A stretch of DNA of 64,000 nt from the NCBI RefSeq assembly GCF_031884435.1, contig NZ_CP134779.1, positions 5,084,001 to 5,148,000 on the forward strand, in the 5' to 3' direction. Origin of the DNA: Bosea sp. 685. GTDB lineage: Bacteria > Pseudomonadota > Alphaproteobacteria > Rhizobiales > Beijerinckiaceae. Positions 1 to 64,000 of this stretch are shown one piece after another. The notes below the pieces were generated by a model. The model was not told the DNA's origin and did no database searches. It worked only from the letters and a program-made list of their open reading frames with translations. Numbering within the stretch: the first letter of the stretch is position 1; each line of letters begins with the position of its first letter. Position numbers and translations under genes: made by a program.

Positions 1-1
1 T

Positions 2-280
2 TTATTTATTGGAATACCTAAAGCCGACCTATGGAAAATTGCAGCTTTCACCACATATAAAGTTATTTTTTTAAACAAAGATACGTTTTTAGGCGACTAT
101 AAGGAAGAGATCGAACATTTTCTTTACCGAGACTGGAGTTCGAAGGCTTTTCTTTCCATGCGGTTTCGAGAAAAGGGATATCTCGACATTGAGAGCCGTC
201 ATCCGAATCCCATGAGGTCTTTCTACGAGGAACTTAAGGACCTCAGCCCCGCGGAAATGACCCATGAACTCGAAACCTGA
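2..280 (+). CDS. C-terminal part of an unknown protein (partial)
   Basis: An open frame enters from the left edge and ends at a TGA at 278-280, giving the last 92 residues of a protein I do not recognise. The piece is rich in charged and aromatic residues, has no membrane segment, and contains a stretch reading FLYRDWSSKAFLSMRFREKG. The DNA is clearly AT-richer than the rest of the window, as in the next two genes. Its stop lies 17 bases inside the following exporter gene, so the two are probably translationally coupled and co-transcribed. Function cannot be stated from this fragment. Confidence 0.6.
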   Translation, partial: LFIGIPKADLWKIAAFTTYKVIFLNKDTFLGDYKEEIEHFLYRDWSSKAFLSMRFREKGYLDIESRHPNPMRSFYEELKDLSPAEMTHELET

Positions 281-1487
281 AAGTCACCCGACCGCAGGTT
301 TTTGGGCATCGCTATTAGACCCTCCCTGGAGATGGGCGCTGGCCGCCGTTTTGGCTCAGCACACTGGGACATGGATGCAAATTGTGTCGGTCGGGTGGCT
401 GGTTGCGGAAAAGACTCAAAGCCCCATGGGCCCTGCCCTCCTCTTTTGTGCGGCCAATATCCCTTCCTTAGTGTTCTTGATTCCAAGCGGGCGGTTCGCG
501 GATCGCACAGCTGGAAAATTGAAGGTTGTAGCGACCTGTCTGATCTCCCAGGCAATAGTCGGACTCGTGTTGGCGCTTGCGGTGACGTTTCAGGCCGGGT
601 CCTTAGCCGCTCTGTTTCTTGCGGTTTTTGCATTTGGAACAGCGGAAGCGTTTTTGGCGCCACACTGGCACGCCACCATTCCAGAGCTCGTGCAGAGGCC
701 GAATCTCCAGAGCGCTATTGGTTTGAATAGGCTCGCCTTTCAAGCGGCGCGAATGTCGGTTCCAGCTATGGCAGGTTTTGTGATCAATTTGTATGGCACC
801 ACCATCGCGATCTATCTAGTCTCCATAACGATGTTGGTGTCTTCTTTACTTTTTTCGCGCGCCTATTTTCTTATTGGCCACTCTTCTCCTAAGGTTGTTA
901 GTGATGACGATCTTGGATTTTCTGTTTGGTCTTTGCTTCACCCCTCTCACGAACTTGCTCATCTACTTTACCTTGTTGCTATTGTGAATTTGATAGGAAG
1001 TATATTTCCATCACTTGTACCGATAATCGTTATGAAGGAGTGGGGCGGGGCGGCAAAGGATTATGGCATCATGTATAGCTGCTACGGCTCCGGCGCAGTT
1101 CTCGGTATAATTTTCTCGGTTAGAATTAGGAAAACGCTTAATGGGTCCTCGGGCGTTTTCTCCATATTGTTCTTTGTCTATGCATGCGGCATTGCAGTAA
1201 TTGGTATAGCCGATTGGTGGCCGTTGAAGTATGGATTAGCGGCCATCCTAGGAGGCTCATTTGCGGCGTCATCTAGTTTACTGAATTTTTACGTCCAATC
1301 TGAACTTGACGATAACCGGAGAGGTCGGGTAATATCTCTTTATTTACTCACTTTATTCGCATCTCTAACCGTCGGTGGGTTGGTCTGGGGCGCACTCGGT
1401 GATTTGATAGGGCTTTCACGCTGCCTGATCTTGGCGGGAATTTCTTTTTTATTATTGTCCATTTTGGTATTTTGGAAAAATGTATGA
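264..1487 (+). CDS. MFS transporter (DHA3/EntS-like exporter)
   Basis: A 407-residue, highly hydrophobic protein with about twelve membrane-spanning stretches, as usual for the major facilitator superfamily. The segment between helices 2 and 3 (FLIPSGRFADRTAGKLKV) is the typical MFS loop, and the overall pattern resembles the DHA3 drug or siderophore exporters (EntS, macrolide-efflux type). It would export a small molecule by proton antiport across the inner membrane. The ATG overlaps the end of the upstream frame by 17 bases, and its TGA overlaps the ATG of the next gene, so the three genes look like one operon. Codon use is AT-richer than in the core genes, which suggests horizontal acquisition. 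Substrate unknown. Confidence 0.8.
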   Translation: MNSKPESHPTAGFWASLLDPPWRWALAAVLAQHTGTWMQIVSVGWLVAEKTQSPMGPALLFCAANIPSLVFLIPSGRFADRTAGKLKVVATCLISQAIVGLVLALAVTFQAGSLAALFLAVFAFGTAEAFLAPHWHATIPELVQRPNLQSAIGLNRLAFQAARMSVPAMAGFVINLYGTTIAIYLVSITMLVSSLLFSRAYFLIGHSSPKVVSDDDLGFSVWSLLHPSHELAHLLYLVAIVNLIGSIFPSLVPIIVMKEWGGAAKDYGIMYSCYGSGAVLGIIFSVRIRKTLNGSSGVFSILFFVYACGIAVIGIADWWPLKYGLAAILGGSFAASSSLLNFYVQSELDDNRRGRVISLYLLTLFASLTVGGLVWGALGDLIGLSRCLILAGISFLLLSILVFWKNV

Positions 1488-2101
1488 TGGGCTCCAATCG
1501 GAAAACATTGCTTTTGGACTTTGGAGGCGTTCTGTCTCTTGATTTTGACAGCGAGTCGAAATCTACATTGTGCGCAATGTTGAACATCGAAAATGGAGCT
1601 CTGGTCGAGTCCCTATTCGCAAACGACCACTCCAGGCTCGCGCTAGTGGGAGCGATTTCTGACAGCGAATTGTGGGATCGCCTTTGCGGGCATTTCGGCG
1701 TCGATCGTTCAACTATGGATTTTGTTTGGGATATGTTCTGGAGGTCGCAAATTATTAACGACGAATTACTGGTTTTGCTGGATGAATGCCGGAAGCGTGG
1801 CGTAAATGTTTCTGTACTGAGCAATATGTGGTGTTGCGGGGGAACCCGTATGCGATCACTGACCAGGTTAACACGGTTGATCGATCAAATTATCATCTCT
1901 GGGGAGGAGTATTGCCGGAAGCCAGGACGCGAGATATTTGATATTGCGATCTCTCGACTTGGTTGTTTTCCGGAAGATATCTTATTTGTCGATGATGACG
2001 CACGAAATGTTAGTGTCGCGCTTTCGCTTTCGATGAGCGGCCTGGTATTCAATGACACTCGTCAAGGTAATGCGTTCATCGAACAGTGGATTCGACGTTG
2101 A
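1484..2101 (+). CDS. HAD-superfamily hydrolase
   Basis: A 205-residue HAD hydrolase. Motif I is LLDFGGVLSLD near residue 12 (nucleophile Asp12, with Gly instead of the usual second Asp, as in the DFGGVL subgroup), motif II is VLSN, motif III the Lys in CRKPG, and motif IV FVDDDARNV. I chose the ATG at 1484, which overlaps the exporter stop as ATGA and has GGAAAA just upstream. A TTG at 1472 is an alternative. Such enzymes are phosphatases or dehalogenases. Coupling to an exporter suggests a tailoring step in a small biosynthetic or resistance operon, but that is inference. Confidence 0.8.
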   Translation: MMGSNRKTLLLDFGGVLSLDFDSESKSTLCAMLNIENGALVESLFANDHSRLALVGAISDSELWDRLCGHFGVDRSTMDFVWDMFWRSQIINDELLVLLDECRKRGVNVSVLSNMWCCGGTRMRSLTRLTRLIDQIIISGEEYCRKPGREIFDIAISRLGCFPEDILFVDDDARNVSVALSLSMSGLVFNDTRQGNAFIEQWIRR

Positions 2102-2359
2102 GATCGAAATGAAGCGCCCGTTACACGCAATGTATCCATTCGGCGTGCTCGATCAGATACATATACTGCTTAGTGCTGGCGTACGGACGGTTTCACACAG
2201 GGGCTTCACCGTTTCCGTTTTGCCCCGTCAGGAAAATTAGCTTGGCTTGATGCGGCGTACCCTTCCACCGAGGGCCGCGTTACTCGGTCTGAACGATTTA
2301 CCCAGCCTGCAGACGTACTGATTGGCAGTAGCGCTGGCGGTGGTGCCGGAGAGCGGCGG

Positions 2360-2678
2360 TGGACGACGAGAGCTATACGGCGCCGGCTTGGTTCAACGTT
2401 CAATGCCCGGATCGAAGGCGCTGCGACCAGCCCAATGTTCCGCTCGGCATGGGACAAGCGCCGCTGCATCATCCCGGCCAGCGCGTTCTATGAATGGACG
2501 GGGCCGAAAGGCGAGCGCATCCCTCATCGCATCAGCACAGCCGACGGGGGCCTCATGGCTTTCGGCGATGGCTCGGCCCAAGGATTTCGAGGCTTGGCTG
2601 GATGGAGCGGCTCATCCTCAAGGCACCGATATCGAGGTCCATCGGATAGTGTCCGGCGAGATGACAAGCGTCGGGTAG
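2360..2678 (+). pseudogene. Decayed SRAP (SOS response-associated peptidase) gene
   Basis: In frame 2 the reading TFNARIEGAATSP followed by RRCIIPASAFYEW is the core of an SRAP/YedK protein, a DNA-protein crosslink sensor for abasic sites. The match stops after GGLMAF near 2570. It resumes in another frame as RPKDFEAWLDGA, which is SRAP C-terminal sequence, and ends at 2678. About 40 codons that normally separate these blocks are missing, and the N-terminus with catalytic Cys2 is absent. It is therefore a truncated, internally deleted and frameshifted remnant. Two further SRAP copies, one intact and one fragment, lie at 8.66-9.5 kb. Confidence 0.8.
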
Positions 2679-2721
2679 GGATGCTGTTTCGAGATTCAGG
2701 AAACCGAACTATATTCCGCAG

Positions 2722-3051
2722 ATGATGGTGGCAACGCTACAGAGCAGAAAGATGGCCGAGACCTCTCGTCGCAAGAATGCGGCGGCGGGGATCATCGACA
2801 AGTTGCGTGCATATGCCCTTAGGGAGGGCGGCCGCTACATCGTCTTCGGATCGTCGACGTCAGGCGAGATGCGTTACGATAGTGACATCGATGTCCTGGT
2901 CGATTTCCCTCCTGAGAAGGCTGCCGCTGCCGTTGTCTATGTCGAGGACGTTTGCGCGGAGCATGCCATCCCAGCGGACATCCTCGATGTCGCGACGACG
3001 AAGGAGACGTTCGTGCAGCGAGCGCGAGCCAGTGGGCTGTGCCTGCCATGA
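2722..3051 (+). CDS. mntA: MntA-type minimal nucleotidyltransferase antitoxin
   Basis: A 109-residue minimal nucleotidyltransferase. The signature is FGSSTSGEMRYDSDIDVLVD (residues 42-61), that is GS followed by a D-x-D metal site at D55/D57. In HepT-MntA modules this protein uses ATP to add AMP groups to a tyrosine of the HEPN toxin and so silences it. Its TGA overlaps the ATG of the following HEPN gene (ATGA at 3048-3051), the usual coupling. Two adjacent ATG codons at 2722 and 2725 are possible starts, and a later Met at 2752 is also possible. It sits among degraded genes, a typical setting for a stabilising toxin-antitoxin pair. Confidence 0.85.
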   Translation: MMVATLQSRKMAETSRRKNAAAGIIDKLRAYALREGGRYIVFGSSTSGEMRYDSDIDVLVDFPPEKAAAAVVYVEDVCAEHAIPADILDVATTKETFVQRARASGLCLP

Positions 3052-3545
3052 CGGATGCCAGGTGGGTCGAGGTCGAAGACGACTTAGCGTCGGCCTGCAA
3101 ACATTTCCGCAACGCCGCCCGTCTTTACGACGAAGGCGGGTTCGAAGCCGAAGGCCTCAACGGATACAAATCCGAAATGGCTCTTCAGCACGCGATGCAG
3201 TCAGGTCACACCTCACTAGAGGGGGCGTTGAAACGCATCCTGGAAATTCTCGGAGAGGAACTTCCCAGCGGAGCAAACTCGCACGCTGACCTCATAAAGC
3301 GCGTGACCCGATCGCTTGAGGTGGAAGGCCACGAACGCCCGGCAATCCTATCGGGAAGCGTCGCGAGAGATGTGGACGAGTCCAGGCGGTTCAGACACCG
3401 GGCCACTCATGACTACGACAACTTCGAAGCGGATCGCGCTGTGCCGGCGATCGAAGCTGCCAGACGCCTGGCTGAAAGCCTCGGCCCGGCGATCGAAGCT
3501 TTCAAGGCCGTGATTGACCCGCCATCGTCTGGCTGTAAGCGCTAG
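3048..3545 (+). CDS. hepT: HepT-like HEPN RNase toxin
   Basis: A 165-residue, mainly helical HEPN-domain protein. It carries the catalytic RX4HXY motif as RHRATHDY (Arg116, His121, Tyr123). The Arg/His pair is the metal-independent RNase site and the Tyr is the residue AMPylated by MntA in characterised systems. It is longer than the ~140-residue classical HepT. The start ATG at 3048 overlaps the mntA stop. The motif is complete, so I infer an active toxin unless neutralised by its partner. Confidence 0.82.
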   Translation: MTDARWVEVEDDLASACKHFRNAARLYDEGGFEAEGLNGYKSEMALQHAMQSGHTSLEGALKRILEILGEELPSGANSHADLIKRVTRSLEVEGHERPAILSGSVARDVDESRRFRHRATHDYDNFEADRAVPAIEAARRLAESLGPAIEAFKAVIDPPSSGCKR

Positions 3546-3993
3546 ACTGCCTCCATCGCGGCACGCTGCCAACGATGGCGATCGACAGCGCAGCAAATCA
3601 CATGGTCGGCGCAGAAGCGACCACCGCCGGGTTCGTCATCTCGACCCTGACAGGCGGCGAGGATTTCGCGCTCCAGATCGGCTCGCTGACCGAGACGCTC
3701 GCCGCCGTCGAGATGGCGCGGCGTCGCGCCAATTCGTACACTCGGCTCCCGTACCCACCGCCCGGCGGGGGACCGGATCTTCAGAACGGGGCCAGCGGCC
3801 AGTTTCAGCCGCCGGCTGCAGAGCTCATTGCGGTTCCCGGAAGCGGACCTTGGGGATTGGGCAAATCGGGAGCGGGCCCGTTGGCCGGTCTGGTAAGGTC
3901 CGCTTCCGGGCAAGGCTCCAATGTCCGGAAGTGGCGCACGGCCGACGAGCCCGCTGTGTTCGCGATCAACAACTGGCTTGGGTGGTTTGGCGC
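3546..3993. other. Gap without a recognisable gene
   Basis: Open frames exist on both strands but none has recognisable domains, and their codon patterns conflict. The minus-strand frame that ends near 3545 contains an odd CADHVICCAVDRHRW stretch that I cannot assign. This block probably holds eroded sequence between the toxin-antitoxin pair and the exonuclease remnant. Confidence 0.4.
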
Positions 3994-4305
3994 TTGGACA
4001 TAGGTGAATGCGACCGCGCCAATTTCGATGATCTCGTCTTTTGCGTGGTTCAGGACAGCGGTCTCCTTGTCGACCAGGACCGCGAGGTTCGGAAACACGC
4101 TCTCGGCCCGAGGGATGATCGAACGCGGCACAAGCTTGCGCAGAATCTTAATGCGGTCGCTCTGCTCCAGCCGCTGTGCGGCCTCCTCATCATTCCAGCC
4201 GGGCGGAGCGGGCGTCGCTTCCGTCTTCCGCTTTCGCTGCACAGGTCGCGGTGTCTGCCGATAGCCGGGCGCATCATCGAACAGGTCAAACTGAGTGGAT
4301 GCCAT
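3994..4305 (-). pseudogene. DnaQ-like 3'-5' exonuclease, truncated
   Basis: From an ATG at 4305 (start MASTQFDLFDDAPGY) the frame reaches NLAVLVDKETAVLNHAKDEI then IIEIGAVAFTY. This is the ExoI region of DnaQ-superfamily 3'-5' exonucleases (usual form VDxETTGLD..DEIIEI), with the Asp-x-Glu metal ligands kept as DKE. After about residue 104 the similarity ends and the frame runs into unrelated proline-rich coding. The ExoII and ExoIII motifs are missing, so the protein cannot be a complete exonuclease. The substitution in TTG (here TAV) also points to decay. Confidence 0.65.
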
Positions 4306-4461
4306 CTTCATGCCGTAGCCCTTCTCGTCTCCGTCACCGCCGCGGCCCGCTTCCCGATCTGGGCCTGTCCGGCTCGACGGCAGCAAGCCGCCATGCAACT
4401 CGTGATCCTTCCCGTCGATATTTCATCGACGTCAAACGGGGAAGCGATCGTGTCGGCGACA

Positions 4462-5373
4462 ATGTGTGACCTCGCGCCGAAATTGCCGCGTCTGATCGGC
4501 GTGCTTCTGGATCGGGAACGCCATCTCAAAAGAGGACGTTTCCGGGAAGAGACGATGACCGACCTTTTCACGGGAGCGCTCGCAGCATTCGCCGGACCTA
4601 ACCTCGTGATTCAATACCCCGTCGAGCTCGACACGGGCGGCGATCTCGATCTGCACTTCTGGCATGCGGAGAGCAATCGCAGTCTTTGCGTCAGGATCCA
4701 GGCCAAGCGTTTGAGCGCCGAGATGAATGGGTCACAACCGGTCAAGATGAAGCATCGTGCCTATAATGAGCTGCTTCATTGGCCGCCAACGGGGAAGGAC
4801 TACCAGTTCCGAATCCTTCGCGATACGCCCAATCCTTTGGTTCCGCTCTATATATTCTACAACCACGAGAGCGTTACGCTCGATCCCGAGTTCGCAGGAG
4901 CGACGCCGGGCGTCCGCGGGATTAACCTCGCGTTTGCCCGCGACATCGCCAACGAGCTGGAGGCAAAATTGGACGCGGCCGGGAGCTCGCCGAGGCAGAT
5001 CAAGCATCACAAGCGGCTAAGCCACTTGCGTAAGCACTTCTTCGGAATCGAAGCTATCCTGTGCCCTGTCGGCGACTGGAAAGATGAAATCGTCCCAACA
5101 CCAGAACTCGTTCGGGTCTCCTTGAGGGAGCGGTACCGGCGGGACCGCGATGGCGCTGACAGTGCGGGCGATCTCGATCCTGTTTTTCGTTTGCTTTGGG
5201 AGCCCGCCGGGGTGACCGGCCTTAGCCTAGACGTGCAGCGCTTGCCTGACGGTCCGTCGGTGCGTCTCAGGCAGCGTAGCATATCGGTCCCTACGATCAC
5301 TTTTATCTCGGGCCGGACGAGCGACAAGCGGACACCATTCATTTCGGATGATCGCGGCTCGAGGCGCAGTTGA
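4462..5373 (+). CDS. Unknown protein with a PD-(D/E)xK-like QAKRL motif (DUF6615-like)
   Basis: A protein of about 303 residues. The N-terminal block contains RFREETMTDLF, then ELDTGGDLDLHFWH, then LCVRIQAKRL. The order Thr/Asp, paired acidic residues and Q-A-K resembles the metal site of PD-(D/E)xK nucleases, and the same arrangement occurs, as far as I recall, in DUF6615 proteins of defence islands. No membrane segment or signal peptide is visible. The start is uncertain: an ATG at 4393 would add 23 residues. It stands alone between two wrecked regions. A nuclease or DNA-binding role is inference, and the family assignment is tentative. Confidence 0.55.
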   Translation: MCDLAPKLPRLIGVLLDRERHLKRGRFREETMTDLFTGALAAFAGPNLVIQYPVELDTGGDLDLHFWHAESNRSLCVRIQAKRLSAEMNGSQPVKMKHRAYNELLHWPPTGKDYQFRILRDTPNPLVPLYIFYNHESVTLDPEFAGATPGVRGINLAFARDIANELEAKLDAAGSSPRQIKHHKRLSHLRKHFFGIEAILCPVGDWKDEIVPTPELVRVSLRERYRRDRDGADSAGDLDPVFRLLWEPAGVTGLSLDVQRLPDGPSVRLRQRSISVPTITFISGRTSDKRTPFISDDRGSRRS

Positions 5374-5445
5374 GATCCTACGCAGAGCCGCTGGCAGTGG
5401 CCCGGCAATGGCCGATCCTCTGATCGCTTGCACCTTGTCTTCCGT

Positions 5446-5706
5446 TCAGCGGAAATCCCGCGTCCGCGACCGAATTTCGTCGATGTGACCATAGGGGTCG
5501 ACGAGATTTCGCGCCTTCGTCAGCTCGCACGGGTCTGGCGCTGGCGATCCGTGGTGGAATTCGTCGCCTCGCCCATGCGGCAATGGGAAAGCAGAATCCC
5601 GGCAGCCAACGCTCGATAGCTCTGCCGAAAGGTCGAAGAGATGGCGCGCGATCACATGCACGACCTCTCCTTCGCGTTGAATATGGCCTCTGATACCGAG
5701 CGAAAG
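5446..5706 (-). pseudogene. dnaE2: 3' end of dnaE2 (error-prone DNA polymerase), fragment
   Basis: Read on the minus strand, the block contains GHIQREGEVVHVIARHLFDL, then FPLPHGRGDEFHHGSP, and ends with RSRTRDFR and a stop. This is the recognisable C-terminus of DnaE2, the error-prone polymerase III alpha subunit of the ImuA-ImuB-DnaE2 SOS mutasome. Only about 86 of roughly 1,080 residues remain, and upstream sequence is unrelated. The gene was therefore cut away by a deletion or insertion, leaving its tail. No imuA or imuB is visible in the window. Confidence 0.78.
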
Positions 5707-5782
5707 ACTGACGTCGGCCGCGGGTGGCCTGCATCTCAGCCGGCCGCCCGCGCTCCGACACCAGCACGAAGGGGCACAAACA

Positions 5783-5943
5783 ATGATTACCGAGACGAAC
5801 AAGGTCGCAATCGTCACTGGGGCGTAACGCAGCATTGGAGCCGGGATTACCCGGCGGCTGGCGCGCGAAAGACTCAGGGTCATCGTGAACGATTCAGGCA
5901 GTACCAATGCCGCATCAATCCTTCAAGGACCGAATAGCAATCC
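5783..5943 (+). pseudogene. N-terminal remnant of an SDR oxidoreductase with internal stop
   Basis: An ATG at 5783, preceded by GAAGGGG, starts MITETNKVAIVTGA. It is followed by a TAA at 5825-5827 exactly where an SDR would have Ser/Gly of the TGxxxGIG motif. Reading on in the same frame gives RSIGAGITRRLARERLRVIV, the rest of the Rossmann nucleotide-binding start of a short-chain dehydrogenase. The frame ends after 53 codons. It is a dead fragment with a nonsense mutation and no C-terminus. Confidence 0.7.
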
Positions 5944-5981
5944 TTGAAGCGGCCTTTCTCAATCCTTCAAAGAGGGCTAGA
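5916..5981 (+). repeat. Three CAATCCTT(C/G)AA units spaced exactly 22 bp
   Basis: The 11-mer CAATCCTTCAA begins at 5916 and 5960, and CAATCCTTGAA at 5938, so unit starts are 22 bp apart (two helical turns). The sequences between them differ. This may be an array of protein-binding sites beside the tRNA-remnant junction, or a decayed minisatellite. Confidence 0.5.
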
Positions 5982-6027
5982 GTGGGACTCAAAGGTGGTA
6001 CACACGCACTTCGACGCGGACGACGAA

Positions 6028-6049
6028 AACACCGATAAAATCGGGTGTT
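6028..6049 (+). terminator. Hairpin, possible terminator
   Basis: AACACCGAT and ATCGGGTGTT pair across a three-base AAA loop with one bulged base, giving a compact stem. A short T run (GTTT) closes it. It lies just upstream of the tRNA remnant. A terminator role is plausible, but a protein-binding palindrome is equally possible. Confidence 0.35.
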
Positions 6050-6063
6050 TCGGGCATGATGCA

Positions 6064-6091
6064 GAGAGTTCAATCCTCTCTCGCAGCACCA
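6064..6091 (+). other. tRNA 3'-end remnant (T-arm, acceptor strand and CCA); possible att site
   Basis: GAGAG, loop TTCAATC and CTCTC form a perfect 5-bp T-arm with a loop matching the TTCRANY consensus. Then come seven bases TCGCAGC, a discriminator A and CCA. This is the exact layout of the last 28 bases of a tRNA gene. No matching 5' half (expected acceptor GCTGCGA) or anticodon arm is present upstream. Integrases commonly use tRNA 3' ends as attachment sites and duplicate this segment, so I infer the scar of an integrated element. Confidence 0.55.
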
Positions 6092-6263
6092 GCCCATTCC
6101 CTTGAAATCGCTTAGACCCTTGACGCCACGGGGCTTCCGTCCATTGGCCTGGCCCGATTTGAGTGGCCCGACTTCGATCTCGCGCATCGTCGGGTTGATC
6201 TGGCCCCCCTTCCACGGTCTCGGTGATGACCGTCTGCACGCTGTCGACTTCGTGGACGGTCAG

Positions 6264-6404
6264 TTAAGCTAATCCAACCTTCCTTTCGAGCTCGACCGGG
6301 CTGAGATGGCCGATGGTCGAGTGCCTGCAGACCGTGTCGAAGAACATCTCGACGGAATCGAACATATCAGCCCTGGCGGCGTCGCGCGTCAGGTCAATCT
6401 TGCC
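6264..6404 (-). pseudogene. IS3-family transposase (OrfB) C-terminal remnant
   Basis: The minus-strand frame reads DMFDSVEMFFDTVCRHSTIG then HLSPVELERKVGLA and a TAA at 6264-6266. This is the usual C-terminus of IS3-family DDE transposases (pattern FDYIExFYN..RRHSTIGYLSP.E.E). Only the last 46 codons survive, and catalytic residues lie outside the remnant. The break coincides with a 17-bp tandem repeat. It shows that an insertion sequence once ended here. Confidence 0.8.
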
Positions 6405-6451
6405 CATGAGCCGCGCATGCCCATGAGCCGCTCGTGCCCATAAGCCGCTCG
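6403..6451 (+). repeat. 17-bp tandem repeat, about 2.9 copies
   Basis: Units CCCATGAGCCGCGCATG (6403-6419), CCCATGAGCCGCTCGTG (6420-6436) and CCCATAAGCCGCTCG (6437-6451) follow one another. The array separates the transposase remnant from the hydrolase gene and supplies one alternative GTG start (6434) for that gene. Confidence 0.7.
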
Positions 6452-6466
6452 ATTTGGAGAACGCCG

Positions 6467-7708
6467 TTGCCCGACCTTGCCGTTGACGAGGAACGCCTCT
6501 GGTCCGACGTCATGACGCTTGCCCAGATCGGTGCTCTGCCCAATGGGGGGTGCGATCGCCTTGCCTTGACCGAGGCGGACGCGGCGGCCAGGAGCCTGTT
6601 GCGCTACTGGTTCCAGCAGGCGGGGCTCAACGTTTCGGTTGATCCGATCGGGAACATTTTCGGGCGGCGCGAGGGCACTCAGCCTGGCTTGCCGCCGGTC
6701 TTTGTGGGCAGTCACATCGATACCCAGTCGCCAGGCGGTAAGTTCGACGGCGTGCTGGGCGTCTTGGCGGGTCTCGAATGCATCCGCACACTCAACCGGG
6801 CAGGCATACAGACCCGCTATCCAATCGAAGTCGTCAACTGGACCAACGAGGAGGGCGCGCGCTTCGCTCCGGGCTTGATGGGATCTGCGGTCTTCACCGG
6901 ACAGCTGGATCTTGCTGCCGCCCATGCGTCGAAGGATCCATCTGGCGTCTCCGTCGCCGAAGCGCTGACGCGCATTCGCCAGCTTGGCGATGCGCCCATG
7001 CAGCGTCGGGTCGACAGCTATTTCGAACTTCACATCGAACAGGGCGACAGGCTGCAGCAGGCCGGGCACAGGATCGGCGTGGTCATCGGCAGCGAATTCA
7101 ACTGCTTTGCCGACATCACATGCATTGGCGAGAACAGCCATGCACAGGCGACCCCAATGGCCCAACGACGCAATCCGTTAGCTGCGGCCGCCGAATTGAT
7201 TACGGCGATCGAGGCGATTGGCCATCGCAACGCTCCTGTCGGATCGGCTGGTGTGGCGTCGTTGAGGCTTTGGCCCAACAACCGGATCAACATTCCTCAT
7301 CGCGTGGTGTTCACTTACTCGGGCACGCATCCTGAGCGCGCTGGCATGGCTTCGATGCGGCGCGAGATCGGCGAGGCCGCTGCCGCGATAGCGCGTCGCA
7401 CCGGCATCCGCATCGATGTTGAAGCGTCGCCTGATCGCGAAGCGATCGACTTCGATCCAGCTCTCGCCGTGCTCGTCGAGGAGATTGCGACGCAGCAGGG
7501 CTTCAGCACCATGCGCCTGCGCTCCCGCGCCGGACATGACGCCATCCGGATGGCTCCCTATTGTCCCACGCAGATGATCTTTGTGCCCTGCAAGGACGGT
7601 ATATCGCATAGCGAGTTCGAGGATTGCCGGAGCGACGACGCGGCGGCGGGCGCCAATGTGCTTCTGCACGCTCTACATGCCCGCGCCAACAGGGCGGGTG
7701 GTCAATAG
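6467..7708 (+). CDS. M20-family Zn-dependent amidase/carbamoylase (hydantoinase type)
   Basis: A 413-residue M20-fold amidohydrolase of the N-carbamoyl-L-amino-acid hydrolase / allantoate amidohydrolase group. It would cleave a carbamoyl or ureido C-N bond in the cytoplasm. Metal and catalytic motifs are complete: GSHIDTQ (His83), GGKFDGVLGV (Asp94), NEEGARF (Glu128/129), LHIEQG (His189) and GISHSEFED near the end, plus the substrate motif SRAGHDA. I chose the TTG at 6467, which has GGAGA at about 6 bases upstream and gives the family's usual length. A GTG at 6434 inside the 17-bp repeats would add 11 residues. It lies immediately beside insertion-sequence debris, so its promoter may be rearranged. 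Confidence 0.85.
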   Translation: MPDLAVDEERLWSDVMTLAQIGALPNGGCDRLALTEADAAARSLLRYWFQQAGLNVSVDPIGNIFGRREGTQPGLPPVFVGSHIDTQSPGGKFDGVLGVLAGLECIRTLNRAGIQTRYPIEVVNWTNEEGARFAPGLMGSAVFTGQLDLAAAHASKDPSGVSVAEALTRIRQLGDAPMQRRVDSYFELHIEQGDRLQQAGHRIGVVIGSEFNCFADITCIGENSHAQATPMAQRRNPLAAAAELITAIEAIGHRNAPVGSAGVASLRLWPNNRINIPHRVVFTYSGTHPERAGMASMRREIGEAAAAIARRTGIRIDVEASPDREAIDFDPALAVLVEEIATQQGFSTMRLRSRAGHDAIRMAPYCPTQMIFVPCKDGISHSEFEDCRSDDAAAGANVLLHALHARANRAGGQ

Positions 7709-7836
7709 GTCGACAGCGGCCTCGATGCTCGAATCCAGCTTCTGAGGGACCTGCGCCCTCCGCCAGGTGCCATTGAACGGCAATGCTCCCCGCGCGTCGA
7801 CGCGACCGAAAGGTCGCGCCGAGGCCATGAACCGGT

Positions 7837-8241
7837 TCAGGCGGCTTGAAGGGCGGCCAACAGCTCCTGCCCGCTTTTTCCAACGAGGTCCTTCGACAGG
7901 TCTGCCACGAGAGCGACGTGAAGCTGTTTGTGGTAATGCCGCCGCATTTCCCCCAGTGTCCTGGGCGAGGCGACAATGATCAGTTTCTCAATCTTGTGCC
8001 CGAGAACCTGCTGATTGAGCCATTCGGTTGCCGCAGCAGCGTGGCCGTCTTCATCGATCTGGTGGCCGGTCGGGTTGGCAGAACTGGAGTCGCGTCCCGA
8101 GCTCCCGCTCTTATTGCTCTCGTCGAGATCGGGCGATTCCATCGATGAGAGAACCGGGCTCGCTTCATCGCCGCTGTTGCGATGAAGCTCGAAATGCTTC
8201 CCATCGACCAGCGCGACAACGGCACCATTTGGTAGCTGCAT
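7837..8241 (-). CDS. Host attachment family protein
   Basis: A 134-residue soluble protein starting MQLPNGAVVALVDGKHFELH, with a C-terminal block KIEKLIIVASPRTLGEMRRH and HVALVADLSKDL. This matches the bacterial host attachment family (once annotated as required for attachment to host cells), a Rossmann-like fold related to peptide-release-factor/Host domains. Most members are encoded singly in alphaproteobacteria, and their biochemical role is unsettled. The ATG at 8241 has GAGGAG upstream, which decides the start over a Met 47 codons earlier. The central region is unusually Ser/Asp-rich. Confidence 0.78.
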   Translation of the reverse strand: MQLPNGAVVALVDGKHFELHRNSGDEASPVLSSMESPDLDESNKSGSSGRDSSSANPTGHQIDEDGHAAAATEWLNQQVLGHKIEKLIIVASPRTLGEMRRHYHKQLHVALVADLSKDLVGKSGQELLAALQAA

Positions 8242-8447
8242 CAGTGTCTCCTCAATCAGGCTGTCCGACCAGGCGTGAAGCAAGAGCATCTGCATGCTGA
8301 CCAGCGATCGCGGGAATCCTCTGGAAAGCTGGAGAGCTTCACCCTGGTCATGGCTAACCAGCCTGAGAGCGTATCGTTCCAATCATGCGGCAAGCATCGT
8401 TCGGAGACCCGGGCGACACGCCATGCGCCGGCCGGTGCAAAGTCTCA

Positions 8448-8609
8448 TCAGCCCGGTTTGAGGTAGTGACCCTTCTTCAGGAAATCGATGATCAGGTCCG
8501 CCGAGCGCTCGATTGCGCCCCTGTCCGTATCGAGGTGGATGTCGGGCGTTTCCGGCGGCTCGTAGGGGCTGTCGATCCCGGTGAAGTTCTTGATCTGCCC
8601 GGCGCGGGC
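8448..8609 (-). pseudogene. cysC: 3' fragment of cysC (adenylylsulfate kinase)
   Basis: The minus-strand frame reads ARAGQIKNFTGIDSPYEPPE, then TPDIHLDTDRGAIERSADLI and ends HYLKPG and stop. This is the C-terminal quarter of an adenylylsulfate (APS) kinase or of the CysC half of CysNC. Only 53 codons remain, and the ATP-binding P-loop and catalytic part are missing. The homology starts abruptly at 8609, where it abuts an SRAP fragment on the other strand, so this is a recombination junction. Confidence 0.8.
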
Positions 8610-8662
8610 CGCAGTGCGCTGATCGGGGACATCTGCGTGGTCGGGATGGACGAGGTCCCCCG

Positions 8663-8782
8663 ATCCACGCCTTCAGCCGGCCGCTGACGAGCGCTTTGCC
8701 GCTGACGCAAGGCAATCTTCCGCCGCGCTACAACATCGCGCCGACCACCAATGTGCACATGATCGTCCACTGCCGCGGCTAG
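8663..8782 (+). pseudogene. SRAP N-terminal fragment
   Basis: The frame reads ...LTQGNLPPRYNIAPTTNVHM then IVHCRG and a TAG at 8780-8782. PPRYNIAPTx is the hallmark of the N-terminal part of SRAP/YedK proteins. The catalytic MCGR/MCN start and everything after about residue 45 are missing. Its stop codon overlaps, tail to tail, the stop of the intact SRAP gene on the minus strand. It is a third SRAP copy in 7 kb. Confidence 0.65.
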
Positions 8783-9504
8783 GCCGCATCGCCGTCCTTC
8801 TTGAGACCGCGCGCAACGATCTGCAGCGCGCCGTCCGGCAGGGGACGCTGCAGCCCCTTCACGTCGTTCCAAGGCATGGTCATCCACGCCTCGCACTCTT
8901 CCGGCGTCGTCAAGATCACCGGCATCGCCTTCGGGTGCACGGCCCCGACCTCAGCGTTCGGCGTTGCGGTTAGGAATGCGAAGAGGTCGATCGTTTCCAG
9001 CCCTTTGCTAACCTTGCGGACGCTGGTCCATTGCGGCGCCCATATGCCGGCGAAAAAGGCGAGCGGCCGATCCTCGTCGAAGGCGAACCAGATATCGCCG
9101 CCAGCGTCGCGGTTGAACTCGCTGAAGCTGGAGAAGGGCACGAGGCAGCGATTGTCGACACCGAGCCAGCGTTTCCAATGGGCGCTGGCGGTGTTGCGGA
9201 CGTTCGTCGTGCCGCTGTCGGGCTCCATTGGCAGCAGAGCGTCAAAGTCGACCACCTTGCCCTTGGCCCGCAGCTTATCGGCGCGCCGGCTCGCTGCCTC
9301 GAAGAGCGCCAGCTTTGAGCTCGGCATGCCCCAGCGCGTCATGACGAGTTCCGCGACACCATCCCCGTGATTGCGGATGATCGGCGCTTCATAGTCCGGG
9401 AAGATGCCCGGCAGCGGCGGCAGATTGGTCTCCGGCGCGTCGAATTTCGCGAAGAGCTTGCGCATCGCGTCGACGCTCTTCGTCATCGAGTAGAGGTTAC
9501 ACAT
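8779..9504 (-). CDS. SOS response-associated peptidase (SRAP/YedK family)
   Basis: A 241-residue SRAP protein. It begins MCNLYSMT, so after Met removal Cys2 is the catalytic residue that forms a thiazolidine link with abasic sites in single-stranded DNA. Further family motifs are TTNVRNTAS (active-site Asn), VPFSSFSEF (acidic site) and VHPKAMPVIL (catalytic His region). I chose the ATG at 9504 because the protein must start with Met-Cys. The gene overlaps the upstream 76-residue gene by 8 bases and appears to be third in a minus-strand operon led by an SOS box, consistent with DNA-damage induction. Confidence 0.88.
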   Translation of the reverse strand: MCNLYSMTKSVDAMRKLFAKFDAPETNLPPLPGIFPDYEAPIIRNHGDGVAELVMTRWGMPSSKLALFEAASRRADKLRAKGKVVDFDALLPMEPDSGTTNVRNTASAHWKRWLGVDNRCLVPFSSFSEFNRDAGGDIWFAFDEDRPLAFFAGIWAPQWTSVRKVSKGLETIDLFAFLTATPNAEVGAVHPKAMPVILTTPEECEAWMTMPWNDVKGLQRPLPDGALQIVARGLKKDGDAA

Positions 9505-9727
9505 CGGGTCTCGTCTCCGGAGTCCAGAGGTCGCGCGGGTCCGCGTTGCGGGCCGCCTTCTCATCCAGCAGCCGCCGCTGCTCGATCCGCGCTTCGGTAA
9601 GGGCCGTCTCGAGGAAATAGGCGAGCGTGCCGAACCCGCGACGCTCGGCGTCCTTCGTCAGTTCTTCTATGCGCGTGATCAGATCATCGACGCGACGTAG
9701 CGGGATAAGCGGCACAACCGACATCAC
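9497..9727 (-). CDS. Small conserved-looking protein, 76 aa
   Basis: A 76-residue, charged, probably helical protein (RRVDDLITRIEELTKDAERR near the N-terminus, LAYFLETALTEARIEQRRLL in the middle). I do not recognise a family. It overlaps the SRAP start by 8 bases and the upstream gene's stop overlaps its start (ATGA at 9724-9727), which argues for a translated member of the SOS-associated operon. The ATG at 9724 is an alternative start. A DNA-repair accessory role is only suggested by context. Confidence 0.6.
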   Translation of the reverse strand: MMSVVPLIPLRRVDDLITRIEELTKDAERRGFGTLAYFLETALTEARIEQRRLLDEKAARNADPRDLWTPETRPDV

Positions 9728-10074
9728 TCGTCCTCACCACCAACACGCCGCCGGCGCGGCCTCTGCCCCGGCTCGGCCGGCAGCATGTCCACCTTGCCGC
9801 CCTCGATCAAGCTCAGGCCGGTCAGCGCCGGCGGGAGATCAGGGGGCGATGTCCGGCCGATGTCGGGCAGATAAGCTCCGCAGTGGTGGCCGTATTTCTG
9901 CGGTTTCCGCGCCGGGTTGGCAGGATCATAAGGGCAACCCGAAACGAAGACCGTCAGCAGCCGCAGCAGGCTCGCATGCTTGCCGAATTGCGCTGCGCAG
10001 GCCGCAAGCCGCGTCGTGCCACCGCGCTCACAGAAATGGCAACTGAACCGGATCACCACCCAAGGGTACTGCAT
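9724..10074 (-). CDS. Cys-containing protein of unknown function, first gene of the SRAP operon
   Basis: A 116-residue protein starting MQYPWVVIRFSCHFCERGG, with Cys pairs at residues 12 and 15 and further Cys near 26, 49 and 66 that could form a small metal site. The middle, PYDPANPARKPQKYGHHCGA, resembles short rhizobial zinc-ribbon-like proteins, but I cannot name a family. The C-terminus is basic. It is the first gene after the GAAC-N7-GAAC box and is coupled to the next gene by ATGA. A role in the DNA-damage response is inference. Confidence 0.55.
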   Translation of the reverse strand: MQYPWVVIRFSCHFCERGGTTRLAACAAQFGKHASLLRLLTVFVSGCPYDPANPARKPQKYGHHCGAYLPDIGRTSPPDLPPALTGLSLIEGGKVDMLPAEPGQRPRRRRVGGEDE

Positions 10075-10151
10075 CAATGTCGTGTCGAGGGATGGTGGAA
10101 CGGCGGACGGCCCCGCCCCGGCTGGTTTCATCATTGCGCTCTCGGAAATGA

Positions 10152-10166
10152 GAACATACAGAGAAC
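10152..10166. promoter_or_regulatory. LexA (SOS) box, GAAC-N7-GAAC
   Basis: GAACATACAGAGAAC is a perfect GAAC-N7-GAAC direct repeat, the form bound by alphaproteobacterial LexA (GTTC-N7-GTTC on the other strand). It lies between the divergent genes starting at 10074 (minus) and 10190 (plus), so it could repress both. The SRAP operon being downstream supports the assignment. Confidence 0.7.
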
Positions 10167-10189
10167 ATACGAGAGCAGGGAGTCAAGCC

Positions 10190-10477
10190 ATGGGAGGCAA
10201 TCCCCGCCGCTCCTATGACAAGGTCGGTCGAGAGTTGCCGCCTGCGACGGTCGGGGGCGAGCGCACTCAAGGTCGGCGGCTGGCGGAAATCATCTGCCAT
10301 CCCTGCGTCAGATTCGTTGAGGTGCCGATCGACGATCTGCCGCCCGATCTGCCAATCCCCGATATCTGCCTGCGCTATCGTTGCTCGAAATGCGGCGGCA
10401 AGAACCTGTCCTCGCGCATGAGCATTTCCGAACATTATGCCCAGATCAGAGAGGAGCGGGAGCGGCGCGACGGATGA
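10190..10477 (+). CDS. Small zinc-ribbon-like protein
   Basis: A 95-residue protein starting MGGNPRRSYDKVGRELPPAT, with GGGAG seven bases before the ATG. The C-terminal half contains RYRCSKCGGKNLSSRM, a CxxC knuckle, and an upstream ICHPC provides a second Cys pair, so one structural zinc is likely. I do not recognise a named family. The start lies only 23 bases after the SOS box, so it may be damage-inducible together with the divergent SRAP operon. Confidence 0.65.
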   Translation: MGGNPRRSYDKVGRELPPATVGGERTQGRRLAEIICHPCVRFVEVPIDDLPPDLPIPDICLRYRCSKCGGKNLSSRMSISEHYAQIREERERRDG

Positions 10478-10674
10478 TAGAAAGGGCGACGATCTGGAGA
10501 TTCGCCTATGCCTTGGCCATTCTCGGCGCTGGGGCACGCCAGATCTGTCCTAGCCGTCCAGCTGAAAGATCTCACCGGCGTCGGCAGCATCGCGAATACA
10601 CTTGAATGGGCGATTATATACTTTCCGCACCATTGCGGGCAGTGATAGAGTGTCAGAGCTAAAGGAACGCGACG

Positions 10675-10890
10675 ATGCTGATTGTGGAACTGCTGCTTGC
10701 CGCTATCCTGATAGTCGCCGCGCTTGCCTACCGCGAACTAAGCGCGGTTCGCCGCATGCTATCTGACTGGCACGCCATTTGGGCGAACATGCCGCTGCAC
10801 GCCACGCAGCATGAGGCCAAGCAGGTCGTCACTCTTCTTGAGGAGACAAACCACCTTTTGGCGACACGGATTCGCGATCCTCGCGTTTAG
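10675..10890 (+). CDS. Small single-pass membrane protein, 71 aa
   Basis: A 71-residue frame with one N-terminal membrane helix (MLIVELLLAAILIVAALAYR) followed by a hydrophilic tail. AAAGGA precedes the ATG by eight bases. No family recognised. The 3' end overlaps, tail to tail by 62 bases, the 66-residue gene on the other strand. The hydrophobic start and clear ribosome site make it a credible small gene, but there is no further support. Confidence 0.45.
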   Translation: MLIVELLLAAILIVAALAYRELSAVRRMLSDWHAIWANMPLHATQHEAKQVVTLLEETNHLLATRIRDPRV

Positions 10891-11029
10891 CCTTCGCCAA
10901 CGGCTCGACCGGCTTGTGCTTCACGATCTTGCCGAGAGCGGCTTCAAAGCGTTCTTCGCTGTCGTCGCATCCGAGTTCTCGCGCCGCAGCTTTGAATTTG
11001 TCCGTCTGCACCTTAGTGTCACCCGTCAT
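10829..11029 (-). CDS. Small conserved-type hypothetical protein, 66 aa
   Basis: A 66-residue, highly charged protein. The pattern VQTDKFKAAARELGCDDSEE, then FEAALGKIVKHKP, looks like a short protein family common in Hyphomicrobiales genomes that I recall as a conserved hypothetical. No enzymatic motif or membrane segment is visible. It is convergent with, and overlaps by 62 bases, the small membrane protein gene on the plus strand. Confidence 0.55.
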   Translation of the reverse strand: MTGDTKVQTDKFKAAARELGCDDSEERFEAALGKIVKHKPVEPLAKAKREDRESVSPKGGLSPQEE

Positions 11030-11212
11030 AAACTTACCCCTCGTGGCGCGTGCAGCCGCTGCGACGAGCCCGACCGAGAAGGTTAGGTTAGCAATCCCCG
11101 ATCACAAAATGCTTCGGCGCTCGATCGGCAAACATCGCGAACACCCGCGCCAAGTGCGCGCCACGCGCCGTCGCCCTTCTCTCGAGCCCTGATCCCGAAG
11201 AGCGCCGGAGCT

Positions 11213-11779
11213 TCAGGAATTGCTCAGCACCGCGACGGCATAGACGCAGGTCCGGTCGCTCTCGTTCTTGAAGACGCAATCGCTGGGAGGGCCGAGTTCG
11301 AGGCAATCGCCTTCCTTCATCTCGTGCCGCGTCTGCCCTTCCACGAAGACGAGCGCTCCATCCAGCACCCAGATCAGCTGGCGCATGAAGGCATAGGCCG
11401 AGGCGGGCATCGGCACGTCTTTTCCGGCCGGCAATTCGATGCGCACCAGGTCGAGCGGCAGGTCCGAGCGCGGCGAGACATGGCGGCGCACATAGCCGGT
11501 CTGCGGATCGACCCATAGCGGCTGATCGGCCTTGCGGAGCAGCCGCCCCTGCTGCATCTCCGCCCGCGCCATCAGCGTCGACATGCTCAGGCCGAAGGCT
11601 CCGGAGAGCTTGCCGAGCAAGGTCGCCGTCGGGCTGCTCTCGGCCCGCTCCACCTTGAAGATCATGGCGCGGGACACCGACGCCTTTTCAGCGAGGTCGG
11701 ACAGCGACCAGCCCCTGCCCTCCCGTTCAATGCGAATGCGAGCGCCAATGCGCTGATCGATGCCGTCAGATTTCACCAT
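11213..11779 (-). CDS. XRE-family regulator with C-terminal cupin
   Basis: A 188-residue transcription factor. Residues about 10-65 form a Cro/CI-type helix-turn-helix (GWSLSDLAEKASVSRAMIFK then VERAESSPT). Residues about 110-185 form a cupin that would bind a small ligand (LIWVLDGALVFVEGQTRHEM, GDCLELGPP). I chose the ATG at 11779 because it gives the normal short N-terminus. The gene is monocistronic on the minus strand, next to a GntR gene of the same direction, and may control itself or the neighbouring transporter. Confidence 0.8.
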   Translation of the reverse strand: MVKSDGIDQRIGARIRIEREGRGWSLSDLAEKASVSRAMIFKVERAESSPTATLLGKLSGAFGLSMSTLMARAEMQQGRLLRKADQPLWVDPQTGYVRRHVSPRSDLPLDLVRIELPAGKDVPMPASAYAFMRQLIWVLDGALVFVEGQTRHEMKEGDCLELGPPSDCVFKNESDRTCVYAVAVLSNS

Positions 11780-11902
11780 GCGTGACACTATAGTGGACGG
11801 ATCCGCGAAATCAAAAGCGGGCCGCGCTGCATCATGGCGTCTCCGCAGCAAGCCATCGACCTCGACTTGATCCTGCGCGGGAGCATCTGACTCCCCTCGC
11901 CC

Positions 11903-12592
11903 TCAGACCGTATCCGCTTGCTCCGAGAGCAAACCCTGGGCGATCGACGAGGCGTTGCGGACATGCGTCAGCGCCGCATTATAGGCCGCCTCACCGTCGC
12001 CGGCCCGGATCGCGTCGACGATGTTCTGCATCTGCCTGGGCCCCTCGACATTGCGCCCCGTCGTCTTGATCGTCATCGAGCGCAGATAATTGATGCGCAC
12101 GGTGATGGAGCTGACGATGCCCCAGGCGATGTCCTTGCCGGAGGCTGCGAACAACAGGCGATAGAATTCGGTGGTCTCGGCGAGGACCGTCGACATCGCA
12201 TTCTCGGCATAGGCCGCGCGGATGTTCGCAAGCCGGCTTTCGAGCGCAGCGACGACGCCGGGCTGCTTGCTTTCCGCGCAGGCCCTGGCCGCGATGCCTT
12301 CGAGCACACCACGAATCTCGTAGATCTGCTTGGCTTCATCCGGCGTGGTCTTGGCCACGATCGGCCCGCGATTGGGAAGCGTCGCGACGAGCCCTTCCGA
12401 TTCGAGATGGCGCAAAACCTCGCGGACGATGGTCCGGCTGACCCCGAGTTGCTCGCACAGATCGCGCTCGACAAGTCGCGCGCCCGGCTTGAAGCGCATG
12501 TCGAGGATCGCCTCGCGCATCTTTTCTAGAGTCAATTCACGAAGGGTCTTCCCCGGACGATCGACCAGCATCGGCCGCTCAGTCGAATTCAT
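11903..12592 (-). CDS. GntR/FadR-type (FCD) transcriptional regulator
   Basis: A 229-residue regulator. The N-terminal winged helix (LTLEKMREAILDMRFKPGAR, then LCEQLGVSRTIVREVLRHLE) is typical GntR. The C-terminal helical FCD domain (EIRGVLEGIAARACAES, HVRNASSIAQGLL) usually binds a carboxylic acid through a metal. It is divergent from an amino-acid importer across a 186-bp gap holding the near-palindrome TTGGTATGCCATAA. The same core occurs before the minus-strand run that starts at 30919, so I infer that this protein controls both and responds to the imported or degraded compound. Confidence 0.85.
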   Translation of the reverse strand: MNSTERPMLVDRPGKTLRELTLEKMREAILDMRFKPGARLVERDLCEQLGVSRTIVREVLRHLESEGLVATLPNRGPIVAKTTPDEAKQIYEIRGVLEGIAARACAESKQPGVVAALESRLANIRAAYAENAMSTVLAETTEFYRLLFAASGKDIAWGIVSSITVRINYLRSMTIKTTGRNVEGPRQMQNIVDAIRAGDGEAAYNAALTHVRNASSIAQGLLSEQADTV

Positions 12593-12732
12593 CGGTCATT
12601 CTTCCTGTTTCTACGACAGTTGCCCGATCAGGACACAGAAGACAACAGCCCATTCGCCTGCGCTCCCTCGCCTGATTTATGGGCATCGCCCTGCCTGATT
12701 TTTCCCTGGGCAACCAGATTGTGGCGTCAAAT

Positions 12733-12746
12733 TTGGTATGCCATAA
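12733..12746. promoter_or_regulatory. Candidate GntR/FCD operator TTGGTATGCCATAA
   Basis: The 10-bp core TGGTATGCCA is an imperfect palindrome (8 of 10 positions symmetric). It lies 46 bases before the importer start and 140 bases before gntR. An identical core and right flank (TGGTATGCCATA) occur at 30961, upstream of the PF06684 gene. Two copies of a 12-mer at two regulated promoters argue against chance. Confidence 0.6.
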
Positions 12747-12778
12747 TACAGAATACCAGCTTGAAGATGGAGCGACAA

Positions 12779-13657
12779 ATGGCCTTCTGGAGATTTGCCG
12801 TGCCTTGCGAGCGCAAGCCCCGCAAAGCGATCCGCATGATCGGGCTCGCAGGCCTGATGGCGCTGGTCGCCCTCCCCGCTGCGCAGGCTCAGGCGCAAGG
12901 CTGCACGCCGAAGATCGCCGGAAATCTCCTGACCAAGGCCGGGCATTTCGTCATGGCTACCAGCCCCACCTTGCCGCCGATGGCCTATGCGGACCAGAAG
13001 GGCGTGCTGAAGGGCATGCGGGTCGAGCTCGGATACGAGATCGCCAAGCGTCTGTGCCTGACGCCGGATTATATCAGCACGGAATATGCCGCGATGGTGC
13101 CGGGCCTGCAGGGTGGCCGCTGGGACATGATCAATGCCGGCCTCTTCGTCACGCCCGAGCGCCTGAAGATCCTCTACATGATCCCTTATGAGAATCTCGC
13201 GATCAGCATCTCGACGCCGACCCAGGCGGGCAAGCCGATCACGGCTGTCGACGACCTCGCCGGCAAGCGGGTCAGCACCGATCTCGGCGGCTATGCCGAG
13301 CGCAAGATCCGCGACCTGAACAAGGAGTTCAAGTCGCGCGGGCTCACCGAGATGACCATCAATCTCTTCGACAACTACGCCACGGTCTATCAGGCCTTGC
13401 GCGCCGGCCAGGTCGATGCGGCGGTCTCGATCGACCCCGTCGCCAAGCAATATCAGGAGCGCGGCGAGTTCACCCATGCGCTGAGCGGCATGTTCCCGAC
13501 GCCGGGCTCACTCTCCTTCGGCCAGAAGGCCATTGCCGATGCGGTGGCCCAGGCGCTGAAGGAGATGGAGGCCGACGGCTCGCTGGCCAAGCTGATGTCC
13601 GACTACGGCGTCGGCCAGGTCGAGGGCGGCGTCCGCGTGCTGGGGCGCGACAGCTAG
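12779..13657 (+). CDS. Amino-acid-type ABC transporter substrate-binding protein
   Basis: A 292-residue periplasmic family 3 solute-binding protein. It carries a signal peptide (MIGLAGLMALVALPAAQAQA after a basic stretch) and then the two-lobe fold, with recognisable blocks VELGYEIAKRLCL, GRWDMINAGLFVTPERL and LFDNYATVYQALRAGQVDAA. The start at 12779 is supported by GGAG six bases upstream. ATG codons at 12767 and 12836 are alternatives. Permease and ATPase genes follow, making a complete importer in the same direction. The substrate is probably an amino acid or related nitrogen compound. Confidence 0.85.
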   Translation: MAFWRFAVPCERKPRKAIRMIGLAGLMALVALPAAQAQAQGCTPKIAGNLLTKAGHFVMATSPTLPPMAYADQKGVLKGMRVELGYEIAKRLCLTPDYISTEYAAMVPGLQGGRWDMINAGLFVTPERLKILYMIPYENLAISISTPTQAGKPITAVDDLAGKRVSTDLGGYAERKIRDLNKEFKSRGLTEMTINLFDNYATVYQALRAGQVDAAVSIDPVAKQYQERGEFTHALSGMFPTPGSLSFGQKAIADAVAQALKEMEADGSLAKLMSDYGVGQVEGGVRVLGRDS

Positions 13658-13739
13658 TCCCTCGCCGCGAGGCCCCCTCTGCCCTGGCGCAGGCCCGGGC
13701 GTCCCATGTCAAATTTCGACCATCTGCCGGGAGATCTGC

Positions 13740-14435
13740 GTGAAAGGCTGGAACTGGGGCGGCTTCTTCGAATATCTGACGAACGAATACATGCTCGAAG
13801 GCGCGCTGATCACGCTCGGCCTGACGGTCTTCTCGATGGTGTTCGGGTTGATCCTGGGCTTCCTCGTCGCGCTGATGCGCATGTCGAAGCATAAGGTTCT
13901 GTCCCTTCCAGCCTATTTCTACACCTGGATCATGCGCGGCACGCCGCTCCTGGTGCAGCTCATCATCATCTATACCGGCCTGCCGCAGCTCGGCATCCGC
14001 TTCTCCGTGCTCGAATCCACGCTGATCGGCCTGACCCTCAATGAGGCGGCCTATCTCTCCGAGATCGTGCGCGCCGGCATCTCGGCCGTTCCGCGCGGGC
14101 AGGTCAATGCGGCGCGCGCCATCGGCATGCGCGAATTCCAGGTGATGCGCTATGTCGTGGCGCCGCAGGCCTTCCGGATCATCATCCCGCCCTTGGGCAA
14201 TTCAGTGAACGGCATCCTCAAGACCACCTCGATCGCCTCGATCATCTCGATGGAAGAGCTGCTGCGCCGCACGCAGGTGCTGATCCAGGAGAAGTTCCTG
14301 GTGCTCGAGCTCTTCATCGTCGCGGCGCTCTACTACCTGGTGATGACCACGGCCTGGGAGTTCATCCAGCGCCGGATCGAAAAGCGCCTCGGCCGGGCCT
14401 TCGACGTGCAGGCCACCGTGACCGAGCAGCGATGA
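13740..14435 (+). CDS. Amino-acid ABC transporter permease (HisM/GlnP type)
   Basis: A 231-residue inner-membrane permease with about five helices and the family EAA motif [20 protein letters not shown]. The motif [20 protein letters not shown] is typical of polar amino-acid permeases. It starts at GTG 13740 with GGGAG upstream. Only one permease gene is present, so it probably works as a homodimer with the following ATPase, whose ATG overlaps its TGA. The 81-bp gap after the binding-protein gene may hold a processing hairpin that sets subunit levels. Confidence 0.88.
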
Positions 14436-15196
14436 GGTCCCCAGTCATGCAGCAAACGAACGCCATGATCGAAGTCCGCGCCGTCAACAAATGGTACGGC
14501 GACAGCTTCCACGTCCTGAAGAACTGCAGCCTGGCTGTCGGGAAGGGAGAGGTCGTCGTGGTCTGCGGCCCCTCCGGCTCCGGCAAATCGACCCTGATCA
14601 AATGCGTCAACGGGCTGGAGAGCGTCAGGGATGGCGACATCCTGATCGACGGCGTGAAGGCGACCGACCCCGGCACCGACATGCCCAAGCTGCGAGCGCG
14701 GGTGGGCATGGTCTTCCAGCATTTCGAGCTGTTCCCGCATATGACGGTGATGGAGAACCTCTGCATCGGGCAGGAGAAGGTGCTCGGACGCTCCCCCTCC
14801 GAGGCCAGGGAGAAGGCGCTCTCTTTGCTCGAACGGGTCGGGCTGACGGAGCATGCGCGGAAATACCCGATCCAGCTCTCGGGCGGGCAGCAGCAGCGCG
14901 TTGCGATTGCGCGCGCGCTCGCCATGGACCCGATCGCGATGCTGTTCGACGAGCCGACCTCCGCGCTTGATCCGGAAATGATCAACGAGGTCCTCGACGT
15001 CATGGTCGGGCTCGCCCAGGAGGGCATGACGATGATGGTCGTCACCCATGAAATGGGGTTCGCCCGCAAGGTCGCCGACAGGGTCGTCTTCATGGATCGC
15101 GGCGAGATCGTCGAGAACAGCGACACGGAACAATTCTTCGCTGCCCCCGCAAGCGAGCGCGCGAAACAGTTCCTGTCGAAGATCCTTCCCCACTGA
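14432..15196 (+). CDS. Amino-acid ABC transporter ATP-binding protein (GlnQ/HisP type)
   Basis: A 254-residue ATPase. Walker A is [12 protein letters not shown], the signature is [15 protein letters not shown], Walker B is [12 protein letters not shown], and the switch His is in VTHEMGF. The Q-loop [13 protein letters not shown] is typical of polar amino-acid importers. The ATG at 14432 overlaps the permease stop, and Met codons at 14447 and 14465 are alternatives. It energises uptake by the preceding permease. The alcohol dehydrogenase gene follows 48 bases later and may be co-transcribed. Confidence 0.9.
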
Positions 15197-15244
15197 GCAT
15201 TCTTCCCCATTGAGTATCCCTGTCGGCGGGATGGCGAGGCGCAG

Positions 15245-16429
15245 ATGATCAACCGCATCCTCACCCCTCGCGAACTCATCATCGGCGGCGGGTCGATCGC
15301 GCAGCTTCCCGCGCTGCTGGGGCGCCTCGGCGTCTCGCGGCCTCTGCTCGTCATCGACCCCGGCGTCCTCAAGCTCGGACTGGCCGAGCCCGCGATCGCC
15401 GCCATGCGCGCAGCCGGAATCGAGCTCGATATCTTCGCGGAGGTCATCGAGGATCCCACCGACGCCACGGTCGCTCTCGCCGTGGAGCGGATACGCAGCC
15501 GCGAGCGGGACAGCGTCATCGGCTTCGGCGGCGGCAGCGCCATCGACACGGGCAAGGCCGCCACCATCGTCGCCAGCACCGGGGAAGCGGTCCACGCCCT
15601 GAAAGTTCCGCGCATCGTCGACCTGAGCGTGATGCCCTTCATCGCGGTTCCGACGACGGCGGGAACGGGCAGCGAGGTGACGCGGGCCTGCGTAATCACC
15701 GACACGCAGCGCCAGGAGAAGATGCTGATCCTGGGAACGGCCGCCTTGCCGGCCGCCGCGATCGTCGATTTCGAGTTGACCCTGACTTGCCCGTTCCGCG
15801 TCACGGTCGACACGGGGCTCGATGCGCTGACGCATGCCCTGGAAGCGATCATAAACCGCAACCGCAACGCCCATGCCGATGCGCTCGCATTCTCGGCGCT
15901 GGCATTGATCGGCGCCCATCTCGAAACGGCCGCGAGCGAGCCGGGAAACCGCGCCGCCCGCGAGGCCATGATGCTCGGAGCGACCCATGCGGGGCTTGCC
16001 GTCTCCAACACATCGACGGCGCTGATCCATGGCCTCAGCCGCCCGATCGGCGCCTTCTTCCATGTCCCGCACGGCCTGTCGAACGCCATGCTGCTGCCGC
16101 TCGTCACCGCCTATTCCTTGTCGGCGGCACCGCGGCAATACGCGGCCGCGGCGCGGGCGCTCGGCTGGGCGACGGCGGGGGACAGCGACGCGCATGCCGG
16201 CCGCACGCTCGTCCAAGGTTTCATCGGCCTGAACGCACGGCTCAAGGTTCCGACGCCGCAAAACTTCGGCATCGGCGGGGAGCGCTACCAGGCGCTGCTG
16301 CCGGAGATGGCGCGCCAAGCCCTCAGCTCCGGGACGCCGCAGAACAATCCGCGCATCCCCGACACCGACGAAATCATCGAGCTTTACCGGAATGCCTGGG
16401 ATGGCCGGGTTCCGGTTTTTTTTAGATGA
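15245..16429 (+). CDS. Iron-containing alcohol dehydrogenase
   Basis: A 394-residue group III (Fe-ADH) dehydrogenase. The nucleotide-binding GFGGGSAIDTGKA motif, PTTAGTGSEVT, and the metal-ligand blocks DTGLDALTHALEA (Asp/His) and HGLSRPIGAFFHVPHG (His residues) are all present, so it should bind Fe2+ and NAD(P) and interconvert an alcohol and an aldehyde or keto acid. Length is normal. It sits 48 bases after the amino-acid ATPase. Together with the aldehyde dehydrogenase at 26-27.5 kb it could process a side chain released from the nitrogen substrate. The exact substrate cannot be read. Confidence 0.88.
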   Translation: MINRILTPRELIIGGGSIAQLPALLGRLGVSRPLLVIDPGVLKLGLAEPAIAAMRAAGIELDIFAEVIEDPTDATVALAVERIRSRERDSVIGFGGGSAIDTGKAATIVASTGEAVHALKVPRIVDLSVMPFIAVPTTAGTGSEVTRACVITDTQRQEKMLILGTAALPAAAIVDFELTLTCPFRVTVDTGLDALTHALEAIINRNRNAHADALAFSALALIGAHLETAASEPGNRAAREAMMLGATHAGLAVSNTSTALIHGLSRPIGAFFHVPHGLSNAMLLPLVTAYSLSAAPRQYAAAARALGWATAGDSDAHAGRTLVQGFIGLNARLKVPTPQNFGIGGERYQALLPEMARQALSSGTPQNNPRIPDTDEIIELYRNAWDGRVPVFFR

Positions 16430-16590
16430 CGAACAGCATCCCCTTCCCGATGCAAGCCGCTCCCGCCCGACGCTCCGCCATCGGCGAAAGCCGGTCTCGC
16501 GGCACGTTTCCCTCGCGCCGGCGGCGGTTGACTCGCCCCGATCGATCCTGCTGTCTGCAGGCGAGCGCGACGATGCGCGGTTGGCAAGGG

Positions 16591-17226
16591 ATGGTGCTGT
16601 CGTTGAGCGTCCAGGACAGTTCGACCGGCTCGGGAGCGCCGGGGGAGACACGCAAAACACTGGAAATCGCGCTTGGCCGTCAGATCCGCGCGATCCGGCG
16701 TTCGCATGATCTGTCGGTCGCCGATCTCGCGACGGCTGCCGGGATTTCGGCCGGCATGCTGTCGAAGATCGAGAACGGGCAGATCTCGCCCTCGCTCGGT
16801 ACGATCGCGGCCATCGCCGCCAGCGTCAACGTGCCGATCAGCACGCTCTTTGCCGCCTTCGAGGAGAAGAGCGACTGCTCCTATGTGCCGGCCGGCAAGG
16901 GGGTCAACATCGAGCGGCGCGGCACCAAGGCCGGGCATGTCTATGAGCTTCTGGGCCATGCGCTTGGCGGCGATGTGGTGGTCGAACCCTATCTCATCAC
17001 CCTGCGCGAGGATGCTTCGCCCTTCACCGGCTTCCAGCATGCCGGGGTCGAATTCATCTACATGCTCAGCGGCGAGGTGGTTTATCGGCACGCCGAGGGA
17101 CGCTATCGCTTGAAGCCGGGCGATGCGCTCTTGTTCGACTCGGGCGCGCTGCACGGGCCGGAGGAGTTCGTGCAATTGCCGATGACCTATCTGTCGATCA
17201 TCGTCTATCCGCGCCAGGCGCTTTAA
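16591..17226 (+). CDS. XRE-family regulator with cupin domain (PuuR-like)
   Basis: A regulator of about 211 residues. The helix-turn-helix reads HDLSVADLATAAGISAGMLS then KIENGQISPSL, and a C-terminal cupin contains GVEFIYMLSGEVVYRHAEGR and PGDALLFDSGALHGP. This layout is shared with PuuR and other amine- or amino-acid-responsive repressors. The open frame extends back to 16426, overlapping the ADH stop, but that extension is low-quality coding. I prefer the ATG at 16591 (or 16573). It directly precedes glxBCD-glnT and probably regulates it in response to an amine or glutamylated amine. Confidence 0.82.
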   Translation: MVLSLSVQDSSTGSGAPGETRKTLEIALGRQIRAIRRSHDLSVADLATAAGISAGMLSKIENGQISPSLGTIAAIAASVNVPISTLFAAFEEKSDCSYVPAGKGVNIERRGTKAGHVYELLGHALGGDVVVEPYLITLREDASPFTGFQHAGVEFIYMLSGEVVYRHAEGRYRLKPGDALLFDSGALHGPEEFVQLPMTYLSIIVYPRQAL

Positions 17227-17261
17227 GTTTCCTGATGAGAACTTTTGTTTCTTGACAGGAT

Positions 17262-17289
17262 AAGCGCCTATGCTAGGACACTCTCCATG
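17262..17289 (+). promoter_or_regulatory. Candidate sigma-70 promoter for glxBCD
   Basis: A consensus TTGACA at 17262-17267 is followed after 16 bases by TAGGAC (17284-17289), with TATGCT at 17279 as an alternative -10. A partly symmetric GTTTCCTGATGAGAAC lies just upstream (17227-17242) and could be the XRE operator. The glxB start is at 17303. Confidence 0.4.
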
Positions 17290-17302
17290 ACGGGAGGGTC
17301 AC

Positions 17303-18193
17303 ATGTGCGGGATCGTCGGCTTATTCATCAAGACTCCGGAGCTTGAGCAAGATCTGGGCCGGCTCCTCTCCGGCATGCTCGAGACGATGAGCGATCGCGG
17401 GCCCGACAGCGCGGGCTTCGCCATCTACGGCGCGGACAAGGCCGACCTCGTCAAGCTGACGCTCAGCCATTCCGACCCTGCTGCCTTGGAGCGCGCCGCC
17501 GCCGAGCTCAACGCCCATCTCGGCTATCCCACGGAGCGGACCACCCGCTCCAACCACCTCATCGTCTCGGTGCGCCGCGCCGACGAGGAGAAGGCGCGTG
17601 CCTTCGCGACTGCCGCCGGCCTGCGCGTCGTCGGCGCCGGCAAGCGCATGGAGATCTTCAAGGAGGTCGGGCTTCCCATCCAGGTCGCGGAGCAGTTCGG
17701 CCTCTCCGGCATGTCCGGCACGCACGGCATCGGCCATACCCGCATGGCAACAGAATCCGCCGTGACCACGAACGGCGCCCATCCCTTCTCGACCGGACGG
17801 GACCAGTGCCTCGTCCATAACGGCTCGCTCTCCAACCACAATTCGGTGCGGCGCGAGCTGAAGCGCGAGGGCCTGTCCTTCGAGACCGAGAACGACAGCG
17901 AGGTCGCCGCCGGCTACCTGACCTGGCGCATGCGCGAGGGTGCTTCGCTGCGCATGGCGCTGGAGGACAGCCTCAAGGCGCTGGACGGCTTCTACACCTT
18001 CGTGGTCGGCACCGAGAACGGCTTTGCCGTGCTGCGCGACCCCGTCTCCTGCAAGCCGGCGGTGATGGCGGAGACCAAGGACTATGTCGCATTCGGCTCG
18101 GAATACCGTGCGCTTGCCGGCCTGCCCGGCATCGAAAGCGCCCATATCTTCGAGCCTGAGCCAGCCAAGGTCTACGCCTGGGAGCGCGCCTGA
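17303..18193 (+). CDS. glxB: Class II glutamine amidotransferase, GlxB/MgsA type
   Basis: A 296-residue N-terminal-nucleophile amidotransferase. It starts MCGIVGLF, so Cys1 after processing is the glutaminase nucleophile, and SDRGPDSAGFAIYG and CLVHNGSLSNH complete the site. It is a stand-alone version of the glutamate synthase amidotransferase domain, as in rhizobial GlxB or N-methylglutamate synthase subunit A. It supplies ammonia from glutamine, or assists transfer from glutamine-like donors, to the FMN subunit GlxD. It overlaps glxC by one base (stop TGA, start ATG). glxB, glxC, glxD and glnT run in one direction. Confidence 0.85.
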   Translation: MCGIVGLFIKTPELEQDLGRLLSGMLETMSDRGPDSAGFAIYGADKADLVKLTLSHSDPAALERAAAELNAHLGYPTERTTRSNHLIVSVRRADEEKARAFATAAGLRVVGAGKRMEIFKEVGLPIQVAEQFGLSGMSGTHGIGHTRMATESAVTTNGAHPFSTGRDQCLVHNGSLSNHNSVRRELKREGLSFETENDSEVAAGYLTWRMREGASLRMALEDSLKALDGFYTFVVGTENGFAVLRDPVSCKPAVMAETKDYVAFGSEYRALAGLPGIESAHIFEPEPAKVYAWERA

Positions 18194-18882
18194 TGCCTGT
18201 CGTCGACCTCGCAACGGTTCCGCTGCGCTCGCTGAACGCGGATCTGCACAAGCTGCCCCAAAACACCAATGAGACGCATTGGACGATCAGGAATCCCGGC
18301 GGCAAGCACGCTCTGGCGGTCGGGCTCGACGCGCCGGTGATCGTCGAGATCGAGGGGCATGTCGGCTACTATTGCGGCGGCATGAACAAGGAAGCGACGA
18401 TCGTCGTCTCCGGCAATGCCGGGGTCGGCGTCGGCGAGAACATGATGTCGGGCGAAATCCGCATCAAGGGCGACGCCAGCCAGGCGGCCGGCGCCACAGG
18501 CCGCGGCGGCCTTCTCGTCATCGAGGGTGATGCATCGGCCCGCTGCGGCATCTCGATGAAGGGCATCGACATCGTCGTGAAGGGCTCGATCGGCCCGATG
18601 AGCGCCTTCATGGCGCAAGAAGGCAATCTCGTCGTGCTCGGCGATGCCGGCGAGGCGCTGGGCGATTCCATCTACGAGGCCAGGCTCTTCGTGCGCGGCG
18701 CGGTCAGGAGCCTCGGTGCCGATTGCGTGGAGAAGCCGATGGAGGCCGCCGACCGCACGGCGCTGGCAGGCGTCATCGCGCGCGCGGGCCTCAGCGACGA
18801 CGTCTCGCCGGACGAGTTCAAGCTCTATGGCTCCGCCCGCACCCTCTACCATTTCCACGTCGACAACGCCTCGGCGTATTGA
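18193..18882 (+). CDS. glxC: GXGXG-domain subunit, GlxC/MgsB type
   Basis: A 229-residue protein built on the GXGXG beta-helix that forms the C-terminal domain of large-subunit glutamate synthase. Repeats such as VVSGNAGVGVGENMMSGEIR and VIEGDASARCGISMKG are visible. In glutamate synthase this domain is structural and helps build the ammonia tunnel. As a separate subunit it matches GlxC or MgsB. It is coupled to glxB by a one-base overlap and followed by glxD after 11 bases. Confidence 0.85.
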   Translation: MPVVDLATVPLRSLNADLHKLPQNTNETHWTIRNPGGKHALAVGLDAPVIVEIEGHVGYYCGGMNKEATIVVSGNAGVGVGENMMSGEIRIKGDASQAAGATGRGGLLVIEGDASARCGISMKGIDIVVKGSIGPMSAFMAQEGNLVVLGDAGEALGDSIYEARLFVRGAVRSLGADCVEKPMEAADRTALAGVIARAGLSDDVSPDEFKLYGSARTLYHFHVDNASAY

Positions 18883-18893
18883 GCGAGCTCCCC

Positions 18894-20264
18894 ATGACCG
18901 CGTCACTCAAGCCCATGCCGGCTGCACCGCTTATCGACATGCCAGCGACCGCGCAGACCACGCCGCGCTTCTCCGCGACCTTCGATCCGCACACGATCTC
19001 GGAGATCCAGCGCGCTGCCGCGACCGGCATCTACGACATCCGCGGCGGCGGGGCGAAGCGCAAGCTGCCGCATTTCGACGACCTGCTCTTCCTGGGCGCC
19101 TCGATCTCGCGCTACCCGCTCGAAGGCTATCGCGAGAAATGCGGCACCGATGTCGTGCTCGGCGCCCGCTTCGCCAAGAAGCCGATCCATCTGAAGATCC
19201 CGATCACGATCGCCGGAATGAGCTTCGGCGCCTTGTCGGGACCGGCCAAGGAGGCGCTCGGGCGCGGTGCGACGATCGTCGGCACCTCGACGACGACGGG
19301 CGATGGCGGCATGACGCCCGAAGAACGCGGCCACTCGCAGACACTGGTCTACCAGTACCTGCCCTCGCGCTACGGCATGAACCCGGACGATCTGCGCAAG
19401 GCCGACGCGATCGAGATCGTGATCGGCCAGGGCGCCAAGCCCGGCGGCGGCGGCATGCTGCTCGGCCAGAAGATTTCCCCGCGCGTCGCCAGGATGCGCA
19501 ATCTGCCGGAAGGCATCGACCAGCGCTCGGCCTGCCGCCACCCGGACTGGACCGGCCCCGATGATCTCGAGATCAAGATCGAGGAGCTGCGCGAGATCAC
19601 CGATTGGGAGAAGCCGATCTATGTGAAGGTCGGCGCCAGCCGGCCCTATTACGACACCGCGCTTGCCGTGAAATCCGGCGCCGATGTCGTGGTGCTCGAC
19701 GGCATGCAGGGCGGCACGGCGGCGACGCAGGAGGTCTTCATCGAGAATGTCGGCCTGCCGATCCTGGCGGCCATCCGCCCGGCCGTGCAGGCGCTGCAGG
19801 ATCTCGGTATGCATCGCAAGGTCCAGCTCATCGTCTCCGGCGGCATCAGAACCGGCGCCGACGTCGCCAAGGCGCTGGCGCTCGGCGCCGATGCGGTTGC
19901 GATCGGCACTGCGGCCTTGATCGCGCTCGGCGACAACGACCCGCGGCTGGAAGCGGAATACGCCAAGCTCGGCACCACGGCCGGCGCTTATGACGACTGG
20001 CATGAGGGGCGCGATCCCGCCGGCATCACGACGCAGGATCCCGAGCTCGCTGCGCGTCTCGACCCGGTCAAGGCCGGGCGCAGATTGGCGAATTACCTCT
20101 CCGTCCTGGCGTTGGAAACGCAGACCATCGCGCGCGCCTGCGGCAAGAGCCATGTCCATAATCTGGAGCCGGAGGATCTCGTGGCGCTGACCGTGGAAGC
20201 CGCCGCCATGGCGCGCGTGCCGCTGGCCGGCACCAACTGGATTCCCGGCAGCGCCGGGTTCTGA
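18894..20264 (+). CDS. glxD: FMN-binding glutamate synthase domain protein, GlxD/MgsC type
   Basis: A 456-residue protein matching the central plus FMN-binding TIM-barrel domain of glutamate synthase. Key blocks are PITIAGMSFGALSGPAKEAL, GQGAKPGGGGMLLGQKI, VVLDGMQGGTAATQ and VSGGIRTGADVAKALALGAD (phosphate-binding loop). With GlxB and GlxC it would form a three-subunit glutamate- or N-alkylglutamate-synthase. The ATG at 18894 follows GAGCGAG. In the N-methylglutamate pathway this complex exchanges the amine of gamma-glutamyl-alkylamide onto 2-oxoglutarate or glutamate. The physiological role of the rhizobial Glx form is less clear. Confidence 0.87.
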   Translation: MTASLKPMPAAPLIDMPATAQTTPRFSATFDPHTISEIQRAAATGIYDIRGGGAKRKLPHFDDLLFLGASISRYPLEGYREKCGTDVVLGARFAKKPIHLKIPITIAGMSFGALSGPAKEALGRGATIVGTSTTTGDGGMTPEERGHSQTLVYQYLPSRYGMNPDDLRKADAIEIVIGQGAKPGGGGMLLGQKISPRVARMRNLPEGIDQRSACRHPDWTGPDDLEIKIEELREITDWEKPIYVKVGASRPYYDTALAVKSGADVVVLDGMQGGTAATQEVFIENVGLPILAAIRPAVQALQDLGMHRKVQLIVSGGIRTGADVAKALALGADAVAIGTAALIALGDNDPRLEAEYAKLGTTAGAYDDWHEGRDPAGITTQDPELAARLDPVKAGRRLANYLSVLALETQTIARACGKSHVHNLEPEDLVALTVEAAAMARVPLAGTNWIPGSAGF

Positions 20265-20276
20265 AAGCCATTGAGG

Positions 20277-20303
20277 GGGCCGTCCAACGAGGCGGCCCTT
20301 ATC
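20277..20303 (+). terminator. Hairpin between glxD and glnT
   Basis: GGGCCG and CGGCCC pair across a 10-base loop and are followed by TTATCGTTT. The weak T tract suggests partial termination or attenuation, lowering glnT expression relative to glxBCD. glnT starts 22 bases later. Confidence 0.5.
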
Positions 20304-20324
20304 GTTTAAGGAATGGGGAACTGA

Positions 20325-21623
20325 ATGACCGTTGATCTCGCCGCCGCCGCCAAGGAGCGCGGCATCAAGTATTTCTTGATCTCCTACACTGATCTGTTCG
20401 GCGTCCAGCGCGCAAAACTGGTTCCCGCCAGTGCCATCAACGGCATGGCGAAGAGCGGCGCCGGCTTTGCCGGCTTCGCGACCTGGCTCGACATGACGCC
20501 GGCCGACCCCGATCTCTTCGCGGTGCCCGATCCCGACAGCTTGATCCAGCTGCCCTGGAAGCCGGAGGTCGGCTGGCTCGCGGCCGATCTGTGGATGAAC
20601 GGCAAGGAGGTGGCGCAGGCCCCGCGCAACCTGCTCAAGCGCTTGGTCAAGGACGCCGCCGCCCATGGTTATACGATCAAGACCGGCGTCGAATGCGAGT
20701 TCTTCCTGACGACGCCCGACGGCCTCGAAGTCTGCGACAGCGCCGACAAGCAGACCAAGCCCTGCTACGATCAGTCGGCCCTGATGCGCCAATACGACGT
20801 CATCGCCGAACTCTGCGACGCGATGCTGGCGCTTGGCTGGAAGCCCTACCAGAACGACCATGAGGACGCGAACGGCCAGTTCGAGATGAACTGGAATTTC
20901 GGCGAGGTGCTCGTCACCGCCGACCGCCATTCCTTCTTCAAATACATGGCGAAATCGATCGCCGAGAAGCACGGCCTGCGGGCGACCTTCATGCCAAAGC
21001 CGTTCCTGAACCTGACCGGCAGCGGCTGCCACGCCCATGTCTCGGTTTGGAACGGCGAGCGCAACCTGTTCGAGGACGAGGCCGGCGAGCTCGGCGTCTC
21101 ACAGCTCGGCTATCACTTCATCGGCGGCGTGATCCATTCGGCCGACGCGCTCTGCGCCTTGTTCAACCCGACGGTGAACTCCTACAAGCGCATCAACGCG
21201 CCGCGCACGACCTCTGGCGCGACCTGGTCGCCCAACACCGTGACCTATTCCGGCAACAACCGCACCCATATGATCCGCATTCCCGAGGGCGGGCGGTTCG
21301 AATTGCGGCTGCCCGACGGCGCGGCCAACCCCTATCTCCTGCAAGCCGGCATCGTCGCCGCCGGCCTCGACGGCATCCGCCACAAGCGCGATCCCGGCAA
21401 GCGCCTCGACATCAACATGTACACGGACGGCCACCTGGTCGAGGGCGTCAAGAAGCTGCCGCTCAACATGCTCGACGCGCTGCGCGCGCTCGAAGCTTCG
21501 GAGGTCCTGAAGGAAGGCCTTGGCGCCTTCGTGCCCGCCTATCTCAAGCTCAAGCACCAGGAATGGAACGACTACGCACGCCATCTCACCCAGTGGGAGC
21601 GTGACGTGACGCTCGACTGCTGA
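20325..21623 (+). CDS. glnT: Type III glutamine synthetase GlnT / gamma-glutamylalkylamide synthetase
   Basis: A 432-residue member of the glutamine synthetase superfamily. The metal and substrate blocks are TGVECEFFLT, HEDANGQFEMNW, GSGCHAHVSVW and RIPEGGRFELRLPDGAANPY. Length and sequence fit GlnT of rhizobia and GmaS (gamma-glutamylmethylamide synthetase) rather than GlnA. It would ligate glutamate to ammonia or to an alkylamine using ATP. Its position behind glxBCD matches glnT-glx clusters and the gmaS-mgsABC part of the N-methylglutamate pathway. The dehydrogenase part (mgdABCD) is absent here, so the methylamine function is unproven. A terminator follows at 21629. Confidence 0.88.
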   Translation: MTVDLAAAAKERGIKYFLISYTDLFGVQRAKLVPASAINGMAKSGAGFAGFATWLDMTPADPDLFAVPDPDSLIQLPWKPEVGWLAADLWMNGKEVAQAPRNLLKRLVKDAAAHGYTIKTGVECEFFLTTPDGLEVCDSADKQTKPCYDQSALMRQYDVIAELCDAMLALGWKPYQNDHEDANGQFEMNWNFGEVLVTADRHSFFKYMAKSIAEKHGLRATFMPKPFLNLTGSGCHAHVSVWNGERNLFEDEAGELGVSQLGYHFIGGVIHSADALCALFNPTVNSYKRINAPRTTSGATWSPNTVTYSGNNRTHMIRIPEGGRFELRLPDGAANPYLLQAGIVAAGLDGIRHKRDPGKRLDINMYTDGHLVEGVKKLPLNMLDALRALEASEVLKEGLGAFVPAYLKLKHQEWNDYARHLTQWERDVTLDC

Positions 21624-21628
21624 GGGCG

Positions 21629-21658
21629 GAGCGGCTTTCTCGGGCCGCTCTCATTATT
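21629..21658 (+). terminator. Rho-independent-type terminator after glnT
   Basis: GAGCGGC and GCCGCTC form a perfect 7-bp stem around an 8-base loop, followed by TCATTATT. It ends the rightward glx-glnT transcript just before a larger palindromic repeat. Confidence 0.6.
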
Positions 21659-21729
21659 GCAAGCGCAGCGAAGCAATCCGAGGCCGCAATGCGAGCCCCC
21701 TGGATTGCTTCGCTGCGCTCGCAATGACG
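21655..21729. repeat. Large palindromic repeat (REP-like, family A)
   Basis: Two 23-bp arms (21657-21679 and 21702-21724) are inverted copies with a single mismatch, separated by a 22-bp spacer. The arm core is GAGCGCAGCGAAGCAATCC. A related half copy lies at 47699-47727. The repeat sits between the convergent glnT and potA-type genes and could also act as a two-way terminator. Confidence 0.7.
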
Positions 21730-21758
21730 TTGGCGGGTCTCGGCCCGCCTTCCGGCTC

Positions 21759-22877
21759 TCAGGGTGCGCTGTAAATGCGGGCGGCTCCCGCCGGCCAGCC
21801 GAGGCGGACCTTGTCCGCGGTTTGCGGCGGCTGGCCCCTGAAGCCGTCGCAGGGCAAGCGGATCGAGACCTCGCCGCCCCAGCTCGTGCGCGTCAGGACA
21901 TGTACGACATCGCCGAGGAAGGTCGTCGCGGTGACAGTGGCCGGAACCAGCCCTGCCGCCATGTCGTCGCCCCGGGTGATCGTGAGACGCTCCGGCCGGA
22001 CCATGATCGCGACATCGTCCCCGGCCTTGAGACCCGCGCCAGCAAGGCTCGCACCGGCAAGGCTCGCACCGGTAAGCCCCGGAAGCCGCGAGCCATCAGG
22101 CAGAACCGCCTCGAAGGCGGCCCCGCTCGCGGATGCGACCTTGGCCGGCAGGAAGTTGGAATTGCCGATGAAGCCCGCGACGAAATGCGTGGCGGGTGCA
22201 TCGTAAAGGTCGCGGCCGGACCCGACCTGCTCGATCCGGCCATTGTTGAACAAGGCGACGCGGTCGGACAGGCGCAGCGCCTCCTCCTGATCATGCGTGA
22301 CATAGAGGATCGTTACCCCGGTCTCGTTATGGATGCGCTTGATCTCGAACTGGATCTCTTCCTTCAATTTCTTGTCGAGCGCGGAAAGCGGCTCGTCCAT
22401 CAAGAGCAATGGCGGGTCATAGGCCAGGGCGCGAGCCAGGGCCACGCGCTGCTGCTGGCCGCCGGAGAGCTGCGCCGGCATGCGCTCCGCATAGCGCTCC
22501 AATCGCACGAGCCTGAGCATGGCCTGAACCCGCGCGTCGATCTCCGCCTTCGAGCGACGCCGGACCTTGAGCGGAAAGGCGATGTTGTCGGCGATGCTCA
22601 GATGCGGAAACAGCGTGTAGCGCTGGAAGACCATGCCGATATTGCGCTTGTTCGACGGCACCCGCAGCAGCGAGCTTCCACGCAGCAACACATCGCCGGC
22701 CGACGGTGCCTGGAACCCGGCGATGACATAGAGCGTCGTGCTCTTGCCGGAGCCTGAGGGCCCCAGGAATGTGACGAATTCGCCCTCAGCGATATCCAGC
22801 GAAACATCCTCCACCGCCGCGACTGCGCCATAGCGCTTGGCGACGCCCCTGATGGACAGGAAGGGGGTCGTCGTCAT
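21759..22877 (-). CDS. PotA-type ABC transporter ATP-binding protein
   Basis: A 372-residue ATPase of the spermidine/putrescine (PotA, CUT1-like) group. Walker A is [12 protein letters not shown], signature [15 protein letters not shown], Walker B LLLMDEPLSALD, switch VTHDQEEAL. The C-terminal TOBE-type regulatory domain (about 240-372) contains the run GASLAGASLAGAGL, encoded by a 15-bp direct repeat at 22041-22070. The ATG at 22877 overlaps the stop of the upstream permease. It is the last gene of the run starting at 30919, apart from its own promoter possibilities. Confidence 0.9.
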   Translation of the reverse strand: MTTTPFLSIRGVAKRYGAVAAVEDVSLDIAEGEFVTFLGPSGSGKSTTLYVIAGFQAPSAGDVLLRGSSLLRVPSNKRNIGMVFQRYTLFPHLSIADNIAFPLKVRRRSKAEIDARVQAMLRLVRLERYAERMPAQLSGGQQQRVALARALAYDPPLLLMDEPLSALDKKLKEEIQFEIKRIHNETGVTILYVTHDQEEALRLSDRVALFNNGRIEQVGSGRDLYDAPATHFVAGFIGNSNFLPAKVASASGAAFEAVLPDGSRLPGLTGASLAGASLAGAGLKAGDDVAIMVRPERLTITRGDDMAAGLVPATVTATTFLGDVVHVLTRTSWGGEVSIRLPCDGFRGQPPQTADKVRLGWPAGAARIYSAP

Positions 22878-23674
22878 GAGGGTTTGTCCTTGCGAAGGAA
22901 GGCGGCGAGCAGCATCAGCACCGCGGTGAAGCCGACGAGGATCGAGGATACGGCGGCGATGACCGGCGAGAGATCCTGCCGCAGCGTCGAGAAGATCCGC
23001 ACGGGCAAGGTCTGGAGGTCGGGGCTCGCCATGAAGATGGCGATGACGACCTCGTCCCAGGATGCCAGAAACGAGAAGATTGCCGCGCCGAACACGCCAA
23101 GCCGGATCGAAGGGATCGTCACCCGCAGCTTGGCCTCCAGCGGGCTCGTGCCGCAGATGATCGCGGCATCCTCGATCGCCGTATCGAAGCGCTCCAGCGC
23201 ATTGCAGATCGAAATGATCGCGAATGGCAGCGCCACCACCAGATGGGCGATGACGAAGCCGATGAAGGTGCCGTTGAGCTGGATCCGCAGGAACAGCGCA
23301 TAAAGCGCCACCGCCAGTACCACGACCGGCAAGACCATCGGCGTCAAGAACAAGGCACGGACCAGTTCGCGCCCCGGGAAACGCCCGCGCGTCAGCCCGA
23401 ACGACGCCATCAGGCCGATGACGGTCGAGAGCACCATGACGGTCAGCGCGATCCTGAGGCTGACGAAGAAGGAGGTCAGCCATTCCGGATCGGCGAAGAG
23501 CTGGCCATACCATTTCAGCGTCCAGGCCGGCGGCGGGAATTGCAGCCATTGCGAGGAGCCGAAGGACAAAGCGACGATCAGCAGGATCGGCAGGAGCAGG
23601 AACAGGCCGACAAGCACGGCGACAAGGCCAAGGGCATAGCGCAGCCAGCCGAGACGATCGAAATCGAGCAGCAT
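22874..23674 (-). CDS. PotC-type ABC transporter permease
   Basis: A 266-residue inner-membrane permease with about six helices. The EAA-type cytoplasmic loop is DAAIICGTSPLEAKLRVTIP, which contacts the ATPase. It belongs to the binding-protein-dependent permeases of polyamine/opine type. Its stop overlaps the ATPase start (ATGA) and its start lies 3 bases after the stop of the PotB-like gene, so all are translated together. It forms a heterodimer with the PotB-like subunit. Confidence 0.9.
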   Translation of the reverse strand: MLLDFDRLGWLRYALGLVAVLVGLFLLLPILLIVALSFGSSQWLQFPPPAWTLKWYGQLFADPEWLTSFFVSLRIALTVMVLSTVIGLMASFGLTRGRFPGRELVRALFLTPMVLPVVVLAVALYALFLRIQLNGTFIGFVIAHLVVALPFAIISICNALERFDTAIEDAAIICGTSPLEAKLRVTIPSIRLGVFGAAIFSFLASWDEVVIAIFMASPDLQTLPVRIFSTLRQDLSPVIAAVSSILVGFTAVLMLLAAFLRKDKPS

Positions 23675-23677
23675 GGC

Positions 23678-24556
23678 CTACCTCGCCTCCCCGCCACCGA
23701 AGCCGAAATAGCGGAACTGCACCGCATAGATGGCGAGCGTCACCACGAGCAGGACGAGGGCCGCCGCTCCCGCCAGCCCCCAGTTGAGCAGCGACTGCAC
23801 CAGCTGCGCGATCAGCTCGGCCAGCATCATGTTGGAGGTTCCGCCGAGCAGCGCGGGCGTGACGAAGTAGCCGAGCGACATGACGAAGACCATCAGCACG
23901 CCCGCAGCGACGCCCGATGCGACGAGCGGCGCGAAGACCAGCCGGAAGACCTGAAACCGGCTCGCCCCGCACAGGGACGCCGCCTGGAACACCGTGGGAT
24001 CGAGCGTCCGGATCGTGGCGTGCAGCGGCAGGATCATGAAGGGCAGCATGATGTAAGTCATGCCGATGGTGACGCCGACGAGGTTGTTGATCAGCGAAAG
24101 TGGCTCGGAAATCACGCCGATCTGCATCAGCATGCGGTTGATGATGCCCGTGCCCTGCAGCAGCACCATCCAGGCATAGGTGCGCGCCAGCAGGTTCGTC
24201 CACATCGACAAGACAATGACGCCAAACAGCAAGGTGGACCAACGCCTGGGCGCAACGGCCAGGAACCAGGCGACCGGAAAGGCGAGCAGCAAGGTGACGA
24301 GCGTGACGAGCCCCGCCACCAGGAAGGTGTTGCCGAAGACCTTCAGATAGGTCGTGGAGCCGAACACCTCGGCATAGTTCTGCAGGCCCGGTTGCGGCTC
24401 CAGGACGCTGCGCAGCAGCAGCGCGACCACGGGTATAACGAAGAACAGCGCCAGCAATGCCAAGGCAGGCGCAACCGCTCCGAGCCCCGCCAGATGGCGG
24501 GGCTCGGGCGAGAGATCGGCCTCGCCTGCGAGCGATGGCGTGGGCACCGTCGTCAT
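23678..24556 (-). CDS. PotB-type ABC transporter permease
   Basis: A 292-residue permease with about six membrane helices. After a short polar N-terminus comes a first helix (LALLALFFVIPVVALLLRSV), and the EAA loop is QAASLCGASRFQVFRLVFAP. It is the partner of the PotC-like permease in the same operon. The binding-protein gene ends 37 bases upstream of its start. Substrate is likely a cationic or amidic nitrogen compound, by family, with low certainty. Confidence 0.9.
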   Translation of the reverse strand: MTTVPTPSLAGEADLSPEPRHLAGLGAVAPALALLALFFVIPVVALLLRSVLEPQPGLQNYAEVFGSTTYLKVFGNTFLVAGLVTLVTLLLAFPVAWFLAVAPRRWSTLLFGVIVLSMWTNLLARTYAWMVLLQGTGIINRMLMQIGVISEPLSLINNLVGVTIGMTYIMLPFMILPLHATIRTLDPTVFQAASLCGASRFQVFRLVFAPLVASGVAAGVLMVFVMSLGYFVTPALLGGTSNMMLAELIAQLVQSLLNWGLAGAAALVLLVVTLAIYAVQFRYFGFGGGEAR

Positions 24557-24593
24557 GATCTCACCGGCTTTGCGGGCGTGACAGGCGCGGGGC

Positions 24594-25628
24594 TTACTTG
24601 GCCTGCCACTCGTACCAGCGCTTGCCGATCTCGTCCCGATTGGCGGCCCAATAGGCCATGTCGAGATTGATCTGCGAGGTGGTGAACTTGTCAGGCAGGG
24701 TCGCGGCCACCTTAGGGTCCATCAGCGCCGCCGATTTGAGGTTCGTCGGGGCGTAGCCGGTCTTGACCGCCATATCGGCCTGGCCCTGCGCCGAGCTCGC
24801 CGCCGCGAGGAACTTCATCGCCGCCGCCTTGTTCTTGGCGCCCTTGGGAATGACGAGCACGTCGGCCGCCGTCAGGTTCTCTTCCCAGGACAGGCCGACC
24901 TGCGGGTTCTCGGCCTGGATGGCGAAGATCCGGCCGTTCCAGAACATGCCGAGCGGGGCTTCGCCCGAGGCCAGGAGCTGCTGCGACTGTGCGCCGCCGC
25001 TCCACCAGACGATATTCGGCTTGATGGTGTCGAGCTTCTTGAAGGCGCGGTCGAGATCGAGCGGGTAGAGCTTGTCCGGCTTGACGCCGTCTGCCAGCAG
25101 CGCGATCTCGAGGACGCCCGGCGCCGACCATTTGTAGAAGGTGCGCTTGCCCGGGAAAGCCTTGGTGTCGAACAGGTCGGCCCAGACCTTGGGCTCCTTG
25201 CCGCCGAGCTTGGCCTTGTTGAAGCCGAGCACGAAGGAATAATAGAAACTGCCGACATGGTGGGCGGAGCTGAAGCGGGGATCGAGCTCGCCGCTCCCAG
25301 TCAAGGCCGGATCGAGCGGCTCGAGCAGGCCGGCCTTGGCAGCCGCAACCGCAAAATCGCCTTCGACGTCGACGACATCCCAGGCCACATTGCCGCTCTC
25401 GACCATAGCTTTGAACTTGCCGTAGTCCGTCGGCCCATCCTGCTTGACGGCAATGCCCGATGACGCGGTGAAGGGTTCGGCCCAGGCCTTCTTCTGAGCC
25501 TCCTGGGTGGTGCCGCCCCAGCTCGTGAACACCATGCTGTCCTGCGCGGAGGCAGATCCTACTCCCGACAGTGCCGCGCTGATCGCGAGCATGCTCGCGG
25601 CAATGAGTGTGCAAGCCTTCATGTTCAT
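24594..25628 (-). CDS. PotD-type periplasmic substrate-binding protein
   Basis: A 344-residue binding protein with a signal peptide (MLAISAALSGVGSASAQ, cleavage likely after ASA). The mature start DSMVFTSWGGTTQEAQKKAW is typical of polyamine/opine binding proteins (PotD/PotF group). Further blocks are WDVVDVEGDFAVAAAKAGLL and GEAPLGMFWNGRIFAIQAEN. AGGGGA precedes ATG codons at 25628 and 25622. It delivers the substrate to the PotB/PotC permeases encoded next. The gene lies 41 bases after the NIPSNAP gene in the same direction. Confidence 0.9.
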   Translation of the reverse strand: MNMKACTLIAASMLAISAALSGVGSASAQDSMVFTSWGGTTQEAQKKAWAEPFTASSGIAVKQDGPTDYGKFKAMVESGNVAWDVVDVEGDFAVAAAKAGLLEPLDPALTGSGELDPRFSSAHHVGSFYYSFVLGFNKAKLGGKEPKVWADLFDTKAFPGKRTFYKWSAPGVLEIALLADGVKPDKLYPLDLDRAFKKLDTIKPNIVWWSGGAQSQQLLASGEAPLGMFWNGRIFAIQAENPQVGLSWEENLTAADVLVIPKGAKNKAAAMKFLAAASSAQGQADMAVKTGYAPTNLKSAALMDPKVAATLPDKFTTSQINLDMAYWAANRDEIGKRWYEWQAK

Positions 25629-25669
25629 TCCCCTGTTTTGTTTGGTTGTTCGGCAGGCGTCGTGGCGTC

Positions 25670-25984
25670 CTATTTCAGCGGCGAGAACGGCGCTGATTTC
25701 AGGATCTGGTTCTCCATGGTTTCGATGAGCGACTGGATCTTCGGGAGAAAGGCCTGCCAGCGTGGGTCGGCGGCAAGCGCTGCGCGGCGCGCCTCGCGAT
25801 CATCGAGGCTGGCATAGGCCCAGACATGCACGATCTGGTTCAGCGGCCCGATCTCGGAGAAAAAGTAGCCGACGAGCGCGCCGAGATGGCTCTTCTGGAC
25901 GGCGATGCCTTCGTCCTCGACGAGCTTCAGATAGGCCGGCACTGTCCCGGTCTTCAGGCGGTAGGTCCGCATTTCGTAGATCAT
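25670..25984 (-). CDS. NIPSNAP-family protein
   Basis: A 104-residue ferredoxin-like alpha/beta barrel protein starting MIYEMRTYRLKTGTVPAYLK, with VHVWAYASLDDREARRAALA in the second half. This is the NIPSNAP pattern. Bacterial members are frequent in catabolic operons, and their role is poorly known (dimeric alpha/beta-barrel folds sometimes bind aromatic or keto intermediates). It is 14 bases downstream of the aldehyde dehydrogenase gene and clearly part of this operon. Confidence 0.85.
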   Translation of the reverse strand: MIYEMRTYRLKTGTVPAYLKLVEDEGIAVQKSHLGALVGYFFSEIGPLNQIVHVWAYASLDDREARRAALAADPRWQAFLPKIQSLIETMENQILKSAPFSPLK

Positions 25985-25998
25985 CGCAGCCCCTCCCC

Positions 25999-27474
25999 TC
26001 AGCGCATCACGAAGGGGTCGGGGACCGGATCGTCGGAGGTGCGGATCCAGACCGATTTCGTGCGCGTGTAGTCGCGCACCGATTCCGAGCCGCCCTCGCG
26101 CCCGAGGCCGGACTGGCCGTAACCGCCAAAGGGCACGATCGGCGAGACCGCCCGATAGGTATTGACCCAGACGATGCCCGCCCGCAGGCGGCGCGTGACG
26201 CGATGCGCCCGGGTGAGGCTCGTGGTGAAGACGCCCGACGCCAGCCCGAACCGCGTATCGTTCGCGAGTGCAATCGCCTCCTCCTCGCTGTCGAAAGAGA
26301 GGACGCTGAGCACCGGGCCGAAGAGCTCTTCAGCGACGCAAGGAACGGTGTTGTCCGCCGCCGAGACGATGGTCGGGGCGAAGAACCAGCCCGCCTCACG
26401 GCCGACTGGGCGCCCGCCGCCGCACATCACCCGCGCCCCAGCGGCGACGCTACGGGCAAGGTTGTCCTCGATATGCGCGCGCTGGCGCGCGGTCGCGAGC
26501 GGGCCCATCTCCGTCGCTTCATCCTGCGGGTCGCCAATGCGGATCTTCGCTGCCTTGCTGGCGAGGATGGCGACCAGGCGATCATGCGCCGGGCGCTCGA
26601 CATAAAGCCTCGAGCCAGCGACGCAGCTCTGGCCGGTCGCCGCGAAGATGCCGGCAATGATGGCGTTGGAGACGCTGTCGAGATCAGCATCAGCGAAGAC
26701 CAGGACGGGCGATTTGCCGCCAAGCTCCAGCGTCACATGTGCCAGGTTCTCCGCCGTGTTGCGCACCACCTGGCGCGCTGTCGCCGGCCCGCCGGTGAAG
26801 GCGACGCGCGCCACCTTCGGATGGCTCGTCAGAGCGCGCCCGGCGGGCTCGCCGAAGCCGGTGACGATATTGACGACGCCTTTGGGAAAGCCCGCCGCAT
26901 CGATCAACCGGGCGAATTCGAGCAGCGGCGCTGGCCCATCCTCGGAGGCCTTCAGCACGACGGTGCAGCCGGCCGCAAGCGCGGGCCCAAGCTTCACGGC
27001 GGACAGAAAGAGCTGCGAGTTCCACGGCACGATCGCGGCGACGACGCCGATCGGCTCGCGACGCAGGAAAACCTCCATATCCGGTTTGTCGATCGGCAGA
27101 TGCGCGCCTTCGATCTTGTCGGCAAGGCCACCGAAATAGCGGTAGTAATCGGCGACGTAGCCGATCTGCGCGCGCGTCTCGCGAATGATCTTGCCGGTGT
27201 CGCGCGTCTCCAGCTCGGCCAGGCGCCCCGCATGCTGGGCGACGAGATCGCCGAGCTTCATCAGCAGCTTGCCGCGCTGGGTCGCGGTCAGCCCGGCCCA
27301 GGCCGGGTCATGGAAGGCGCGGTCCGCCGCCTCGACGGCGCGATTGATCTCGGCCTCCCCCGCCGCCGGCATCAGCGCCCAGGCTGTGCCGGTCGCCGGG
27401 TCGAGGCTCTCAAAAGCCTCCGCCGCATCGACGAAGGCGCCGTCGATATAGAGCTGGAACCGCGGCAGGGTCAT
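25999..27474 (-). CDS. Aldehyde dehydrogenase (NAD(P)+)
   Basis: A 491-residue aldehyde dehydrogenase. The catalytic Cys284 is in TGQSCVAGSRL and the general base Glu250 in VTLELGGKSP. The cofactor region contains VPWNSQLF and AFTGGPATARQVV. It would oxidise an aldehyde to an acid in the cytoplasm. In this operon the aldehyde would be formed by the upstream monooxygenase/hydrolase, similar in role to RutE-YdfG type disposal of malonic semialdehyde in pyrimidine catabolism, though with oxidation instead of reduction. Substrate not deducible. Confidence 0.9.
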   Translation of the reverse strand: MTLPRFQLYIDGAFVDAAEAFESLDPATGTAWALMPAAGEAEINRAVEAADRAFHDPAWAGLTATQRGKLLMKLGDLVAQHAGRLAELETRDTGKIIRETRAQIGYVADYYRYFGGLADKIEGAHLPIDKPDMEVFLRREPIGVVAAIVPWNSQLFLSAVKLGPALAAGCTVVLKASEDGPAPLLEFARLIDAAGFPKGVVNIVTGFGEPAGRALTSHPKVARVAFTGGPATARQVVRNTAENLAHVTLELGGKSPVLVFADADLDSVSNAIIAGIFAATGQSCVAGSRLYVERPAHDRLVAILASKAAKIRIGDPQDEATEMGPLATARQRAHIEDNLARSVAAGARVMCGGGRPVGREAGWFFAPTIVSAADNTVPCVAEELFGPVLSVLSFDSEEEAIALANDTRFGLASGVFTTSLTRAHRVTRRLRAGIVWVNTYRAVSPIVPFGGYGQSGLGREGGSESVRDYTRTKSVWIRTSDDPVPDPFVMR

Positions 27475-27486
27475 CGACGCTCTCCG

Positions 27487-28524
27487 TCAGAGAAAGGCCG
27501 GCAAGACATGCCGGATGAAGAGATCGAGCGACTTCTTCTTACGCGCATGCGGCAGGCCGCTATCGATCCAGATCGAGAACTGGTCGAAGCCGAGCGCCTC
27601 ATAGGCCTTCAGCCGCGCGATCACGGCGTCGGGCTCGCCGATGACGAGGTTCTTGGCAACAGCTTCCGGCCGATAGGCGGGCAGCATCGCCGCGCGCTCC
27701 TCGGCATCGAGCGGCGCCATGATGCCCTGCCGGATCGGGCGCTTGTTCTGGAACCAGGCGCCGAACAGGGCGTAGAAATCGCTCAGCGCTTGCGACAATT
27801 CCTCGGTCTCAGCCGGGCTGTCGGAGACGAAGGTGTGCTGCAGCAGCATGATCTTTGGGCGCTTGACCTCGGGATGGTTGGCGACGGCGGCCTCGAAGCG
27901 CCCCATCAGGGTCGCCACCTCGCCATCGCCCGAGGCGAGCGGCGTCACCTGGACGTTGCAGCCATTCGCGACTGCGAAATCATGGCTGTTGGGGTCGCGC
28001 GCCGCGATCCAGACCGGCAGTTCCGCCTGCACCGGCTTGGGCGAAGAGGTCGTCTCGGGGAAGGACCAGCACTCGCCCTGATGGGCATAGTCGCCCGCCC
28101 ACAGCTTCTTCACCGCCGGTACGAGCTCGCGCATGCGCTGGCCCGCGCCCCAGGCATCCAGGCCCGGGACAAGGCGCTCGTACTCAAAGGAATAGGCCCC
28201 GCGCGCAATACCGAGGTCGAGGCGCCCATTCGTCGCGACATCGGTCAGCGCCGCCTCGCCCGCGAGCTTGATCGGGTGCCAGAACGGCGCCACCACATTG
28301 CCGGTGCCAAGCCGAATGCGCGTCGTCTTCGCCGCGAGATAGGCGAGCTGGACGAAGGGATTCGGCGCGATGGTGAACTCCATCCCGTGATGCTCGCCGA
28401 TCCAGGCCGTCTCGAAACCGGCCGCCTCGCTGATCAGGACGAGCTCCTCCAGCTCCTCGAAGAGCTCGCGATGCGACTTGGCTGGGTCGGCCCGCTCCAT
28501 ATGGACGAAAAGGGAGAATTTCAT
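27487..28524 (-). CDS. Luciferase-like (LLM) flavin-dependent monooxygenase
   Basis: A 345-residue TIM-barrel protein of the bacterial luciferase-like monooxygenase family. It starts MKFSLFVHMERADPAKSHRE and contains ETAWIGEHHGMEFTIAPNPF, TRIRLGTGNVVAPFWHPI and GRLDLGIARGAYSFEY. It uses reduced FMN supplied by a partner reductase and O2 to hydroxylate or open a substrate, like RutA, which opens the uracil ring. The flavin-reductase fusion is encoded 15 bases upstream, which supports a two-component system. The subfamily is not RutA itself by length and motifs, so the substrate is open. Confidence 0.87.
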   Translation of the reverse strand: MKFSLFVHMERADPAKSHRELFEELEELVLISEAAGFETAWIGEHHGMEFTIAPNPFVQLAYLAAKTTRIRLGTGNVVAPFWHPIKLAGEAALTDVATNGRLDLGIARGAYSFEYERLVPGLDAWGAGQRMRELVPAVKKLWAGDYAHQGECWSFPETTSSPKPVQAELPVWIAARDPNSHDFAVANGCNVQVTPLASGDGEVATLMGRFEAAVANHPEVKRPKIMLLQHTFVSDSPAETEELSQALSDFYALFGAWFQNKRPIRQGIMAPLDAEERAAMLPAYRPEAVAKNLVIGEPDAVIARLKAYEALGFDQFSIWIDSGLPHARKKKSLDLFIRHVLPAFL

Positions 28525-28539
28525 CGCGCCGCCTTTCGT

Positions 28540-30339
28540 CTAGACCGATTGCGCCAACGGCTTGGTCGGTGATTTTGCCAGCGTCTGGACCGTGCCGCTC
28601 TCGGTGTCGCCGACATAGACGCCGAAGCTGTCCTCGCTGCGCTCACGGACATAGCGGCGCAGCATCGAGCGGATCGCCTCATCGCGGAGCCGGTCCCACG
28701 GAATCTCGTCGAACGGCACGAGACGCGCCGCCCCCGACGGCTCCGGCATCTCCAGAAGCCTGCCGCGATAATAGATCGAGGTCGCGCCCGGCGCCTCGCG
28801 ATCCTCGAACACGGCGAAGAGGAAGCCGAGATCGGCCTTGATGCCGAGATGATTCATGCGCCCGGACAGGCTCGCCGGATCGCCGCCCGCACCGAGCGAG
28901 GCGCCTTCCGGCAGCTCGAGCCGCCCGCCCTCGCCCGCGACGAACAGGATCGCGCGCTCATGCTCCAGGATCGCGCCGACGCGCATCCGGCCGCCCTTCG
29001 CGGAGAAGCTGTCGAGCGACAGGCCGAACGCCACATGCGCGCCCCGGCAATAGCCGAGCGGATTGGCCGGCGCATGGTCGAAGCCCATCACCTCGCCAAT
29101 GAGGATAACGTGGTCGCCGGCCTCGATCAGCTGATGCTGCCGGCAATCGAACCAGGCTGCGACGTCGTTCAGGATCGGGCTGCCCACCGGGCCCTTGCGC
29201 CAGGCGGTCCTGGCGAATTTGTCGGCGCTCCTGGTCGCGAACAGATTGGAGATATCGGCCTGGCTCTCGGCCAGGATATTCACCGAGAAATGGCCGGCTT
29301 TCGAGAAGACCGGGCAGCTCGATGCCGTCTTGGCGATGCAGACCAGGACCAGCGGCGGGTCGAGCGAAACAGAGGTGAAGGAGTTGGCGGTGAAGCCACG
29401 CGGCTCGCCATCTTCCTGGAGCGTCGCCACCACGGTGACGCCGGTCAGGAAGCTGCCGAGCGCCTTGCGGAAGGCGCCCTTGTCGAAAGCGGCGGGCTCC
29501 GCAGGCCCCGCGGCCCGCGCCGCCTCGGCCTGCGCGACGAAGGCAAGCAGCCGCCGGTTGATCTCTCCGGGCGCGGTCAGGCTCATCATATGGCGCTCGC
29601 CGGGCACGATCTCGGCCCGGCTGCCGGACGCAAGCCGCGCCATCGCCAGGGACATCTCGGGGGTCGAGTTGGGGTCACCTTCGCCGGTAATGAACAGGGC
29701 CGGCACGGTAAGCCCGGCAAGACGCTCGCGATGGGCCGCATCCGAGGTCGCAAACAGGCGGTAGGTCCGCGCATAGCCGACCGGATCGACCGCATCGAGA
29801 AGCGCATGCACCGTCGCCGCCGCACGGCTCCACGAGGCCGGGACGGGGTCTCCGAACCAGCGCATGATCGTGGCGGCCCAAGCAGGGGGAGCGGCCGCGT
29901 CCTCGAGCGCCGCGAGGCGCTGCGCGATCGCCTCGCGCTGCTCCGGCGTGCGGCAGAAGGTGGCGTTCATCGCCGTCACGCTCGCCAGCCGCGATGGGTG
30001 CGACAAGGCGAATTCCAGCGAGACCAGCGCGCCCATGGAATGGCCGACGAGATGCACCTTCCGAAGGCCGAGGCCGTCGATGAGCGCGAGCAACGCGTCG
30101 GCGTAGTCGGAAAGCCGCGCATCCGCCGGCGGCAGGCTGGAGCCGCCATGGCCGAGCATGTCGACGGCGACGACATCGTAGCGCTTCGACAATTCCTCGA
30201 TCTGGTCCGCCCAGACCGATGCCTGCATGCCGACGCCATGTACGAGAAGGACGGGCGCACCCCTGCCGCGCCGGACGAAGGCCGCCCGCGCGGGGGCTCC
30301 CGTCCGGTCCTGGTAGGAGATTGCGCCCCGCTCAGACAT
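28540..30339 (-). CDS. Alpha/beta-hydrolase :: flavin reductase fusion protein
   Basis: A 599-residue fusion. Residues about 1-270 are an alpha/beta hydrolase with oxyanion region LLVHGVGMQ, nucleophile elbow VGHSMG (Ser101) and a late His250 (GERHMM). Residues about 285-440 are an HpaC/RutF-type FMN reductase (FLTGVTVVAT, GFTANSFTSVSLDPPLVLVC, GHFSVNIL). Residues 441-599 form a third, Nudix-like segment lacking an obvious Nudix box. It would make FMNH2 for the adjacent LLM monooxygenase and hydrolyse the product. I chose the ATG at 30339, overlapping the upstream gene's end by 8 bases. The combination matches RutD plus RutF joined in one chain and is unusual. Confidence 0.85.
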   Translation of the reverse strand: MSERGAISYQDRTGAPARAAFVRRGRGAPVLLVHGVGMQASVWADQIEELSKRYDVVAVDMLGHGGSSLPPADARLSDYADALLALIDGLGLRKVHLVGHSMGALVSLEFALSHPSRLASVTAMNATFCRTPEQREAIAQRLAALEDAAAPPAWAATIMRWFGDPVPASWSRAAATVHALLDAVDPVGYARTYRLFATSDAAHRERLAGLTVPALFITGEGDPNSTPEMSLAMARLASGSRAEIVPGERHMMSLTAPGEINRRLLAFVAQAEAARAAGPAEPAAFDKGAFRKALGSFLTGVTVVATLQEDGEPRGFTANSFTSVSLDPPLVLVCIAKTASSCPVFSKAGHFSVNILAESQADISNLFATRSADKFARTAWRKGPVGSPILNDVAAWFDCRQHQLIEAGDHVILIGEVMGFDHAPANPLGYCRGAHVAFGLSLDSFSAKGGRMRVGAILEHERAILFVAGEGGRLELPEGASLGAGGDPASLSGRMNHLGIKADLGFLFAVFEDREAPGATSIYYRGRLLEMPEPSGAARLVPFDEIPWDRLRDEAIRSMLRRYVRERSEDSFGVYVGDTESGTVQTLAKSPTKPLAQSV

Positions 30340-30919
30340 CCGTGCCGCCCAGATCCTTGAGATCCTGGTAGCGGTCGCCGATGCGATGATGCGGCCGTCC
30401 GCCGATGGAGGCACCGAGCGCCACCACGATCTCGTCGGGAGCGGGCGCGTCGAGAATGCCGAACTGGATCGTGAGGTAATGCGAGCGCATGCCCTCATCG
30501 GCCTTGTGCATCAGCGGGATGACCACCGGGCAATTCGGCCCGCCGCGCGTATTGGTGAAGCTCAGATAGCTCTTCGCGCCGACGGCCTTGCGGAAATGAT
30601 TGCCGAAGCGGAGCGTGTGGATCAGCGCCGAAGCGTGCTCGATTTCGCCGGAGGTGCCGACGATCGCGGCCTTGCCGTAGCCTTCGACCGCCTCGCCGCC
30701 GCCAGTCATCCGCAGGATCTCGGCCGTCAATCGCTCGCCCAGAACCGGCGCGACGGCGTGGATCTCGGGCTTCAGATCCTCGACGAAACCGCGGCCCGCC
30801 CAGGGATTGCGCAGAACTGCTGCCGCCGCGAACAGGCGCAGCGGCCGCGCAGCCTCACGGCCGCCCTCGATGAAAGTGTCCTCCGTGAAGGTGACGATCT
30901 TGCGCAGTTCCAAGCCCAC
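30332..30919 (-). CDS. Amino acid synthesis family protein (PF06684)
   Basis: A 195-residue protein matching the PF06684 (former DUF1185) family. Blocks are LRKIVTFTEDTFIEGGREA, AAVLRNPWAGRGFVEDL, GYGKAAIVGTSGEIEHASAL and GGPNCPVVIPLMHKADEGMR. Structures of this family show a variant chorismate-mutase/YjgF-like trimer, so it is a possible functional counterpart of RutC, which has the YjgF fold. It is the first gene of the minus-strand run. The operator-like TGGTATGCCATA lies about 42 bases upstream of its start. Confidence 0.85.
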   Translation of the reverse strand: MGLELRKIVTFTEDTFIEGGREAARPLRLFAAAAVLRNPWAGRGFVEDLKPEIHAVAPVLGERLTAEILRMTGGGEAVEGYGKAAIVGTSGEIEHASALIHTLRFGNHFRKAVGAKSYLSFTNTRGGPNCPVVIPLMHKADEGMRSHYLTIQFGILDAPAPDEIVVALGASIGGRPHHRIGDRYQDLKDLGGTDV

Positions 30920-30956
30920 TTCCCTCTCCTCTCAAGCGACCCGCCTCGAGAATGAG

Positions 30957-30976
30957 ATTATGGTATGCCATATTAT
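30957..30976. promoter_or_regulatory. Candidate GntR/FCD operator ATTATGGTATGCCATATTAT
   Basis: The core TGGTATGCCA with AT-rich flanks repeats the site at 12733-12746. It stands before the PF06684 gene, the first of nine co-directed genes. This ties the catabolic run and the amino-acid importer to one regulator, probably the FCD protein encoded at 11903. Confidence 0.6.
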
Positions 30977-31029
30977 TGCTCCGTCAAGAGACCTGGATGA
31001 AGAGCTGTTGTCTTGGCTGGAAAACGCGC

Positions 31030-31128
31030 CGTCATCCCGGGCTTCGCGCAGCGACGCCCCGAATCCATCGTAGAGCGACGAGCCCTCCGATGGATCCGGG
31101 ACGCCCTTCGGGCGCCCGGGATGATGGG
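31030..31128. repeat. Palindromic repeat element (REP-like, family B)
   Basis: GTCATCCCGGG at the left pairs with CCCGGGATGATG at the right, and GAATCCATCG pairs with CGATGGATCC further in. The element sits between the divergent promoter of the PF06684 gene and the end of the frameshifted permease gene. This type of CCCGGG-bounded dispersed palindrome is common in Hyphomicrobiales genomes. Confidence 0.65.
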
Positions 31129-31189
31129 ATGTGGTTCCAGATCAGGACGGCCCGCTTAGACGCGGGGCGCGGCATCCACGGCCGCGCTG

Positions 31190-32004
31190 TCAGGCGCCGA
31201 CCTTGGCCAGCACATCGGCGCGCAGGAAGCGCTCGATGAACAGCATGAACAGCACGGAGGGAACGAGCAGGATCAGCGCCGTGATCGAGGCGACCTGATA
31301 ATTGCCGCCCATCGCCGCGTTGTAGAGCAGGAGCGGCAGCGTCGTGACCTGCGGCACGCCGACGAAGAAGGTGCCGGTGAACTCGTCGAGCGACTCCAGG
31401 AAGACGAAGATGCCGCTGGCGATGATGCCGGGCGCAGCCAAGGGCAGCGTTACCGTGAAGAAGGCGCGCAAGGGCGAGGCGCCGATATTGCGGGCGGCAA
31501 GTTCGAGATCCTTGTCGACCGCCGCGAAAGCCGCCGCCGCAATCCAGACGGAATAGACCAGGCCATGGGCGGCATGGACGAGAACGACGGCGAAGACCGT
31601 GCCGTTGATGCCGATCTGGTAGAACACCCGCGCGACATTGATGTAGATCGCGACCGAGGAAAAGCCTGCGGCAGCAGGAACATCACCATGAACAGCGCCC
31701 GCATCGGCAGCTTCAAGCGCGCCAGCGCATAGCCCGCCGGGATCGACAGAGCGAGCGCGACGACGACCGTCAGCACGGCGATCCAGACCGAGGTGCCGAG
31801 CGAGGCCATCGCGTCGCCGGTCGGGCGGAAGACCTGCTCCCAATAGCGCGTGCCATAGGTCACCGGCAGCTTGAACGGCGTGTACCAGCGCTCGGCGACC
31901 GACCAGAGCGCGAGATTGGCCAATGGGCCGATCAGCACGAAGGCGAAGGCGGCGAGCAGCGCGGCAGCAAGCGTCGCCCGGGCGGTCGAGGCGAGACGGA
32001 TCAT
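31190..32004 (-). pseudogene. PotC-like ABC permease interrupted by a frameshift
   Basis: From the ATG at 32004 a permease frame (LASTARATLAAALLAAFAFV, later MRALFMVMFLLPQA) runs to about 31660. Beyond that the permease sequence continues one frame over (SVAIYINVARVFYQIGING, AARNIGASPLRAFFTVTLPL) to 31190. Insertion of one base in GCTTTTCC would restore FPSVAIYIN, the expected wording. So a single-base deletion splits an otherwise normal ~270-residue permease. It may be a real mutation, which would disable this importer, or a sequencing error in the short T/C run. Confidence 0.85.
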
Positions 32005-32834
32005 GGCGCCGCCTCCTTCGACAGGCCGCGCTTGAGGTAGAGGATCGCGGCGCCTGCGCTGATCAGATAGGTGATGACGCCAAGCGCATTCGCCGTGGCG
32101 TAGTCACCGTAGGAGTTGATGCGGAAGGCCATGTCGACCGTCAGCATGGTCGGCTGCGAGCCCGCGACCATCATCGGCACGGAGAGCACCGAGAGCATCG
32201 TCACGAAGGACAGCACGAGCGCGACGAGCAGCGTCGGCATCACCTGCGGCAGCGCCAGCTCGATGAGCACGCGAACACGCGAGGCGCCGAGATTGCGGCC
32301 GGCCTCCAGCGTCGCCCGGTCGATCGAGGCAAGCGCGCCGGCGAGCAGCAGCGCGACGAAAGGGGTCTGCTTCCAGACGAAGGTCGCGATGATGCCGCGC
32401 CAGTCGAGATAGCTCACGGCGCTCAGCGGCTCCATCAAGCCTAGCGAGACGAAGGTGTTGTTCATCAGCCCGTTCTTGGCGAGGAAGGTGCGCATGCACT
32501 GCGCCGCGACGATGAAGGGGATGAAGAGCGGCCAGCGATAGAGCGCCTTGAGCGTGCCGACGATCCAGGGATTCTCGCCCAATGTCAGCGTGCCGGCGAT
32601 GACGATCGCGGCAAGCGCGGTCAGCCCGCAGGACGCCAGCACGATCACCACCGTAAAGACGATGTCGGTCGAATACAGCTCATAGGCCTTGGCGAACCAG
32701 TCCAGCGTCAGCGAGCCGTCCGGCTTGGTGAAGGCCGAGATCAGCGAGAAGCCGAGCGGGTAGAGAAACAGCGCAGCGACCAGGAGAAGGCCGGGCGCGA
32801 TGAGGATCAGCGCCAGTTGGCGTTGGGAGAGCAT
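32001..32834 (-). CDS. PotB-like ABC transporter permease
   Basis: A 277-residue inner-membrane permease with about six helices. The first is LILIAPGLLLVAALFLYPLG and the EAA loop is EAGRNLGASRVRVLIELALP. Its stop overlaps the start of the frameshifted partner permease by four bases (ATGA). It belongs to a four-gene importer operon running from 35175 to 31190. The family carries polyamines, ferric complexes, phosphonates or sugar phosphates. Location inside the inositol region and an IolR-type site before the operon suggest an inositol-derived substrate. Confidence 0.9.
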   Translation of the reverse strand: MLSQRQLALILIAPGLLLVAALFLYPLGFSLISAFTKPDGSLTLDWFAKAYELYSTDIVFTVVIVLASCGLTALAAIVIAGTLTLGENPWIVGTLKALYRWPLFIPFIVAAQCMRTFLAKNGLMNNTFVSLGLMEPLSAVSYLDWRGIIATFVWKQTPFVALLLAGALASIDRATLEAGRNLGASRVRVLIELALPQVMPTLLVALVLSFVTMLSVLSVPMMVAGSQPTMLTVDMAFRINSYGDYATANALGVITYLISAGAAILYLKRGLSKEAAP

Positions 32835-32899
32835 GGACAGGCGCCGATCGCGAGGACGGGCGGCCCGGCGTCAAGCCGGGCCGGTGGTGGACTCGACCG

Positions 32900-34030
32900 T
32901 CAGTTCGAGACCTTCTTCTCGTAGCCTTCGAGGATGTCGTTGAAGTAGGGCGCGATCGGGAAGGCCTTGGCGTTCTTCGAGAGGTCGCTCGGGGTGATGT
33001 CGGTGAAGAGCTTGTTCCAGGCCGCCTGGTCGAGCTTGCCCTCGAGGTTCTTGGCATCGATGCCCGGATACCAGTTGAACTTCTTGACGATGCCGTCCGC
33101 CTGCACCTGCGGGCTGGTGGCGAGCGCGATGAACTCCTCGGCGAGCTTGCGGTTGGCGGTCTTCTCCGGCACCGCATAATACATCGGCTGTCCCGGCATG
33201 CCCGGAGAAGCGAGCTTGAGCTTCATGTTCGGCGGCAGCTTGCCGTCGGCCTGCCAGGAATAGAACATGTCGACCCAGACCGGCCCCATCGCGATCTCGC
33301 CGCGGTTGAGCATGTCGAGCGTGCCGGCATTGCCCGGCGTGATGACGACCGACTTGTTGAACTCCTTGAGATCGGCGAGAGCGCCGTCCCAGGACGCCTT
33401 CACGGCCGGATCATAGGGGCCCTTGATCAGCTTGTCGGCGTCGCCGCCGAAGGCGTAGACCCAGCCGGCGACGAAGGCGACGCCGGACATGCCGCCCTTG
33501 ATGCCGTTATAGCCGAACTGCTTTGGGTTCTTCTTGGCCCAGTCGCGCAGCTCCACGAAGGTGTTCGGCGGGGATTTGAGCAGATCGGCATTATAGGCGA
33601 GCGCGGTCTGCGACTGGAACATCGGGATGACGAAGCCCGAGACGTCGGCGCCGAGCGCGTTCTTCGCGGATTCGCTGGAGACGAGTTTCGCCGTGTCGAC
33701 CTTGTCGGTGTATTTGGCGAGCAGGCCTTCCTTCACCATCGTGCCGGCGGCCTTCTGGTGGATGACGACGACATCGAAATCGGTCGTCGTCGCGCTCTTC
33801 TGCGCGTCGAGCTTCTCATAGATCTTCTGCGAGCCGGAATCGCCGGCGCCGGTACCGACGGAAACCACCTTCACGCCGGGATGGGACTTTTCGAACATCG
33901 GCCCGAGATAGTCCTTCACGTAGTCGACCATGTTCTGGTCGCCGGCAGTGGCGACGTTCAGGGTCTGGGCGGCGAGCGGTGATGCCGCCATCAGCGCCGC
34001 GAGCGAACAGGCAATGGAGAGGAAGCGCAT
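32900..34030 (-). CDS. ABC transporter substrate-binding protein (family 1)
   Basis: A 376-residue periplasmic binding protein with a signal peptide (MRFLSIACSLAALMAASPLA, cleavage after LAA). The mature protein starts QTLNVATAGDQNMVDYVKDY, and contains GDSGSQKIYEKLDAQK and FVIPMFQSQTALAYNADLLK. It is the specificity component of the importer encoded on both sides. The ligand cannot be read from sequence. The regulatory context (GGAA-N6-TTCC box before the ATPase gene) points to inositol or an inositol phosphate. Confidence 0.88.
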   Translation of the reverse strand: MRFLSIACSLAALMAASPLAAQTLNVATAGDQNMVDYVKDYLGPMFEKSHPGVKVVSVGTGAGDSGSQKIYEKLDAQKSATTTDFDVVVIHQKAAGTMVKEGLLAKYTDKVDTAKLVSSESAKNALGADVSGFVIPMFQSQTALAYNADLLKSPPNTFVELRDWAKKNPKQFGYNGIKGGMSGVAFVAGWVYAFGGDADKLIKGPYDPAVKASWDGALADLKEFNKSVVITPGNAGTLDMLNRGEIAMGPVWVDMFYSWQADGKLPPNMKLKLASPGMPGQPMYYAVPEKTANRKLAEEFIALATSPQVQADGIVKKFNWYPGIDAKNLEGKLDQAAWNKLFTDITPSDLSKNAKAFPIAPYFNDILEGYEKKVSN

Positions 34031-34059
34031 GGGTCTGACTCCTGGGTGGGTCGATTTGG

Positions 34060-35175
34060 TCAGGCGGCGATCGTCCCGGCCTCGGATGCCGGGAAGATGT
34101 GGAGGCGCTGCAGCGGGATGCGCAGGCCAACTTTGGTTCCGAGTTCGTGGCGGTCGGCGTCGTCGACCGTGATCTGGCGGCCTGCCGCCTCGACCCGGTA
34201 GCGATAGACGCCGCCTGGATAGGCGCGCGCGGCGATCAGTCCCGGCACGATCAGATCGTCGACCGAGGTCGCGTCGCTGGCGTCAAGCCGCGCGACGTCG
34301 TCGCGAAAATAGGCGACAGCGTCACCGGCGGGCACAGTGTTGGACGGCCCCGCTGCGATGTGGGCAGTCGCGTCACCAGCACTGAGAGATGCGCCCTGCT
34401 CGGAGCGCTCGACGCGCAGCGGCAGGACGTTCTCGGCGCCCATGAAATTGGCGACGAAGGCGGTCGCCGGGTGGTCATAGACCTCCTCGGGCGTGCCGAC
34501 CTGCGCGATCCTGCCCGCCTGCATGATGACGAGCCGGTCGGCCATGGTCATGGCCTCCTCGCGATCATGCGTGACATGGACGGCGGTCAGGCCCAGACGC
34601 TGCTGGATCGCCCGGATCTCATGGCGCATCGTCATGCGGATCTTGGCGTCGAGATTGGATAATGGCTCGTCGAGCAGCAGGATGCCCGGATCGATGGCGA
34701 GCGCCCGGCCGAGCGCGACGCGCTGGCGCTGGCCGCCCGAGAGCGCCGTGACCTTGCGGCTCTCATAGCCGGCAAGGCCGAGGAATTCGAGCATGGCGGC
34801 GACCTTGGTCGCGATCTGCGCCTTCGAGGCGCCGCGCAGCTTCAAGCCGTAGCCGATGTTCTGCAGCACGGTCATATGCGGCCATAGCGCATAGGACTGG
34901 AACACCATCGCCATGCCGCGCTTCTCCGGTGGCAGCGCGGCGACATCCTTGCCGCCGACGATGATCGAGCCGGATTCGACCGGCACGAAGCCGCTCAGCG
35001 AGCGCAAAAGCGTGGTCTTGCCGCAGCCCGACGAGCCGAGGAGCGCGGTGAAGCTGCCGGGCGTGAAATCGAGGCTGACGCCGTGCAGCACCCGCGTGCC
35101 GCCATAGGCGACGTGAAGGTCGCGCACGGCGATGGCCGCGCCGCTTTGCGGCCCGTGCTGCAATTCCGTTGGCAA
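34060..35175 (-). CDS. ABC transporter ATP-binding protein (PotA/FbpC type)
   Basis: A 371-residue ATPase with Walker A LGSSGCGKTTLL, signature LSGGQRQRVALGRAL, Walker B ILLLDEPLSNLD and switch VTHDREEAM, plus a C-terminal TOBE-like domain. The start is most likely the TTG at 35175, with AAGGGAG upstream and just before the conserved N-terminal beta strand. A much longer open frame reaching beyond 35600 runs over the operator and the divergent gene and is not credible. It is the first gene of the importer operon. The IolR-type palindrome lies 38 bases upstream of the start. Confidence 0.85.
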   Translation of the reverse strand: MPTELQHGPQSGAAIAVRDLHVAYGGTRVLHGVSLDFTPGSFTALLGSSGCGKTTLLRSLSGFVPVESGSIIVGGKDVAALPPEKRGMAMVFQSYALWPHMTVLQNIGYGLKLRGASKAQIATKVAAMLEFLGLAGYESRKVTALSGGQRQRVALGRALAIDPGILLLDEPLSNLDAKIRMTMRHEIRAIQQRLGLTAVHVTHDREEAMTMADRLVIMQAGRIAQVGTPEEVYDHPATAFVANFMGAENVLPLRVERSEQGASLSAGDATAHIAAGPSNTVPAGDAVAYFRDDVARLDASDATSVDDLIVPGLIAARAYPGGVYRYRVEAAGRQITVDDADRHELGTKVGLRIPLQRLHIFPASEAGTIAA

Positions 35176-35212
35176 AACGCCGTCTCCCTTGCCGCGATCT
35201 TTTTCAGAATGA

Positions 35213-35230
35213 TTGGAACGTCTCTTCCAA
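35213..35230. promoter_or_regulatory. Candidate IolR operator TTGGAACGTCTCTTCCAA
   Basis: A perfect TTGGAA-N6-TTCCAA palindrome containing GGAA-N6-TTCC, the motif bound by the RpiR-family IolR of Sinorhizobium meliloti. It lies between the divergent importer operon (start 35175) and the 2H phosphoesterase gene (start 35299). A degenerate half site (GGAATAAATATAAC) follows near 35243. Confidence 0.7.
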
Positions 35231-35298
35231 TTTCTGATACGCTTGGAATAAATATAACGCCCGTCTCCGGCCGTGTGCAATAGGTTTGTGAACCTCTG

Positions 35299-35808
35299 AT
35301 GACACCCCTGATCCACTCCATCTGGCTGCTGCCGAAAACCGATGACGAGACGCTGCTGACGGAGGTGGTTACGGAGCTGTCGCGCCGCTTCGACACACCG
35401 CTCTTCGCGCCGCATCTGACGGTGAAGGGCGACACCGACCTGCCCATAGCAACGCTCGAAGCCGCGATCGCGGAAGCGGCCGGCGCGGTTGCGAGCTTTG
35501 CGGAAGAGATCGCCGCGATCGAGACGAGCGAAGCCTATTTCCGCTCGTTCTATGCGCGCTTCGCGGTCAGCGCACCGCTGGCGCAGCTGAAACAGCGATT
35601 GGACGTGCAGGCGGCAGAGGCCTTCATACCGCATGTCTCGCTGCTCTACGGCCCGGTCGCGCCAGAGCTGAAGGCCGCAGTGGCAGATGAGGTCGGGCGG
35701 AGGCTGAAAGGGCGAGCCATCAGCTTCGACCGGCTCTGCGTGGTGCGTTCGGGCCAGGATATCCCGATCGCCGATTGGCGCGTGATCGCGACCGCGCGGC
35801 TGGGCTGA
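35299..35808 (+). CDS. 2H phosphoesterase (cyclic phosphodiesterase / 2'-5' RNA ligase-like)
   Basis: A 169-residue protein of the 2H superfamily. The two catalytic H-x-T/S-x motifs are present as PHLTVKGD (residues about 38-45) and PHVSLLYG (about 112-119). Such enzymes open cyclic nucleotide 2',3'-phosphates or ADP-ribose 1'',2''-cyclic phosphate. It is transcribed away from an ABC importer across an IolR-type operator, inside an inositol locus. I therefore infer that its substrate may be an inositol cyclic phosphate or related diester. That is not established. It is convergent with the next ATPase gene, 13 bases apart. Confidence 0.82.
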   Translation: MTPLIHSIWLLPKTDDETLLTEVVTELSRRFDTPLFAPHLTVKGDTDLPIATLEAAIAEAAGAVASFAEEIAAIETSEAYFRSFYARFAVSAPLAQLKQRLDVQAAEAFIPHVSLLYGPVAPELKAAVADEVGRRLKGRAISFDRLCVVRSGQDIPIADWRVIATARLG

Positions 35809-35821
35809 TCGCTCGGCTGGC

Positions 35822-36886
35822 TCAGCCCGGCGGGATCAGCGTCACGCCCGAATTCGCGAAGCTGAGCTTCACCGGCGCGCCCTCGGCCAGCATCGGGCGG
35901 GCGCCGTACTGCACCACGAAGAGATCGGCGGCCTCGGTCTGGACGATGATGTCGAGGTGGTTGCCGAGATAGGTGCATTTGCGGATCGTGCCGGGCAGCC
36001 CCTCGCCCGTCGCCTCCGACAGGATCAGGCTCTCCGGCCGTACCGCGATCCGGGCCGGCCCCGGCCCAAGCCCACGCGCCGGCAAGGAGACGCTGGCCGA
36101 GCCGATCGCGACATCGGCGCGCCCCGCCGCGACGGAGCGGATCGTCACGTCGATCAGATTGGCGTCGCCGATGAAATCGGCGACGAAGGCATTGGCCGGC
36201 TCCTCATAGAGTTCGCGCGGCGCGCCTTCCTGCGCGATGCGCGAATTCGACATCACGATGATGCGGTCGGAAACGGCAAGCGCCTCCTCCTGATCATGGG
36301 TGACATAGGCGACCGTCAGGTTGAGACTCTGCTGCAATTCGCGGATCTCCTCGCGGACCCGGCGGCGCAGTTTCGCGTCGAGATTGGAGAGCGGCTCGTC
36401 GAAGAGCAGCACCTGCGGCTCCAGCACCAATGCGCGCGCCACCGCGACGCGCTGCTGCTGCCCGCCGGAGAGCTCGGACGGATAGCGGTTCTCGAAACCT
36501 TTCAGGCCGACAAGTGCAAGCTTCGACAGCGCCATCTCGCGTGCCACATCCTTGCCCAGCCCCTTCACGGTCGGGCCATAGGCGGCATTCTCCAGCACGC
36601 TCATATGCGGAAACAGCGCATAGGATTGGAACACCATGCTGACGTCGCGATCGGCGGCCGAAAGCCGCGTCACATCCTTGCCGCCGATCAGGATCTGACC
36701 GGCGCTGGCGATCTCGAGCCCGGCGATCATGCGTAGCGTCGTGGTCTTGCCGCAGCCGGAGGGGCCGAGCAGGGTGACGAGCTTGCCGGCCTCGATGGCG
36801 AAGCTGACATCGTCGACGGCCGTCACCGCGCCATAGCGCATGCTGACATTGCGGAACTCGACGGATGCGGGGCCGGCCTTCGTCAA
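35822..36886 (-). CDS. ABC transporter ATP-binding protein (AfuC/FbpC type)
   Basis: A 354-residue ATPase. Walker A is LGPSGCGKTTTL, signature [15 protein letters not shown], Walker B VLLFDEPLSNLD and switch VTHDQEEAL. The C-terminal ~110 residues form a TOBE-like domain. The start overlaps the stop of the double-length permease gene (ATGA at 36883-36886). With that permease and the binding protein at 39142 it forms a ferric/sugar-phosphate-type (FbpABC/AfuABC) importer. The operon also encodes an inositol monophosphatase and IolG. Confidence 0.9.
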   Translation of the reverse strand: MTKAGPASVEFRNVSMRYGAVTAVDDVSFAIEAGKLVTLLGPSGCGKTTTLRMIAGLEIASAGQILIGGKDVTRLSAADRDVSMVFQSYALFPHMSVLENAAYGPTVKGLGKDVAREMALSKLALVGLKGFENRYPSELSGGQQQRVAVARALVLEPQVLLFDEPLSNLDAKLRRRVREEIRELQQSLNLTVAYVTHDQEEALAVSDRIIVMSNSRIAQEGAPRELYEEPANAFVADFIGDANLIDVTIRSVAAGRADVAIGSASVSLPARGLGPGPARIAVRPESLILSEATGEGLPGTIRKCTYLGNHLDIIVQTEAADLFVVQYGARPMLAEGAPVKLSFANSGVTLIPPG

Positions 36887-39111
36887 CTTGCTGCTCCTTG
36901 ACTGATGGGATCGGAGACCGAGCCGGAGAGTGCGACGACCTTGTGCCGGCCGACTTTGCGCCGGCCGAGCTTGCGTTCGCCGACGCCGAGCTGGATCAGC
37001 CCGATGCCGGCGGCCATGACCACGATCAGCACCGAGGAATAGGCGATGGCGAGGCCAAACTCACCGGCCTCGACCCGGCCGACGATATAGGCGGTGGCAA
37101 GGTTGTACTCGGCCGAGACCAGGAAGATCACCGCGCTGACGGCGGTCATGCTGCGTACGAAGCTGTAGACCAGCGCCGCAACCAGCGCCGGGCGAAGCAG
37201 CGGCAGCACGACGCGCCAGAGCGTGGTGAAGCTGCGGGCGCGCAGCGTCGTCGAGGCCTCGTCCAGGCTCTTGTCGATCTGCGACAGGCCCGCGATGCCC
37301 GAGCGCACGCCGACCGGCATGTTGCGGAAGACAAAGGCGATGATCAGGATCAGCCCGGTGCCGGTGATCTCGATCGGCGGCACGTTGAAGGCCAGGATAT
37401 AGGCGACGCCGAGCACCGTGCCGGGAATGGCGAAGGAGAGCATCGTCGCGAATTCCAGGGTGCCGCGCCCGCTGAATTTCTGCCGCGTCAGCAGATAGGC
37501 GGTGAGCAGGCCGATCAGCGCCGTCAGCGGCGCCGAGATCGCCGCGACCTTCAGCGTCGTGAAGAAGGAGTTCCAGGCCGCGCCCTCGAAGAAGATCCCG
37601 CGACTGAAATCGATCGCGAAGCCGGTGCGGTAATGCTCCAGCGTCGGCGTGTAGTCGCGGCCCATCGTCTTGACGAAGCCGCCAACGAGGATGACGAGAT
37701 AGATCACCAGCGTGAGCGCCACCCAGGGCGCGACGGCCAGCCCCGCAAGCCAGGTCACCCGGCGCGGCAACGGCGTCGGCAGGCCGGCATCGCCCTTGCC
37801 CGTCACGGTCGTGTAGGATTTGCCGCCGAGCCAGCCCTGCTGCAGCCAGAAGGCGCCGAGCGTGAAGGCAAGCAGCACCATGGCGAGCACCGCCGCCTGG
37901 CCCTGATTATAGGCCGCGCCGACGACAGCAAAGAAGATCTTGGTCGAGAGCACCTCGAAATTGCCGCCAAGCACCAGCGGATTGCCGAAATCGGCCATGC
38001 TCTCGACAAAGCCGAGCAGGAAAGCGTTGGCGATGCCGGGTCGCAGCAATGGCCAGGTCACAGTCGAGAAGGTCTGCCAGCGGCCGGCCCCCAATGTCTG
38101 CGACGCCTCCTCCAGGCTCGGGCTGATGCCCTGGACCACGCCGATCAGGACGAGGAAGGCGATCGGCGCGAAGGCGAGAACCTGCGCCAGCAGCACGCCG
38201 GGCAAACCGTAGATCCAACGCGAGCGCGGAATCCCGAACCAGTCCGCCATGATCCCGGTGAAGAAGCCGGAACGGCCGAAGAGCAGGATCAGCGCGAGCC
38301 CGATCACGAAGGGCGGCGTGATGATCGGCAGCACCGTCAGCGCCCGCATCAGGCGCTTGCCGGGCATCGCCGTGCGCTGGAGCAGCAGCGCGCAGGCAAG
38401 ACCGAGCAGGGTCGTGATCACCCCGGTCAGCACGGCCAGGATCAGCGTGTTCCAGGCAACGCCGCAACTGGTGCCGCCGGAGACGCAGCCGAGCCCCCAG
38501 ATCGTGGCGCTGAAGAACCTGTCGGAGAAGGCCGAGAGCGCGACATGGCCGTTCTGATCGACCAGCGCGCTCTTCAGGATGACCATGACGGGCCAGAAGA
38601 TGAACAGCCCGATCAGCAAGACGACGATGCCGATGGCCGAGGTGGTGAACAGGTCGCCCCGGCAATAGCCGCGATAGGCCAGGCCATGGCAGGTCAGGAG
38701 CAGCAGCGAGAGCACCGTCAGGAAGGCGCCGCCGCCCATGCCGCCCTGCGCGACGTCCGCGCCGAACAATGCCGTGGCCCAGCCGGCGGCCGAGCCCTTG
38801 AGGACAATGCCGAAGCCCTGCAGGAAGAACACCGCTAGCCCCGCAGCGCCGGCCACGACGAGGACACGCGCCACCTTGCCGGAATCAGCGCCGCGGCAGA
38901 ACGCCGTTGCCACCAGGAGGGCCGCCCCGATCGGCAGCAGCCAGGGCGCTTCCCCGGACAAAGCGAGCGCGAGCGCGCTGCCCGCCTTGCCGAGCGGATA
39001 GCCGGAGAGCCAGCCGAACTGCACCAGGCTCATGCCCTCGGGCAGATACCAGGGCAGCGCGGCATAGCCGAGCCAGCCGATCAGGAGCACGAGTTGCGTG
39101 GCGCGGCGCAT
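36883..39111 (-). CDS. Double-domain ABC permease (AfuB/FbpB type)
   Basis: A 742-residue permease made of two permease halves fused head to tail. The EAA-type loops are LEEASQTLGAGRWQTFSTVT in the first half and DEASTTLRARSFTTLWRVVL in the second. About fifteen or more hydrophobic segments are visible, including four near the N-terminus before the first domain. This fused layout is typical of FbpB/AfuB-type permeases of ferric or sugar-phosphate importers. It is 30 bases after the binding-protein gene and overlaps the ATPase start by four bases. Confidence 0.9.
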   Translation of the reverse strand: MRRATQLVLLIGWLGYAALPWYLPEGMSLVQFGWLSGYPLGKAGSALALALSGEAPWLLPIGAALLVATAFCRGADSGKVARVLVVAGAAGLAVFFLQGFGIVLKGSAAGWATALFGADVAQGGMGGGAFLTVLSLLLLTCHGLAYRGYCRGDLFTTSAIGIVVLLIGLFIFWPVMVILKSALVDQNGHVALSAFSDRFFSATIWGLGCVSGGTSCGVAWNTLILAVLTGVITTLLGLACALLLQRTAMPGKRLMRALTVLPIITPPFVIGLALILLFGRSGFFTGIMADWFGIPRSRWIYGLPGVLLAQVLAFAPIAFLVLIGVVQGISPSLEEASQTLGAGRWQTFSTVTWPLLRPGIANAFLLGFVESMADFGNPLVLGGNFEVLSTKIFFAVVGAAYNQGQAAVLAMVLLAFTLGAFWLQQGWLGGKSYTTVTGKGDAGLPTPLPRRVTWLAGLAVAPWVALTLVIYLVILVGGFVKTMGRDYTPTLEHYRTGFAIDFSRGIFFEGAAWNSFFTTLKVAAISAPLTALIGLLTAYLLTRQKFSGRGTLEFATMLSFAIPGTVLGVAYILAFNVPPIEITGTGLILIIAFVFRNMPVGVRSGIAGLSQIDKSLDEASTTLRARSFTTLWRVVLPLLRPALVAALVYSFVRSMTAVSAVIFLVSAEYNLATAYIVGRVEAGEFGLAIAYSSVLIVVMAAGIGLIQLGVGERKLGRRKVGRHKVVALSGSVSDPISQGAAS

Positions 39112-39141
39112 GTCAGCCGTCTCCGCCCGAGGGCCCGTCGC

Positions 39142-40182
39142 CTACTTCGGCAGCGCCTTGACCTCGCGGTCCCATTTGGCGAGCAATCGCGTGCGCTCGG
39201 CCGAGGAGCCGTATTTGACGAAGTCGTAGTCGATCAGCTTCATCTCCGACATCTTCGGCGATTGCGGCGGCACCGGCGCATTCTTGTTCGACGGCACCTG
39301 ATAGGATTTCGCCGGTCCGGCGAGCCCCTGCGCGGCGGGCGTCAGCGCCCAGTCGTAGAACTTCTTGGCGTTGTCGAGATTGCGCGCGCCCTTGACGATC
39401 GACATCGAGCCGATCTCGTAGCCCGTGCCCTCGCAGGGCGCGACCGGCTTGATCGGATCGCCCTGCACCGCGAAGACGACGGCGTCGTGGATGAAGACGA
39501 TGCCGACGGCGGTCTCGCCCAGGCTCGTCGCCTTGGCCGGCGCGGCGCCCGATTTGGTGTACTGATTGATGTTCTTGTGCAGGGCCTTGAGATAGGCGAA
39601 GGCCTTGTCCTCGCCCATCAGCTGCACCACCGTCGCGAGCAGGTTATAGGCGGTGCCCGACGAGTTGGGGTCGGCGACCTGGACGTCGTCCTTGAGCTTG
39701 GGGTCGAGCAGATCGGCCCAGCATTTCGGCTCGGCCATGCCCTTGGACTTGATCTGCTGGGTGTTGAAGCCGAAGCCGAGCGCACCGGCATAGACGCCGA
39801 TCGAGCGCTGCTTGGCGGCCTTCCATTGCGAGATCGCCCAGTCGTTCAGGTCCTTGTTGGCGGGCGACTCATATTCCTGCGTCAGCCCCTCCTCGGCCGC
39901 CTGGAGATGCGGATCGCCAGTGCCACCCCACCAGATATCGCCACGCGGATTGGCCGATTCCGCCTTGAGCTGGGCATAGATCTCGCCCGCCGATTTGCGC
40001 GTCATCGCAACCTTGATGCCGGTCTCCTTCTCGAAGGCGGTCGACATGGCGCGGCACCACTCCTCCTGCACGCCGCAATACATCACCAGCGCGCCTTGCG
40101 CCTTCGCTGGAGAGGTTGCCAATGGCGAAGCGGCGGCAACAGCGGCGAACACTCCGGCGGCAAGCCAGGATTGGGTCTTCAT
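39142..40182 (-). CDS. AfuA/FbpA-like periplasmic substrate-binding protein
   Basis: A 346-residue binding protein with a signal peptide (MKTQSWLAAGVFAAVAAASP, cleavage after AKA near residue 28). The mature sequence begins QGALVMYCGVQEEWCRAMST and continues FEKETGIKVAMTRKSAGEIY. These are features of the FbpA/AfuA cluster of ferric or phosphorylated-sugar binding proteins. AGGGAGGA precedes the ATG at 40182. The iron-ligand tyrosine pair of classical FbpA is not evident, which favours a non-iron ligand. Beside an inositol monophosphatase gene, a phosphorylated inositol is the best guess. Confidence 0.85.
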   Translation of the reverse strand: MKTQSWLAAGVFAAVAAASPLATSPAKAQGALVMYCGVQEEWCRAMSTAFEKETGIKVAMTRKSAGEIYAQLKAESANPRGDIWWGGTGDPHLQAAEEGLTQEYESPANKDLNDWAISQWKAAKQRSIGVYAGALGFGFNTQQIKSKGMAEPKCWADLLDPKLKDDVQVADPNSSGTAYNLLATVVQLMGEDKAFAYLKALHKNINQYTKSGAAPAKATSLGETAVGIVFIHDAVVFAVQGDPIKPVAPCEGTGYEIGSMSIVKGARNLDNAKKFYDWALTPAAQGLAGPAKSYQVPSNKNAPVPPQSPKMSEMKLIDYDFVKYGSSAERTRLLAKWDREVKALPK

Positions 40183-40198
40183 GGTCGTCCTCCCTGGT

Positions 40199-40213
40199 CG
40201 AACGTTTCGTTCG
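40199..40213. promoter_or_regulatory. Perfect dyad CGAACG-TTT-CGTTCG before the binding-protein gene
   Basis: Two perfectly inverted 6-bp arms separated by TTT lie 17-31 bases upstream of the start at 40182, in the 93-bp gap after the phosphatase gene. It could be an operator for an internal promoter or a small hairpin setting binding-protein mRNA levels. It does not match the IolR motif. Confidence 0.5.
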
Positions 40214-40275
40214 TTGTTTTGTCGTTGGCTAAACTCTGACGGCTTTCGCGCAAAGATCAACGGATCAGTTGCTGG

Positions 40276-41064
40276 CTAAGAGATTCCCGTGATCTCCCTC
40301 AGCGCGTCGGCCAGCGCCGGCGTGCTGCACAGGATCGGGTTGCCTTTGGCGATGGCGTCCCCCGAGAAGAAATCATTGAGCACGGCACCGGCTTCGCCCG
40401 CGATGACGACACCCGCGGCAACGTCCCAGGCATTGATGTGCAATTCGACATAGGCCTCGGTGCGGCCATTCGCGACATGGCAAAGCCCGAGCGCGCCGGA
40501 GCCGGAGCGCTTGACCGATGCGCCGGCCGCCAGGCCGCGCCCGATCATGGCGAGATAATCGGCCGCGGGAATGCGCGTCGACCAGCCCATCTCGATATAG
40601 GCTCGCGTGATGTCACTCGCCCCCGAAACCCGGATCGGCTGGCCGTTCATGGTCGCGCCGCGTCCGCGCCGGCCGAGATAGACCTCGTCCAGCGCCGGAG
40701 CCGCGATGATGCCGATCTCCGGTACGCCTTGGCGCAGGAAGCCGATCGAGATGCACCAGTTGCGGTCGCCACGTGCGAAATTCGAGGTGCCGTCGATCGG
40801 GTCGATGATCCAGACTGCGTCGGAATTCTCGCCGCCGCCCTCTTCGCCGATGACGGCATCCGACGGGAACAGCACGCCGAGGCGCTGGCGCAGAAAATCC
40901 TCGACCGCGCCATCGGCGACGGTGAGCCAGTCCTGCGCGCCCTTCATGGTGACGCCGAGGCTGTCGCGCTTGCGGAAATAGTCGAGCGCCATCCGGCTCG
41001 CCTCGGTGACGAGGCCGAGCACGGCATATTGGCGAAGGTCGAGTTCGGCCGGCGACATGGTCAA
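40276..41064 (-). CDS. Inositol monophosphatase family protein
   Basis: A 262-residue metal-dependent phosphatase of the inositol monophosphatase fold. The motifs are GEEGGGENS (metal Glu pair), WIIDPIDGTSNFARGD (Asp-Pro-x-Asp-Gly-Thr) and AWDVAAGVVIAGEAG (WDxAAG). It would hydrolyse inositol phosphate, or a related sugar phosphate, to free polyol in the cytoplasm using Mg2+. Its start overlaps the iolG stop by four bases (ATGA at 41061), and the AfuABC-like importer genes follow. Physical coupling to iolG makes inositol monophosphate the most economical substrate. Histidinol-phosphatase activity is an alternative in this fold. Confidence 0.87.
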   Translation of the reverse strand: MTMSPAELDLRQYAVLGLVTEASRMALDYFRKRDSLGVTMKGAQDWLTVADGAVEDFLRQRLGVLFPSDAVIGEEGGGENSDAVWIIDPIDGTSNFARGDRNWCISIGFLRQGVPEIGIIAAPALDEVYLGRRGRGATMNGQPIRVSGASDITRAYIEMGWSTRIPAADYLAMIGRGLAAGASVKRSGSGALGLCHVANGRTEAYVELHINAWDVAAGVVIAGEAGAVLNDFFSGDAIAKGNPILCSTPALADALREITGIS

Positions 41065-42068
41065 TTCGCCTCCAGCGCGACAGTGACAGGCTTGCCCGTG
41101 CGCGCCGACTCCGTGGCGGCATCGGCCAGGATCTGCGCCTTGAGGCCGTCGAGACCCGACGGCCTTGCCGCCGTTCCGCCCCGGCAGGCAGCGATGAAGG
41201 CCTCGAGCTCGGCGCGATAGGCGGCAGCATAGCGCTCGAGGAAGAAGTTCTGCACCGGGTCGGCACGGAAGCCGGCAACGGTCGCACTCTCGACCGTGGT
41301 CTCGTGGATATTGCCGGCGCGCAGCATGCCCTTGGAGCCATGCACCTCGATGCGCTGATCATAGCCATAGGTGGCGCGCCGAGAATTCGAGATCTGCGCG
41401 ATCCGCCCCGAGGCGGTCTTCATCAGCACGGCAGCGGTGTCGACGTCGCCGGCCTGTCCGATCGCCGGATCGACCAGCGCCGAGCCCAGCGCGAAAACCT
41501 CGACCGGCTCCTCGGCCAGGAGGAAGCGGGCCATGTCGAAATCATGGATCATCATGTCGCGGAACAGCCCGCCCGAACGAGAGACATACTCGACCGGCGG
41601 CGGCGAGGGATCGCGCGAGATCACGCTGACGATCTCGATCGCGCCGGCCTCGCCTGCGCGCAGGCGGCGTTCGAGCGCTGCGAAGCTGGGGTCGAAGCGG
41701 CGGTTGAAGCCGATCATCAAGGGCTTGCCGGTCTGAGCGACGACCTTCAGGCAGCGGCGGATGCGCTGCGCATCGAGATCGACCGGCTTCTCGCAGAATA
41801 CCGCCTTGCCGGCCGAGACGGCCGCTTCGATGAGATCGGCATGGGTGTCGGTCGGCGTGCAGATCAGAATGGCGTCGATGCTGGCATCGGCCAAAATGGC
41901 GTCGATGCCGGCAACATGCGCGCCCGTCACCGCCGCCAGCGCGGAGGCCGCCTCGTTCGAGGCATCGGCGACCGCGACCAACGCGGCATCGGCCCGCGCG
42001 GCGACGTTCAGCCCGTGAATGCGGCCGATCCGCCCGGCGCCCAGCAATCCAAATCGCATTGTCGTCAT
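41061..42068 (-). CDS. iolG: myo-Inositol 2-dehydrogenase (Gfo/Idh/MocA family)
   Basis: A 335-residue NAD(P)-dependent oxidoreductase. The N-terminal Rossmann motif is GLLGAGRIGRIHGLNVA. The catalytic Lys lies in CEKPVDL, and the inositol-dehydrogenase block GGLFRDMMIHDFDMARFLL supplies the Asp/His catalytic pair. It oxidises myo-inositol to 2-keto-myo-inositol, the first Iol step. The gene belongs to the leftward operon (SDR, iolG, phosphatase, importer) that diverges from iolR-iolCDEB. Other inositol isomers are possible substrates. Confidence 0.9.
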   Translation of the reverse strand: MTTMRFGLLGAGRIGRIHGLNVAARADAALVAVADASNEAASALAAVTGAHVAGIDAILADASIDAILICTPTDTHADLIEAAVSAGKAVFCEKPVDLDAQRIRRCLKVVAQTGKPLMIGFNRRFDPSFAALERRLRAGEAGAIEIVSVISRDPSPPPVEYVSRSGGLFRDMMIHDFDMARFLLAEEPVEVFALGSALVDPAIGQAGDVDTAAVLMKTASGRIAQISNSRRATYGYDQRIEVHGSKGMLRAGNIHETTVESATVAGFRADPVQNFFLERYAAAYRAELEAFIAACRGGTAARPSGLDGLKAQILADAATESARTGKPVTVALEAN

Positions 42069-42123
42069 TGTCCTATGATCAAGCTTCGTGTCGTCGGGCT
42101 CGCATCAATCATGCGCGCCAAGA

Positions 42124-42924
42124 TCAGTCGTGCGCTCCAAGAATCGTCTGGTCGAAATCGATGTTGGAGCCGGTCATCAGGCCCGATTCGCCCGACGCCA
42201 GATAGGCCACCGCCTTGGCGACTTCGCGCGGATCGATCAACCGGCCGAAGGGCTGCCCGCTTGCCGCCTTGTCGAGCCAGCCATCCCTTGCATCGTGGCG
42301 CAGCCGCATGATCGCGTCCTCGCCCGGTGTCGCCATCCAGCCGATATTGAGGCCGTTGACCCGGATGCGCTGCTCAAGCAGGCCGAAGGCGGCGTTCTTG
42401 GTCAAAGCGGCGAGCGCCGCCTTGGAAACGCTGTAGGCGGAGAGGAAAGGCTGACCGCCATGAGCCGACATCGACTGGATGTTGACGATCGCGCCTTCGA
42501 TACCGAGCCGTGCCATCGCCTCCGCCGCCCGCTGGATCAGGAAGAACGGTGCGCGCAGATTCACCGCCATGATGCGCTCATAGAGCTCGGGCGTCGTGTC
42601 GAGGATCGTGCCGCGATCGGTGTCGCCTGCGGCATTGACCAGGATGTCGATGCGCCCGAAGGCGGCCTCGGCTGCCGGCACGATCGCCTTCACCGCGTCG
42701 AGATCGGCGAGATCAGCCTCATGAAAACGGACATCGCAGGCCGCGCCACGCAGCGACGCCGCCACGGCTTCGCCGCGCACCCGGTTGCGGCCGGTCAGCA
42801 GCAGGCCGGCGATGCCGCGCGCCGCGAATTCGCGCGCAATTGCCTCGCCCAGCCCCTGGCTGGCACCGGTCATGATGGCGACCTTGCCCGTCAGATCCCT
42901 GCTGAAGGCATCACGGTTGGGCAC
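42124..42924 (-). CDS. Short-chain dehydrogenase/reductase
   Basis: A 266-residue classical SDR. The cofactor motif is [16 protein letters not shown], the NNAG equivalent is LVNAAGD, and the catalytic Ser-Tyr-Lys are in NIQSMSAHG and AYSVSKAAL. It is the first gene of the leftward operon and starts 60 bases from the IolR-type operator. In an iol setting it may oxidise another inositol isomer or reduce a keto-inositol, but its substrate is not evident. It has no membrane or signal segment and has the usual length. Confidence 0.85.
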
Positions 42925-42984
42925 CTGGCGTTACGCTCCCATGCGCATCATTTTGATATGAGTGGATTGTTTTTCTCGTAGATT

Positions 42985-42998
42985 GGAATAAACATTCC
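42985..42998. promoter_or_regulatory. Candidate IolR operator GGAATAAACATTCC
   Basis: GGAA-N6-TTCC with matching inner A/T bases lies in the 119-bp gap between the leftward SDR-iolG-phosphatase-importer operon and rightward iolR-iolCDEB. It matches the described IolR consensus and one position would control both operons and iolR itself. The second copy is at 35213. Confidence 0.75.
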
Positions 42999-43043
42999 GC
43001 CCGCCGGCTTACGAAGTCAAGGCCGCGCCCAAGCGGGAAACGC

Positions 43044-43907
43044 ATGCCAGCCGAGCCACAGCCAGCCTCGCCGATCAAGGATTTTGACGGCTTCGTCGCG
43101 CTGCTGCGCCAGCGCCGACCGATGCTGCCGAAACGCCTGAAGCAGGTCGCCGACCACGCCCTCGCCCATCTCGACGATATGGCCTTCGGCTCGACGGCTC
43201 AGATCGCCGAACGCGCCGGCGTGCAGGCCTCGACCCTGGTGCGCTTCGCCCAGGCTCTCGACTATTCCGGCTTCAGCGAGATGCAGGAGGTCTTCCGCTC
43301 GCGCCTGCGTCGCCAGGTCGTCGACCATCGCGAGCGGCTGGCGGCGCTGCGCGGCACGCAAGCGGCGACAGGCGGTGCCGTGGCGCTACTGGAGGGCTTC
43401 GTCCATGCCAGCGAAACCTCGCTGACGCAGGTCAAGGCCGCGATCCGGCCTGCCGATCTCGAAGCCGCCGTGACCCTGCTGGCCGGAGCCCGGACGATCG
43501 TTCTGGTCGGCGCCAGACGCATGTTCCCGGTCGTCTCCTATCTCGCCTACGCCTTCGGCAAGCTCGGCATCCGCGCCGTGCTGGTCGACAATGTCGCGGG
43601 GCTGGGGCCCGAGCAGGCGGCGATCGCCGGTCCCGGCGACGTCGTGCTCGCGGTGAGCTACGCTCCCTATGCCGCCATGACCGTCGAGATCGCAGCAGCC
43701 GCGCATCAGCGCGGCGTGCCCGTGCTCGCCCTGACCGATAGCGCGCTCAGCCCGCTGGCCGAAAATTGCCGCCTCTGGCTCGAGGTCGCCGAGGCCGATT
43801 ACGGCGCCTTCCGCTCGGTCGCCGCGACCTTCGCGGTGGCGATGACGCTGGCCGTCGCGACCGCCGAGAAATCCGGCCTCTCGGCCGACCCAGACCTCGA
43901 TCGATAG
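43044..43907 (+). CDS. iolR: RpiR-family regulator, IolR
   Basis: A 287-residue RpiR regulator. The N-terminal helix-turn-helix (MAFGSTAQIAERAGVQASTL, VRFAQALDYSGFSEMQEVFR) is followed by a SIS sugar-phosphate-binding domain (about 125-270) with IVLVGARRMFPVVSYLAYAF and VVLAVSYAPYAAMTVEIAAA. In rhizobia IolR represses inositol genes and is released by a phosphorylated Iol intermediate. The gene is 15 bases ahead of iolC, and the GGAA-N6-TTCC site lies 46 bases upstream. Autoregulation and control of both divergent operons is the likely scheme. Confidence 0.88.
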   Translation: MPAEPQPASPIKDFDGFVALLRQRRPMLPKRLKQVADHALAHLDDMAFGSTAQIAERAGVQASTLVRFAQALDYSGFSEMQEVFRSRLRRQVVDHRERLAALRGTQAATGGAVALLEGFVHASETSLTQVKAAIRPADLEAAVTLLAGARTIVLVGARRMFPVVSYLAYAFGKLGIRAVLVDNVAGLGPEQAAIAGPGDVVLAVSYAPYAAMTVEIAAAAHQRGVPVLALTDSALSPLAENCRLWLEVAEADYGAFRSVAATFAVAMTLAVATAEKSGLSADPDLDR

Positions 43908-43922
43908 AACCTAGGGCCTCAC

Positions 43923-45836
43923 ATGCCGACAGCCGCTTCCGACACGACGCTCGACGTCATCGCCATCGGCCGCTCCTCGGTCGATCTCTACGGCCAGCAG
44001 ATCGGCGGCCGGCTGGAGGATATGGGGACCTTCGTCAAGGCTGTCGGCGGCTGCCCGACCAATATCGCCATCGGCACGGCCCGGCTCGGGCTGAAATCGG
44101 CGGTGATCACCCGCGTCGGCGACGAGCAGATGGGCCGCTTCATCCTCGAGCAGCTCGAACGCGAAGGCGTCGAGACGAAAGGTGTCGTCACCGATCCCAA
44201 GCGCCTGACCGCGCTGGTGATCCTGGGCGTGCGCGACGAGAAGACCTTTCCGCTGATCTTCTATCGCAGCGACTGCGCCGATGCGGCCCTGCATGAGAGC
44301 GAGATCAATGAGGCCTTCATCGCCTCGGCCAAGGCGATCGTCGTGACGGGAACGCATTTTGCCATTCCCGACGCCGCCGCCGCGCAGAAAAAGGCGATCC
44401 GCTTCGCCCGCAAGCATGGCCGCAAGGTCGTGTTCGATGTCGATTACCGGCCCAATCTCTGGGGCCTGGCAGGCCATGCCGCCGGCGAGGAACGCTATGT
44501 CCGTTCCGACACTGTGACGCGACACCTGCAGGAGATCCTGCCGGACTGCGACCTGATCGTCGGTACCGAAGAGGAGCTCCACGCCGCCGGCGGCTCCGAG
44601 GATACGCTCACCGCGATCCGCACGATCCGCAGCTTGAGCACTGCGACCATCGTCTGCAAGCGCGGGCCGATGGGCTGCGTGGTCTTCACTGGCGCGATCC
44701 CCGCCTCGATCGAGGACGGCATCAAGGGGCCGGGCTTCCCTGTCGAGGTCTATAATGTGCTGGGCGCCGGCGATGCCTTCATGTCCGGCTTCCTGCGCGG
44801 CTTTCTGCGGGATGAACCGATCGAGACCTGTTGCGCCTGGGCCAATGCCTGCGGCGCCTTCGCGGTCTCGCGACTGCTCTGCTCGCCGGAAAGCCCGACC
44901 TTCCCCGAGCTGCAATATTTCCTGAAGCACGGCTCGCAGCATCGCGCGCTGCGCCACGACGTCGAGATCAACCACATCCATTGGGCGACGACGCGCCGTC
45001 CCCAACCCGCCGGTATCATGGCGCTCGCCATCGACCATCGCGCCCAGCTGGAGGACATGGCCGACGCCGTGGGCGCACCGCGCGCACGCATCGCCGCCTT
45101 CAAGACGCTCGCGGTCGCTGCCGCCGCGCGTGTCGCGGCCGGGCGGCCCGGTTTCGGCATGCTGATCGACGGCAAACATGGCCGCGAAGCGCTGTTCCGG
45201 GCCGGCGACCACGGTTTCTGGATCGCGCGCCCGCTCGAACTGCCCGGCTCGCGACCGTTGGAGCTCGAGACGGACGCGACCGGCTCTTTGGGGGCGACGC
45301 TGGCGGAATGGCCGGTGGATCACATCGCCAAATGCCTGTGCTTCTACCACCCGGACGACCCCGCCGAGCTCAAGGCCGTGCAGGAGGCCGTGCTGAAGCG
45401 CGTCGCGCTGGCCTGCCGGCAGGTCGAGCGCGAATTGCTGGTCGAGATCATCGCCTCCAAGCACGGCCCGCTGCATGACGACGCCACGGCGCAAGTGATG
45501 GAACGGCTCTATGCCATCGGCATCCGGCCCGATTGGTGGAAGCTGGAAACCCAGCCCTCGCCTGCCGCCTGGCAAGCGATCGACGGCGTGATCGCGACGC
45601 ACGATCCCTATTGCCGCGGCGTATTGCTGCTCGGGCTCGACGCGCCGGAGGAGACGATCAAGCAGGCCTTCCGGGGCTCGCGCGAGGCGGCCTCGGTCAA
45701 GGGCTTCGCGGTCGGGCGCACCATCTTCGGCGAGGTGGCGCGTGCATGGCTTTCGGGCGCGATCGACGATGAGGTCGCGACGACACGGATGGCGCAAAAT
45801 TTCGGCACCTTGGTCGCAGCCTGGGAAAGCCGGTGA
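43923..45836 (+). CDS. iolC: IolC: 5-dehydro-2-deoxygluconokinase fused to a DUF2090 aldolase-like domain
   Basis: A 637-residue bifunctional protein. Residues about 8-320 are a PfkB-type kinase (start LDVIAIGRSSVDLYG, catalytic NVLGAGDAFMSGFLRGF). Residues about 345-630 are a DUF2090 barrel (IMALAIDHRAQLEDMAD, LIDGKHGREALF, later VKGFAVGRTIF), related to the IolJ/LacD-type aldolases. It would phosphorylate 2-deoxy-5-keto-gluconate and probably split the product into dihydroxyacetone phosphate and malonic semialdehyde. This fused form is common in Proteobacteria and explains the absence of a separate iolJ. It precedes iolD by 11 bases. Confidence 0.92.
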   Translation: MPTAASDTTLDVIAIGRSSVDLYGQQIGGRLEDMGTFVKAVGGCPTNIAIGTARLGLKSAVITRVGDEQMGRFILEQLEREGVETKGVVTDPKRLTALVILGVRDEKTFPLIFYRSDCADAALHESEINEAFIASAKAIVVTGTHFAIPDAAAAQKKAIRFARKHGRKVVFDVDYRPNLWGLAGHAAGEERYVRSDTVTRHLQEILPDCDLIVGTEEELHAAGGSEDTLTAIRTIRSLSTATIVCKRGPMGCVVFTGAIPASIEDGIKGPGFPVEVYNVLGAGDAFMSGFLRGFLRDEPIETCCAWANACGAFAVSRLLCSPESPTFPELQYFLKHGSQHRALRHDVEINHIHWATTRRPQPAGIMALAIDHRAQLEDMADAVGAPRARIAAFKTLAVAAAARVAAGRPGFGMLIDGKHGREALFRAGDHGFWIARPLELPGSRPLELETDATGSLGATLAEWPVDHIAKCLCFYHPDDPAELKAVQEAVLKRVALACRQVERELLVEIIASKHGPLHDDATAQVMERLYAIGIRPDWWKLETQPSPAAWQAIDGVIATHDPYCRGVLLLGLDAPEETIKQAFRGSREAASVKGFAVGRTIFGEVARAWLSGAIDDEVATTRMAQNFGTLVAAWESR

Positions 45837-45847
45837 GGAGACAGCCG

Positions 45848-47686
45848 ATGGCCACGATCAGGCTCACCATGGCGCAGGCGCTGGTCAAGGCGCTCGCCGC
45901 GCAGAAGACTGTGATCAATGGGCAGACCTTGCCGCTCTTCGCCGGTGTCTGGGCGATCTTCGGCCACGGCAATGTCGCGGGCCTCGGCGAGGCGCTCCAT
46001 GGCGCGCGCGACACGTTGCCGACCTTCCGCGCCCATAACGAACAGGCGATGGCCCATGCCGCGATCGCCTTCGCCAAGGCCTCGCGGCGGCGCCGGATGA
46101 TGGCGGTCACGAGCTCGATCGGCCCCGGCGCGACCAATATGGTCACCGCCGCCGCGGTCGCCCATGTCAACCGCCTGCCGCTGCTGCTCCTGCCGGGCGA
46201 TGTCTTCGCCGGGCGCCGGCCCGACCCAGTGCTGCAGCAGATCGAGGATTTCGGCGACGGCACCGTCTCGGCCAATGACTGCTTCAAGCCGGTCTCGCGC
46301 TATTTCGACCGATTGACCCGGCCCGAGCAATTGATACCGGCCTTCGAGCGCGCCATGGCGGTTCTCACCGATCCAGCCGAATGCGGCCCGGTGACGCTTT
46401 GCCTGTGCCAGGATGTCCAGGCCGAGGCCTTTGATTATCCCGAAAGCTTCTTCGCCGAGCGCATCTGGACGCCGCGCCGCCAGCGGCCGGACGAGGCCGA
46501 GCTGGCTGAAGCGGCCGCGCTGCTCAAGGCCGCTCAAAAGCCCTTCGTCGTGGTCGGTGGCGGCGTGCTCTATGGCGAGGCGGAGGCCGAACTCGCCCGC
46601 TTCTGCGAGGCGCATGGGCTGCCGGCCGCCGAGACGCAGGCCGGCAAGAGCGCCCTGCCCTTCGACCATCGGCTCAATCTCGGCGCGATCGGTGTCACCG
46701 GGACAGGGGCGGCCAATGCCATGGCGGGAGAGGCCGATGTCGTGCTCGCCATCGGTACGCGCCTGCAGGACTTCACCACCGGCTCCTGGTCGCTCTTCGC
46801 CAACCCCGCTTGTCGCATCATCGGGCTGAACGTGCAGGCCTTCGACGCCGGCAAGCAGCGCGCCCAGCCGCTCGTCTGCGATGCCCGCGCCGGGCTCGCC
46901 GAGCTCGGTGCGACACTTGCAGGCCACCGCGCCCCCGATGCCTGGACGGCGCAGGCAAAGGCGGCGAAGACCGACTGGCTCACAACCGCCGCGCATTACA
47001 CCGCCGCCGGCAACGCAGCGCTCCCAAGCGATGCGCAGGTCCTCGGCGCCGTACAGCGCTGGAGCAAGCCCTCCGATATTGTCGTCTGTGCCGCCGGCGG
47101 CTTGCCGGGCGAGCTGCACAAGCTCTGGCAGGCCGGCGCGCCCGGCGGCTACCATATGGAATATGGCTATTCCTGCATGGGCTACGAGATCGCTGGCGGG
47201 CTCGGCGTCAAGATGGCCGACCCCGCCCGCGAGGTCGTCGTCATGCTCGGCGACGGCTCCTATCTGATGATGAACTCCGAGATCGCGACCTCGGTGATGC
47301 TGGGGCTGAAGCTCACCATCGTCGTGCTCGATAATCGCGGGTTTGGCTGCATCAACCGGCTGCAGAACGCGACCGGCGGCGCTCCGTTCAACAATCTCCT
47401 GGCCGACAGCCGCCACGAGACGCTGCCAGCGATCGATTTCACTGCCCACGCCGCCTCGCTCGGTGCGGTCTCGCGCAAAGTGGCAAGCCTTGCCGAACTC
47501 GATGAGGCGCTACGCGAGAGCAGGGCACATGACCGCACCAGCGTCGTCGTGATCGACACCGACCCGATGATCTCGACCGATGCCGGCGGGCATTGGTGGG
47601 ATGTCGCGGTGCCCGAGATTTCGACGCGGCCTGAGGTAGCCCAAGCCCGCAAACGCTATGACGACGCGCTCAAAGCGCGGCCATGA
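45848..47686 (+). CDS. iolD: IolD: 3D-(3,5/4)-trihydroxycyclohexane-1,2-dione hydrolase
   Basis: A 612-residue thiamine-diphosphate enzyme. Catalytic Glu lies in RAHNEQAMAHAAIAFAKA, the ThDP motif is GDGSYLMMNSEIATSVMLGL ending at VVLDN, and the N-terminal block LPLFAGVWAIFGHGNVAGLG is typical of IolD. It opens the inositol ring, hydrolysing the cyclic dione to 5-deoxy-glucuronate. The ATG at 45848 is chosen because GAGGAG stands 8 bases upstream. An in-frame GTG at 45833 overlapping iolC is less likely. iolE follows after a 90-bp gap that contains a small repeat. Confidence 0.92.
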   Translation: MATIRLTMAQALVKALAAQKTVINGQTLPLFAGVWAIFGHGNVAGLGEALHGARDTLPTFRAHNEQAMAHAAIAFAKASRRRRMMAVTSSIGPGATNMVTAAAVAHVNRLPLLLLPGDVFAGRRPDPVLQQIEDFGDGTVSANDCFKPVSRYFDRLTRPEQLIPAFERAMAVLTDPAECGPVTLCLCQDVQAEAFDYPESFFAERIWTPRRQRPDEAELAEAAALLKAAQKPFVVVGGGVLYGEAEAELARFCEAHGLPAAETQAGKSALPFDHRLNLGAIGVTGTGAANAMAGEADVVLAIGTRLQDFTTGSWSLFANPACRIIGLNVQAFDAGKQRAQPLVCDARAGLAELGATLAGHRAPDAWTAQAKAAKTDWLTTAAHYTAAGNAALPSDAQVLGAVQRWSKPSDIVVCAAGGLPGELHKLWQAGAPGGYHMEYGYSCMGYEIAGGLGVKMADPAREVVVMLGDGSYLMMNSEIATSVMLGLKLTIVVLDNRGFGCINRLQNATGGAPFNNLLADSRHETLPAIDFTAHAASLGAVSRKVASLAELDEALRESRAHDRTSVVVIDTDPMISTDAGGHWWDVAVPEISTRPEVAQARKRYDDALKARP

Positions 47687-47698
47687 TCGAATACCATC

Positions 47699-47727
47699 GT
47701 CATTGCGAGTGAAGCGAAGCAATGACC
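47699..47727. repeat. Partial copy of palindromic repeat family A
   Basis: GTCATTGCGAGTGAAGCGAA followed by GCAATGACC matches one arm of the large palindrome at 21655-21729 and is itself closed by short inverted ends (GTCATTGC / GCAATGAC). It lies in the iolD-iolE gap, so it may modulate the operon transcript. Confidence 0.6.
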
Positions 47728-47776
47728 GGGAACCGTGCCTCTCTCTGATCACCTCGCAGATTACGGAACCAACGAC

Positions 47777-48676
47777 ATGCCTATCCGCATCGGCGCCAAC
47801 CCCATCGGCTGGTCGAATGACGACCTGCAGGAGATCGGCGGCGCGACCTCGCTCGAGACCTGCCTGGATGAGGCCCGCGAGGCCGGTTTTGAGGGCATGG
47901 AACTCGGCCATAAATTCCCGCGCGAACCCGCAGCCCTCAAGGCCGCGCTCGCCCCCTTCGGCATGGCCTGCATCTCGGGCTGGTACTCTGCCGAATTGCT
48001 GCTGCGCGATGCCGATGAAGAGATGGCTCATCTGCGGCCGCATCTCGATCTGCTCAAGGCGATGGGCTCGAATGTCCTGGTCTTCGCCGAGACCTCGAAC
48101 GCGATCCATGGCGACCGCGGCAAGCCGCTCTCGCAGCGGCCGGTGCTGGCAGCGGGCGACTGGGCTGAGTTCGGCCGGCGGATCACCGAGGTCGCCGAGC
48201 GCACCCTCGCTGAGGGCGTCCGGCTGGTCTACCACCATCATATGGGCACGATCGTCGAAAGCGAGGCCGATATCGACGCCTTCATGGCAGCAACCGGCGA
48301 GGCCGTGCATCTCCTGCTCGACACCGGCCATGCAAGCTGGGGCGGGGCCGACCCTGCGGCGCTCGCCGCGCGCTATCGCGACCGGATCAGCCATGTCCAT
48401 GCCAAGGATGTGCGCAAAGGCGTGATGGAGCAGGCCGGGGCCGGCGACTGGAGCTTCCTCGATGCAGTCCTCGGCCAGGGCAGCGACCTCGGCGTCTACA
48501 CGGTGCCTGGCGACGGCATGGTCAATTATCCCGCCGTCTTCCGCGCCCTGCCCGGCTATTCCGGCTGGGTCGTGGTCGAGGCCGAGCAAGACCCTGAGAA
48601 GGCCCATCCCCTGACCTATGCCAAGCGGGGCGTCGCCCATCTGAGGCTGAGCCTGAAGGAGGCCGGGCTCGCCTGA
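47777..48676 (+). CDS. iolE: IolE: inosose dehydratase
   Basis: A 299-residue TIM-barrel protein of the AP-endonuclease-2-like family. It starts MPIRIGANPIGWSNDDLQEI and contains EAGFEGMELGHKFPREP, RLVYHHHMGTIVESEADID and HLLLDTGHASWGGADPAAL with the metal-binding His and Glu residues. It dehydrates 2-keto-myo-inositol to the cyclohexane-trione. The ATG at 47777 gives the family start. An upstream in-frame extension to 47735 runs into the repeat. It lies between iolD and iolB in the conserved order. Confidence 0.92.
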   Translation: MPIRIGANPIGWSNDDLQEIGGATSLETCLDEAREAGFEGMELGHKFPREPAALKAALAPFGMACISGWYSAELLLRDADEEMAHLRPHLDLLKAMGSNVLVFAETSNAIHGDRGKPLSQRPVLAAGDWAEFGRRITEVAERTLAEGVRLVYHHHMGTIVESEADIDAFMAATGEAVHLLLDTGHASWGGADPAALAARYRDRISHVHAKDVRKGVMEQAGAGDWSFLDAVLGQGSDLGVYTVPGDGMVNYPAVFRALPGYSGWVVVEAEQDPEKAHPLTYAKRGVAHLRLSLKEAGLA

Positions 48677-48689
48677 GCCGGAGCACATC

Positions 48690-49490
48690 ATGTCGAAACT
48701 GCTCGTCAAACCCGCCGCCCCCGATACCGAGGGCCGCATCCACAACGTCACGCCGGCATCGGCCGGCTGGGACCATGTCGGCTTCGAGGTCTACAAGCTC
48801 GCCGACGGCCAGAGCCTGGCGAAGGAGACGGGCGATCGCGAGATCTGCATCGTCCTGCTCGCGGGCAAGGTCGCGGCCAGCGCGGGCGGCACGGAGTTCG
48901 GCACGATCGGCGGGCGCAATTCCCCCTTCGAACCCGACCCCTGGTCGCTTTATGTGCCGGCCGGAACCTCCTGGAGCGTCACGGCTGAAGGCGCCTGCGA
49001 AGTGGCGGTGTGCTCGGCCCCGGGCAAGCCGCGGCTCAAACCACGCGTCATCGCACCCCGGGATGTCGGCTGCCTGACGCGCGGCCAGGGCACCAACACC
49101 CGCCATGTCCGCAACATCCTGCCGGAGACCGAGCCTGCCGAAAGCCTGCTCGTGGTCGAGGTGATCACGCCCTCGGGCTCTTGGTCGAGCTATCCGCCGC
49201 ACAAGCACGACCGGGACGCGCTGCCGCGGGAATCGCTGCTGGAGGAGACCTATTACCACCGCCTCTCGCCACCGCAGGGTTTCGCCCTCCAGCGCGTCTA
49301 CACCGACGACCGCTCGCTCGACGAGACGCTCGCGGCCGAAGACGGCGATGTCGTGCTGGTGCCCAGAGGGTATCATCCGGTCGCCGCGCCGCATGGCTAC
49401 GAGCTGTATTATCTCAACGTCATGGCGGGGCCGAAGCGGGTCTGGAAATTCGCCAACGACCCCGCCCATGAATGGATGCTGGAAAGCTAA
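48690..49490 (+). CDS. iolB: IolB: 5-deoxy-glucuronate isomerase
   Basis: A 266-residue bicupin isomerase. Blocks include HVTPASAGWDHVGFEVYKL with small differences, PSGSWSSYPPHKHDRDALPR (metal His pair), LLEETYYHRLSPPQGFALQR and VPRGYHPVAAPHGYELYYL. It converts 5-deoxy-glucuronate to 2-deoxy-5-keto-gluconate, the IolC substrate. It ends the rightward iolR-C-D-E-B operon 13 bases after iolE. No iolA (methylmalonate-semialdehyde dehydrogenase) is present nearby, so malonic semialdehyde must be handled by a gene elsewhere. Confidence 0.92.
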   Translation: MSKLLVKPAAPDTEGRIHNVTPASAGWDHVGFEVYKLADGQSLAKETGDREICIVLLAGKVAASAGGTEFGTIGGRNSPFEPDPWSLYVPAGTSWSVTAEGACEVAVCSAPGKPRLKPRVIAPRDVGCLTRGQGTNTRHVRNILPETEPAESLLVVEVITPSGSWSSYPPHKHDRDALPRESLLEETYYHRLSPPQGFALQRVYTDDRSLDETLAAEDGDVVLVPRGYHPVAAPHGYELYYLNVMAGPKRVWKFANDPAHEWMLES

Positions 49491-49556
49491 GCGAGGCGAC
49501 GACGCCCGGCAAAAGAAGAAGGGGCAGCAAAGGCAAAGGATTTCGCTGCCAGCGCC

Positions 49557-50090
49557 TCAGTTCACCCTGCGCTTTTCGAGCTTCCGCGCCAGCGTGCGGC
49601 GATGCATTCCCAATCGTCGGGCGGTTTCGGAGATGTTGAAATCCGTCTCGACCAGGGTTTCGTGAATGCGCTCCCATTCGAGGTTCTTCAGCGAGGTCGG
49701 CCGCTGCGAGAGCGGCACCTCGGCATTGCCGGTCGTTTTCTCGAAGGCCGCCTCGATATCGTCGCCATTGGACGGCTTCGCGAGATAGTGGCAGGCGCCA
49801 AGCTTGATCGCCTCGACCGCCGTGGCGATGCTGGCGAAGCCGGTCAGCACCACGATCTTCATCAGCGGATCATGCCCGTGCAGCAGCTTGATGCATTCCA
49901 GGCCGGAGCCGCCAACGAGCTTGAGGTCGACGACGGCATAGCCCGGGGACGCGGTCGCCAACAGCTCCTGCAGGCCGGCGACGCCATCGCAGGACAAGAC
50001 CGTGTAGCCGCGCCGTTCGAAGGAGCGCCGCAAGGCACGCGCGAAGGAGGGATCGTCCTCGACGATCAGGAGCGTGCGCTCAGGCTGCAT
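49557..50090 (-). CDS. regA: RegA/ActR/PrrA-type redox response regulator
   Basis: A 177-residue response regulator. The receiver has LLIVEDDPSFARALRRSFER, phospho-acceptor Asp55 in AVVDLKLVGGSGLE and switch Lys in YLAKPSNGDD. The C-terminal Fis-type helix-turn-helix (NISETARRLGMHRRTLARKL) is the strongly conserved RegA DNA-binding end. Length and sequence fit RegA/PrrA/ActR, the global redox regulator of alphaproteobacteria. The ATG at 50090 overlaps the end of regB by 11 bases. It probably controls the cyo operon upstream and many other respiratory genes. Confidence 0.92.
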   Translation of the reverse strand: MQPERTLLIVEDDPSFARALRRSFERRGYTVLSCDGVAGLQELLATASPGYAVVDLKLVGGSGLECIKLLHGHDPLMKIVVLTGFASIATAVEAIKLGACHYLAKPSNGDDIEAAFEKTTGNAEVPLSQRPTSLKNLEWERIHETLVETDFNISETARRLGMHRRTLARKLEKRRVN

Positions 50091-51378
50091 CGGCCGTTCC
50101 CGGAGAGAGGCTCGCCAGCGGCAGCGCCAGCGTGACATGGGCGCCGCGGCCGATGCGGTTGCGCGCCGTCACCGTGCCGCCGAGCTTGCGCAGCACATTG
50201 ACGACGAGAAAGAGCCCCAGCCCGCTGCCGGGGCGCTGCTTGGTCGAGCGATAGGGCTGGCCGAGCTCGGCGAGGATCGTCGGCTCAAAGCCCGGCCCGG
50301 CATCATCCACCGCGATGAGCAGCTCGTCGCCCTGCCGGCCGACGGTGACCCCAACCCAATGCGGCGAGGCCTCGAGCGCATTGTCGAAGACGTTGAAGAT
50401 GACCTGCTTCAGGGCCGGATCGGAGACGATGCTGTCGTCAGGGCTGAAGCGGTTGTCATAGTCGAGCGCGATAGGCGAGCGATGCGAGCGCCACTCCGCG
50501 ACCAGACCATCGACGAAACCATTGACGGTGGTCTTCACCGGCCCCTCGCCCCGCGCCTCGCCGGAGGACATCAGGATGCCGGTGACGATCGATTTGCAGC
50601 GGTCGATCTGGCTCTGCATCTCGCCGGCCTCCTGGACGAGATCGGGATCGCTCCTGAAGACGGGCATGCGCTGCCAGTCATTCAGGATGACCGAGAGCGT
50701 CGCCAGCGGCGTGCCGAGTTCATGGGCGGCCCCCGAGGCCAGCAGGCCCATTCTGACGATATGGTCTTCCTCGGCCGCGCGCTGGCGCAGATCGGCGAGG
50801 TGAACATCCCGAATGCGCAAATTCCGGTTGATCCGCGCGATGAAGAAGACGAGCAGGCTCGCCGCCAGCACGAAGCAGACGAACATGCCCTGGATGTGCA
50901 GCGTCAGAAGCTCTCCAGCCAATTCCGGCGGCAGCACGAGCGGCCGGTAGGAGAAGATCAGCCCGATGAAGCAGCCACTGGCGACGACGACCAGGAGCCT
51001 GGTCGCCCAGACCTCGAGCAGCACGGCGCCGAGCGCGATCTGCAAGAGATAGAGCGAGATGAAGGGGTTGCTCGCTCCGCCGCTGAGATAGAGCTGGATC
51101 GTCAGCGCGGTGACGTCGAGCAGCAGCTCGGCGACGAGCTCGCCATGGTTGATCTCGGTGTTCTGCCGATAGCGCAGCAGGCTGACGACGTTGAGGCCGA
51201 CCAGGAACAGGATGACGCCAGCCATCTGCGCCACCGGCAAGGCGATGCCGAGCCAGAGCTGAACGACCAGCATGGTCAGCACCTGCCCGCCGACGGCGAA
51301 CCAGCGCAGCTGGACGAGAAGCAGCAGGTTCTTCCGGCTTATGGTGTCCTGAACGCTAATGCTCGTTCTCCACTGCAC
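50080..51378 (-). CDS. regB: RegB/ActS/PrrB-type redox sensor kinase
   Basis: A 432-residue membrane histidine kinase with about six N-terminal helices. It holds the quinone-binding heptapeptide GGASNPF (100-106), the phosphorylated His219 in GAAHELGTPLATL, the redox-active Cys261 in QIDRCKSIV and ATP-lid motifs FDNALEASP and DDAGPGF. All features of RegB are intact. It senses the quinone pool and oxygen status and phosphorylates RegA. Its start lies within the last 23 bases of the SURF1 gene, tying it to the oxidase operon. Confidence 0.93.
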   Translation of the reverse strand: MQWRTSISVQDTISRKNLLLLVQLRWFAVGGQVLTMLVVQLWLGIALPVAQMAGVILFLVGLNVVSLLRYRQNTEINHGELVAELLLDVTALTIQLYLSGGASNPFISLYLLQIALGAVLLEVWATRLLVVVASGCFIGLIFSYRPLVLPPELAGELLTLHIQGMFVCFVLAASLLVFFIARINRNLRIRDVHLADLRQRAAEEDHIVRMGLLASGAAHELGTPLATLSVILNDWQRMPVFRSDPDLVQEAGEMQSQIDRCKSIVTGILMSSGEARGEGPVKTTVNGFVDGLVAEWRSHRSPIALDYDNRFSPDDSIVSDPALKQVIFNVFDNALEASPHWVGVTVGRQGDELLIAVDDAGPGFEPTILAELGQPYRSTKQRPGSGLGLFLVVNVLRKLGGTVTARNRIGRGAHVTLALPLASLSPGTADAA

Positions 51379-52258
51379 GCCGCAATCGATACTCGCCGCG
51401 AATGACGAAGGCCGCCGCCGCGGCGAGCATGAGCGCCAGCGCGAACCAAGTCAGCGCGTAGACGAGATGATTATTCGCAAAGCGCAGCACTGTCAGCCCG
51501 CCGACGGGGAAGCCCGCCGGACCCTGCGTCGCATCGGCGTCGATGAAATAGGGCGCGACCTCGCCAAAGCCGCGCTCGCCGAGACCGCGCACTGCGGCGA
51601 TCGCGGCGATATCACGTGAATACCAGCGATCGGCGGCGGGATCATTGTGGCGCAGGAAGCCGCCTCCGGGTTCGCTTGGGCGCAGGAGCCCCGTGACCGT
51701 GACTTGCGCGGCCGGGACTTGCGCAGTCGGGACTTGCGCAGTCGGGACTTGCGCAGTCGGGACCTGACCGCTCGACGCGGAGGCCGGCCCGCTCAATTGA
51801 CTGCGTTGCTCCGGCGTGACGAAGCCACGATTGACCAGCACCGTGAAGCCCGCATCGCTGCGCAGCGGCGTCATGAGCCAGTAGCCGCCGCCGCGTTCCG
51901 TCACCGCCTGCACGAAGGTTTGGCGATCCTGCTGGAAAAGCCCGCTCACCCGTACACGCCTGTATTCGTCGTCGGCGACCGCCGCCCAGCCCGCCGGGCC
52001 GGGAGCGGGCGCCGGCGCAGCATGGATGCGGCTCTCGACGCGGGCGATCAGCGCCTGCTTCCAGCCAAGGCGCTGAACCTGCCAGAGACCGAGCGCCAGG
52101 AAGCCCAGAATGCCGATGAGGGCGAGAGCACCGAGAAGGACGAGCAGGCCCATCGCGCGCGGCCCGCGGCCCCGCCCGCTCGCCGCCCCCTCGCCATCGT
52201 CACGCGCGTGCTTGTCCAGCGTGGCAGGCACTGCCTGCCGCCGGGCCGGGCGCGTCAC
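51356..52258 (-). CDS. SURF1-family oxidase assembly protein
   Basis: A 300-residue SURF1 protein with two membrane helices (MGLLVLLGALALIGILGFLA near 36-55 and HLVYALTWFALALMLAAAAA near the end). The diagnostic LGLWQVQRLGWKQALI and VNRGFVTPE blocks are present. SURF1 helps insert heme a or o into subunit I. Paracoccus has a dedicated Surf1q for its quinol oxidase, and linkage to cyoABCD here suggests the same specialisation. The periplasmic loop carries QVPTA repeats encoded by a 15-bp tandem repeat. The gene overlaps cyoD by four bases and regB by 23. Confidence 0.9.
   Translation of the reverse strand: MTRPARRQAVPATLDKHARDDGEGAASGRGRGPRAMGLLVLLGALALIGILGFLALGLWQVQRLGWKQALIARVESRIHAAPAPAPGPAGWAAVADDEYRRVRVSGLFQQDRQTFVQAVTERGGGYWLMTPLRSDAGFTVLVNRGFVTPEQRSQLSGPASASSGQVPTAQVPTAQVPTAQVPAAQVTVTGLLRPSEPGGGFLRHNDPAADRWYSRDIAAIAAVRGLGERGFGEVAPYFIDADATQGPAGFPVGGLTVLRFANNHLVYALTWFALALMLAAAAAFVIRGEYRLRRAVENEH
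51701..51760 (-). repeat. 15-bp coding minisatellite in SURF1 (4 copies)
   Basis: The unit GACTTGCGCAGTCGG occurs three times exactly (51716-51760) and once with two changes (51701-51715). In frame it encodes QVPTA/QVPAA repeats in the periplasmic domain of SURF1. Copy number may vary between strains. Confidence 0.85.
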
Positions 52259-52629
52259 GGCATCTGGCTCATGTCGTGGCCGGGCATCATGTTGGTGTTG
52301 AGGTGGTACATCACCCAGAGCGAACCGGTGAGCGCGATGACCACGAGGATGATCGTGAAGATCAGGGCCAGCATCGTCCAGCCGCCTTCCGAGCGGCCGT
52401 TCATGTGCAGGAAGAAGACCATATGCACGACGATCTGGACCACGGCGAAGGCCATGATGACGACCGCCGTCGCCTGCTTGTTGTCCAGGACGTTGTTCAT
52501 GACCAGCCAGAACGGGATCGCGGTCAGCACGACCGAGAGCAGGAAGCCGGTCAGGTAGCCGCGAAACGAACCATGCGCCTGGGCGTGATCGCCATGACCG
52601 CCGTGATCACCATGCGCTTCGGAGCTCAT
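52255..52629 (-). CDS. cyoD: Cytochrome o ubiquinol oxidase subunit IV
   Basis: A 124-residue membrane protein with three helices ([20 protein letters not shown], then [20 protein letters not shown], then [20 protein letters not shown]). It is preceded by a His-rich N-terminus ([17 protein letters not shown]). This is CyoD, a small assembly or stability subunit of the heme-copper quinol oxidase. It overlaps cyoC and surf1 by four bases each. His-rich tails occur in many alphaproteobacterial CyoD proteins. Confidence 0.92.
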
Positions 52630-53273
52630 CGCAGCATTCCCGTGAGATAGACGAAGGTGAAGACGCCGATCCAGACGACATCAAGGAAGTGCCAGAACAT
52701 GCTCAGGCACATCAGGCGGCGGCGGTTGGCCGCGATCAGCCCGTGCTTGGCGACCTGCACCATCAGCGTCACCAGCCAGATCGTGCCGAAGGTCACGTGC
52801 AGGCCGTGGGTGCCGACGAGGGTGAAGAACGCCGACAGAAAGGCGCTGCGCTGCGGCGTCGCGCCGATCTCGATCAGATGGTGGAACTCGTAGAGCTCGA
52901 TGCTGAGGAAGGCGAGGCCGAACAGGCCGGTGACCGCCAGCCAGATCTGGGTGGCGGCGACGCGGCCCTTCTCCATGGTCAGCATGGCGAAGCCATAGGT
53001 GATCGATGAAAGCAGCAGCATCGTCGTGTTCAGCGCGACCAGCGGCAGCTCGAACAGGTCCTTGGGCGAGGGCCCTGCGGCATAGTTCGCGCCGAGCACC
53101 CCATAGATCGCAAACAGCACCGCGAAGATGAGGCAGTCGCTCATCAGATAGATCCAGAAGCCGAGCGCGGTGCTCGAGCCTTCGGGATGGTCGTGCTCGT
53201 CCTTCAGGTAGAAGATGGTTTCGGCGGTGACAGTCTCGGCGTCGTGCCGCGCGGCGATATCGGCTGTCGTCAT
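52626..53273 (-). CDS. cyoC: Cytochrome o ubiquinol oxidase subunit III
   Basis: A 215-residue subunit III with five helices. Recognisable blocks are [40 protein letters not shown] and [20 protein letters not shown] near the C-terminus. It stabilises the proton-pumping quinol oxidase complex in the inner membrane. It is 3 bases downstream of cyoB and overlaps cyoD. Nothing in it is atypical. Confidence 0.93.
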
Positions 53274-53276
53274 GGC

Positions 53277-55283
53277 TCAGGCTCCCGCGCCGGTCAGGAG
53301 GCGGGAACGTTCCGCTTCCGTACGCACCACCTCCTCGACAGGAATGTGGAAATCGCGGTGGTAGTTGAAGGTGTGGGCGATCGTCACGACGAGCAGCGCC
53401 ACGAAGCCGAGCGCGGCAAGCCACCACATGTACCAGATCATGCCGAAGGCGACGGCCATGCTCAGGCCGGCGAGGATGATCCCGGTCGGCGTGTTGCTCG
53501 GCATATGGATCGACTTGTAGCCGTCGAGCGGGCGCTGATAGCCGCGGCGCTTCATGTCCGCCCAGGCATCGTTGTCATGGATGACCGGCGTGAAAGCGAA
53601 ATTATAGGCCGGCGGCGGCGAAGAGGTCGCCCATTCCAGCGTCCTGCCGTCCCAGGGGTCGCCGGTCGTTTCGCGCAGCTTGTCGCGCCTGAGGATGCTG
53701 ACGCCGATCTGCACGAGGAAGGAGACGATGCCGAGCAGGATCAGGAAGGCGCCGAAGCCCGCGATGATGAACCAGATCTGCAGGGACGGGTCGTCGAAGA
53801 CGCGCATCCGGCGCGTCACCCCCATCAGGCCCAGGATGTAGAGCGGCATGAAGGCGAACCAGAAGCCCACCACCCAGAACCAGAAGGAGAGCTTGCCCCA
53901 GAACGGATCGAGCTTGAAGCCGAAGGCCTTGGGCCACCAGTAGACGATGCCGGCGAAGAGCCCGAACAACACGCCGCCGATAATGACGTTATGGAAATGG
54001 GCGACCAGGAACAGGCTGTTATGCAGCACGAAGTCGGCCGGCGGCACCGCCAGCAGCACGCCCGTCATGCCGCCGACCGTAAAGGTCAGCATGAAGGCGA
54101 GCGTCCACATCATCGGCAGTTCGAAGCGGATGCGGCCGCGATACATCGTGAACAGCCAGTTGAAGATCTTGGCCCCCGTCGGGATCGAGATGATCATCGT
54201 CGTGATCCCGAAGAAGGAATTCACGCTCGCCCCGGAGCCCATCGTGAAGAAATGGTGCAGCCAGACCAGATAGGACAGGATGGTGATGACGACGGTGGCG
54301 TAGACCATCGAGGTGTAGCCGAAGAGGCGCTTGCCCGAGAAGGTCGAGGTCACCTCCGAGAAGATGCCGAAGGCCGGCAGGATCAGGATGTAGACCTCCG
54401 GATGGCCCCAGATCCAGATCAGGTTCACATACATCATCGGACTGCCGCCGAAGTCGTTCGTGAAGAAGTTGGTGCCGACATAGCGATCGAGCGAGAGCAG
54501 CGCGAGAACCGCCGTCAGCACCGGGAAGGCAGCGACGATCAGGACGTTGGTGCATAGCGACGTCCAGGTGAAGACGGGCATCTTCATCATCGTCATGCCC
54601 GGGGCCCGCATCTTCACGATGGTGCAGACGAGGTTGATGCCCGACAGCAGCGTGCCGATGCCGGCGACCTGCAGCGCCCATATGTAATAATCAACCCCGA
54701 CATCGGGGCTGTAGCCGATGCCCGAGAGCGGCGGATAGGCGAGCCAGCCGGTGCGCGCGAATTCGCCGACGAAGAGCGACATCATGACGAGGACGGCGCC
54801 GGCCGTCGTCATCCAGAAGCTGAAATTGTTCAGGAAAGGGAAGGAGACGTCGCGCGCACCGATCTGCAACGGCACGACGAAGTTCATCAGCCCGGTGACC
54901 ATCGGCATCGCCACGAAGAAGATCATGATCACGCCATGGGCGGTGAAGACCTGATCATAGTGATGCGCGGTGAGGTAGCCTTCCGAGCCGTTGAAGGCCA
55001 TGGCCTGCTGCAGGCGCATCATGATCGCGTCGGCGAAGCCGCGCAGGAGCATGACGAGGCCGAGCACCATGTACATGATGCCGATCTTCTTATGGTCCAC
55101 GCTGGTGAACCATTCGCGCCAGAGATAGCCCCAGACACGGAAATAGGTCAGCGCGCCGACAACGACGATGCCGCCCAGCACCACCGCGGCGAAGGTCACG
55201 AGCAGGATCGGCTCGTGCAACGGGAACGACTCCAGCGTCAACCGGCCGAAGATCATCTTGAGGAGAGCGGAAACGTCAGGCAC
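53277..55283 (-). CDS. cyoB: Cytochrome o ubiquinol oxidase subunit I
   Basis: A 668-residue heme-copper oxidase subunit I with about fifteen helices. Heme and CuB ligands are in [14 protein letters not shown] (CuB His and the cross-linked Tyr), [10 protein letters not shown] (His pair) and HFHNVIIGG (heme ligands). The additional C- and N-terminal helices are typical of CyoB rather than CtaD. It oxidises ubiquinol with O2 and pumps protons. It is the second gene in cyoABCD, 14 bases after cyoA. Confidence 0.95.
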
Positions 55284-55297
55284 CGGACTATCTCGCT

Positions 55298-56467
55298 TCA
55301 GGAATTGGATGGGCGGCCCGGGCCGGAAAACAGCAGCGAGTCCAGGCGACGGAGCGAGAGATTGGGCAGGGGCAGGCCAGCGCCGCGGATCGCGCTCGCT
55401 TTGGGCGGAGCCGATGTCGCCGGCGCCCGGGCTTGCATCGCCTCGGCCTCCTCGGTGGTGCAGACGCTGAGCACATAGCTCGGATCGGCACCGAAGACCG
55501 CGCCCCGGCGGGCATATTTGTCATAGGAGAGCGGCAGCGTATTGGCGATGCCGGCCAGGCCGAGCCCGCCCCTGGCGTCGACGGCCGCCATCTCGTTCAT
55601 GCACATCTTGCCGGGCTCGACGCACATGTTGAGGATGGCGTTGAAGAGCTTCGGATCGACATTCGCATAACGGCGCACCGGATCGTTCTCGCTCGGCCGC
55701 TCCAGCTGCAGATAACTGGCGCGATCGAGCGCCCCGCCGGCCGCCTTCGCCTGCGCGATCCAGCTGTCGAAATCGGCATTAGTCAGCCCGTGAAAGCCGA
55801 AGCGCATGCCGGAGAAGCCGGCGCCGCTATAATTCGCCGAGAAGCCCTGATAGCGCCCGGGTCGGTTGATCACCCCATGCAATCGCGTCTGCATGCCGGC
55901 CATCGCATAGATCTGGCCGGCGAGCGCGGGAATGTAGAAGGAGTTCATCACCGAGGAGGAGGTGATGCGGAAGCTGATCGGCCGGTCGACCGGGGCTGCG
56001 AGCTCGTTGACGGTCGCGATCCCGTATTCCGGGTAGATGAACAGCCATTTCCAGTCGAGCGCGACGACGTTCACCTCAAGCGGCTTGGCCGCCTGCGGGA
56101 CGGGACGGCCTGCCGCGATGCGCCCGATCTGCCTGTATGGATCGAGCAGATGGGTGCCCATCCAGGTCAGTGCGCCCAGGCAGATGATGATCAGCAACGG
56201 TGCCGACCAGATCACCAGCTCGAGCCCGGTCGAGTGATCCCAGTCGGGCTCGTAGCGCGCCTCCTTGTTGGAGTGCCGATAGCGCCAGGCGAAGAACACC
56301 GTGAGCGCCATCACCGGTATGATGATCAGCAGCATCAGGATGGTCGAGATGACGACGAGGTCGCGCTGCTGCGCAGCCACATCCCCCGCCGGAGCGAGCA
56401 CGACGAAATTGCAGCCGCCCAATAGCGCGAGCAGCGGCAGTACGGCGATGATCCGGAAACGGCTCAC
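55298..56467 (-). CDS. cyoA: Cytochrome o ubiquinol oxidase subunit II
   Basis: A 389-residue lipoprotein. The lipobox is LLALLGGC (Cys19), followed by two helices and a periplasmic cupredoxin domain ([40 protein letters not shown]). The CuA ligands of cytochrome c oxidases are absent, so it is a quinol-type subunit II. It is the first gene of the oxidase operon. No obvious promoter motif is visible in the 183 bases up to the divergent MFS gene, but an ATTGG-N9-CCAAT inverted repeat lies at about 56531-56549. Confidence 0.93.
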
Positions 56468-56650
56468 GGCACCAACCTGTCAGCATTGATCTGTCAGGAT
56501 GAGCGCTAACGGCTGAGCGTCAAGCGGAACATTGGACAATTTGCCCAATCCTCGCCTAGCCTGTCATCAGTCAGAAGAGCATGAGTGAAAAGCGGACTGC
56601 CGTCAGGCTACGGGTCGGCGGATCGCCAAACGATGCGAGCTCGGGCGCAC

Positions 56651-57982
56651 ATGTCAACGACACCAACGACAGCGGAACGCGACGCCAGGATCGTCAACGC
56701 GCGCCACGGTGAGATCAACCCGGGCGAGATCGCGATCGGCGTCGTCATCGGCCGGACCTCCGAGTTCTTCGATTTCTTCGTCTACGCGATCGCATCGGTG
56801 ATCGTGTTCCCCAAGCTTGTCTTCCCCTATTTGGATCCGCTGACCGGCACGCTGTATTCCTTCGCCATCTTCGCCCTGGCGTTCGTGGCGCGCCCGTTCG
56901 GCACCGTCATCTTCATGGCGGTCGACCGTGCCTATGGCAAAAGCGCCAAGCTGACGATCGCGCTGTTCATGCTCGGCACCTCGACCGTGGCCATCGCCTT
57001 CCTGCCGGGCTACGAGCAAATTGGCGCGGCCTCGATCTGGCTTCTGGCGCTCGCGCGCATCGGCCAGGGCATCGCGCTCGGCGGCACCTGGGATGGGCTC
57101 GCCTCGCTGCTCGCCCTCAATGCCCCCGACAAATATCGCGGCTGGTATGCGATGATCCCGCAGCTCGGCGCGCCGCTCGGGCTCATCGTGGCGAGCGTGC
57201 TGTTTGCCTTTTTCGTCGGCAATCTCTCGGCCGAGGATTTCTTCAGCTGGGGCTGGCGCTACCCGTTCTTCGTCGCCTTCGCGATCAATGTCGTGGCCCT
57301 CTTCGCCCGGCTGCGCATGGTTGCCACGCCGGACTATCAAAAATTGTTCGAGAACCGCGACCTCCACCCCGCACGCATTCGCGACACGCTGCGCAGCCAG
57401 GGCGGCAGCGTCCTGATCGGCGCCTTCGCGCCACTGGCGAGCTTCGCCATGTTCCACATGGTCACGGTCTTCCCGCTGTCCTGGGTCTTCCTGTTCACGC
57501 AGGAGGGGCCGGCGCGCTTCCTGCTCATCGAAGCCGTCGGCGCCGTCTTCGGCATCGCGGCAATCGTCGCCTCGGGCCTGATCGCGGACCGGATCGGGCG
57601 GCGTTCCCTGCTCGGCGGCTGTGCGGTGGCGATCGCTGTCTTCAGCGGGTTCGCGCCGCAATTGCTCGATGGCGGCGTGGTCGGCGAGACGGTCTTCATG
57701 ATCGTCGGCTTCGTGCTGCTGGGCCTGTCCTTCGGCCAGTCCTCGGGCTCCGTCGCCTCAAGCTTCTCCCCGGGCTTTCGCTATACCGGCTCGGCGCTGA
57801 CCTCCGATCTCGCCTGGCTCTTCGGTGCGGGCTTCGCCCCGCTCGCGGCGCTCTTGCTGTCGACCCAGTTCGGTCTGATTTCCGCGGGCGCCTATCTGCT
57901 CTCGGGCGCAGCCTGCACCTTGGTCGCGCTGCGCCTCAACCAGAGATGGGAAAGGCGCAAGCCCGAGGTTTCTCAAGACTGA
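56651..57982 (+). CDS. MFS transporter, metabolite:H+ symporter (MHS/AAHS-like)
   Basis: A 443-residue MFS protein with twelve hydrophobic segments. The N-terminal block IAIGVVIGRTSEFFDFFVYA, the loop between helices 2 and 3 with RPFGTVIFMAVDRAYGKSAK, and RYPFFVAFAINVVALFARL are typical of metabolite:proton symporters (citrate/alpha-ketoglutarate/shikimate group). It probably imports an organic acid. The ATG at 56651 leaves a normal short N-terminus, and in-frame starts at 56630 and 56585 exist. It is divergent from cyoA and monocistronic. Confidence 0.85.
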   Translation: MSTTPTTAERDARIVNARHGEINPGEIAIGVVIGRTSEFFDFFVYAIASVIVFPKLVFPYLDPLTGTLYSFAIFALAFVARPFGTVIFMAVDRAYGKSAKLTIALFMLGTSTVAIAFLPGYEQIGAASIWLLALARIGQGIALGGTWDGLASLLALNAPDKYRGWYAMIPQLGAPLGLIVASVLFAFFVGNLSAEDFFSWGWRYPFFVAFAINVVALFARLRMVATPDYQKLFENRDLHPARIRDTLRSQGGSVLIGAFAPLASFAMFHMVTVFPLSWVFLFTQEGPARFLLIEAVGAVFGIAAIVASGLIADRIGRRSLLGGCAVAIAVFSGFAPQLLDGGVVGETVFMIVGFVLLGLSFGQSSGSVASSFSPGFRYTGSALTSDLAWLFGAGFAPLAALLLSTQFGLISAGAYLLSGAACTLVALRLNQRWERRKPEVSQD

Positions 57983-58150
57983 CCAGGCCATCAACCCAGT
58001 AGAACCGGCCGTATTCACTTACGAATTTCCGATTGCTGCCCCAAACCCGTCCCTATATTCGCCTGGATTTGGCCGCACTTCATTCAATCCCGGTTCATGG
58101 CGCTGCTCCGACACTGCAGCGCTCTGACTTGTCCTTGCCGGGAGGGCGCA

Positions 58151-60898
58151 ATGCCTGGACTCCATCTCCTTCGTCTGGTGGTCGTCGCGCTCTGCGTCGC
58201 CGTAGGTTTCAGTCCAGGCCAGGCCCAACAGCTCGAAAAACGGATCGCGCTGGTCATCGGCAACGGCGCCTATCAGGCGAGCCCGCTGGCGACACCCGCC
58301 AATGATGCCGGCCTGATCGCACAGACCTTGCAAGCCGCCGGCTTCGATGTCGTGGGGGCGCGCGACCTCGACACCGCGACGCTGCGCTCCTCGCTGCGCG
58401 AATTCTTGGACAAGGCGAGCGCGTCGGGGCCAGACACCGTCGCGCTGGTCTATTTCGCCGGCAATGCCCTGCAATTCGAGGGTGAGAACTATCTCGTTCC
58501 GGTCGATGCGCGGATCGCACGCGATGCCGATGTCCCGCTCGAAGCGGTTCGGCTGAGCGACCTGACCAAGCCGCTGGCGGCTTTGCCCTTAAAGGCGCGC
58601 ATCGTCGTGCTCGACGCCGCCTATGCCAATGGCTTCGCCAGATCCGGGCAGCCTCTCGCCGGCGGCCTGGCCCTGATGCAGCCGGATCCAGGCACCCTGC
58701 TCGCCTTCAACGCCGCGCCTGGCACGATCGGCCCCGAGAACAAGGGATCCTACGGCGCCTATGCGAGCGCCCTCTCGGAGATGATCAAGGAGGGTGGCCT
58801 GCCGCTCGATGATCTGTTCGAGCGCGTCCGCCTGCGCGTCGATGCCTTGACGCATGGCGCCGAACTGCCCTGGCAGGTCTCGCGTGTGCAGGCGCCGTTC
58901 CTGTTCTTCGAACGCACCCAGGCCGCCCCGCAGGCGCAGGCCGTCCGCTTCTCCGAATTGCGCTCCAGGCCGATCCGCGATTTCGACGCCGGCGACGCCT
59001 ATCTGGCAGCTTTGACGCGCGACACGATGCGCGGCTATCTCGATTTCCTTGCCGCCTATCCCAGCGACCCGCTCGCCAAGCGCGTGCGCGCCATCGTCGC
59101 CGCGCGCCGCGAGGCCGCAACCTGGCGCGAGAGCGCCTTCGCCGACACGCCCGATGCCTATTGGTCCTATCTGCGGCGCTATCCGAGCGGCCCCCATGCC
59201 TATGATGCGCGCCGCCGCCTCGCCCATTTCGCGGCCGTGCTGGAGCCGCCGGCCTCCTTCGCCATGCTCGCCTATGACGTGCCGCCGCCCCCACCGGAGG
59301 AGGTCGTCTATGTCGAGCGCCCGGTCGTCTATTTCGCGGACCCGATCTATGATCTGCCGCCCCCGCCGCCGGTGCCGGTGTTCTTCCTGCCGCCGCGGCC
59401 AGCCTATTTCATCGACCTGCCGCCGCCGCCCCCGCCTGTCGTGGCCTTTGTGCTGCCGATCCCGGTCTATCATCCGGTTGCGGCCTGGATCGAGCGTCCG
59501 GCCTATGTCGCTCCGCCGCCGCTCAATGTCGTCAATGTCAACATTCACAACACGGTGGTGATCAACCAGGCCAATCAGACAGCAATCGTCACCAATCCGG
59601 CCGGCCAGCAGGTTGCGCCCATCCCGGCCAATCTATTGCCGCCGCAGCCAGCCGCGCCGACGCCGGCTCCCGGCACCGGCCCGTCCAATTTCATCCAGGA
59701 GCATCCGGTCGCGAGCGCAGCGATCGCCGCCGCCGCCGTCGCATTGCCAGCCGCAGCCGCGCTGCACGCGGCAGGACAGCGGGCAAGACCCGTCAACGCT
59801 CCAGGCCAGCCGCCCATCGCCGCCGCCCCCCAAGCTACCGCGCCGAGCCCGGCTGCGCCCACCAACAACACCCAGCCCGGCGCTCGCCCGCAGATGCCCG
59901 CTCAGGCCGCGCCTGCCCCGGCCGCCAATCTACAGCCGCAAGCGCAGCCGCTTCCCGGCGCTCATCCGCAGCCGCTGCGCCCGGGCCAAGCGCCGGCCCT
60001 GCCCGCCGCACCGGGTGCGCAGCCACTACCCACGCCGAATGCGCCTGCCGCCGCCGGCCACAACACGTCGCCGCAGATCCCGGGCGTGGCGCAGACGCCG
60101 GCCGTCCCGGCGCGCGGCACCCAGCCGGCGCCCAACGCCACCGCTCCCGCTCAGGCCAACCCACAGGCAATCTCGCCCGCCGCTCCGGGAGCACGGCCGC
60201 TGCCCACGCCGAATGCTCCTGCCAGCGCTGGCCGCACCGCACCGCCGCAGATTCCTGGCGTGGCGCAGACGCCAAACGCCCCGGTTCGCGGCGCCCAGCC
60301 GGCGCCCAGCGTCGCCGCTCCTGCCCAGGCGAATCCACAGGCGCCTCACCCAGCTGGACAAGCGACACAGCCGGCCGCCCCCGCCACCATCACCCGCCCG
60401 TCGCCATCGCCCGCCTCGCCTCCTCAGGCTGTGACGAACGATGCTACAGCTCAGCGCCAACAACAGGCCGCCCAGCAACGCGCCCAACAAGCTGCTCAAC
60501 AGCAGCAGGCGGCTCAAGCCGCCGCGCAGCAACGCGCCCAGCAAGTCTCTCAACAGCAGCGTCAGCAGCAAGCGGCCCAGGCTGCGGCTCAACAACGTGC
60601 CCAGCAGGCTGCACAACAACAGCAGCGCCAGCAGCAGGCGGCCCAGGCCGCGGCTCAGCAGCGCGCCCAACAAGCTGCGCAGCAACAGCAGCGCCAGCAG
60701 CAGGCGGCCCAGGCCGCAGCTCAGCAGCACGCCCAACAAGCAGCCCAGCAACGGCAGCAGCAAGCGGCTCAAGCGCAGCAGCAGGCCACCCAGCAACGCG
60801 CCCGGCAGGCGGCCCAACAAGCCGCCCGTCCACGCCCGGCGCCGCAGCAGCAGAAGCGGCCGAACTGCGGACATCCCGGCGAACCGGTATGTCACTGA
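58151..60898 (+). CDS. Secreted pseudo-caspase with Pro/Ala/Gln-rich C-terminal region
   Basis: A 915-residue exported protein. A signal peptide (LLRLVVVALCVAVGF, cleavage near AQA26) precedes a caspase p20 fold (residues about 30-250: KRIALVIGNGAYQASPLATP, GENYLVPVDARI). The expected catalytic His is Asn105 (YFAGNALQ instead of YYAGHG) and the expected Cys is Ala157 (VLDAAYANGF instead of LDACRNNPF), so it should be proteolytically dead. Then come a YLRRYPSGPHAYDARRRL helical segment, polyproline clusters (about 375-460), two ~58-residue Pro/Ala repeats and a Gln/Ala tract of 22-residue repeats. GGGAGGG precedes the ATG. Likely an envelope scaffold or binding protein. Confidence 0.85.
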   Translation: MPGLHLLRLVVVALCVAVGFSPGQAQQLEKRIALVIGNGAYQASPLATPANDAGLIAQTLQAAGFDVVGARDLDTATLRSSLREFLDKASASGPDTVALVYFAGNALQFEGENYLVPVDARIARDADVPLEAVRLSDLTKPLAALPLKARIVVLDAAYANGFARSGQPLAGGLALMQPDPGTLLAFNAAPGTIGPENKGSYGAYASALSEMIKEGGLPLDDLFERVRLRVDALTHGAELPWQVSRVQAPFLFFERTQAAPQAQAVRFSELRSRPIRDFDAGDAYLAALTRDTMRGYLDFLAAYPSDPLAKRVRAIVAARREAATWRESAFADTPDAYWSYLRRYPSGPHAYDARRRLAHFAAVLEPPASFAMLAYDVPPPPPEEVVYVERPVVYFADPIYDLPPPPPVPVFFLPPRPAYFIDLPPPPPPVVAFVLPIPVYHPVAAWIERPAYVAPPPLNVVNVNIHNTVVINQANQTAIVTNPAGQQVAPIPANLLPPQPAAPTPAPGTGPSNFIQEHPVASAAIAAAAVALPAAAALHAAGQRARPVNAPGQPPIAAAPQATAPSPAAPTNNTQPGARPQMPAQAAPAPAANLQPQAQPLPGAHPQPLRPGQAPALPAAPGAQPLPTPNAPAAAGHNTSPQIPGVAQTPAVPARGTQPAPNATAPAQANPQAISPAAPGARPLPTPNAPASAGRTAPPQIPGVAQTPNAPVRGAQPAPSVAAPAQANPQAPHPAGQATQPAAPATITRPSPSPASPPQAVTNDATAQRQQQAAQQRAQQAAQQQQAAQAAAQQRAQQVSQQQRQQQAAQAAAQQRAQQAAQQQQRQQQAAQAAAQQRAQQAAQQQQRQQQAAQAAAQQHAQQAAQQRQQQAAQAQQQATQQRARQAAQQAARPRPAPQQQKRPNCGHPGEPVCH
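60545..60790 (+). repeat. 66-bp coding repeats (Gln/Ala-rich)
   Basis: About three copies of a 66-bp unit encode a 22-residue sequence of the form QQQRQQQAAQAAAQQRAQQA with small variations. They lie in the C-terminal part of the pseudo-caspase gene. Boundaries are approximate. Confidence 0.7.
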
Positions 60899-60911
60899 TC
60901 AGGTCGAGGGC

Positions 60912-60967
60912 TTAGAGCGTTTCCGAGCGAAGTGGACACCGGCTCGCTCGAAAACGCGTTAAAACAA
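60912..60967. repeat. Dispersed-type hairpin repeat after the pseudo-caspase gene
   Basis: GCGTTTCCGAGCG and CGCTCGAAAACGC are inverted with one mismatch around AAGTGGACACCGGCT. A very similar sequence (GAGCGAAGTGGATACCGGTTCG type) is familiar as a dispersed intergenic repeat in Hyphomicrobiales. It may also stop transcription from both convergent genes. Confidence 0.55.
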
Positions 60968-60998
60968 TAATAGCGAGACTCCAGAGGGCTCCCCGGCC

Positions 60999-61892
60999 TC
61001 ACGCCTCAACCTTGACGCTCCAGCTCATCGCCCGGCTTTCGCCGGGCGCCAGCAGCAGGATGCCCGGCTTCTCCGTGAACTCGCCATCCCAGCCCAGCGG
61101 GCTCGCCATGCCGAACCAGGGCTCGATGCACAGGAACGGCGCACCATCGGGCTTCGACCAGATGCCGAGATCGCGATAGCCTTCCCACGAGACCTTGATG
61201 GCCCGCGCCGTGCGCCCGGCCTCGTCCCGAGCGATGAAGCGGACGGAGCGGCTGGCGAGTGAAGGCAGGATCAGCGCGTCCTTCGCGAACAGCTCCGACG
61301 ACAATGGCAGGACACGGCCTTGCAGGGGCAACGCCACCCGCGCGTCGAGCAATCCGTCGGTCAGCAGAACGGCGCTCCCCTCCTCCGGCGCCTCGAATTC
61401 CAGCACATGGCGCTCCTTGGGAACGCCGGGCATGAGCGGCCAGTTGAAGGCGGGATGCGCGCCGACGCTGCAGGGCAGCACGACATCGCCCGGATTGGTC
61501 ACGCGCGTCGTCACGCTCAATGCGCCGTCGGTGATGGCGTAGGTCAATTCGAGGATGAAGCGGAATGGATAGACGGCTTGCGTCTGTGCGTTCTCGGTCA
61601 GTCGCAGCACCGCACGCGCCTCGCTCTGCTCGACCCAGTCGAACAGGCTGTCACGCGCAAAGCCGTGCTGGGTCAGGTGATAGTCGCGACCCTGATGCCG
61701 CAGCCGACCTTCCGCCAGCCGCCCGACGATCGGGAACAGCACCGGAGCGTGGCGCGGCCATTGCGGCCCGGCCTGCCAGAGGAGCTCGCCCTCCTCCGCG
61801 CCCCGCAGACTGATCAATTCGGCGCCGTCTGGCTTGATGGTTGCCGACAACGTCGCGTCGCCAATGCTGTGGCTGGCTTGCGAGGGTTGCAT
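60999..61892 (-). CDS. Aldose 1-epimerase family protein (LacX-like)
   Basis: A 297-residue beta-sandwich mutarotase-like protein. Blocks are GAELISLRGAEEGELLWQAG, HAPVLFPIVGRLAEGRL, HLTQHGFARD (first active-site His), VGAHPAFNWPL (second His) and a Glu in FLCIEPWFGM. It belongs to the LacX/YeaD side of the family, which interconverts anomers of hexoses or hexose phosphates. The ATG at 61892 has GGAGAG at proper distance, favouring it over a start 20 codons upstream. It is divergent from the enoyl-CoA hydratase gene. Confidence 0.85.
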   Translation of the reverse strand: MQPSQASHSIGDATLSATIKPDGAELISLRGAEEGELLWQAGPQWPRHAPVLFPIVGRLAEGRLRHQGRDYHLTQHGFARDSLFDWVEQSEARAVLRLTENAQTQAVYPFRFILELTYAITDGALSVTTRVTNPGDVVLPCSVGAHPAFNWPLMPGVPKERHVLEFEAPEEGSAVLLTDGLLDARVALPLQGRVLPLSSELFAKDALILPSLASRSVRFIARDEAGRTARAIKVSWEGYRDLGIWSKPDGAPFLCIEPWFGMASPLGWDGEFTEKPGILLLAPGESRAMSWSVKVEA

Positions 61893-62049
61893 GCTGGTCT
61901 CTCCGGTTCTCGACGGACGAGCGCTCATCTGGCGTGCGCGCGCAGGCAGCATTCCTAGAGCATTCCGAAAGAACTCGGCTACTCTGCCACCGGCATCGCA
62001 TGGCCGCGCTACGCCTAGCGATCGAAGTCACGGAGCATTGCAAGGCAAG

Positions 62050-62832
62050 ATGGGCACGGTTCGCTACGAAACGGAGAACGGCATCGCCCGGCTGGTGCTC
62101 GACCAGCCGCAGAAGATGAACGCGATGAGCTATGAGATGTGGGCGAGCCTGCCGGGCCTCGTCGCCCGCGCGGAGGCCGACCGCGAGGTCCGCGCCATCG
62201 TCGTCGCAGGTGAGGGCGGGCGTGCCTTCTGCGCCGGCGCCGACATCTCGCAATTCGGCGAGAAGCGCGACAGCGCCACCGAAACCCGGGCCTATGACGA
62301 GGCCTATCTGCAAGGCTGCGCCGCGCTGGTCCATGCCGCCAAGCCGACGATCGCGCTCATTCGCGGGATCTGCTTCGGCGGCGGCTTCGGATTGGCGATG
62401 AGCTGCGACCTCAGATTGGCGCGGGCCGATTCGCGCTTCCGCATTCCCGCCGCGCGGCTCGGCCTCGGCTATGCCTATGAGGGCGTGCGCATGCTGGTGG
62501 CCAAGCTCGGCTTCGGCCCCGCTTCCGACCTCCTGCTCAGCGCCCGCATCATCGCTGGCGAGGAAGCGCTGCGCCTGGGCGTCGTCACCGCGCTCTGGGG
62601 CGCCGACAGCTTCGAGAAGGAGGCTTGCGACTACCTCGCGCGGATCGCCGGCAATGCGCCGCTGACCTTGCGAGCGCTCAAACATGCGCTGAGCGAACTC
62701 ACCCGCCCCGAGAGCGAGCGGGACATCGCCAGAGTCGAGGCCTCCATCGCGACCTGCTTCAGCAGCGCCGATTATCGCGAGGGCCAGCGCGCCTTCAAGG
62801 AGAAGCGCGAACCGGCCTTCACGGGGGAATAG
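62050..62832 (+). CDS. Enoyl-CoA hydratase/isomerase
   Basis: A 260-residue crotonase-fold protein. The oxyanion-hole blocks are AFCAGADISQF and IRGICFGGGFGLAMSCDLRL. At the second position usually occupied by catalytic Glu the sequence reads PAARLGLGYAYEG, so hydratase activity may be altered compared with two-Glu enzymes. It would act on a CoA thioester. The ATG at 62050 has AAGG upstream. A longer in-frame extension exists but overlaps the divergent promoter. It is followed after 31 bases by an SDR, probably as an operon. Confidence 0.85.
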   Translation: MGTVRYETENGIARLVLDQPQKMNAMSYEMWASLPGLVARAEADREVRAIVVAGEGGRAFCAGADISQFGEKRDSATETRAYDEAYLQGCAALVHAAKPTIALIRGICFGGGFGLAMSCDLRLARADSRFRIPAARLGLGYAYEGVRMLVAKLGFGPASDLLLSARIIAGEEALRLGVVTALWGADSFEKEACDYLARIAGNAPLTLRALKHALSELTRPESERDIARVEASIATCFSSADYREGQRAFKEKREPAFTGE

Positions 62833-62863
62833 AGCCCGCGCCATCGCAACAAGGATCAATCGC

Positions 62864-63631
62864 ATGGATCTGAAACTGACCGGCCGCCGCGTCCTGATCA
62901 CTGGCGGCTCGAAAGGCATCGGCGCAGCCTGCGCAAAAACCTTCCTGGCGGAGGGCTGCTCCGTCGTCCTCGTCGCGCGCGACACTGAGCGCCTCGCGGC
63001 CACGGCGGCGGCGCTGGGCGAAGCCAACCGCGTCGCGAGTTGCGCCGCCGATCTCTCGGTCGCGGCCGAGCGCGAACGTATCGCAGCCAGCTACCCCGAT
63101 ATCGACATCCTCGTGAACAATGCCGGCGCGATCCCCGGCGGCGGGCTGCTCGACCTTTCCATGGAACGCTGGGAGCAGGCCTGGGCGCTGAAGGTGATGG
63201 GCTATATCCATCTGACCAAGCTCTATCTGGCGGGGATGAAGGAGCGGAAGGCCGGCATCATCGTCAACATCATCGGCGGGGCCGGGCGCAGCCCGCGCTA
63301 CGATTATGTCTGCGGCGGCACAGGCAACGCCGCGTTGATGGCCTTCACCAGCGCGGTCGGCGGAAAATCGGTTGATTGGGGCGTGCGCGTCTTCGGCATC
63401 AACCCCTCGCAGACCCGCACCGACCGGATCATCTCGCTCAGCAAGAGTCGCGCTGCGGCTTCGCTCGGCGACGAGGCGCGCTGGGAGGAGATGCTGACGA
63501 ACCTGCCATTGGACCGATTGATCGAACCCGAGGAGATCGCCAACGCCGCCGCCTTCCTGGCCTCGCCGGCCTGCGGTTATGTCAGCGGCACGGTGCTCGA
63601 CGTCGATGGCGGCGGGGCGTTTCGGGGCTGA
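62864..63631 (+). CDS. Short-chain dehydrogenase/reductase
   Basis: A 255-residue SDR. The cofactor motif is ITGGSKGIGAACAKTF and the NNAG motif is present (LVNNAGAIPGGG). At the usual Ser-Tyr-Lys positions the sequence reads IIGGAGRSPRYDYVCGGTGN, where the YxxxK pattern is not kept (Tyr is followed by VCGGT), so catalysis may differ from classical SDRs. It probably reduces or oxidises the product of the preceding hydratase homolog. The end is convergent with a VOC gene, 19 bases apart. Confidence 0.82.
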   Translation: MDLKLTGRRVLITGGSKGIGAACAKTFLAEGCSVVLVARDTERLAATAAALGEANRVASCAADLSVAAERERIAASYPDIDILVNNAGAIPGGGLLDLSMERWEQAWALKVMGYIHLTKLYLAGMKERKAGIIVNIIGGAGRSPRYDYVCGGTGNAALMAFTSAVGGKSVDWGVRVFGINPSQTRTDRIISLSKSRAAASLGDEARWEEMLTNLPLDRLIEPEEIANAAAFLASPACGYVSGTVLDVDGGGAFRG

Positions 63632-63650
63632 CGCTCTCTCCCTCGGCGGC

Positions 63651-64000
63651 TCAATACTCGGCGTAGATCTCGATGATGTTGTCCTCGGGATCGCGAAAGA
63701 ACAGCGTGCGGTGACGCCAGTTGGGCAGATCGGTCGGCTCCCTGAGGATCGGCACGCCCTTGGCGACCAGTTCCGCATGGCAGGCATCGACCACAGGAGG
63801 CGCCACGCGAAAGGCAAGCTGGACCGCCGCCGATCCCGGCAGCGTTTTGCCGTCGTCGCAGACGCTCCACACGCCGCGCGGCCGCAAGGCGAGCAGCGCT
63901 GCGCCGACGCGAAAGCTGACCCAGTTCTCAAGGTCGACCTCGATCGGAAACTGCATGATATCGCGGTAAAACGCGCGCGTTTCCGCCATTCTGCTGCACA
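63651..64000 (-). CDS. VOC-family (glyoxalase/dioxygenase-like) protein, 5' end outside the window
   Basis: The frame covers the C-terminal 116 or so residues of a vicinal-oxygen-chelate protein. It contains MAETRAFYRDIMQFPIEV, WVSFRVGAALLALRP and TLFFRDPEDNIIEIYAEY, the last with the metal-ligand Glu of the second betaalphabetabetabeta unit. The frame stays open to the window edge. Family members normally start about 14 residues earlier (HHVALYVRD with the metal His), so I treat it as partial. Function could be a glyoxalase, isomerase or dioxygenase. Confidence 0.8.
   Translation of the reverse strand, partial: CSRMAETRAFYRDIMQFPIEVDLENWVSFRVGAALLALRPRGVWSVCDDGKTLPGSAAVQLAFRVAPPVVDACHAELVAKGVPILREPTDLPNWRHRTLFFRDPEDNIIEIYAEY

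Follow-up and report, generated by a model that had tools for sequence, protein, structure and literature searches.

A putative IolR-controlled locus for inositol-phosphate consumption in Bosea sp. 685

The 64,000-nucleotide stretch of Bosea sp. 685 DNA that we analysed (the window) carries a locus which we read, with a probability of roughly 0.64, as an IolR-controlled system for the consumption of inositol phosphates, with an AfuABC branch for monophosphates and a second branch for diesters. It consists of iolR-C-D-E-B reading rightward, of a short-chain oxidoreductase (SDR) gene, iolG, an inositol monophosphatase-family (IMPase) gene and AfuABC reading leftward, and of a second ABC importer set opposite a 2H phosphoesterase (Table 1). 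The ligands and the direction of flow that we infer are the following. AfuABC would bring an inositol monophosphate from the periplasm to the cytoplasm, an import that we consider likely, and the cytoplasmic IMPase would strip off the phosphate; IolG and IolE-D-B-C, with the aldolase domain (DUF2090) fused to IolC, would then degrade the inositol, and the SDR alongside IolG may contribute a further oxidation or isomer step. Under a similar operator, the second importer with its 2H enzyme would probably handle a phosphodiester form as well; the simplest candidate is myo-inositol 1,2-cyclic phosphate, whose ring the 2H enzyme would open, giving a monophosphate that the same IMPase would take over. 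The earlier note had proposed that an inositol phosphate is imported whole, dephosphorylated inside and fed to the Iol pathway; at the level of sequence comparison this chain is supported by the conserved gene order and operators, the recurrent linkage, the sugar-phosphate residues kept in the binding protein and the lack of any inositol-phosphate synthase hit in eight genomes. In soils, much organic phosphorus is stored as phytate and the products of its breakdown. If a dedicated importer of inositol phosphates exists, the common view, that phosphate is cleaved off extracellularly and inositol is taken up afterwards, would need revision, and a single step would supply the cell with both carbon and phosphorus.

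Table 1. Features of the locus, in window coordinates, with the match or motif behind each assignment
Feature	Position	Strand	Basis
Second importer, last permease, frameshifted in this assembly	about 31190-32004	-	split across two frames
Second importer, permease	32001..32834	-	PF00528
Second importer, binding protein, SBP_bac_8	32900..34030	-	profile match
Second importer, ATPase	34060..35172	-	PF00005; start near 35172 chosen
Divergent 2H/ATPase promoter: palindrome TGGAACGTCTCTTCCA, then degenerate copy CTTGGAATAAATATAACG	35214..35270	.	motif scan
2H (cyclic) phosphoesterase	35299..35808	+	PF07823 37.5 bits, cut-off 21
AfuC-like ATPase with TOBE domain	35822..36886	-	domain/model matches
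AfuB-like permease, two permease domains on one chain	36883..39111	-	PF00528 twice
AfuA-like periplasmic binding protein	39142..40260	-	best PDB match AfuA 4r72, 311 bits
IMPase-family enzyme	40276..41064	-	PF00459 193 bits
iolG, myo-inositol 2-dehydrogenase	41061..42068	-	TIGR04380 440 bits, cut-off 355
SDR oxidoreductase, PRK06198 subfamily, first gene of leftward operon	42124..42924	-	NF004847 379 bits, cut-off 240
IolR-type palindrome GGAATAAACATTCC between SDR and iolR	42985..42998	.	GGAA-N6-TTCC motif
iolR, RpiR-family regulator with SIS domain	43044..43907	+	PF01418, PF01380
iolC-DUF2090, 5-dehydro-2-deoxygluconokinase fused to proposed aldolase	43923..45836	+	NF047869 724 bits, cut-off 600
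iolD	45833..47686	+	TIGR04377 943 bits, cut-off 715
iolE	47735..48676	+	TIGR04379 373 bits, cut-off 290
iolB	48690..49490	+	TIGR04378 351 bits, cut-off 205

The gene inventory of the earlier note is borne out by the scores of curated models, every gene that it named having been found. Those of the myo-inositol catabolic pathway (iolG, iolE, iolD, iolB and iolC with its aldolase) all lie over their curated cut-offs, and iolG is the sole match of its model over the cut-off in the genome. The DUF2090 domain of the fused iolC scores 405 bits, and a role as aldolase of the inositol pathway is proposed for it in the part of PMC9007349 that we consulted.

The leftward order SDR-iolG-IMPase-AfuABC is kept in all 17 congeners read, out of 21 that carry this AfuA at 72% identity or more. 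The operon stands apart from iolCDEB in 8 of the 17, and these eight hold a more distant iolRCDEB elsewhere. The IolR-type palindrome GGAA-N6-TTCC, published for Caulobacter IolR (PMC2597717, consulted in part), had been noticed at both divergent promoters and is indeed present at 42985 (SDR/iolR) and at 35215 (second importer/2H). A third copy lies at position 996 of the window, and at least three matches occur in 3 of 100 shuffles of the window. The 16-bp form TGGAA-N6-TTCCA, a count from which the 42985 site is excluded by its final G, has four sites in the genome (35214 included) versus five for the reversed control. As these counts are not above the control, we rejected the palindrome as stand-alone evidence, and its weight rests only on its conservation in these promoters: it is found upstream of the SDR in 16 of 17 Bosea relatives, including 8 of 8 in which the operon is unlinked from iolCDEB, and the divergent 2H/ATPase promoter with its palindrome has counterparts in Bosea, in Bradyrhizobium and at one further locus, L236. 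This conservation suggests IolR-type control of the locus, presumably exerted by IolR itself.

What would AfuABC carry? The three closest solved relatives of the AfuA-like protein are AfuA and two AfuA-like proteins, and the ligands described for AfuA (a sugar phosphate) and for P5PA (pyridoxal phosphate) in the material consulted are phosphorylated. The residues H205, D206 and E229 of AfuA, given there as essential and sugar-coordinating, are kept as H258, D259 and E282. On the phosphate side, six of the seven contact residues (S37, G38, T60, S148, G149, T150 and G185) are kept; Ser37 is replaced by Ala, with a Ser one position earlier. This replacement counts against our proposal, and so does the fact that a pocket signature (Q11, S36, A/S186) did not separate binding proteins according to the presence of an IMPase within 6 kb (12/17 vs 10/24, P 0.11), a distance that was our first choice, the weak IMPase of L277 being excluded from the table. 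At a 2-kb limit, picked post hoc, the counts become 11/17 vs 0/24 (P 4e-6, uncorrected for kinship).

The IMPase itself carries GEE, DPIDGT and WD, the metal-site motifs of the inositol monophosphatase family, its best PDB relatives are inositol-1-monophosphatases/SuhB, and inspection by eye revealed no obvious signal peptide. Its score against the NCBIfam equivalog for inositol-1-monophosphatase is below the cut-off (123 bits vs 332). The top-scoring model is histidinol-phosphatase (HisN), at 152 bits and thus well under the cut-off of 275, and this counts against our main proposal, as does the promiscuity that is possible in enzymes of this family. A biosynthetic role of the IMPase was rejected because inositol-phosphate synthase of the known family (PF07994) was found in none of eight genomes.

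Support for a part played by the second importer and its 2H enzyme is weaker than for AfuABC, and the frameshift in the last permease gene of this importer counts against the second branch. The earlier note had correctly seen a 2H phosphoesterase adjoining this importer; its orientation is corrected here, the gene being a plus-strand ORF that diverges from the second importer and converges on AfuC. The enzyme possesses both HxT/HxS motifs (HLT at residue 39, HVS at residue 112), two H-x-[ST] motifs being the mark of the 2H superfamily, and at E values up to 1 it matches a single PDB entry, 1fsi, a cyclic phosphodiesterase (38 bits). The ORF of the importer's ATPase (34060-35634) opens further upstream than the probable true start, and the 370 residues counted from that start are all matched in three other loci (L088, L089, L092). 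The PDB relatives of the binding protein are all distant. A 2H gene lies beside the second importer in eight of ten loci outside the search profile, and elsewhere the importer stands beside two other phosphodiesterase-like folds and beside IMPases. From this company a phosphodiester substrate is plausible, perhaps inositol 1,2-cyclic phosphate, a product of phosphatidylinositol-cleaving phospholipases; import of the cyclic phosphate by this particular locus is speculative.

We give only slightly less than even odds to a role of this importer and its 2H enzyme in the use of an unrelated phosphodiester, such as a cyclic nucleotide or a glycerophosphodiester, their position near the iol genes being incidental. 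Elsewhere the unit occurs with neither iol genes nor the palindrome, and LacI regulators and further phosphodiesterase-like enzymes are frequent neighbours; the inositol and phosphodiesterase genes that we sought were all missing from 10 of the 15 unselected second-importer regions of our class sample, and in 2H loci of other families (L291-L298) the palindrome is absent. Against this, the importer lies beside AfuC in the window and in two other loci (L140, L141) and beside iolB in L149 and L158; in L155 its neighbours are an iolC-like fragment and IMPase-AfuABC. IolR-type palindromes are found in the 2H/ATPase promoter at iol-linked loci and also at the unlinked L236, and an IMPase adjoins the importer in L246, L248, L297, L298, L307 and L308, as well as in L189, L150 and L154, which were retrieved via the IMPase itself. 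The position beside iolB, at the opposite end of the iol genes, also led us to reject the reading of the second importer as part of the flanking leftward oxidoreductase cluster alone. The boldest version of the inositol-phosphate reading is doubtful: Bosea and Bradyrhizobium would have a two-branch pathway, with AfuABC for monophosphates, the second importer for the 1,2-cyclic phosphate, a cytoplasmic 2H enzyme and one IMPase and IolR for both, and the second importer would found a family for polyol phosphates in cyclic or diester form, whose members would each work with the phosphodiesterase fold that their host had recruited (2H, metallo-beta-lactamase-like or calcineurin-like).

Concerning the AfuABC branch, it is unlikely that the importer is a general hexose/heptose-phosphate carrier with a broad phosphatase and loosely linked inositol genes. 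The closest characterised relative does bind G6P, F6P and S7P (PMC4546632, in the part consulted), and in Sinorhizobium meliloti and Pantoea AfuABC-IMPase units stand under LacI-type regulators with no iol genes, which also counts against our main proposal. However, iolG sits inside the operon in every congener read, the unlinked operons all retain the IolR-type site, and the pocket differs from that of A. pleuropneumoniae AfuA at positions 9, 11, 36, 37 and 186. That AfuABC carries free inositol or an unphosphorylated derivative, with a biosynthetic IMPase, is quite improbable: another inositol route may be needed since no IbpA-type protein was the top match of six strong candidates, but the closest solved relatives with their phosphorylated ligands, the kept contacts T60, S148, G149, T150 and G185 and the eight genomes in which the synthase was not found all argue against it.

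The IbpA search covered the six strongest of the 12 Peripla_BP_4 stretches in the genome, and 4irx, which we take to be Caulobacter IbpA, was never their top solved match. As for the source of inositol phosphate, histidine acid phosphatase was not found in this genome, which we count against the inositol-phosphate proposal. A search for PI-PLC was silent, and so was its control. Among the open-access matches listed, no title or opening abstract dealt with this gene set or with a bacterial inositol-phosphate importer.

Compared with known systems, as far as the consulted parts of the papers describe them, the locus shares with the Actinobacillus/Citrobacter AfuABC (Sit et al. 2015, PMC4546632) a binding protein of the same family, the H205/D206/E229 counterparts and the three-gene importer, but differs at the five pocket positions, in the iolG-IMPase operon and in the IolR-type site. 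It resembles the Caulobacter/Sinorhizobium iol module (Boutte et al. 2008, PMC2597717) in its RpiR-type IolR, iol genes, inositol dehydrogenase and GGAA-N6-TTCC motif, whereas at this locus an organophosphate-type importer and a phosphatase replace the sugar-type IbpA-IatA-IatP importer. The iolC-DUF2090 fusion with its proposed aldolase recalls the pathway of GapMind 2022 (PMC9007349), where the part consulted describes no phosphate front end; the Bosea locus has a candidate one. The 2H enzyme is like CPDase (1fsi) and its superfamily in both motifs and in its PF07823 match, but it is linked to an ABC importer and the similarity is low.

The earlier note had also pointed to a search for this gene set in other genomes: the operon recurs in the genus, and beyond it the linkage of IMPase with AfuABC exceeds the controls. 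In an unselected class sample we compared 28 AfuA regions with 20 control windows. An IMPase was present in 16 of the former and in none of the latter (P 2e-5), while iolD/E/B were present in 7 AfuA regions and in no control (P 0.03). On the other side, 12 AfuA regions lack an IMPase at the threshold used, and one genome of the genus (G019, locus L055) has AfuA (69%), AfuB and AfuC with neither IMPase nor iolG adjoining. An AfuA tree of 67 rows, partly picked via the IMPase and with some loci truncated at contig ends, needs 13 changes for iol linkage, which shows scatter only. AfuABC adjoins an IMPase in other Alphaproteobacteria and in some Betaproteobacteria, so that many transporters labelled as iron importers could be re-annotated. 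On a plasmid of Roseomonas gilardii, iol genes, AfuABC, an IMPase and a histidine-type phosphatase are clustered. Finally, the two halves of the last permease of the second importer, in two frames here, are in one frame in all five relatives examined.

By curated models, all the genes that the earlier note had named are real (see the table). They lie in a host genome of 6.8 Mb, in two contigs, that includes the window. The AfuB-like permease has 742 residues in two domains. Reading the window proteins by eye, we saw signal peptides opening both binding proteins and none at the N-terminus of the inositol monophosphatase family enzyme (IMPase) or of the 2H enzyme. This pattern fits import first and hydrolysis inside, as would be expected if AfuABC, a sugar-phosphate-type ABC importer, took up an inositol monophosphate for cytoplasmic dephosphorylation by the IMPase and degradation by the Iol enzymes.

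Features of the window and of one related plasmid locus
Feature	Position	Direction	Remarks
iolR (RpiR/SIS), iolC-DUF2090, iolD, iolE, iolB	from 43044 (43044-49490)	rightward	curated models
SDR, iolG, IMPase, AfuA-like binding protein, permease, ATPase	from 42924	leftward	curated models
Second importer: ATPase, SBP_bac_8 protein, two permeases			left of the AfuABC operon
Last permease of second importer	31190-32004	minus	split over two reading frames
2H phosphoesterase, 169 residues		plus	between both importers
PF06684 protein, alpha/beta hydrolase with flavin reductase, luciferase-like monooxygenase, aldehyde dehydrogenase, another SBP_bac_8 importer	22874-30919	leftward	downstream of second importer
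Third GGAA-N6-TTCC	996-1009		far from the iol genes
Histidine-type phosphatase (PF00328)	L302:13204-14439		directly after AfuABC-IMPase; Roseomonas gilardii plasmid with iol genes

Within the genus, AfuA of at least 72% identity occurs in 22 of the 25 Bosea genomes searched, own included; the remaining genomes are G019 (69%), G015 (60%) and G011 (none at E 1e-50), and iolD, present in 24 of the 25, is missing only in G011. The order SDR-iolG-IMPase-AfuA-AfuB-AfuC is kept in all 17 neighbourhoods read, from the 21 non-own genomes with AfuA of at least 72%. An adjacent and similar iolRCDEB is found in nine of them (G001, G003, G004, G007, G008, G013, G014, G017 and G020). The AfuABC operon stands apart in the other eight (G006, G009, G010, G012, G016, G018, G023 and G024), which carry a different iolRCDEB elsewhere (iolC/D/E/B at 61-75%, iolR at 48-50%). 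The genus genomes carry one of these two versions (L093-L099 and L102-L104 versus that of the window), with 61-75% likeness between them (iolR 48-52%), and only one adjoins AfuABC in the loci read. All eight separate operons retain the palindrome GGAA-N6-TTCC, so that the link of AfuABC-IMPase to inositol does not depend on chance adjacency.

The portion of PMC2597717 available gives this palindrome as the motif of Caulobacter IolR. As had been claimed, it is present at both divergent promoters of the window, SDR/iolR and second ATPase/2H. The palindrome alone is not remarkable, since three of 100 shuffled windows hold at least three matches and its 16-bp form shows no genome-wide excess (four sites, against five for the reversed control); its weight lies in its conservation. 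Of 17 loci, 16 have the exact motif upstream of SDR (11 of 12, plus G020, G008, G001, G007 and G023), the sole exception, L052, having one letter changed. The 2H/ATPase promoter has it exact in the window, G020, G008, G001, L149, L155, L158 and L236, as does the ATPase/IMPase promoter of L150; that of L154 has one letter changed, and L189 has none at the corresponding promoter. At most of these promoters it is accompanied by another, degenerate copy, of the type CTTGGAATAAACATAACG. In L291-L298, 2H loci from other families, no such palindrome lies near the 2H start.

Two sets of loci count against the link between AfuABC-IMPase and inositol: the 69% AfuA of G019 (L055) has neither IMPase nor iolG beside it, though AfuB and AfuC are present, and the 60% AfuA relatives read (L056-L059) have neither iol genes nor IMPase nearby. 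In-frame stops were reported in the AfuA matches of G007:C75 (L020) and G009:C2.

AfuA-IMPase loci, sought in other genomes as the earlier note had proposed, are found outside Bosea too, among others in Bradyrhizobium, Chelatococcus, Roseomonas, Microvirga, Alsobacter and Burkholderiales bins. Among the 80 named loci of a scan started from IMPase, a biased set, 52 have AfuA no more than 2 kb from IMPase, 54 have iolG inside the same limit, and 36 have some iolC/D/E/B gene; six have none of these, one of which, L216, has AfuABC directly before the IMPase with AfuA beyond 2 kb. A class sample searched by AfuA alone gave 29 positives in 385 genomes, own included, and one region was read in each of the 28 others. 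IMPase of at least 100 bits is present in 16 of these 28 regions versus none of 20 control windows, which were picked for contig size and came in 14 cases from genomes of the AfuA sample (P 2e-5). The corresponding counts are 7 versus 0 for iolD/E/B (P 0.03) and 8 versus 1 for any iolC/D/E/B (P 0.06). The IMPase count becomes 17 when the threshold is relaxed and the limit set at 8 kb, and 13 within 2 kb; in one of the 16 regions, L277, the IMPase is weak (128 bits) and near a distant third AfuA relative.

On a Roseomonas gilardii plasmid, iolB, iolE, iolC, an RpiR regulator and iolG adjoin AfuABC, IMPase and a histidine-type phosphatase (PF00328, the superfamily to which phytases belong). Evidence contrary to a pure inositol reading comes from plasmids of Sinorhizobium meliloti and Pantoea, in which AfuABC-IMPase stands beside a LacI-type regulator with no iol genes in the stretch shown. 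Two or three AfuA-like genes with differing pocket letters occur per AfuBC locus in L252-L257, L268, L269 and L277 (L253 neighbours aside).

Among solved structures, the closest to the window AfuA-like protein is AfuA itself (311 bits), followed by another AfuA-like protein (305) and by P5PA, which binds pyridoxal phosphate (260). According to the available part of PMC4546632, H205A, D206A and E229A abolish binding by AfuA, and S37A and T150A weaken it. Sequence comparison, with pocket contacts from the accessible part of PMC8427247, shows that the counterparts of H205, D206, E229, Y103 and Q269 are kept, as are the phosphate contacts G38, T60, S148, G149, T150 and G185; the changes are S9G, T11Q, G36S, S37A and I186A. 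Since these residues are kept while P5PA lacks the D206 and E229 counterparts, a polyol phosphate is a better guess for the ligand than pyridoxal phosphate, iron or polyamine. A signature of positions 11, 36 and 186 gave no significant separation of IMPase-linked proteins at 6 kb (P 0.11).

No inositol-phosphate synthase (NAD_binding_5) was found in eight genomes, the window's included, by a search whose control matched in 5 of 14 genomes, three over the cut-off; with an IMPase in its inositol operon, the cell would thus need inositol phosphate from outside. The PF00328 phosphatase was not found in the window's genome either (control matched in 2 of 14), which makes another organism or a different enzyme family the probable donor of monophosphates. 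A Caulobacter-type inositol importer was not seen among the six Peripla_BP_4 stretches compared with solved structures, of 12 in the genome; 4irx was the top match of none of the six. Among the titles and opening abstracts of the literature matches listed, none describes a bacterial importer of inositol phosphates linked with iol genes; Boutte et al., in the part available, guessed inositol phosphates for a different, HlyB-family transporter (PMC2597717). The protein families are all known, and their combination and regulation look undescribed in the literature thus searched.

A seven-row 2H profile, own and L236/G229 among the rows, was positive in 12 of 397 genomes of the order. Outside the profile rows, 2H adjoins the second importer in 8 of 10 loci (L291-L298) and not in the most distant two (L299, L300); it also does so in the profile row L236. 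A metallo-beta-lactamase-fold enzyme adjoins this importer in L247, L248, L304 and L307, a calcineurin-like phosphoesterase in L294, L295 and L306, and IMPase in L246, L248, L297, L298, L307, L308, L189, L150 and L154, the last three retrieved through the IMPase scan and therefore not independent evidence of IMPase linkage. LacI-type regulators stand at many of these loci. Of 18 plasmid records with the second binding protein, five were opened (L304-L308); one of the three phosphodiesterase-like folds is present in four of these five, and IMPase in two. A listed inositol or phosphodiesterase partner is present in 5 of 15 class-sample regions (L236, L237, L246, L247 and L248) and in none of the other ten, two of them on contigs below 10 kb; Pfam scans of some neighbours of these partnerless regions indicated no common pathway.

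The presence of three unrelated phosphodiesterase-like folds and IMPase beside one importer family suggests a cyclic or diester polyol phosphate as substrate. For Bosea and Bradyrhizobium, where the second importer adjoins iol genes or IMPase-AfuABC under IolR-like sites, we infer myo-inositol 1,2-cyclic phosphate as the simplest candidate. The permease split in the window is open in one frame, both halves, in all five relatives examined (L088, L089, L092, L150 and L236); either this branch is broken in the strain or the assembly is in error.

Downstream of the second importer, the leftward genes at 22874-30919 look like a distinct pathway of oxidative catabolism. An importer of the second type stands, together with IMPase and the metallo-beta-lactamase-fold enzyme, on the conjugative E. 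coli plasmid pEGY2 (L307), and Klebsiella pneumoniae records contain relatives of its binding protein (matches H47 and H51). In L294 and L295, the second importer, a LacI regulator, 2H and the calcineurin-like phosphoesterase adjoin a UgpC-like/UgpB-like importer, perhaps as a glycerophosphodiester locus.
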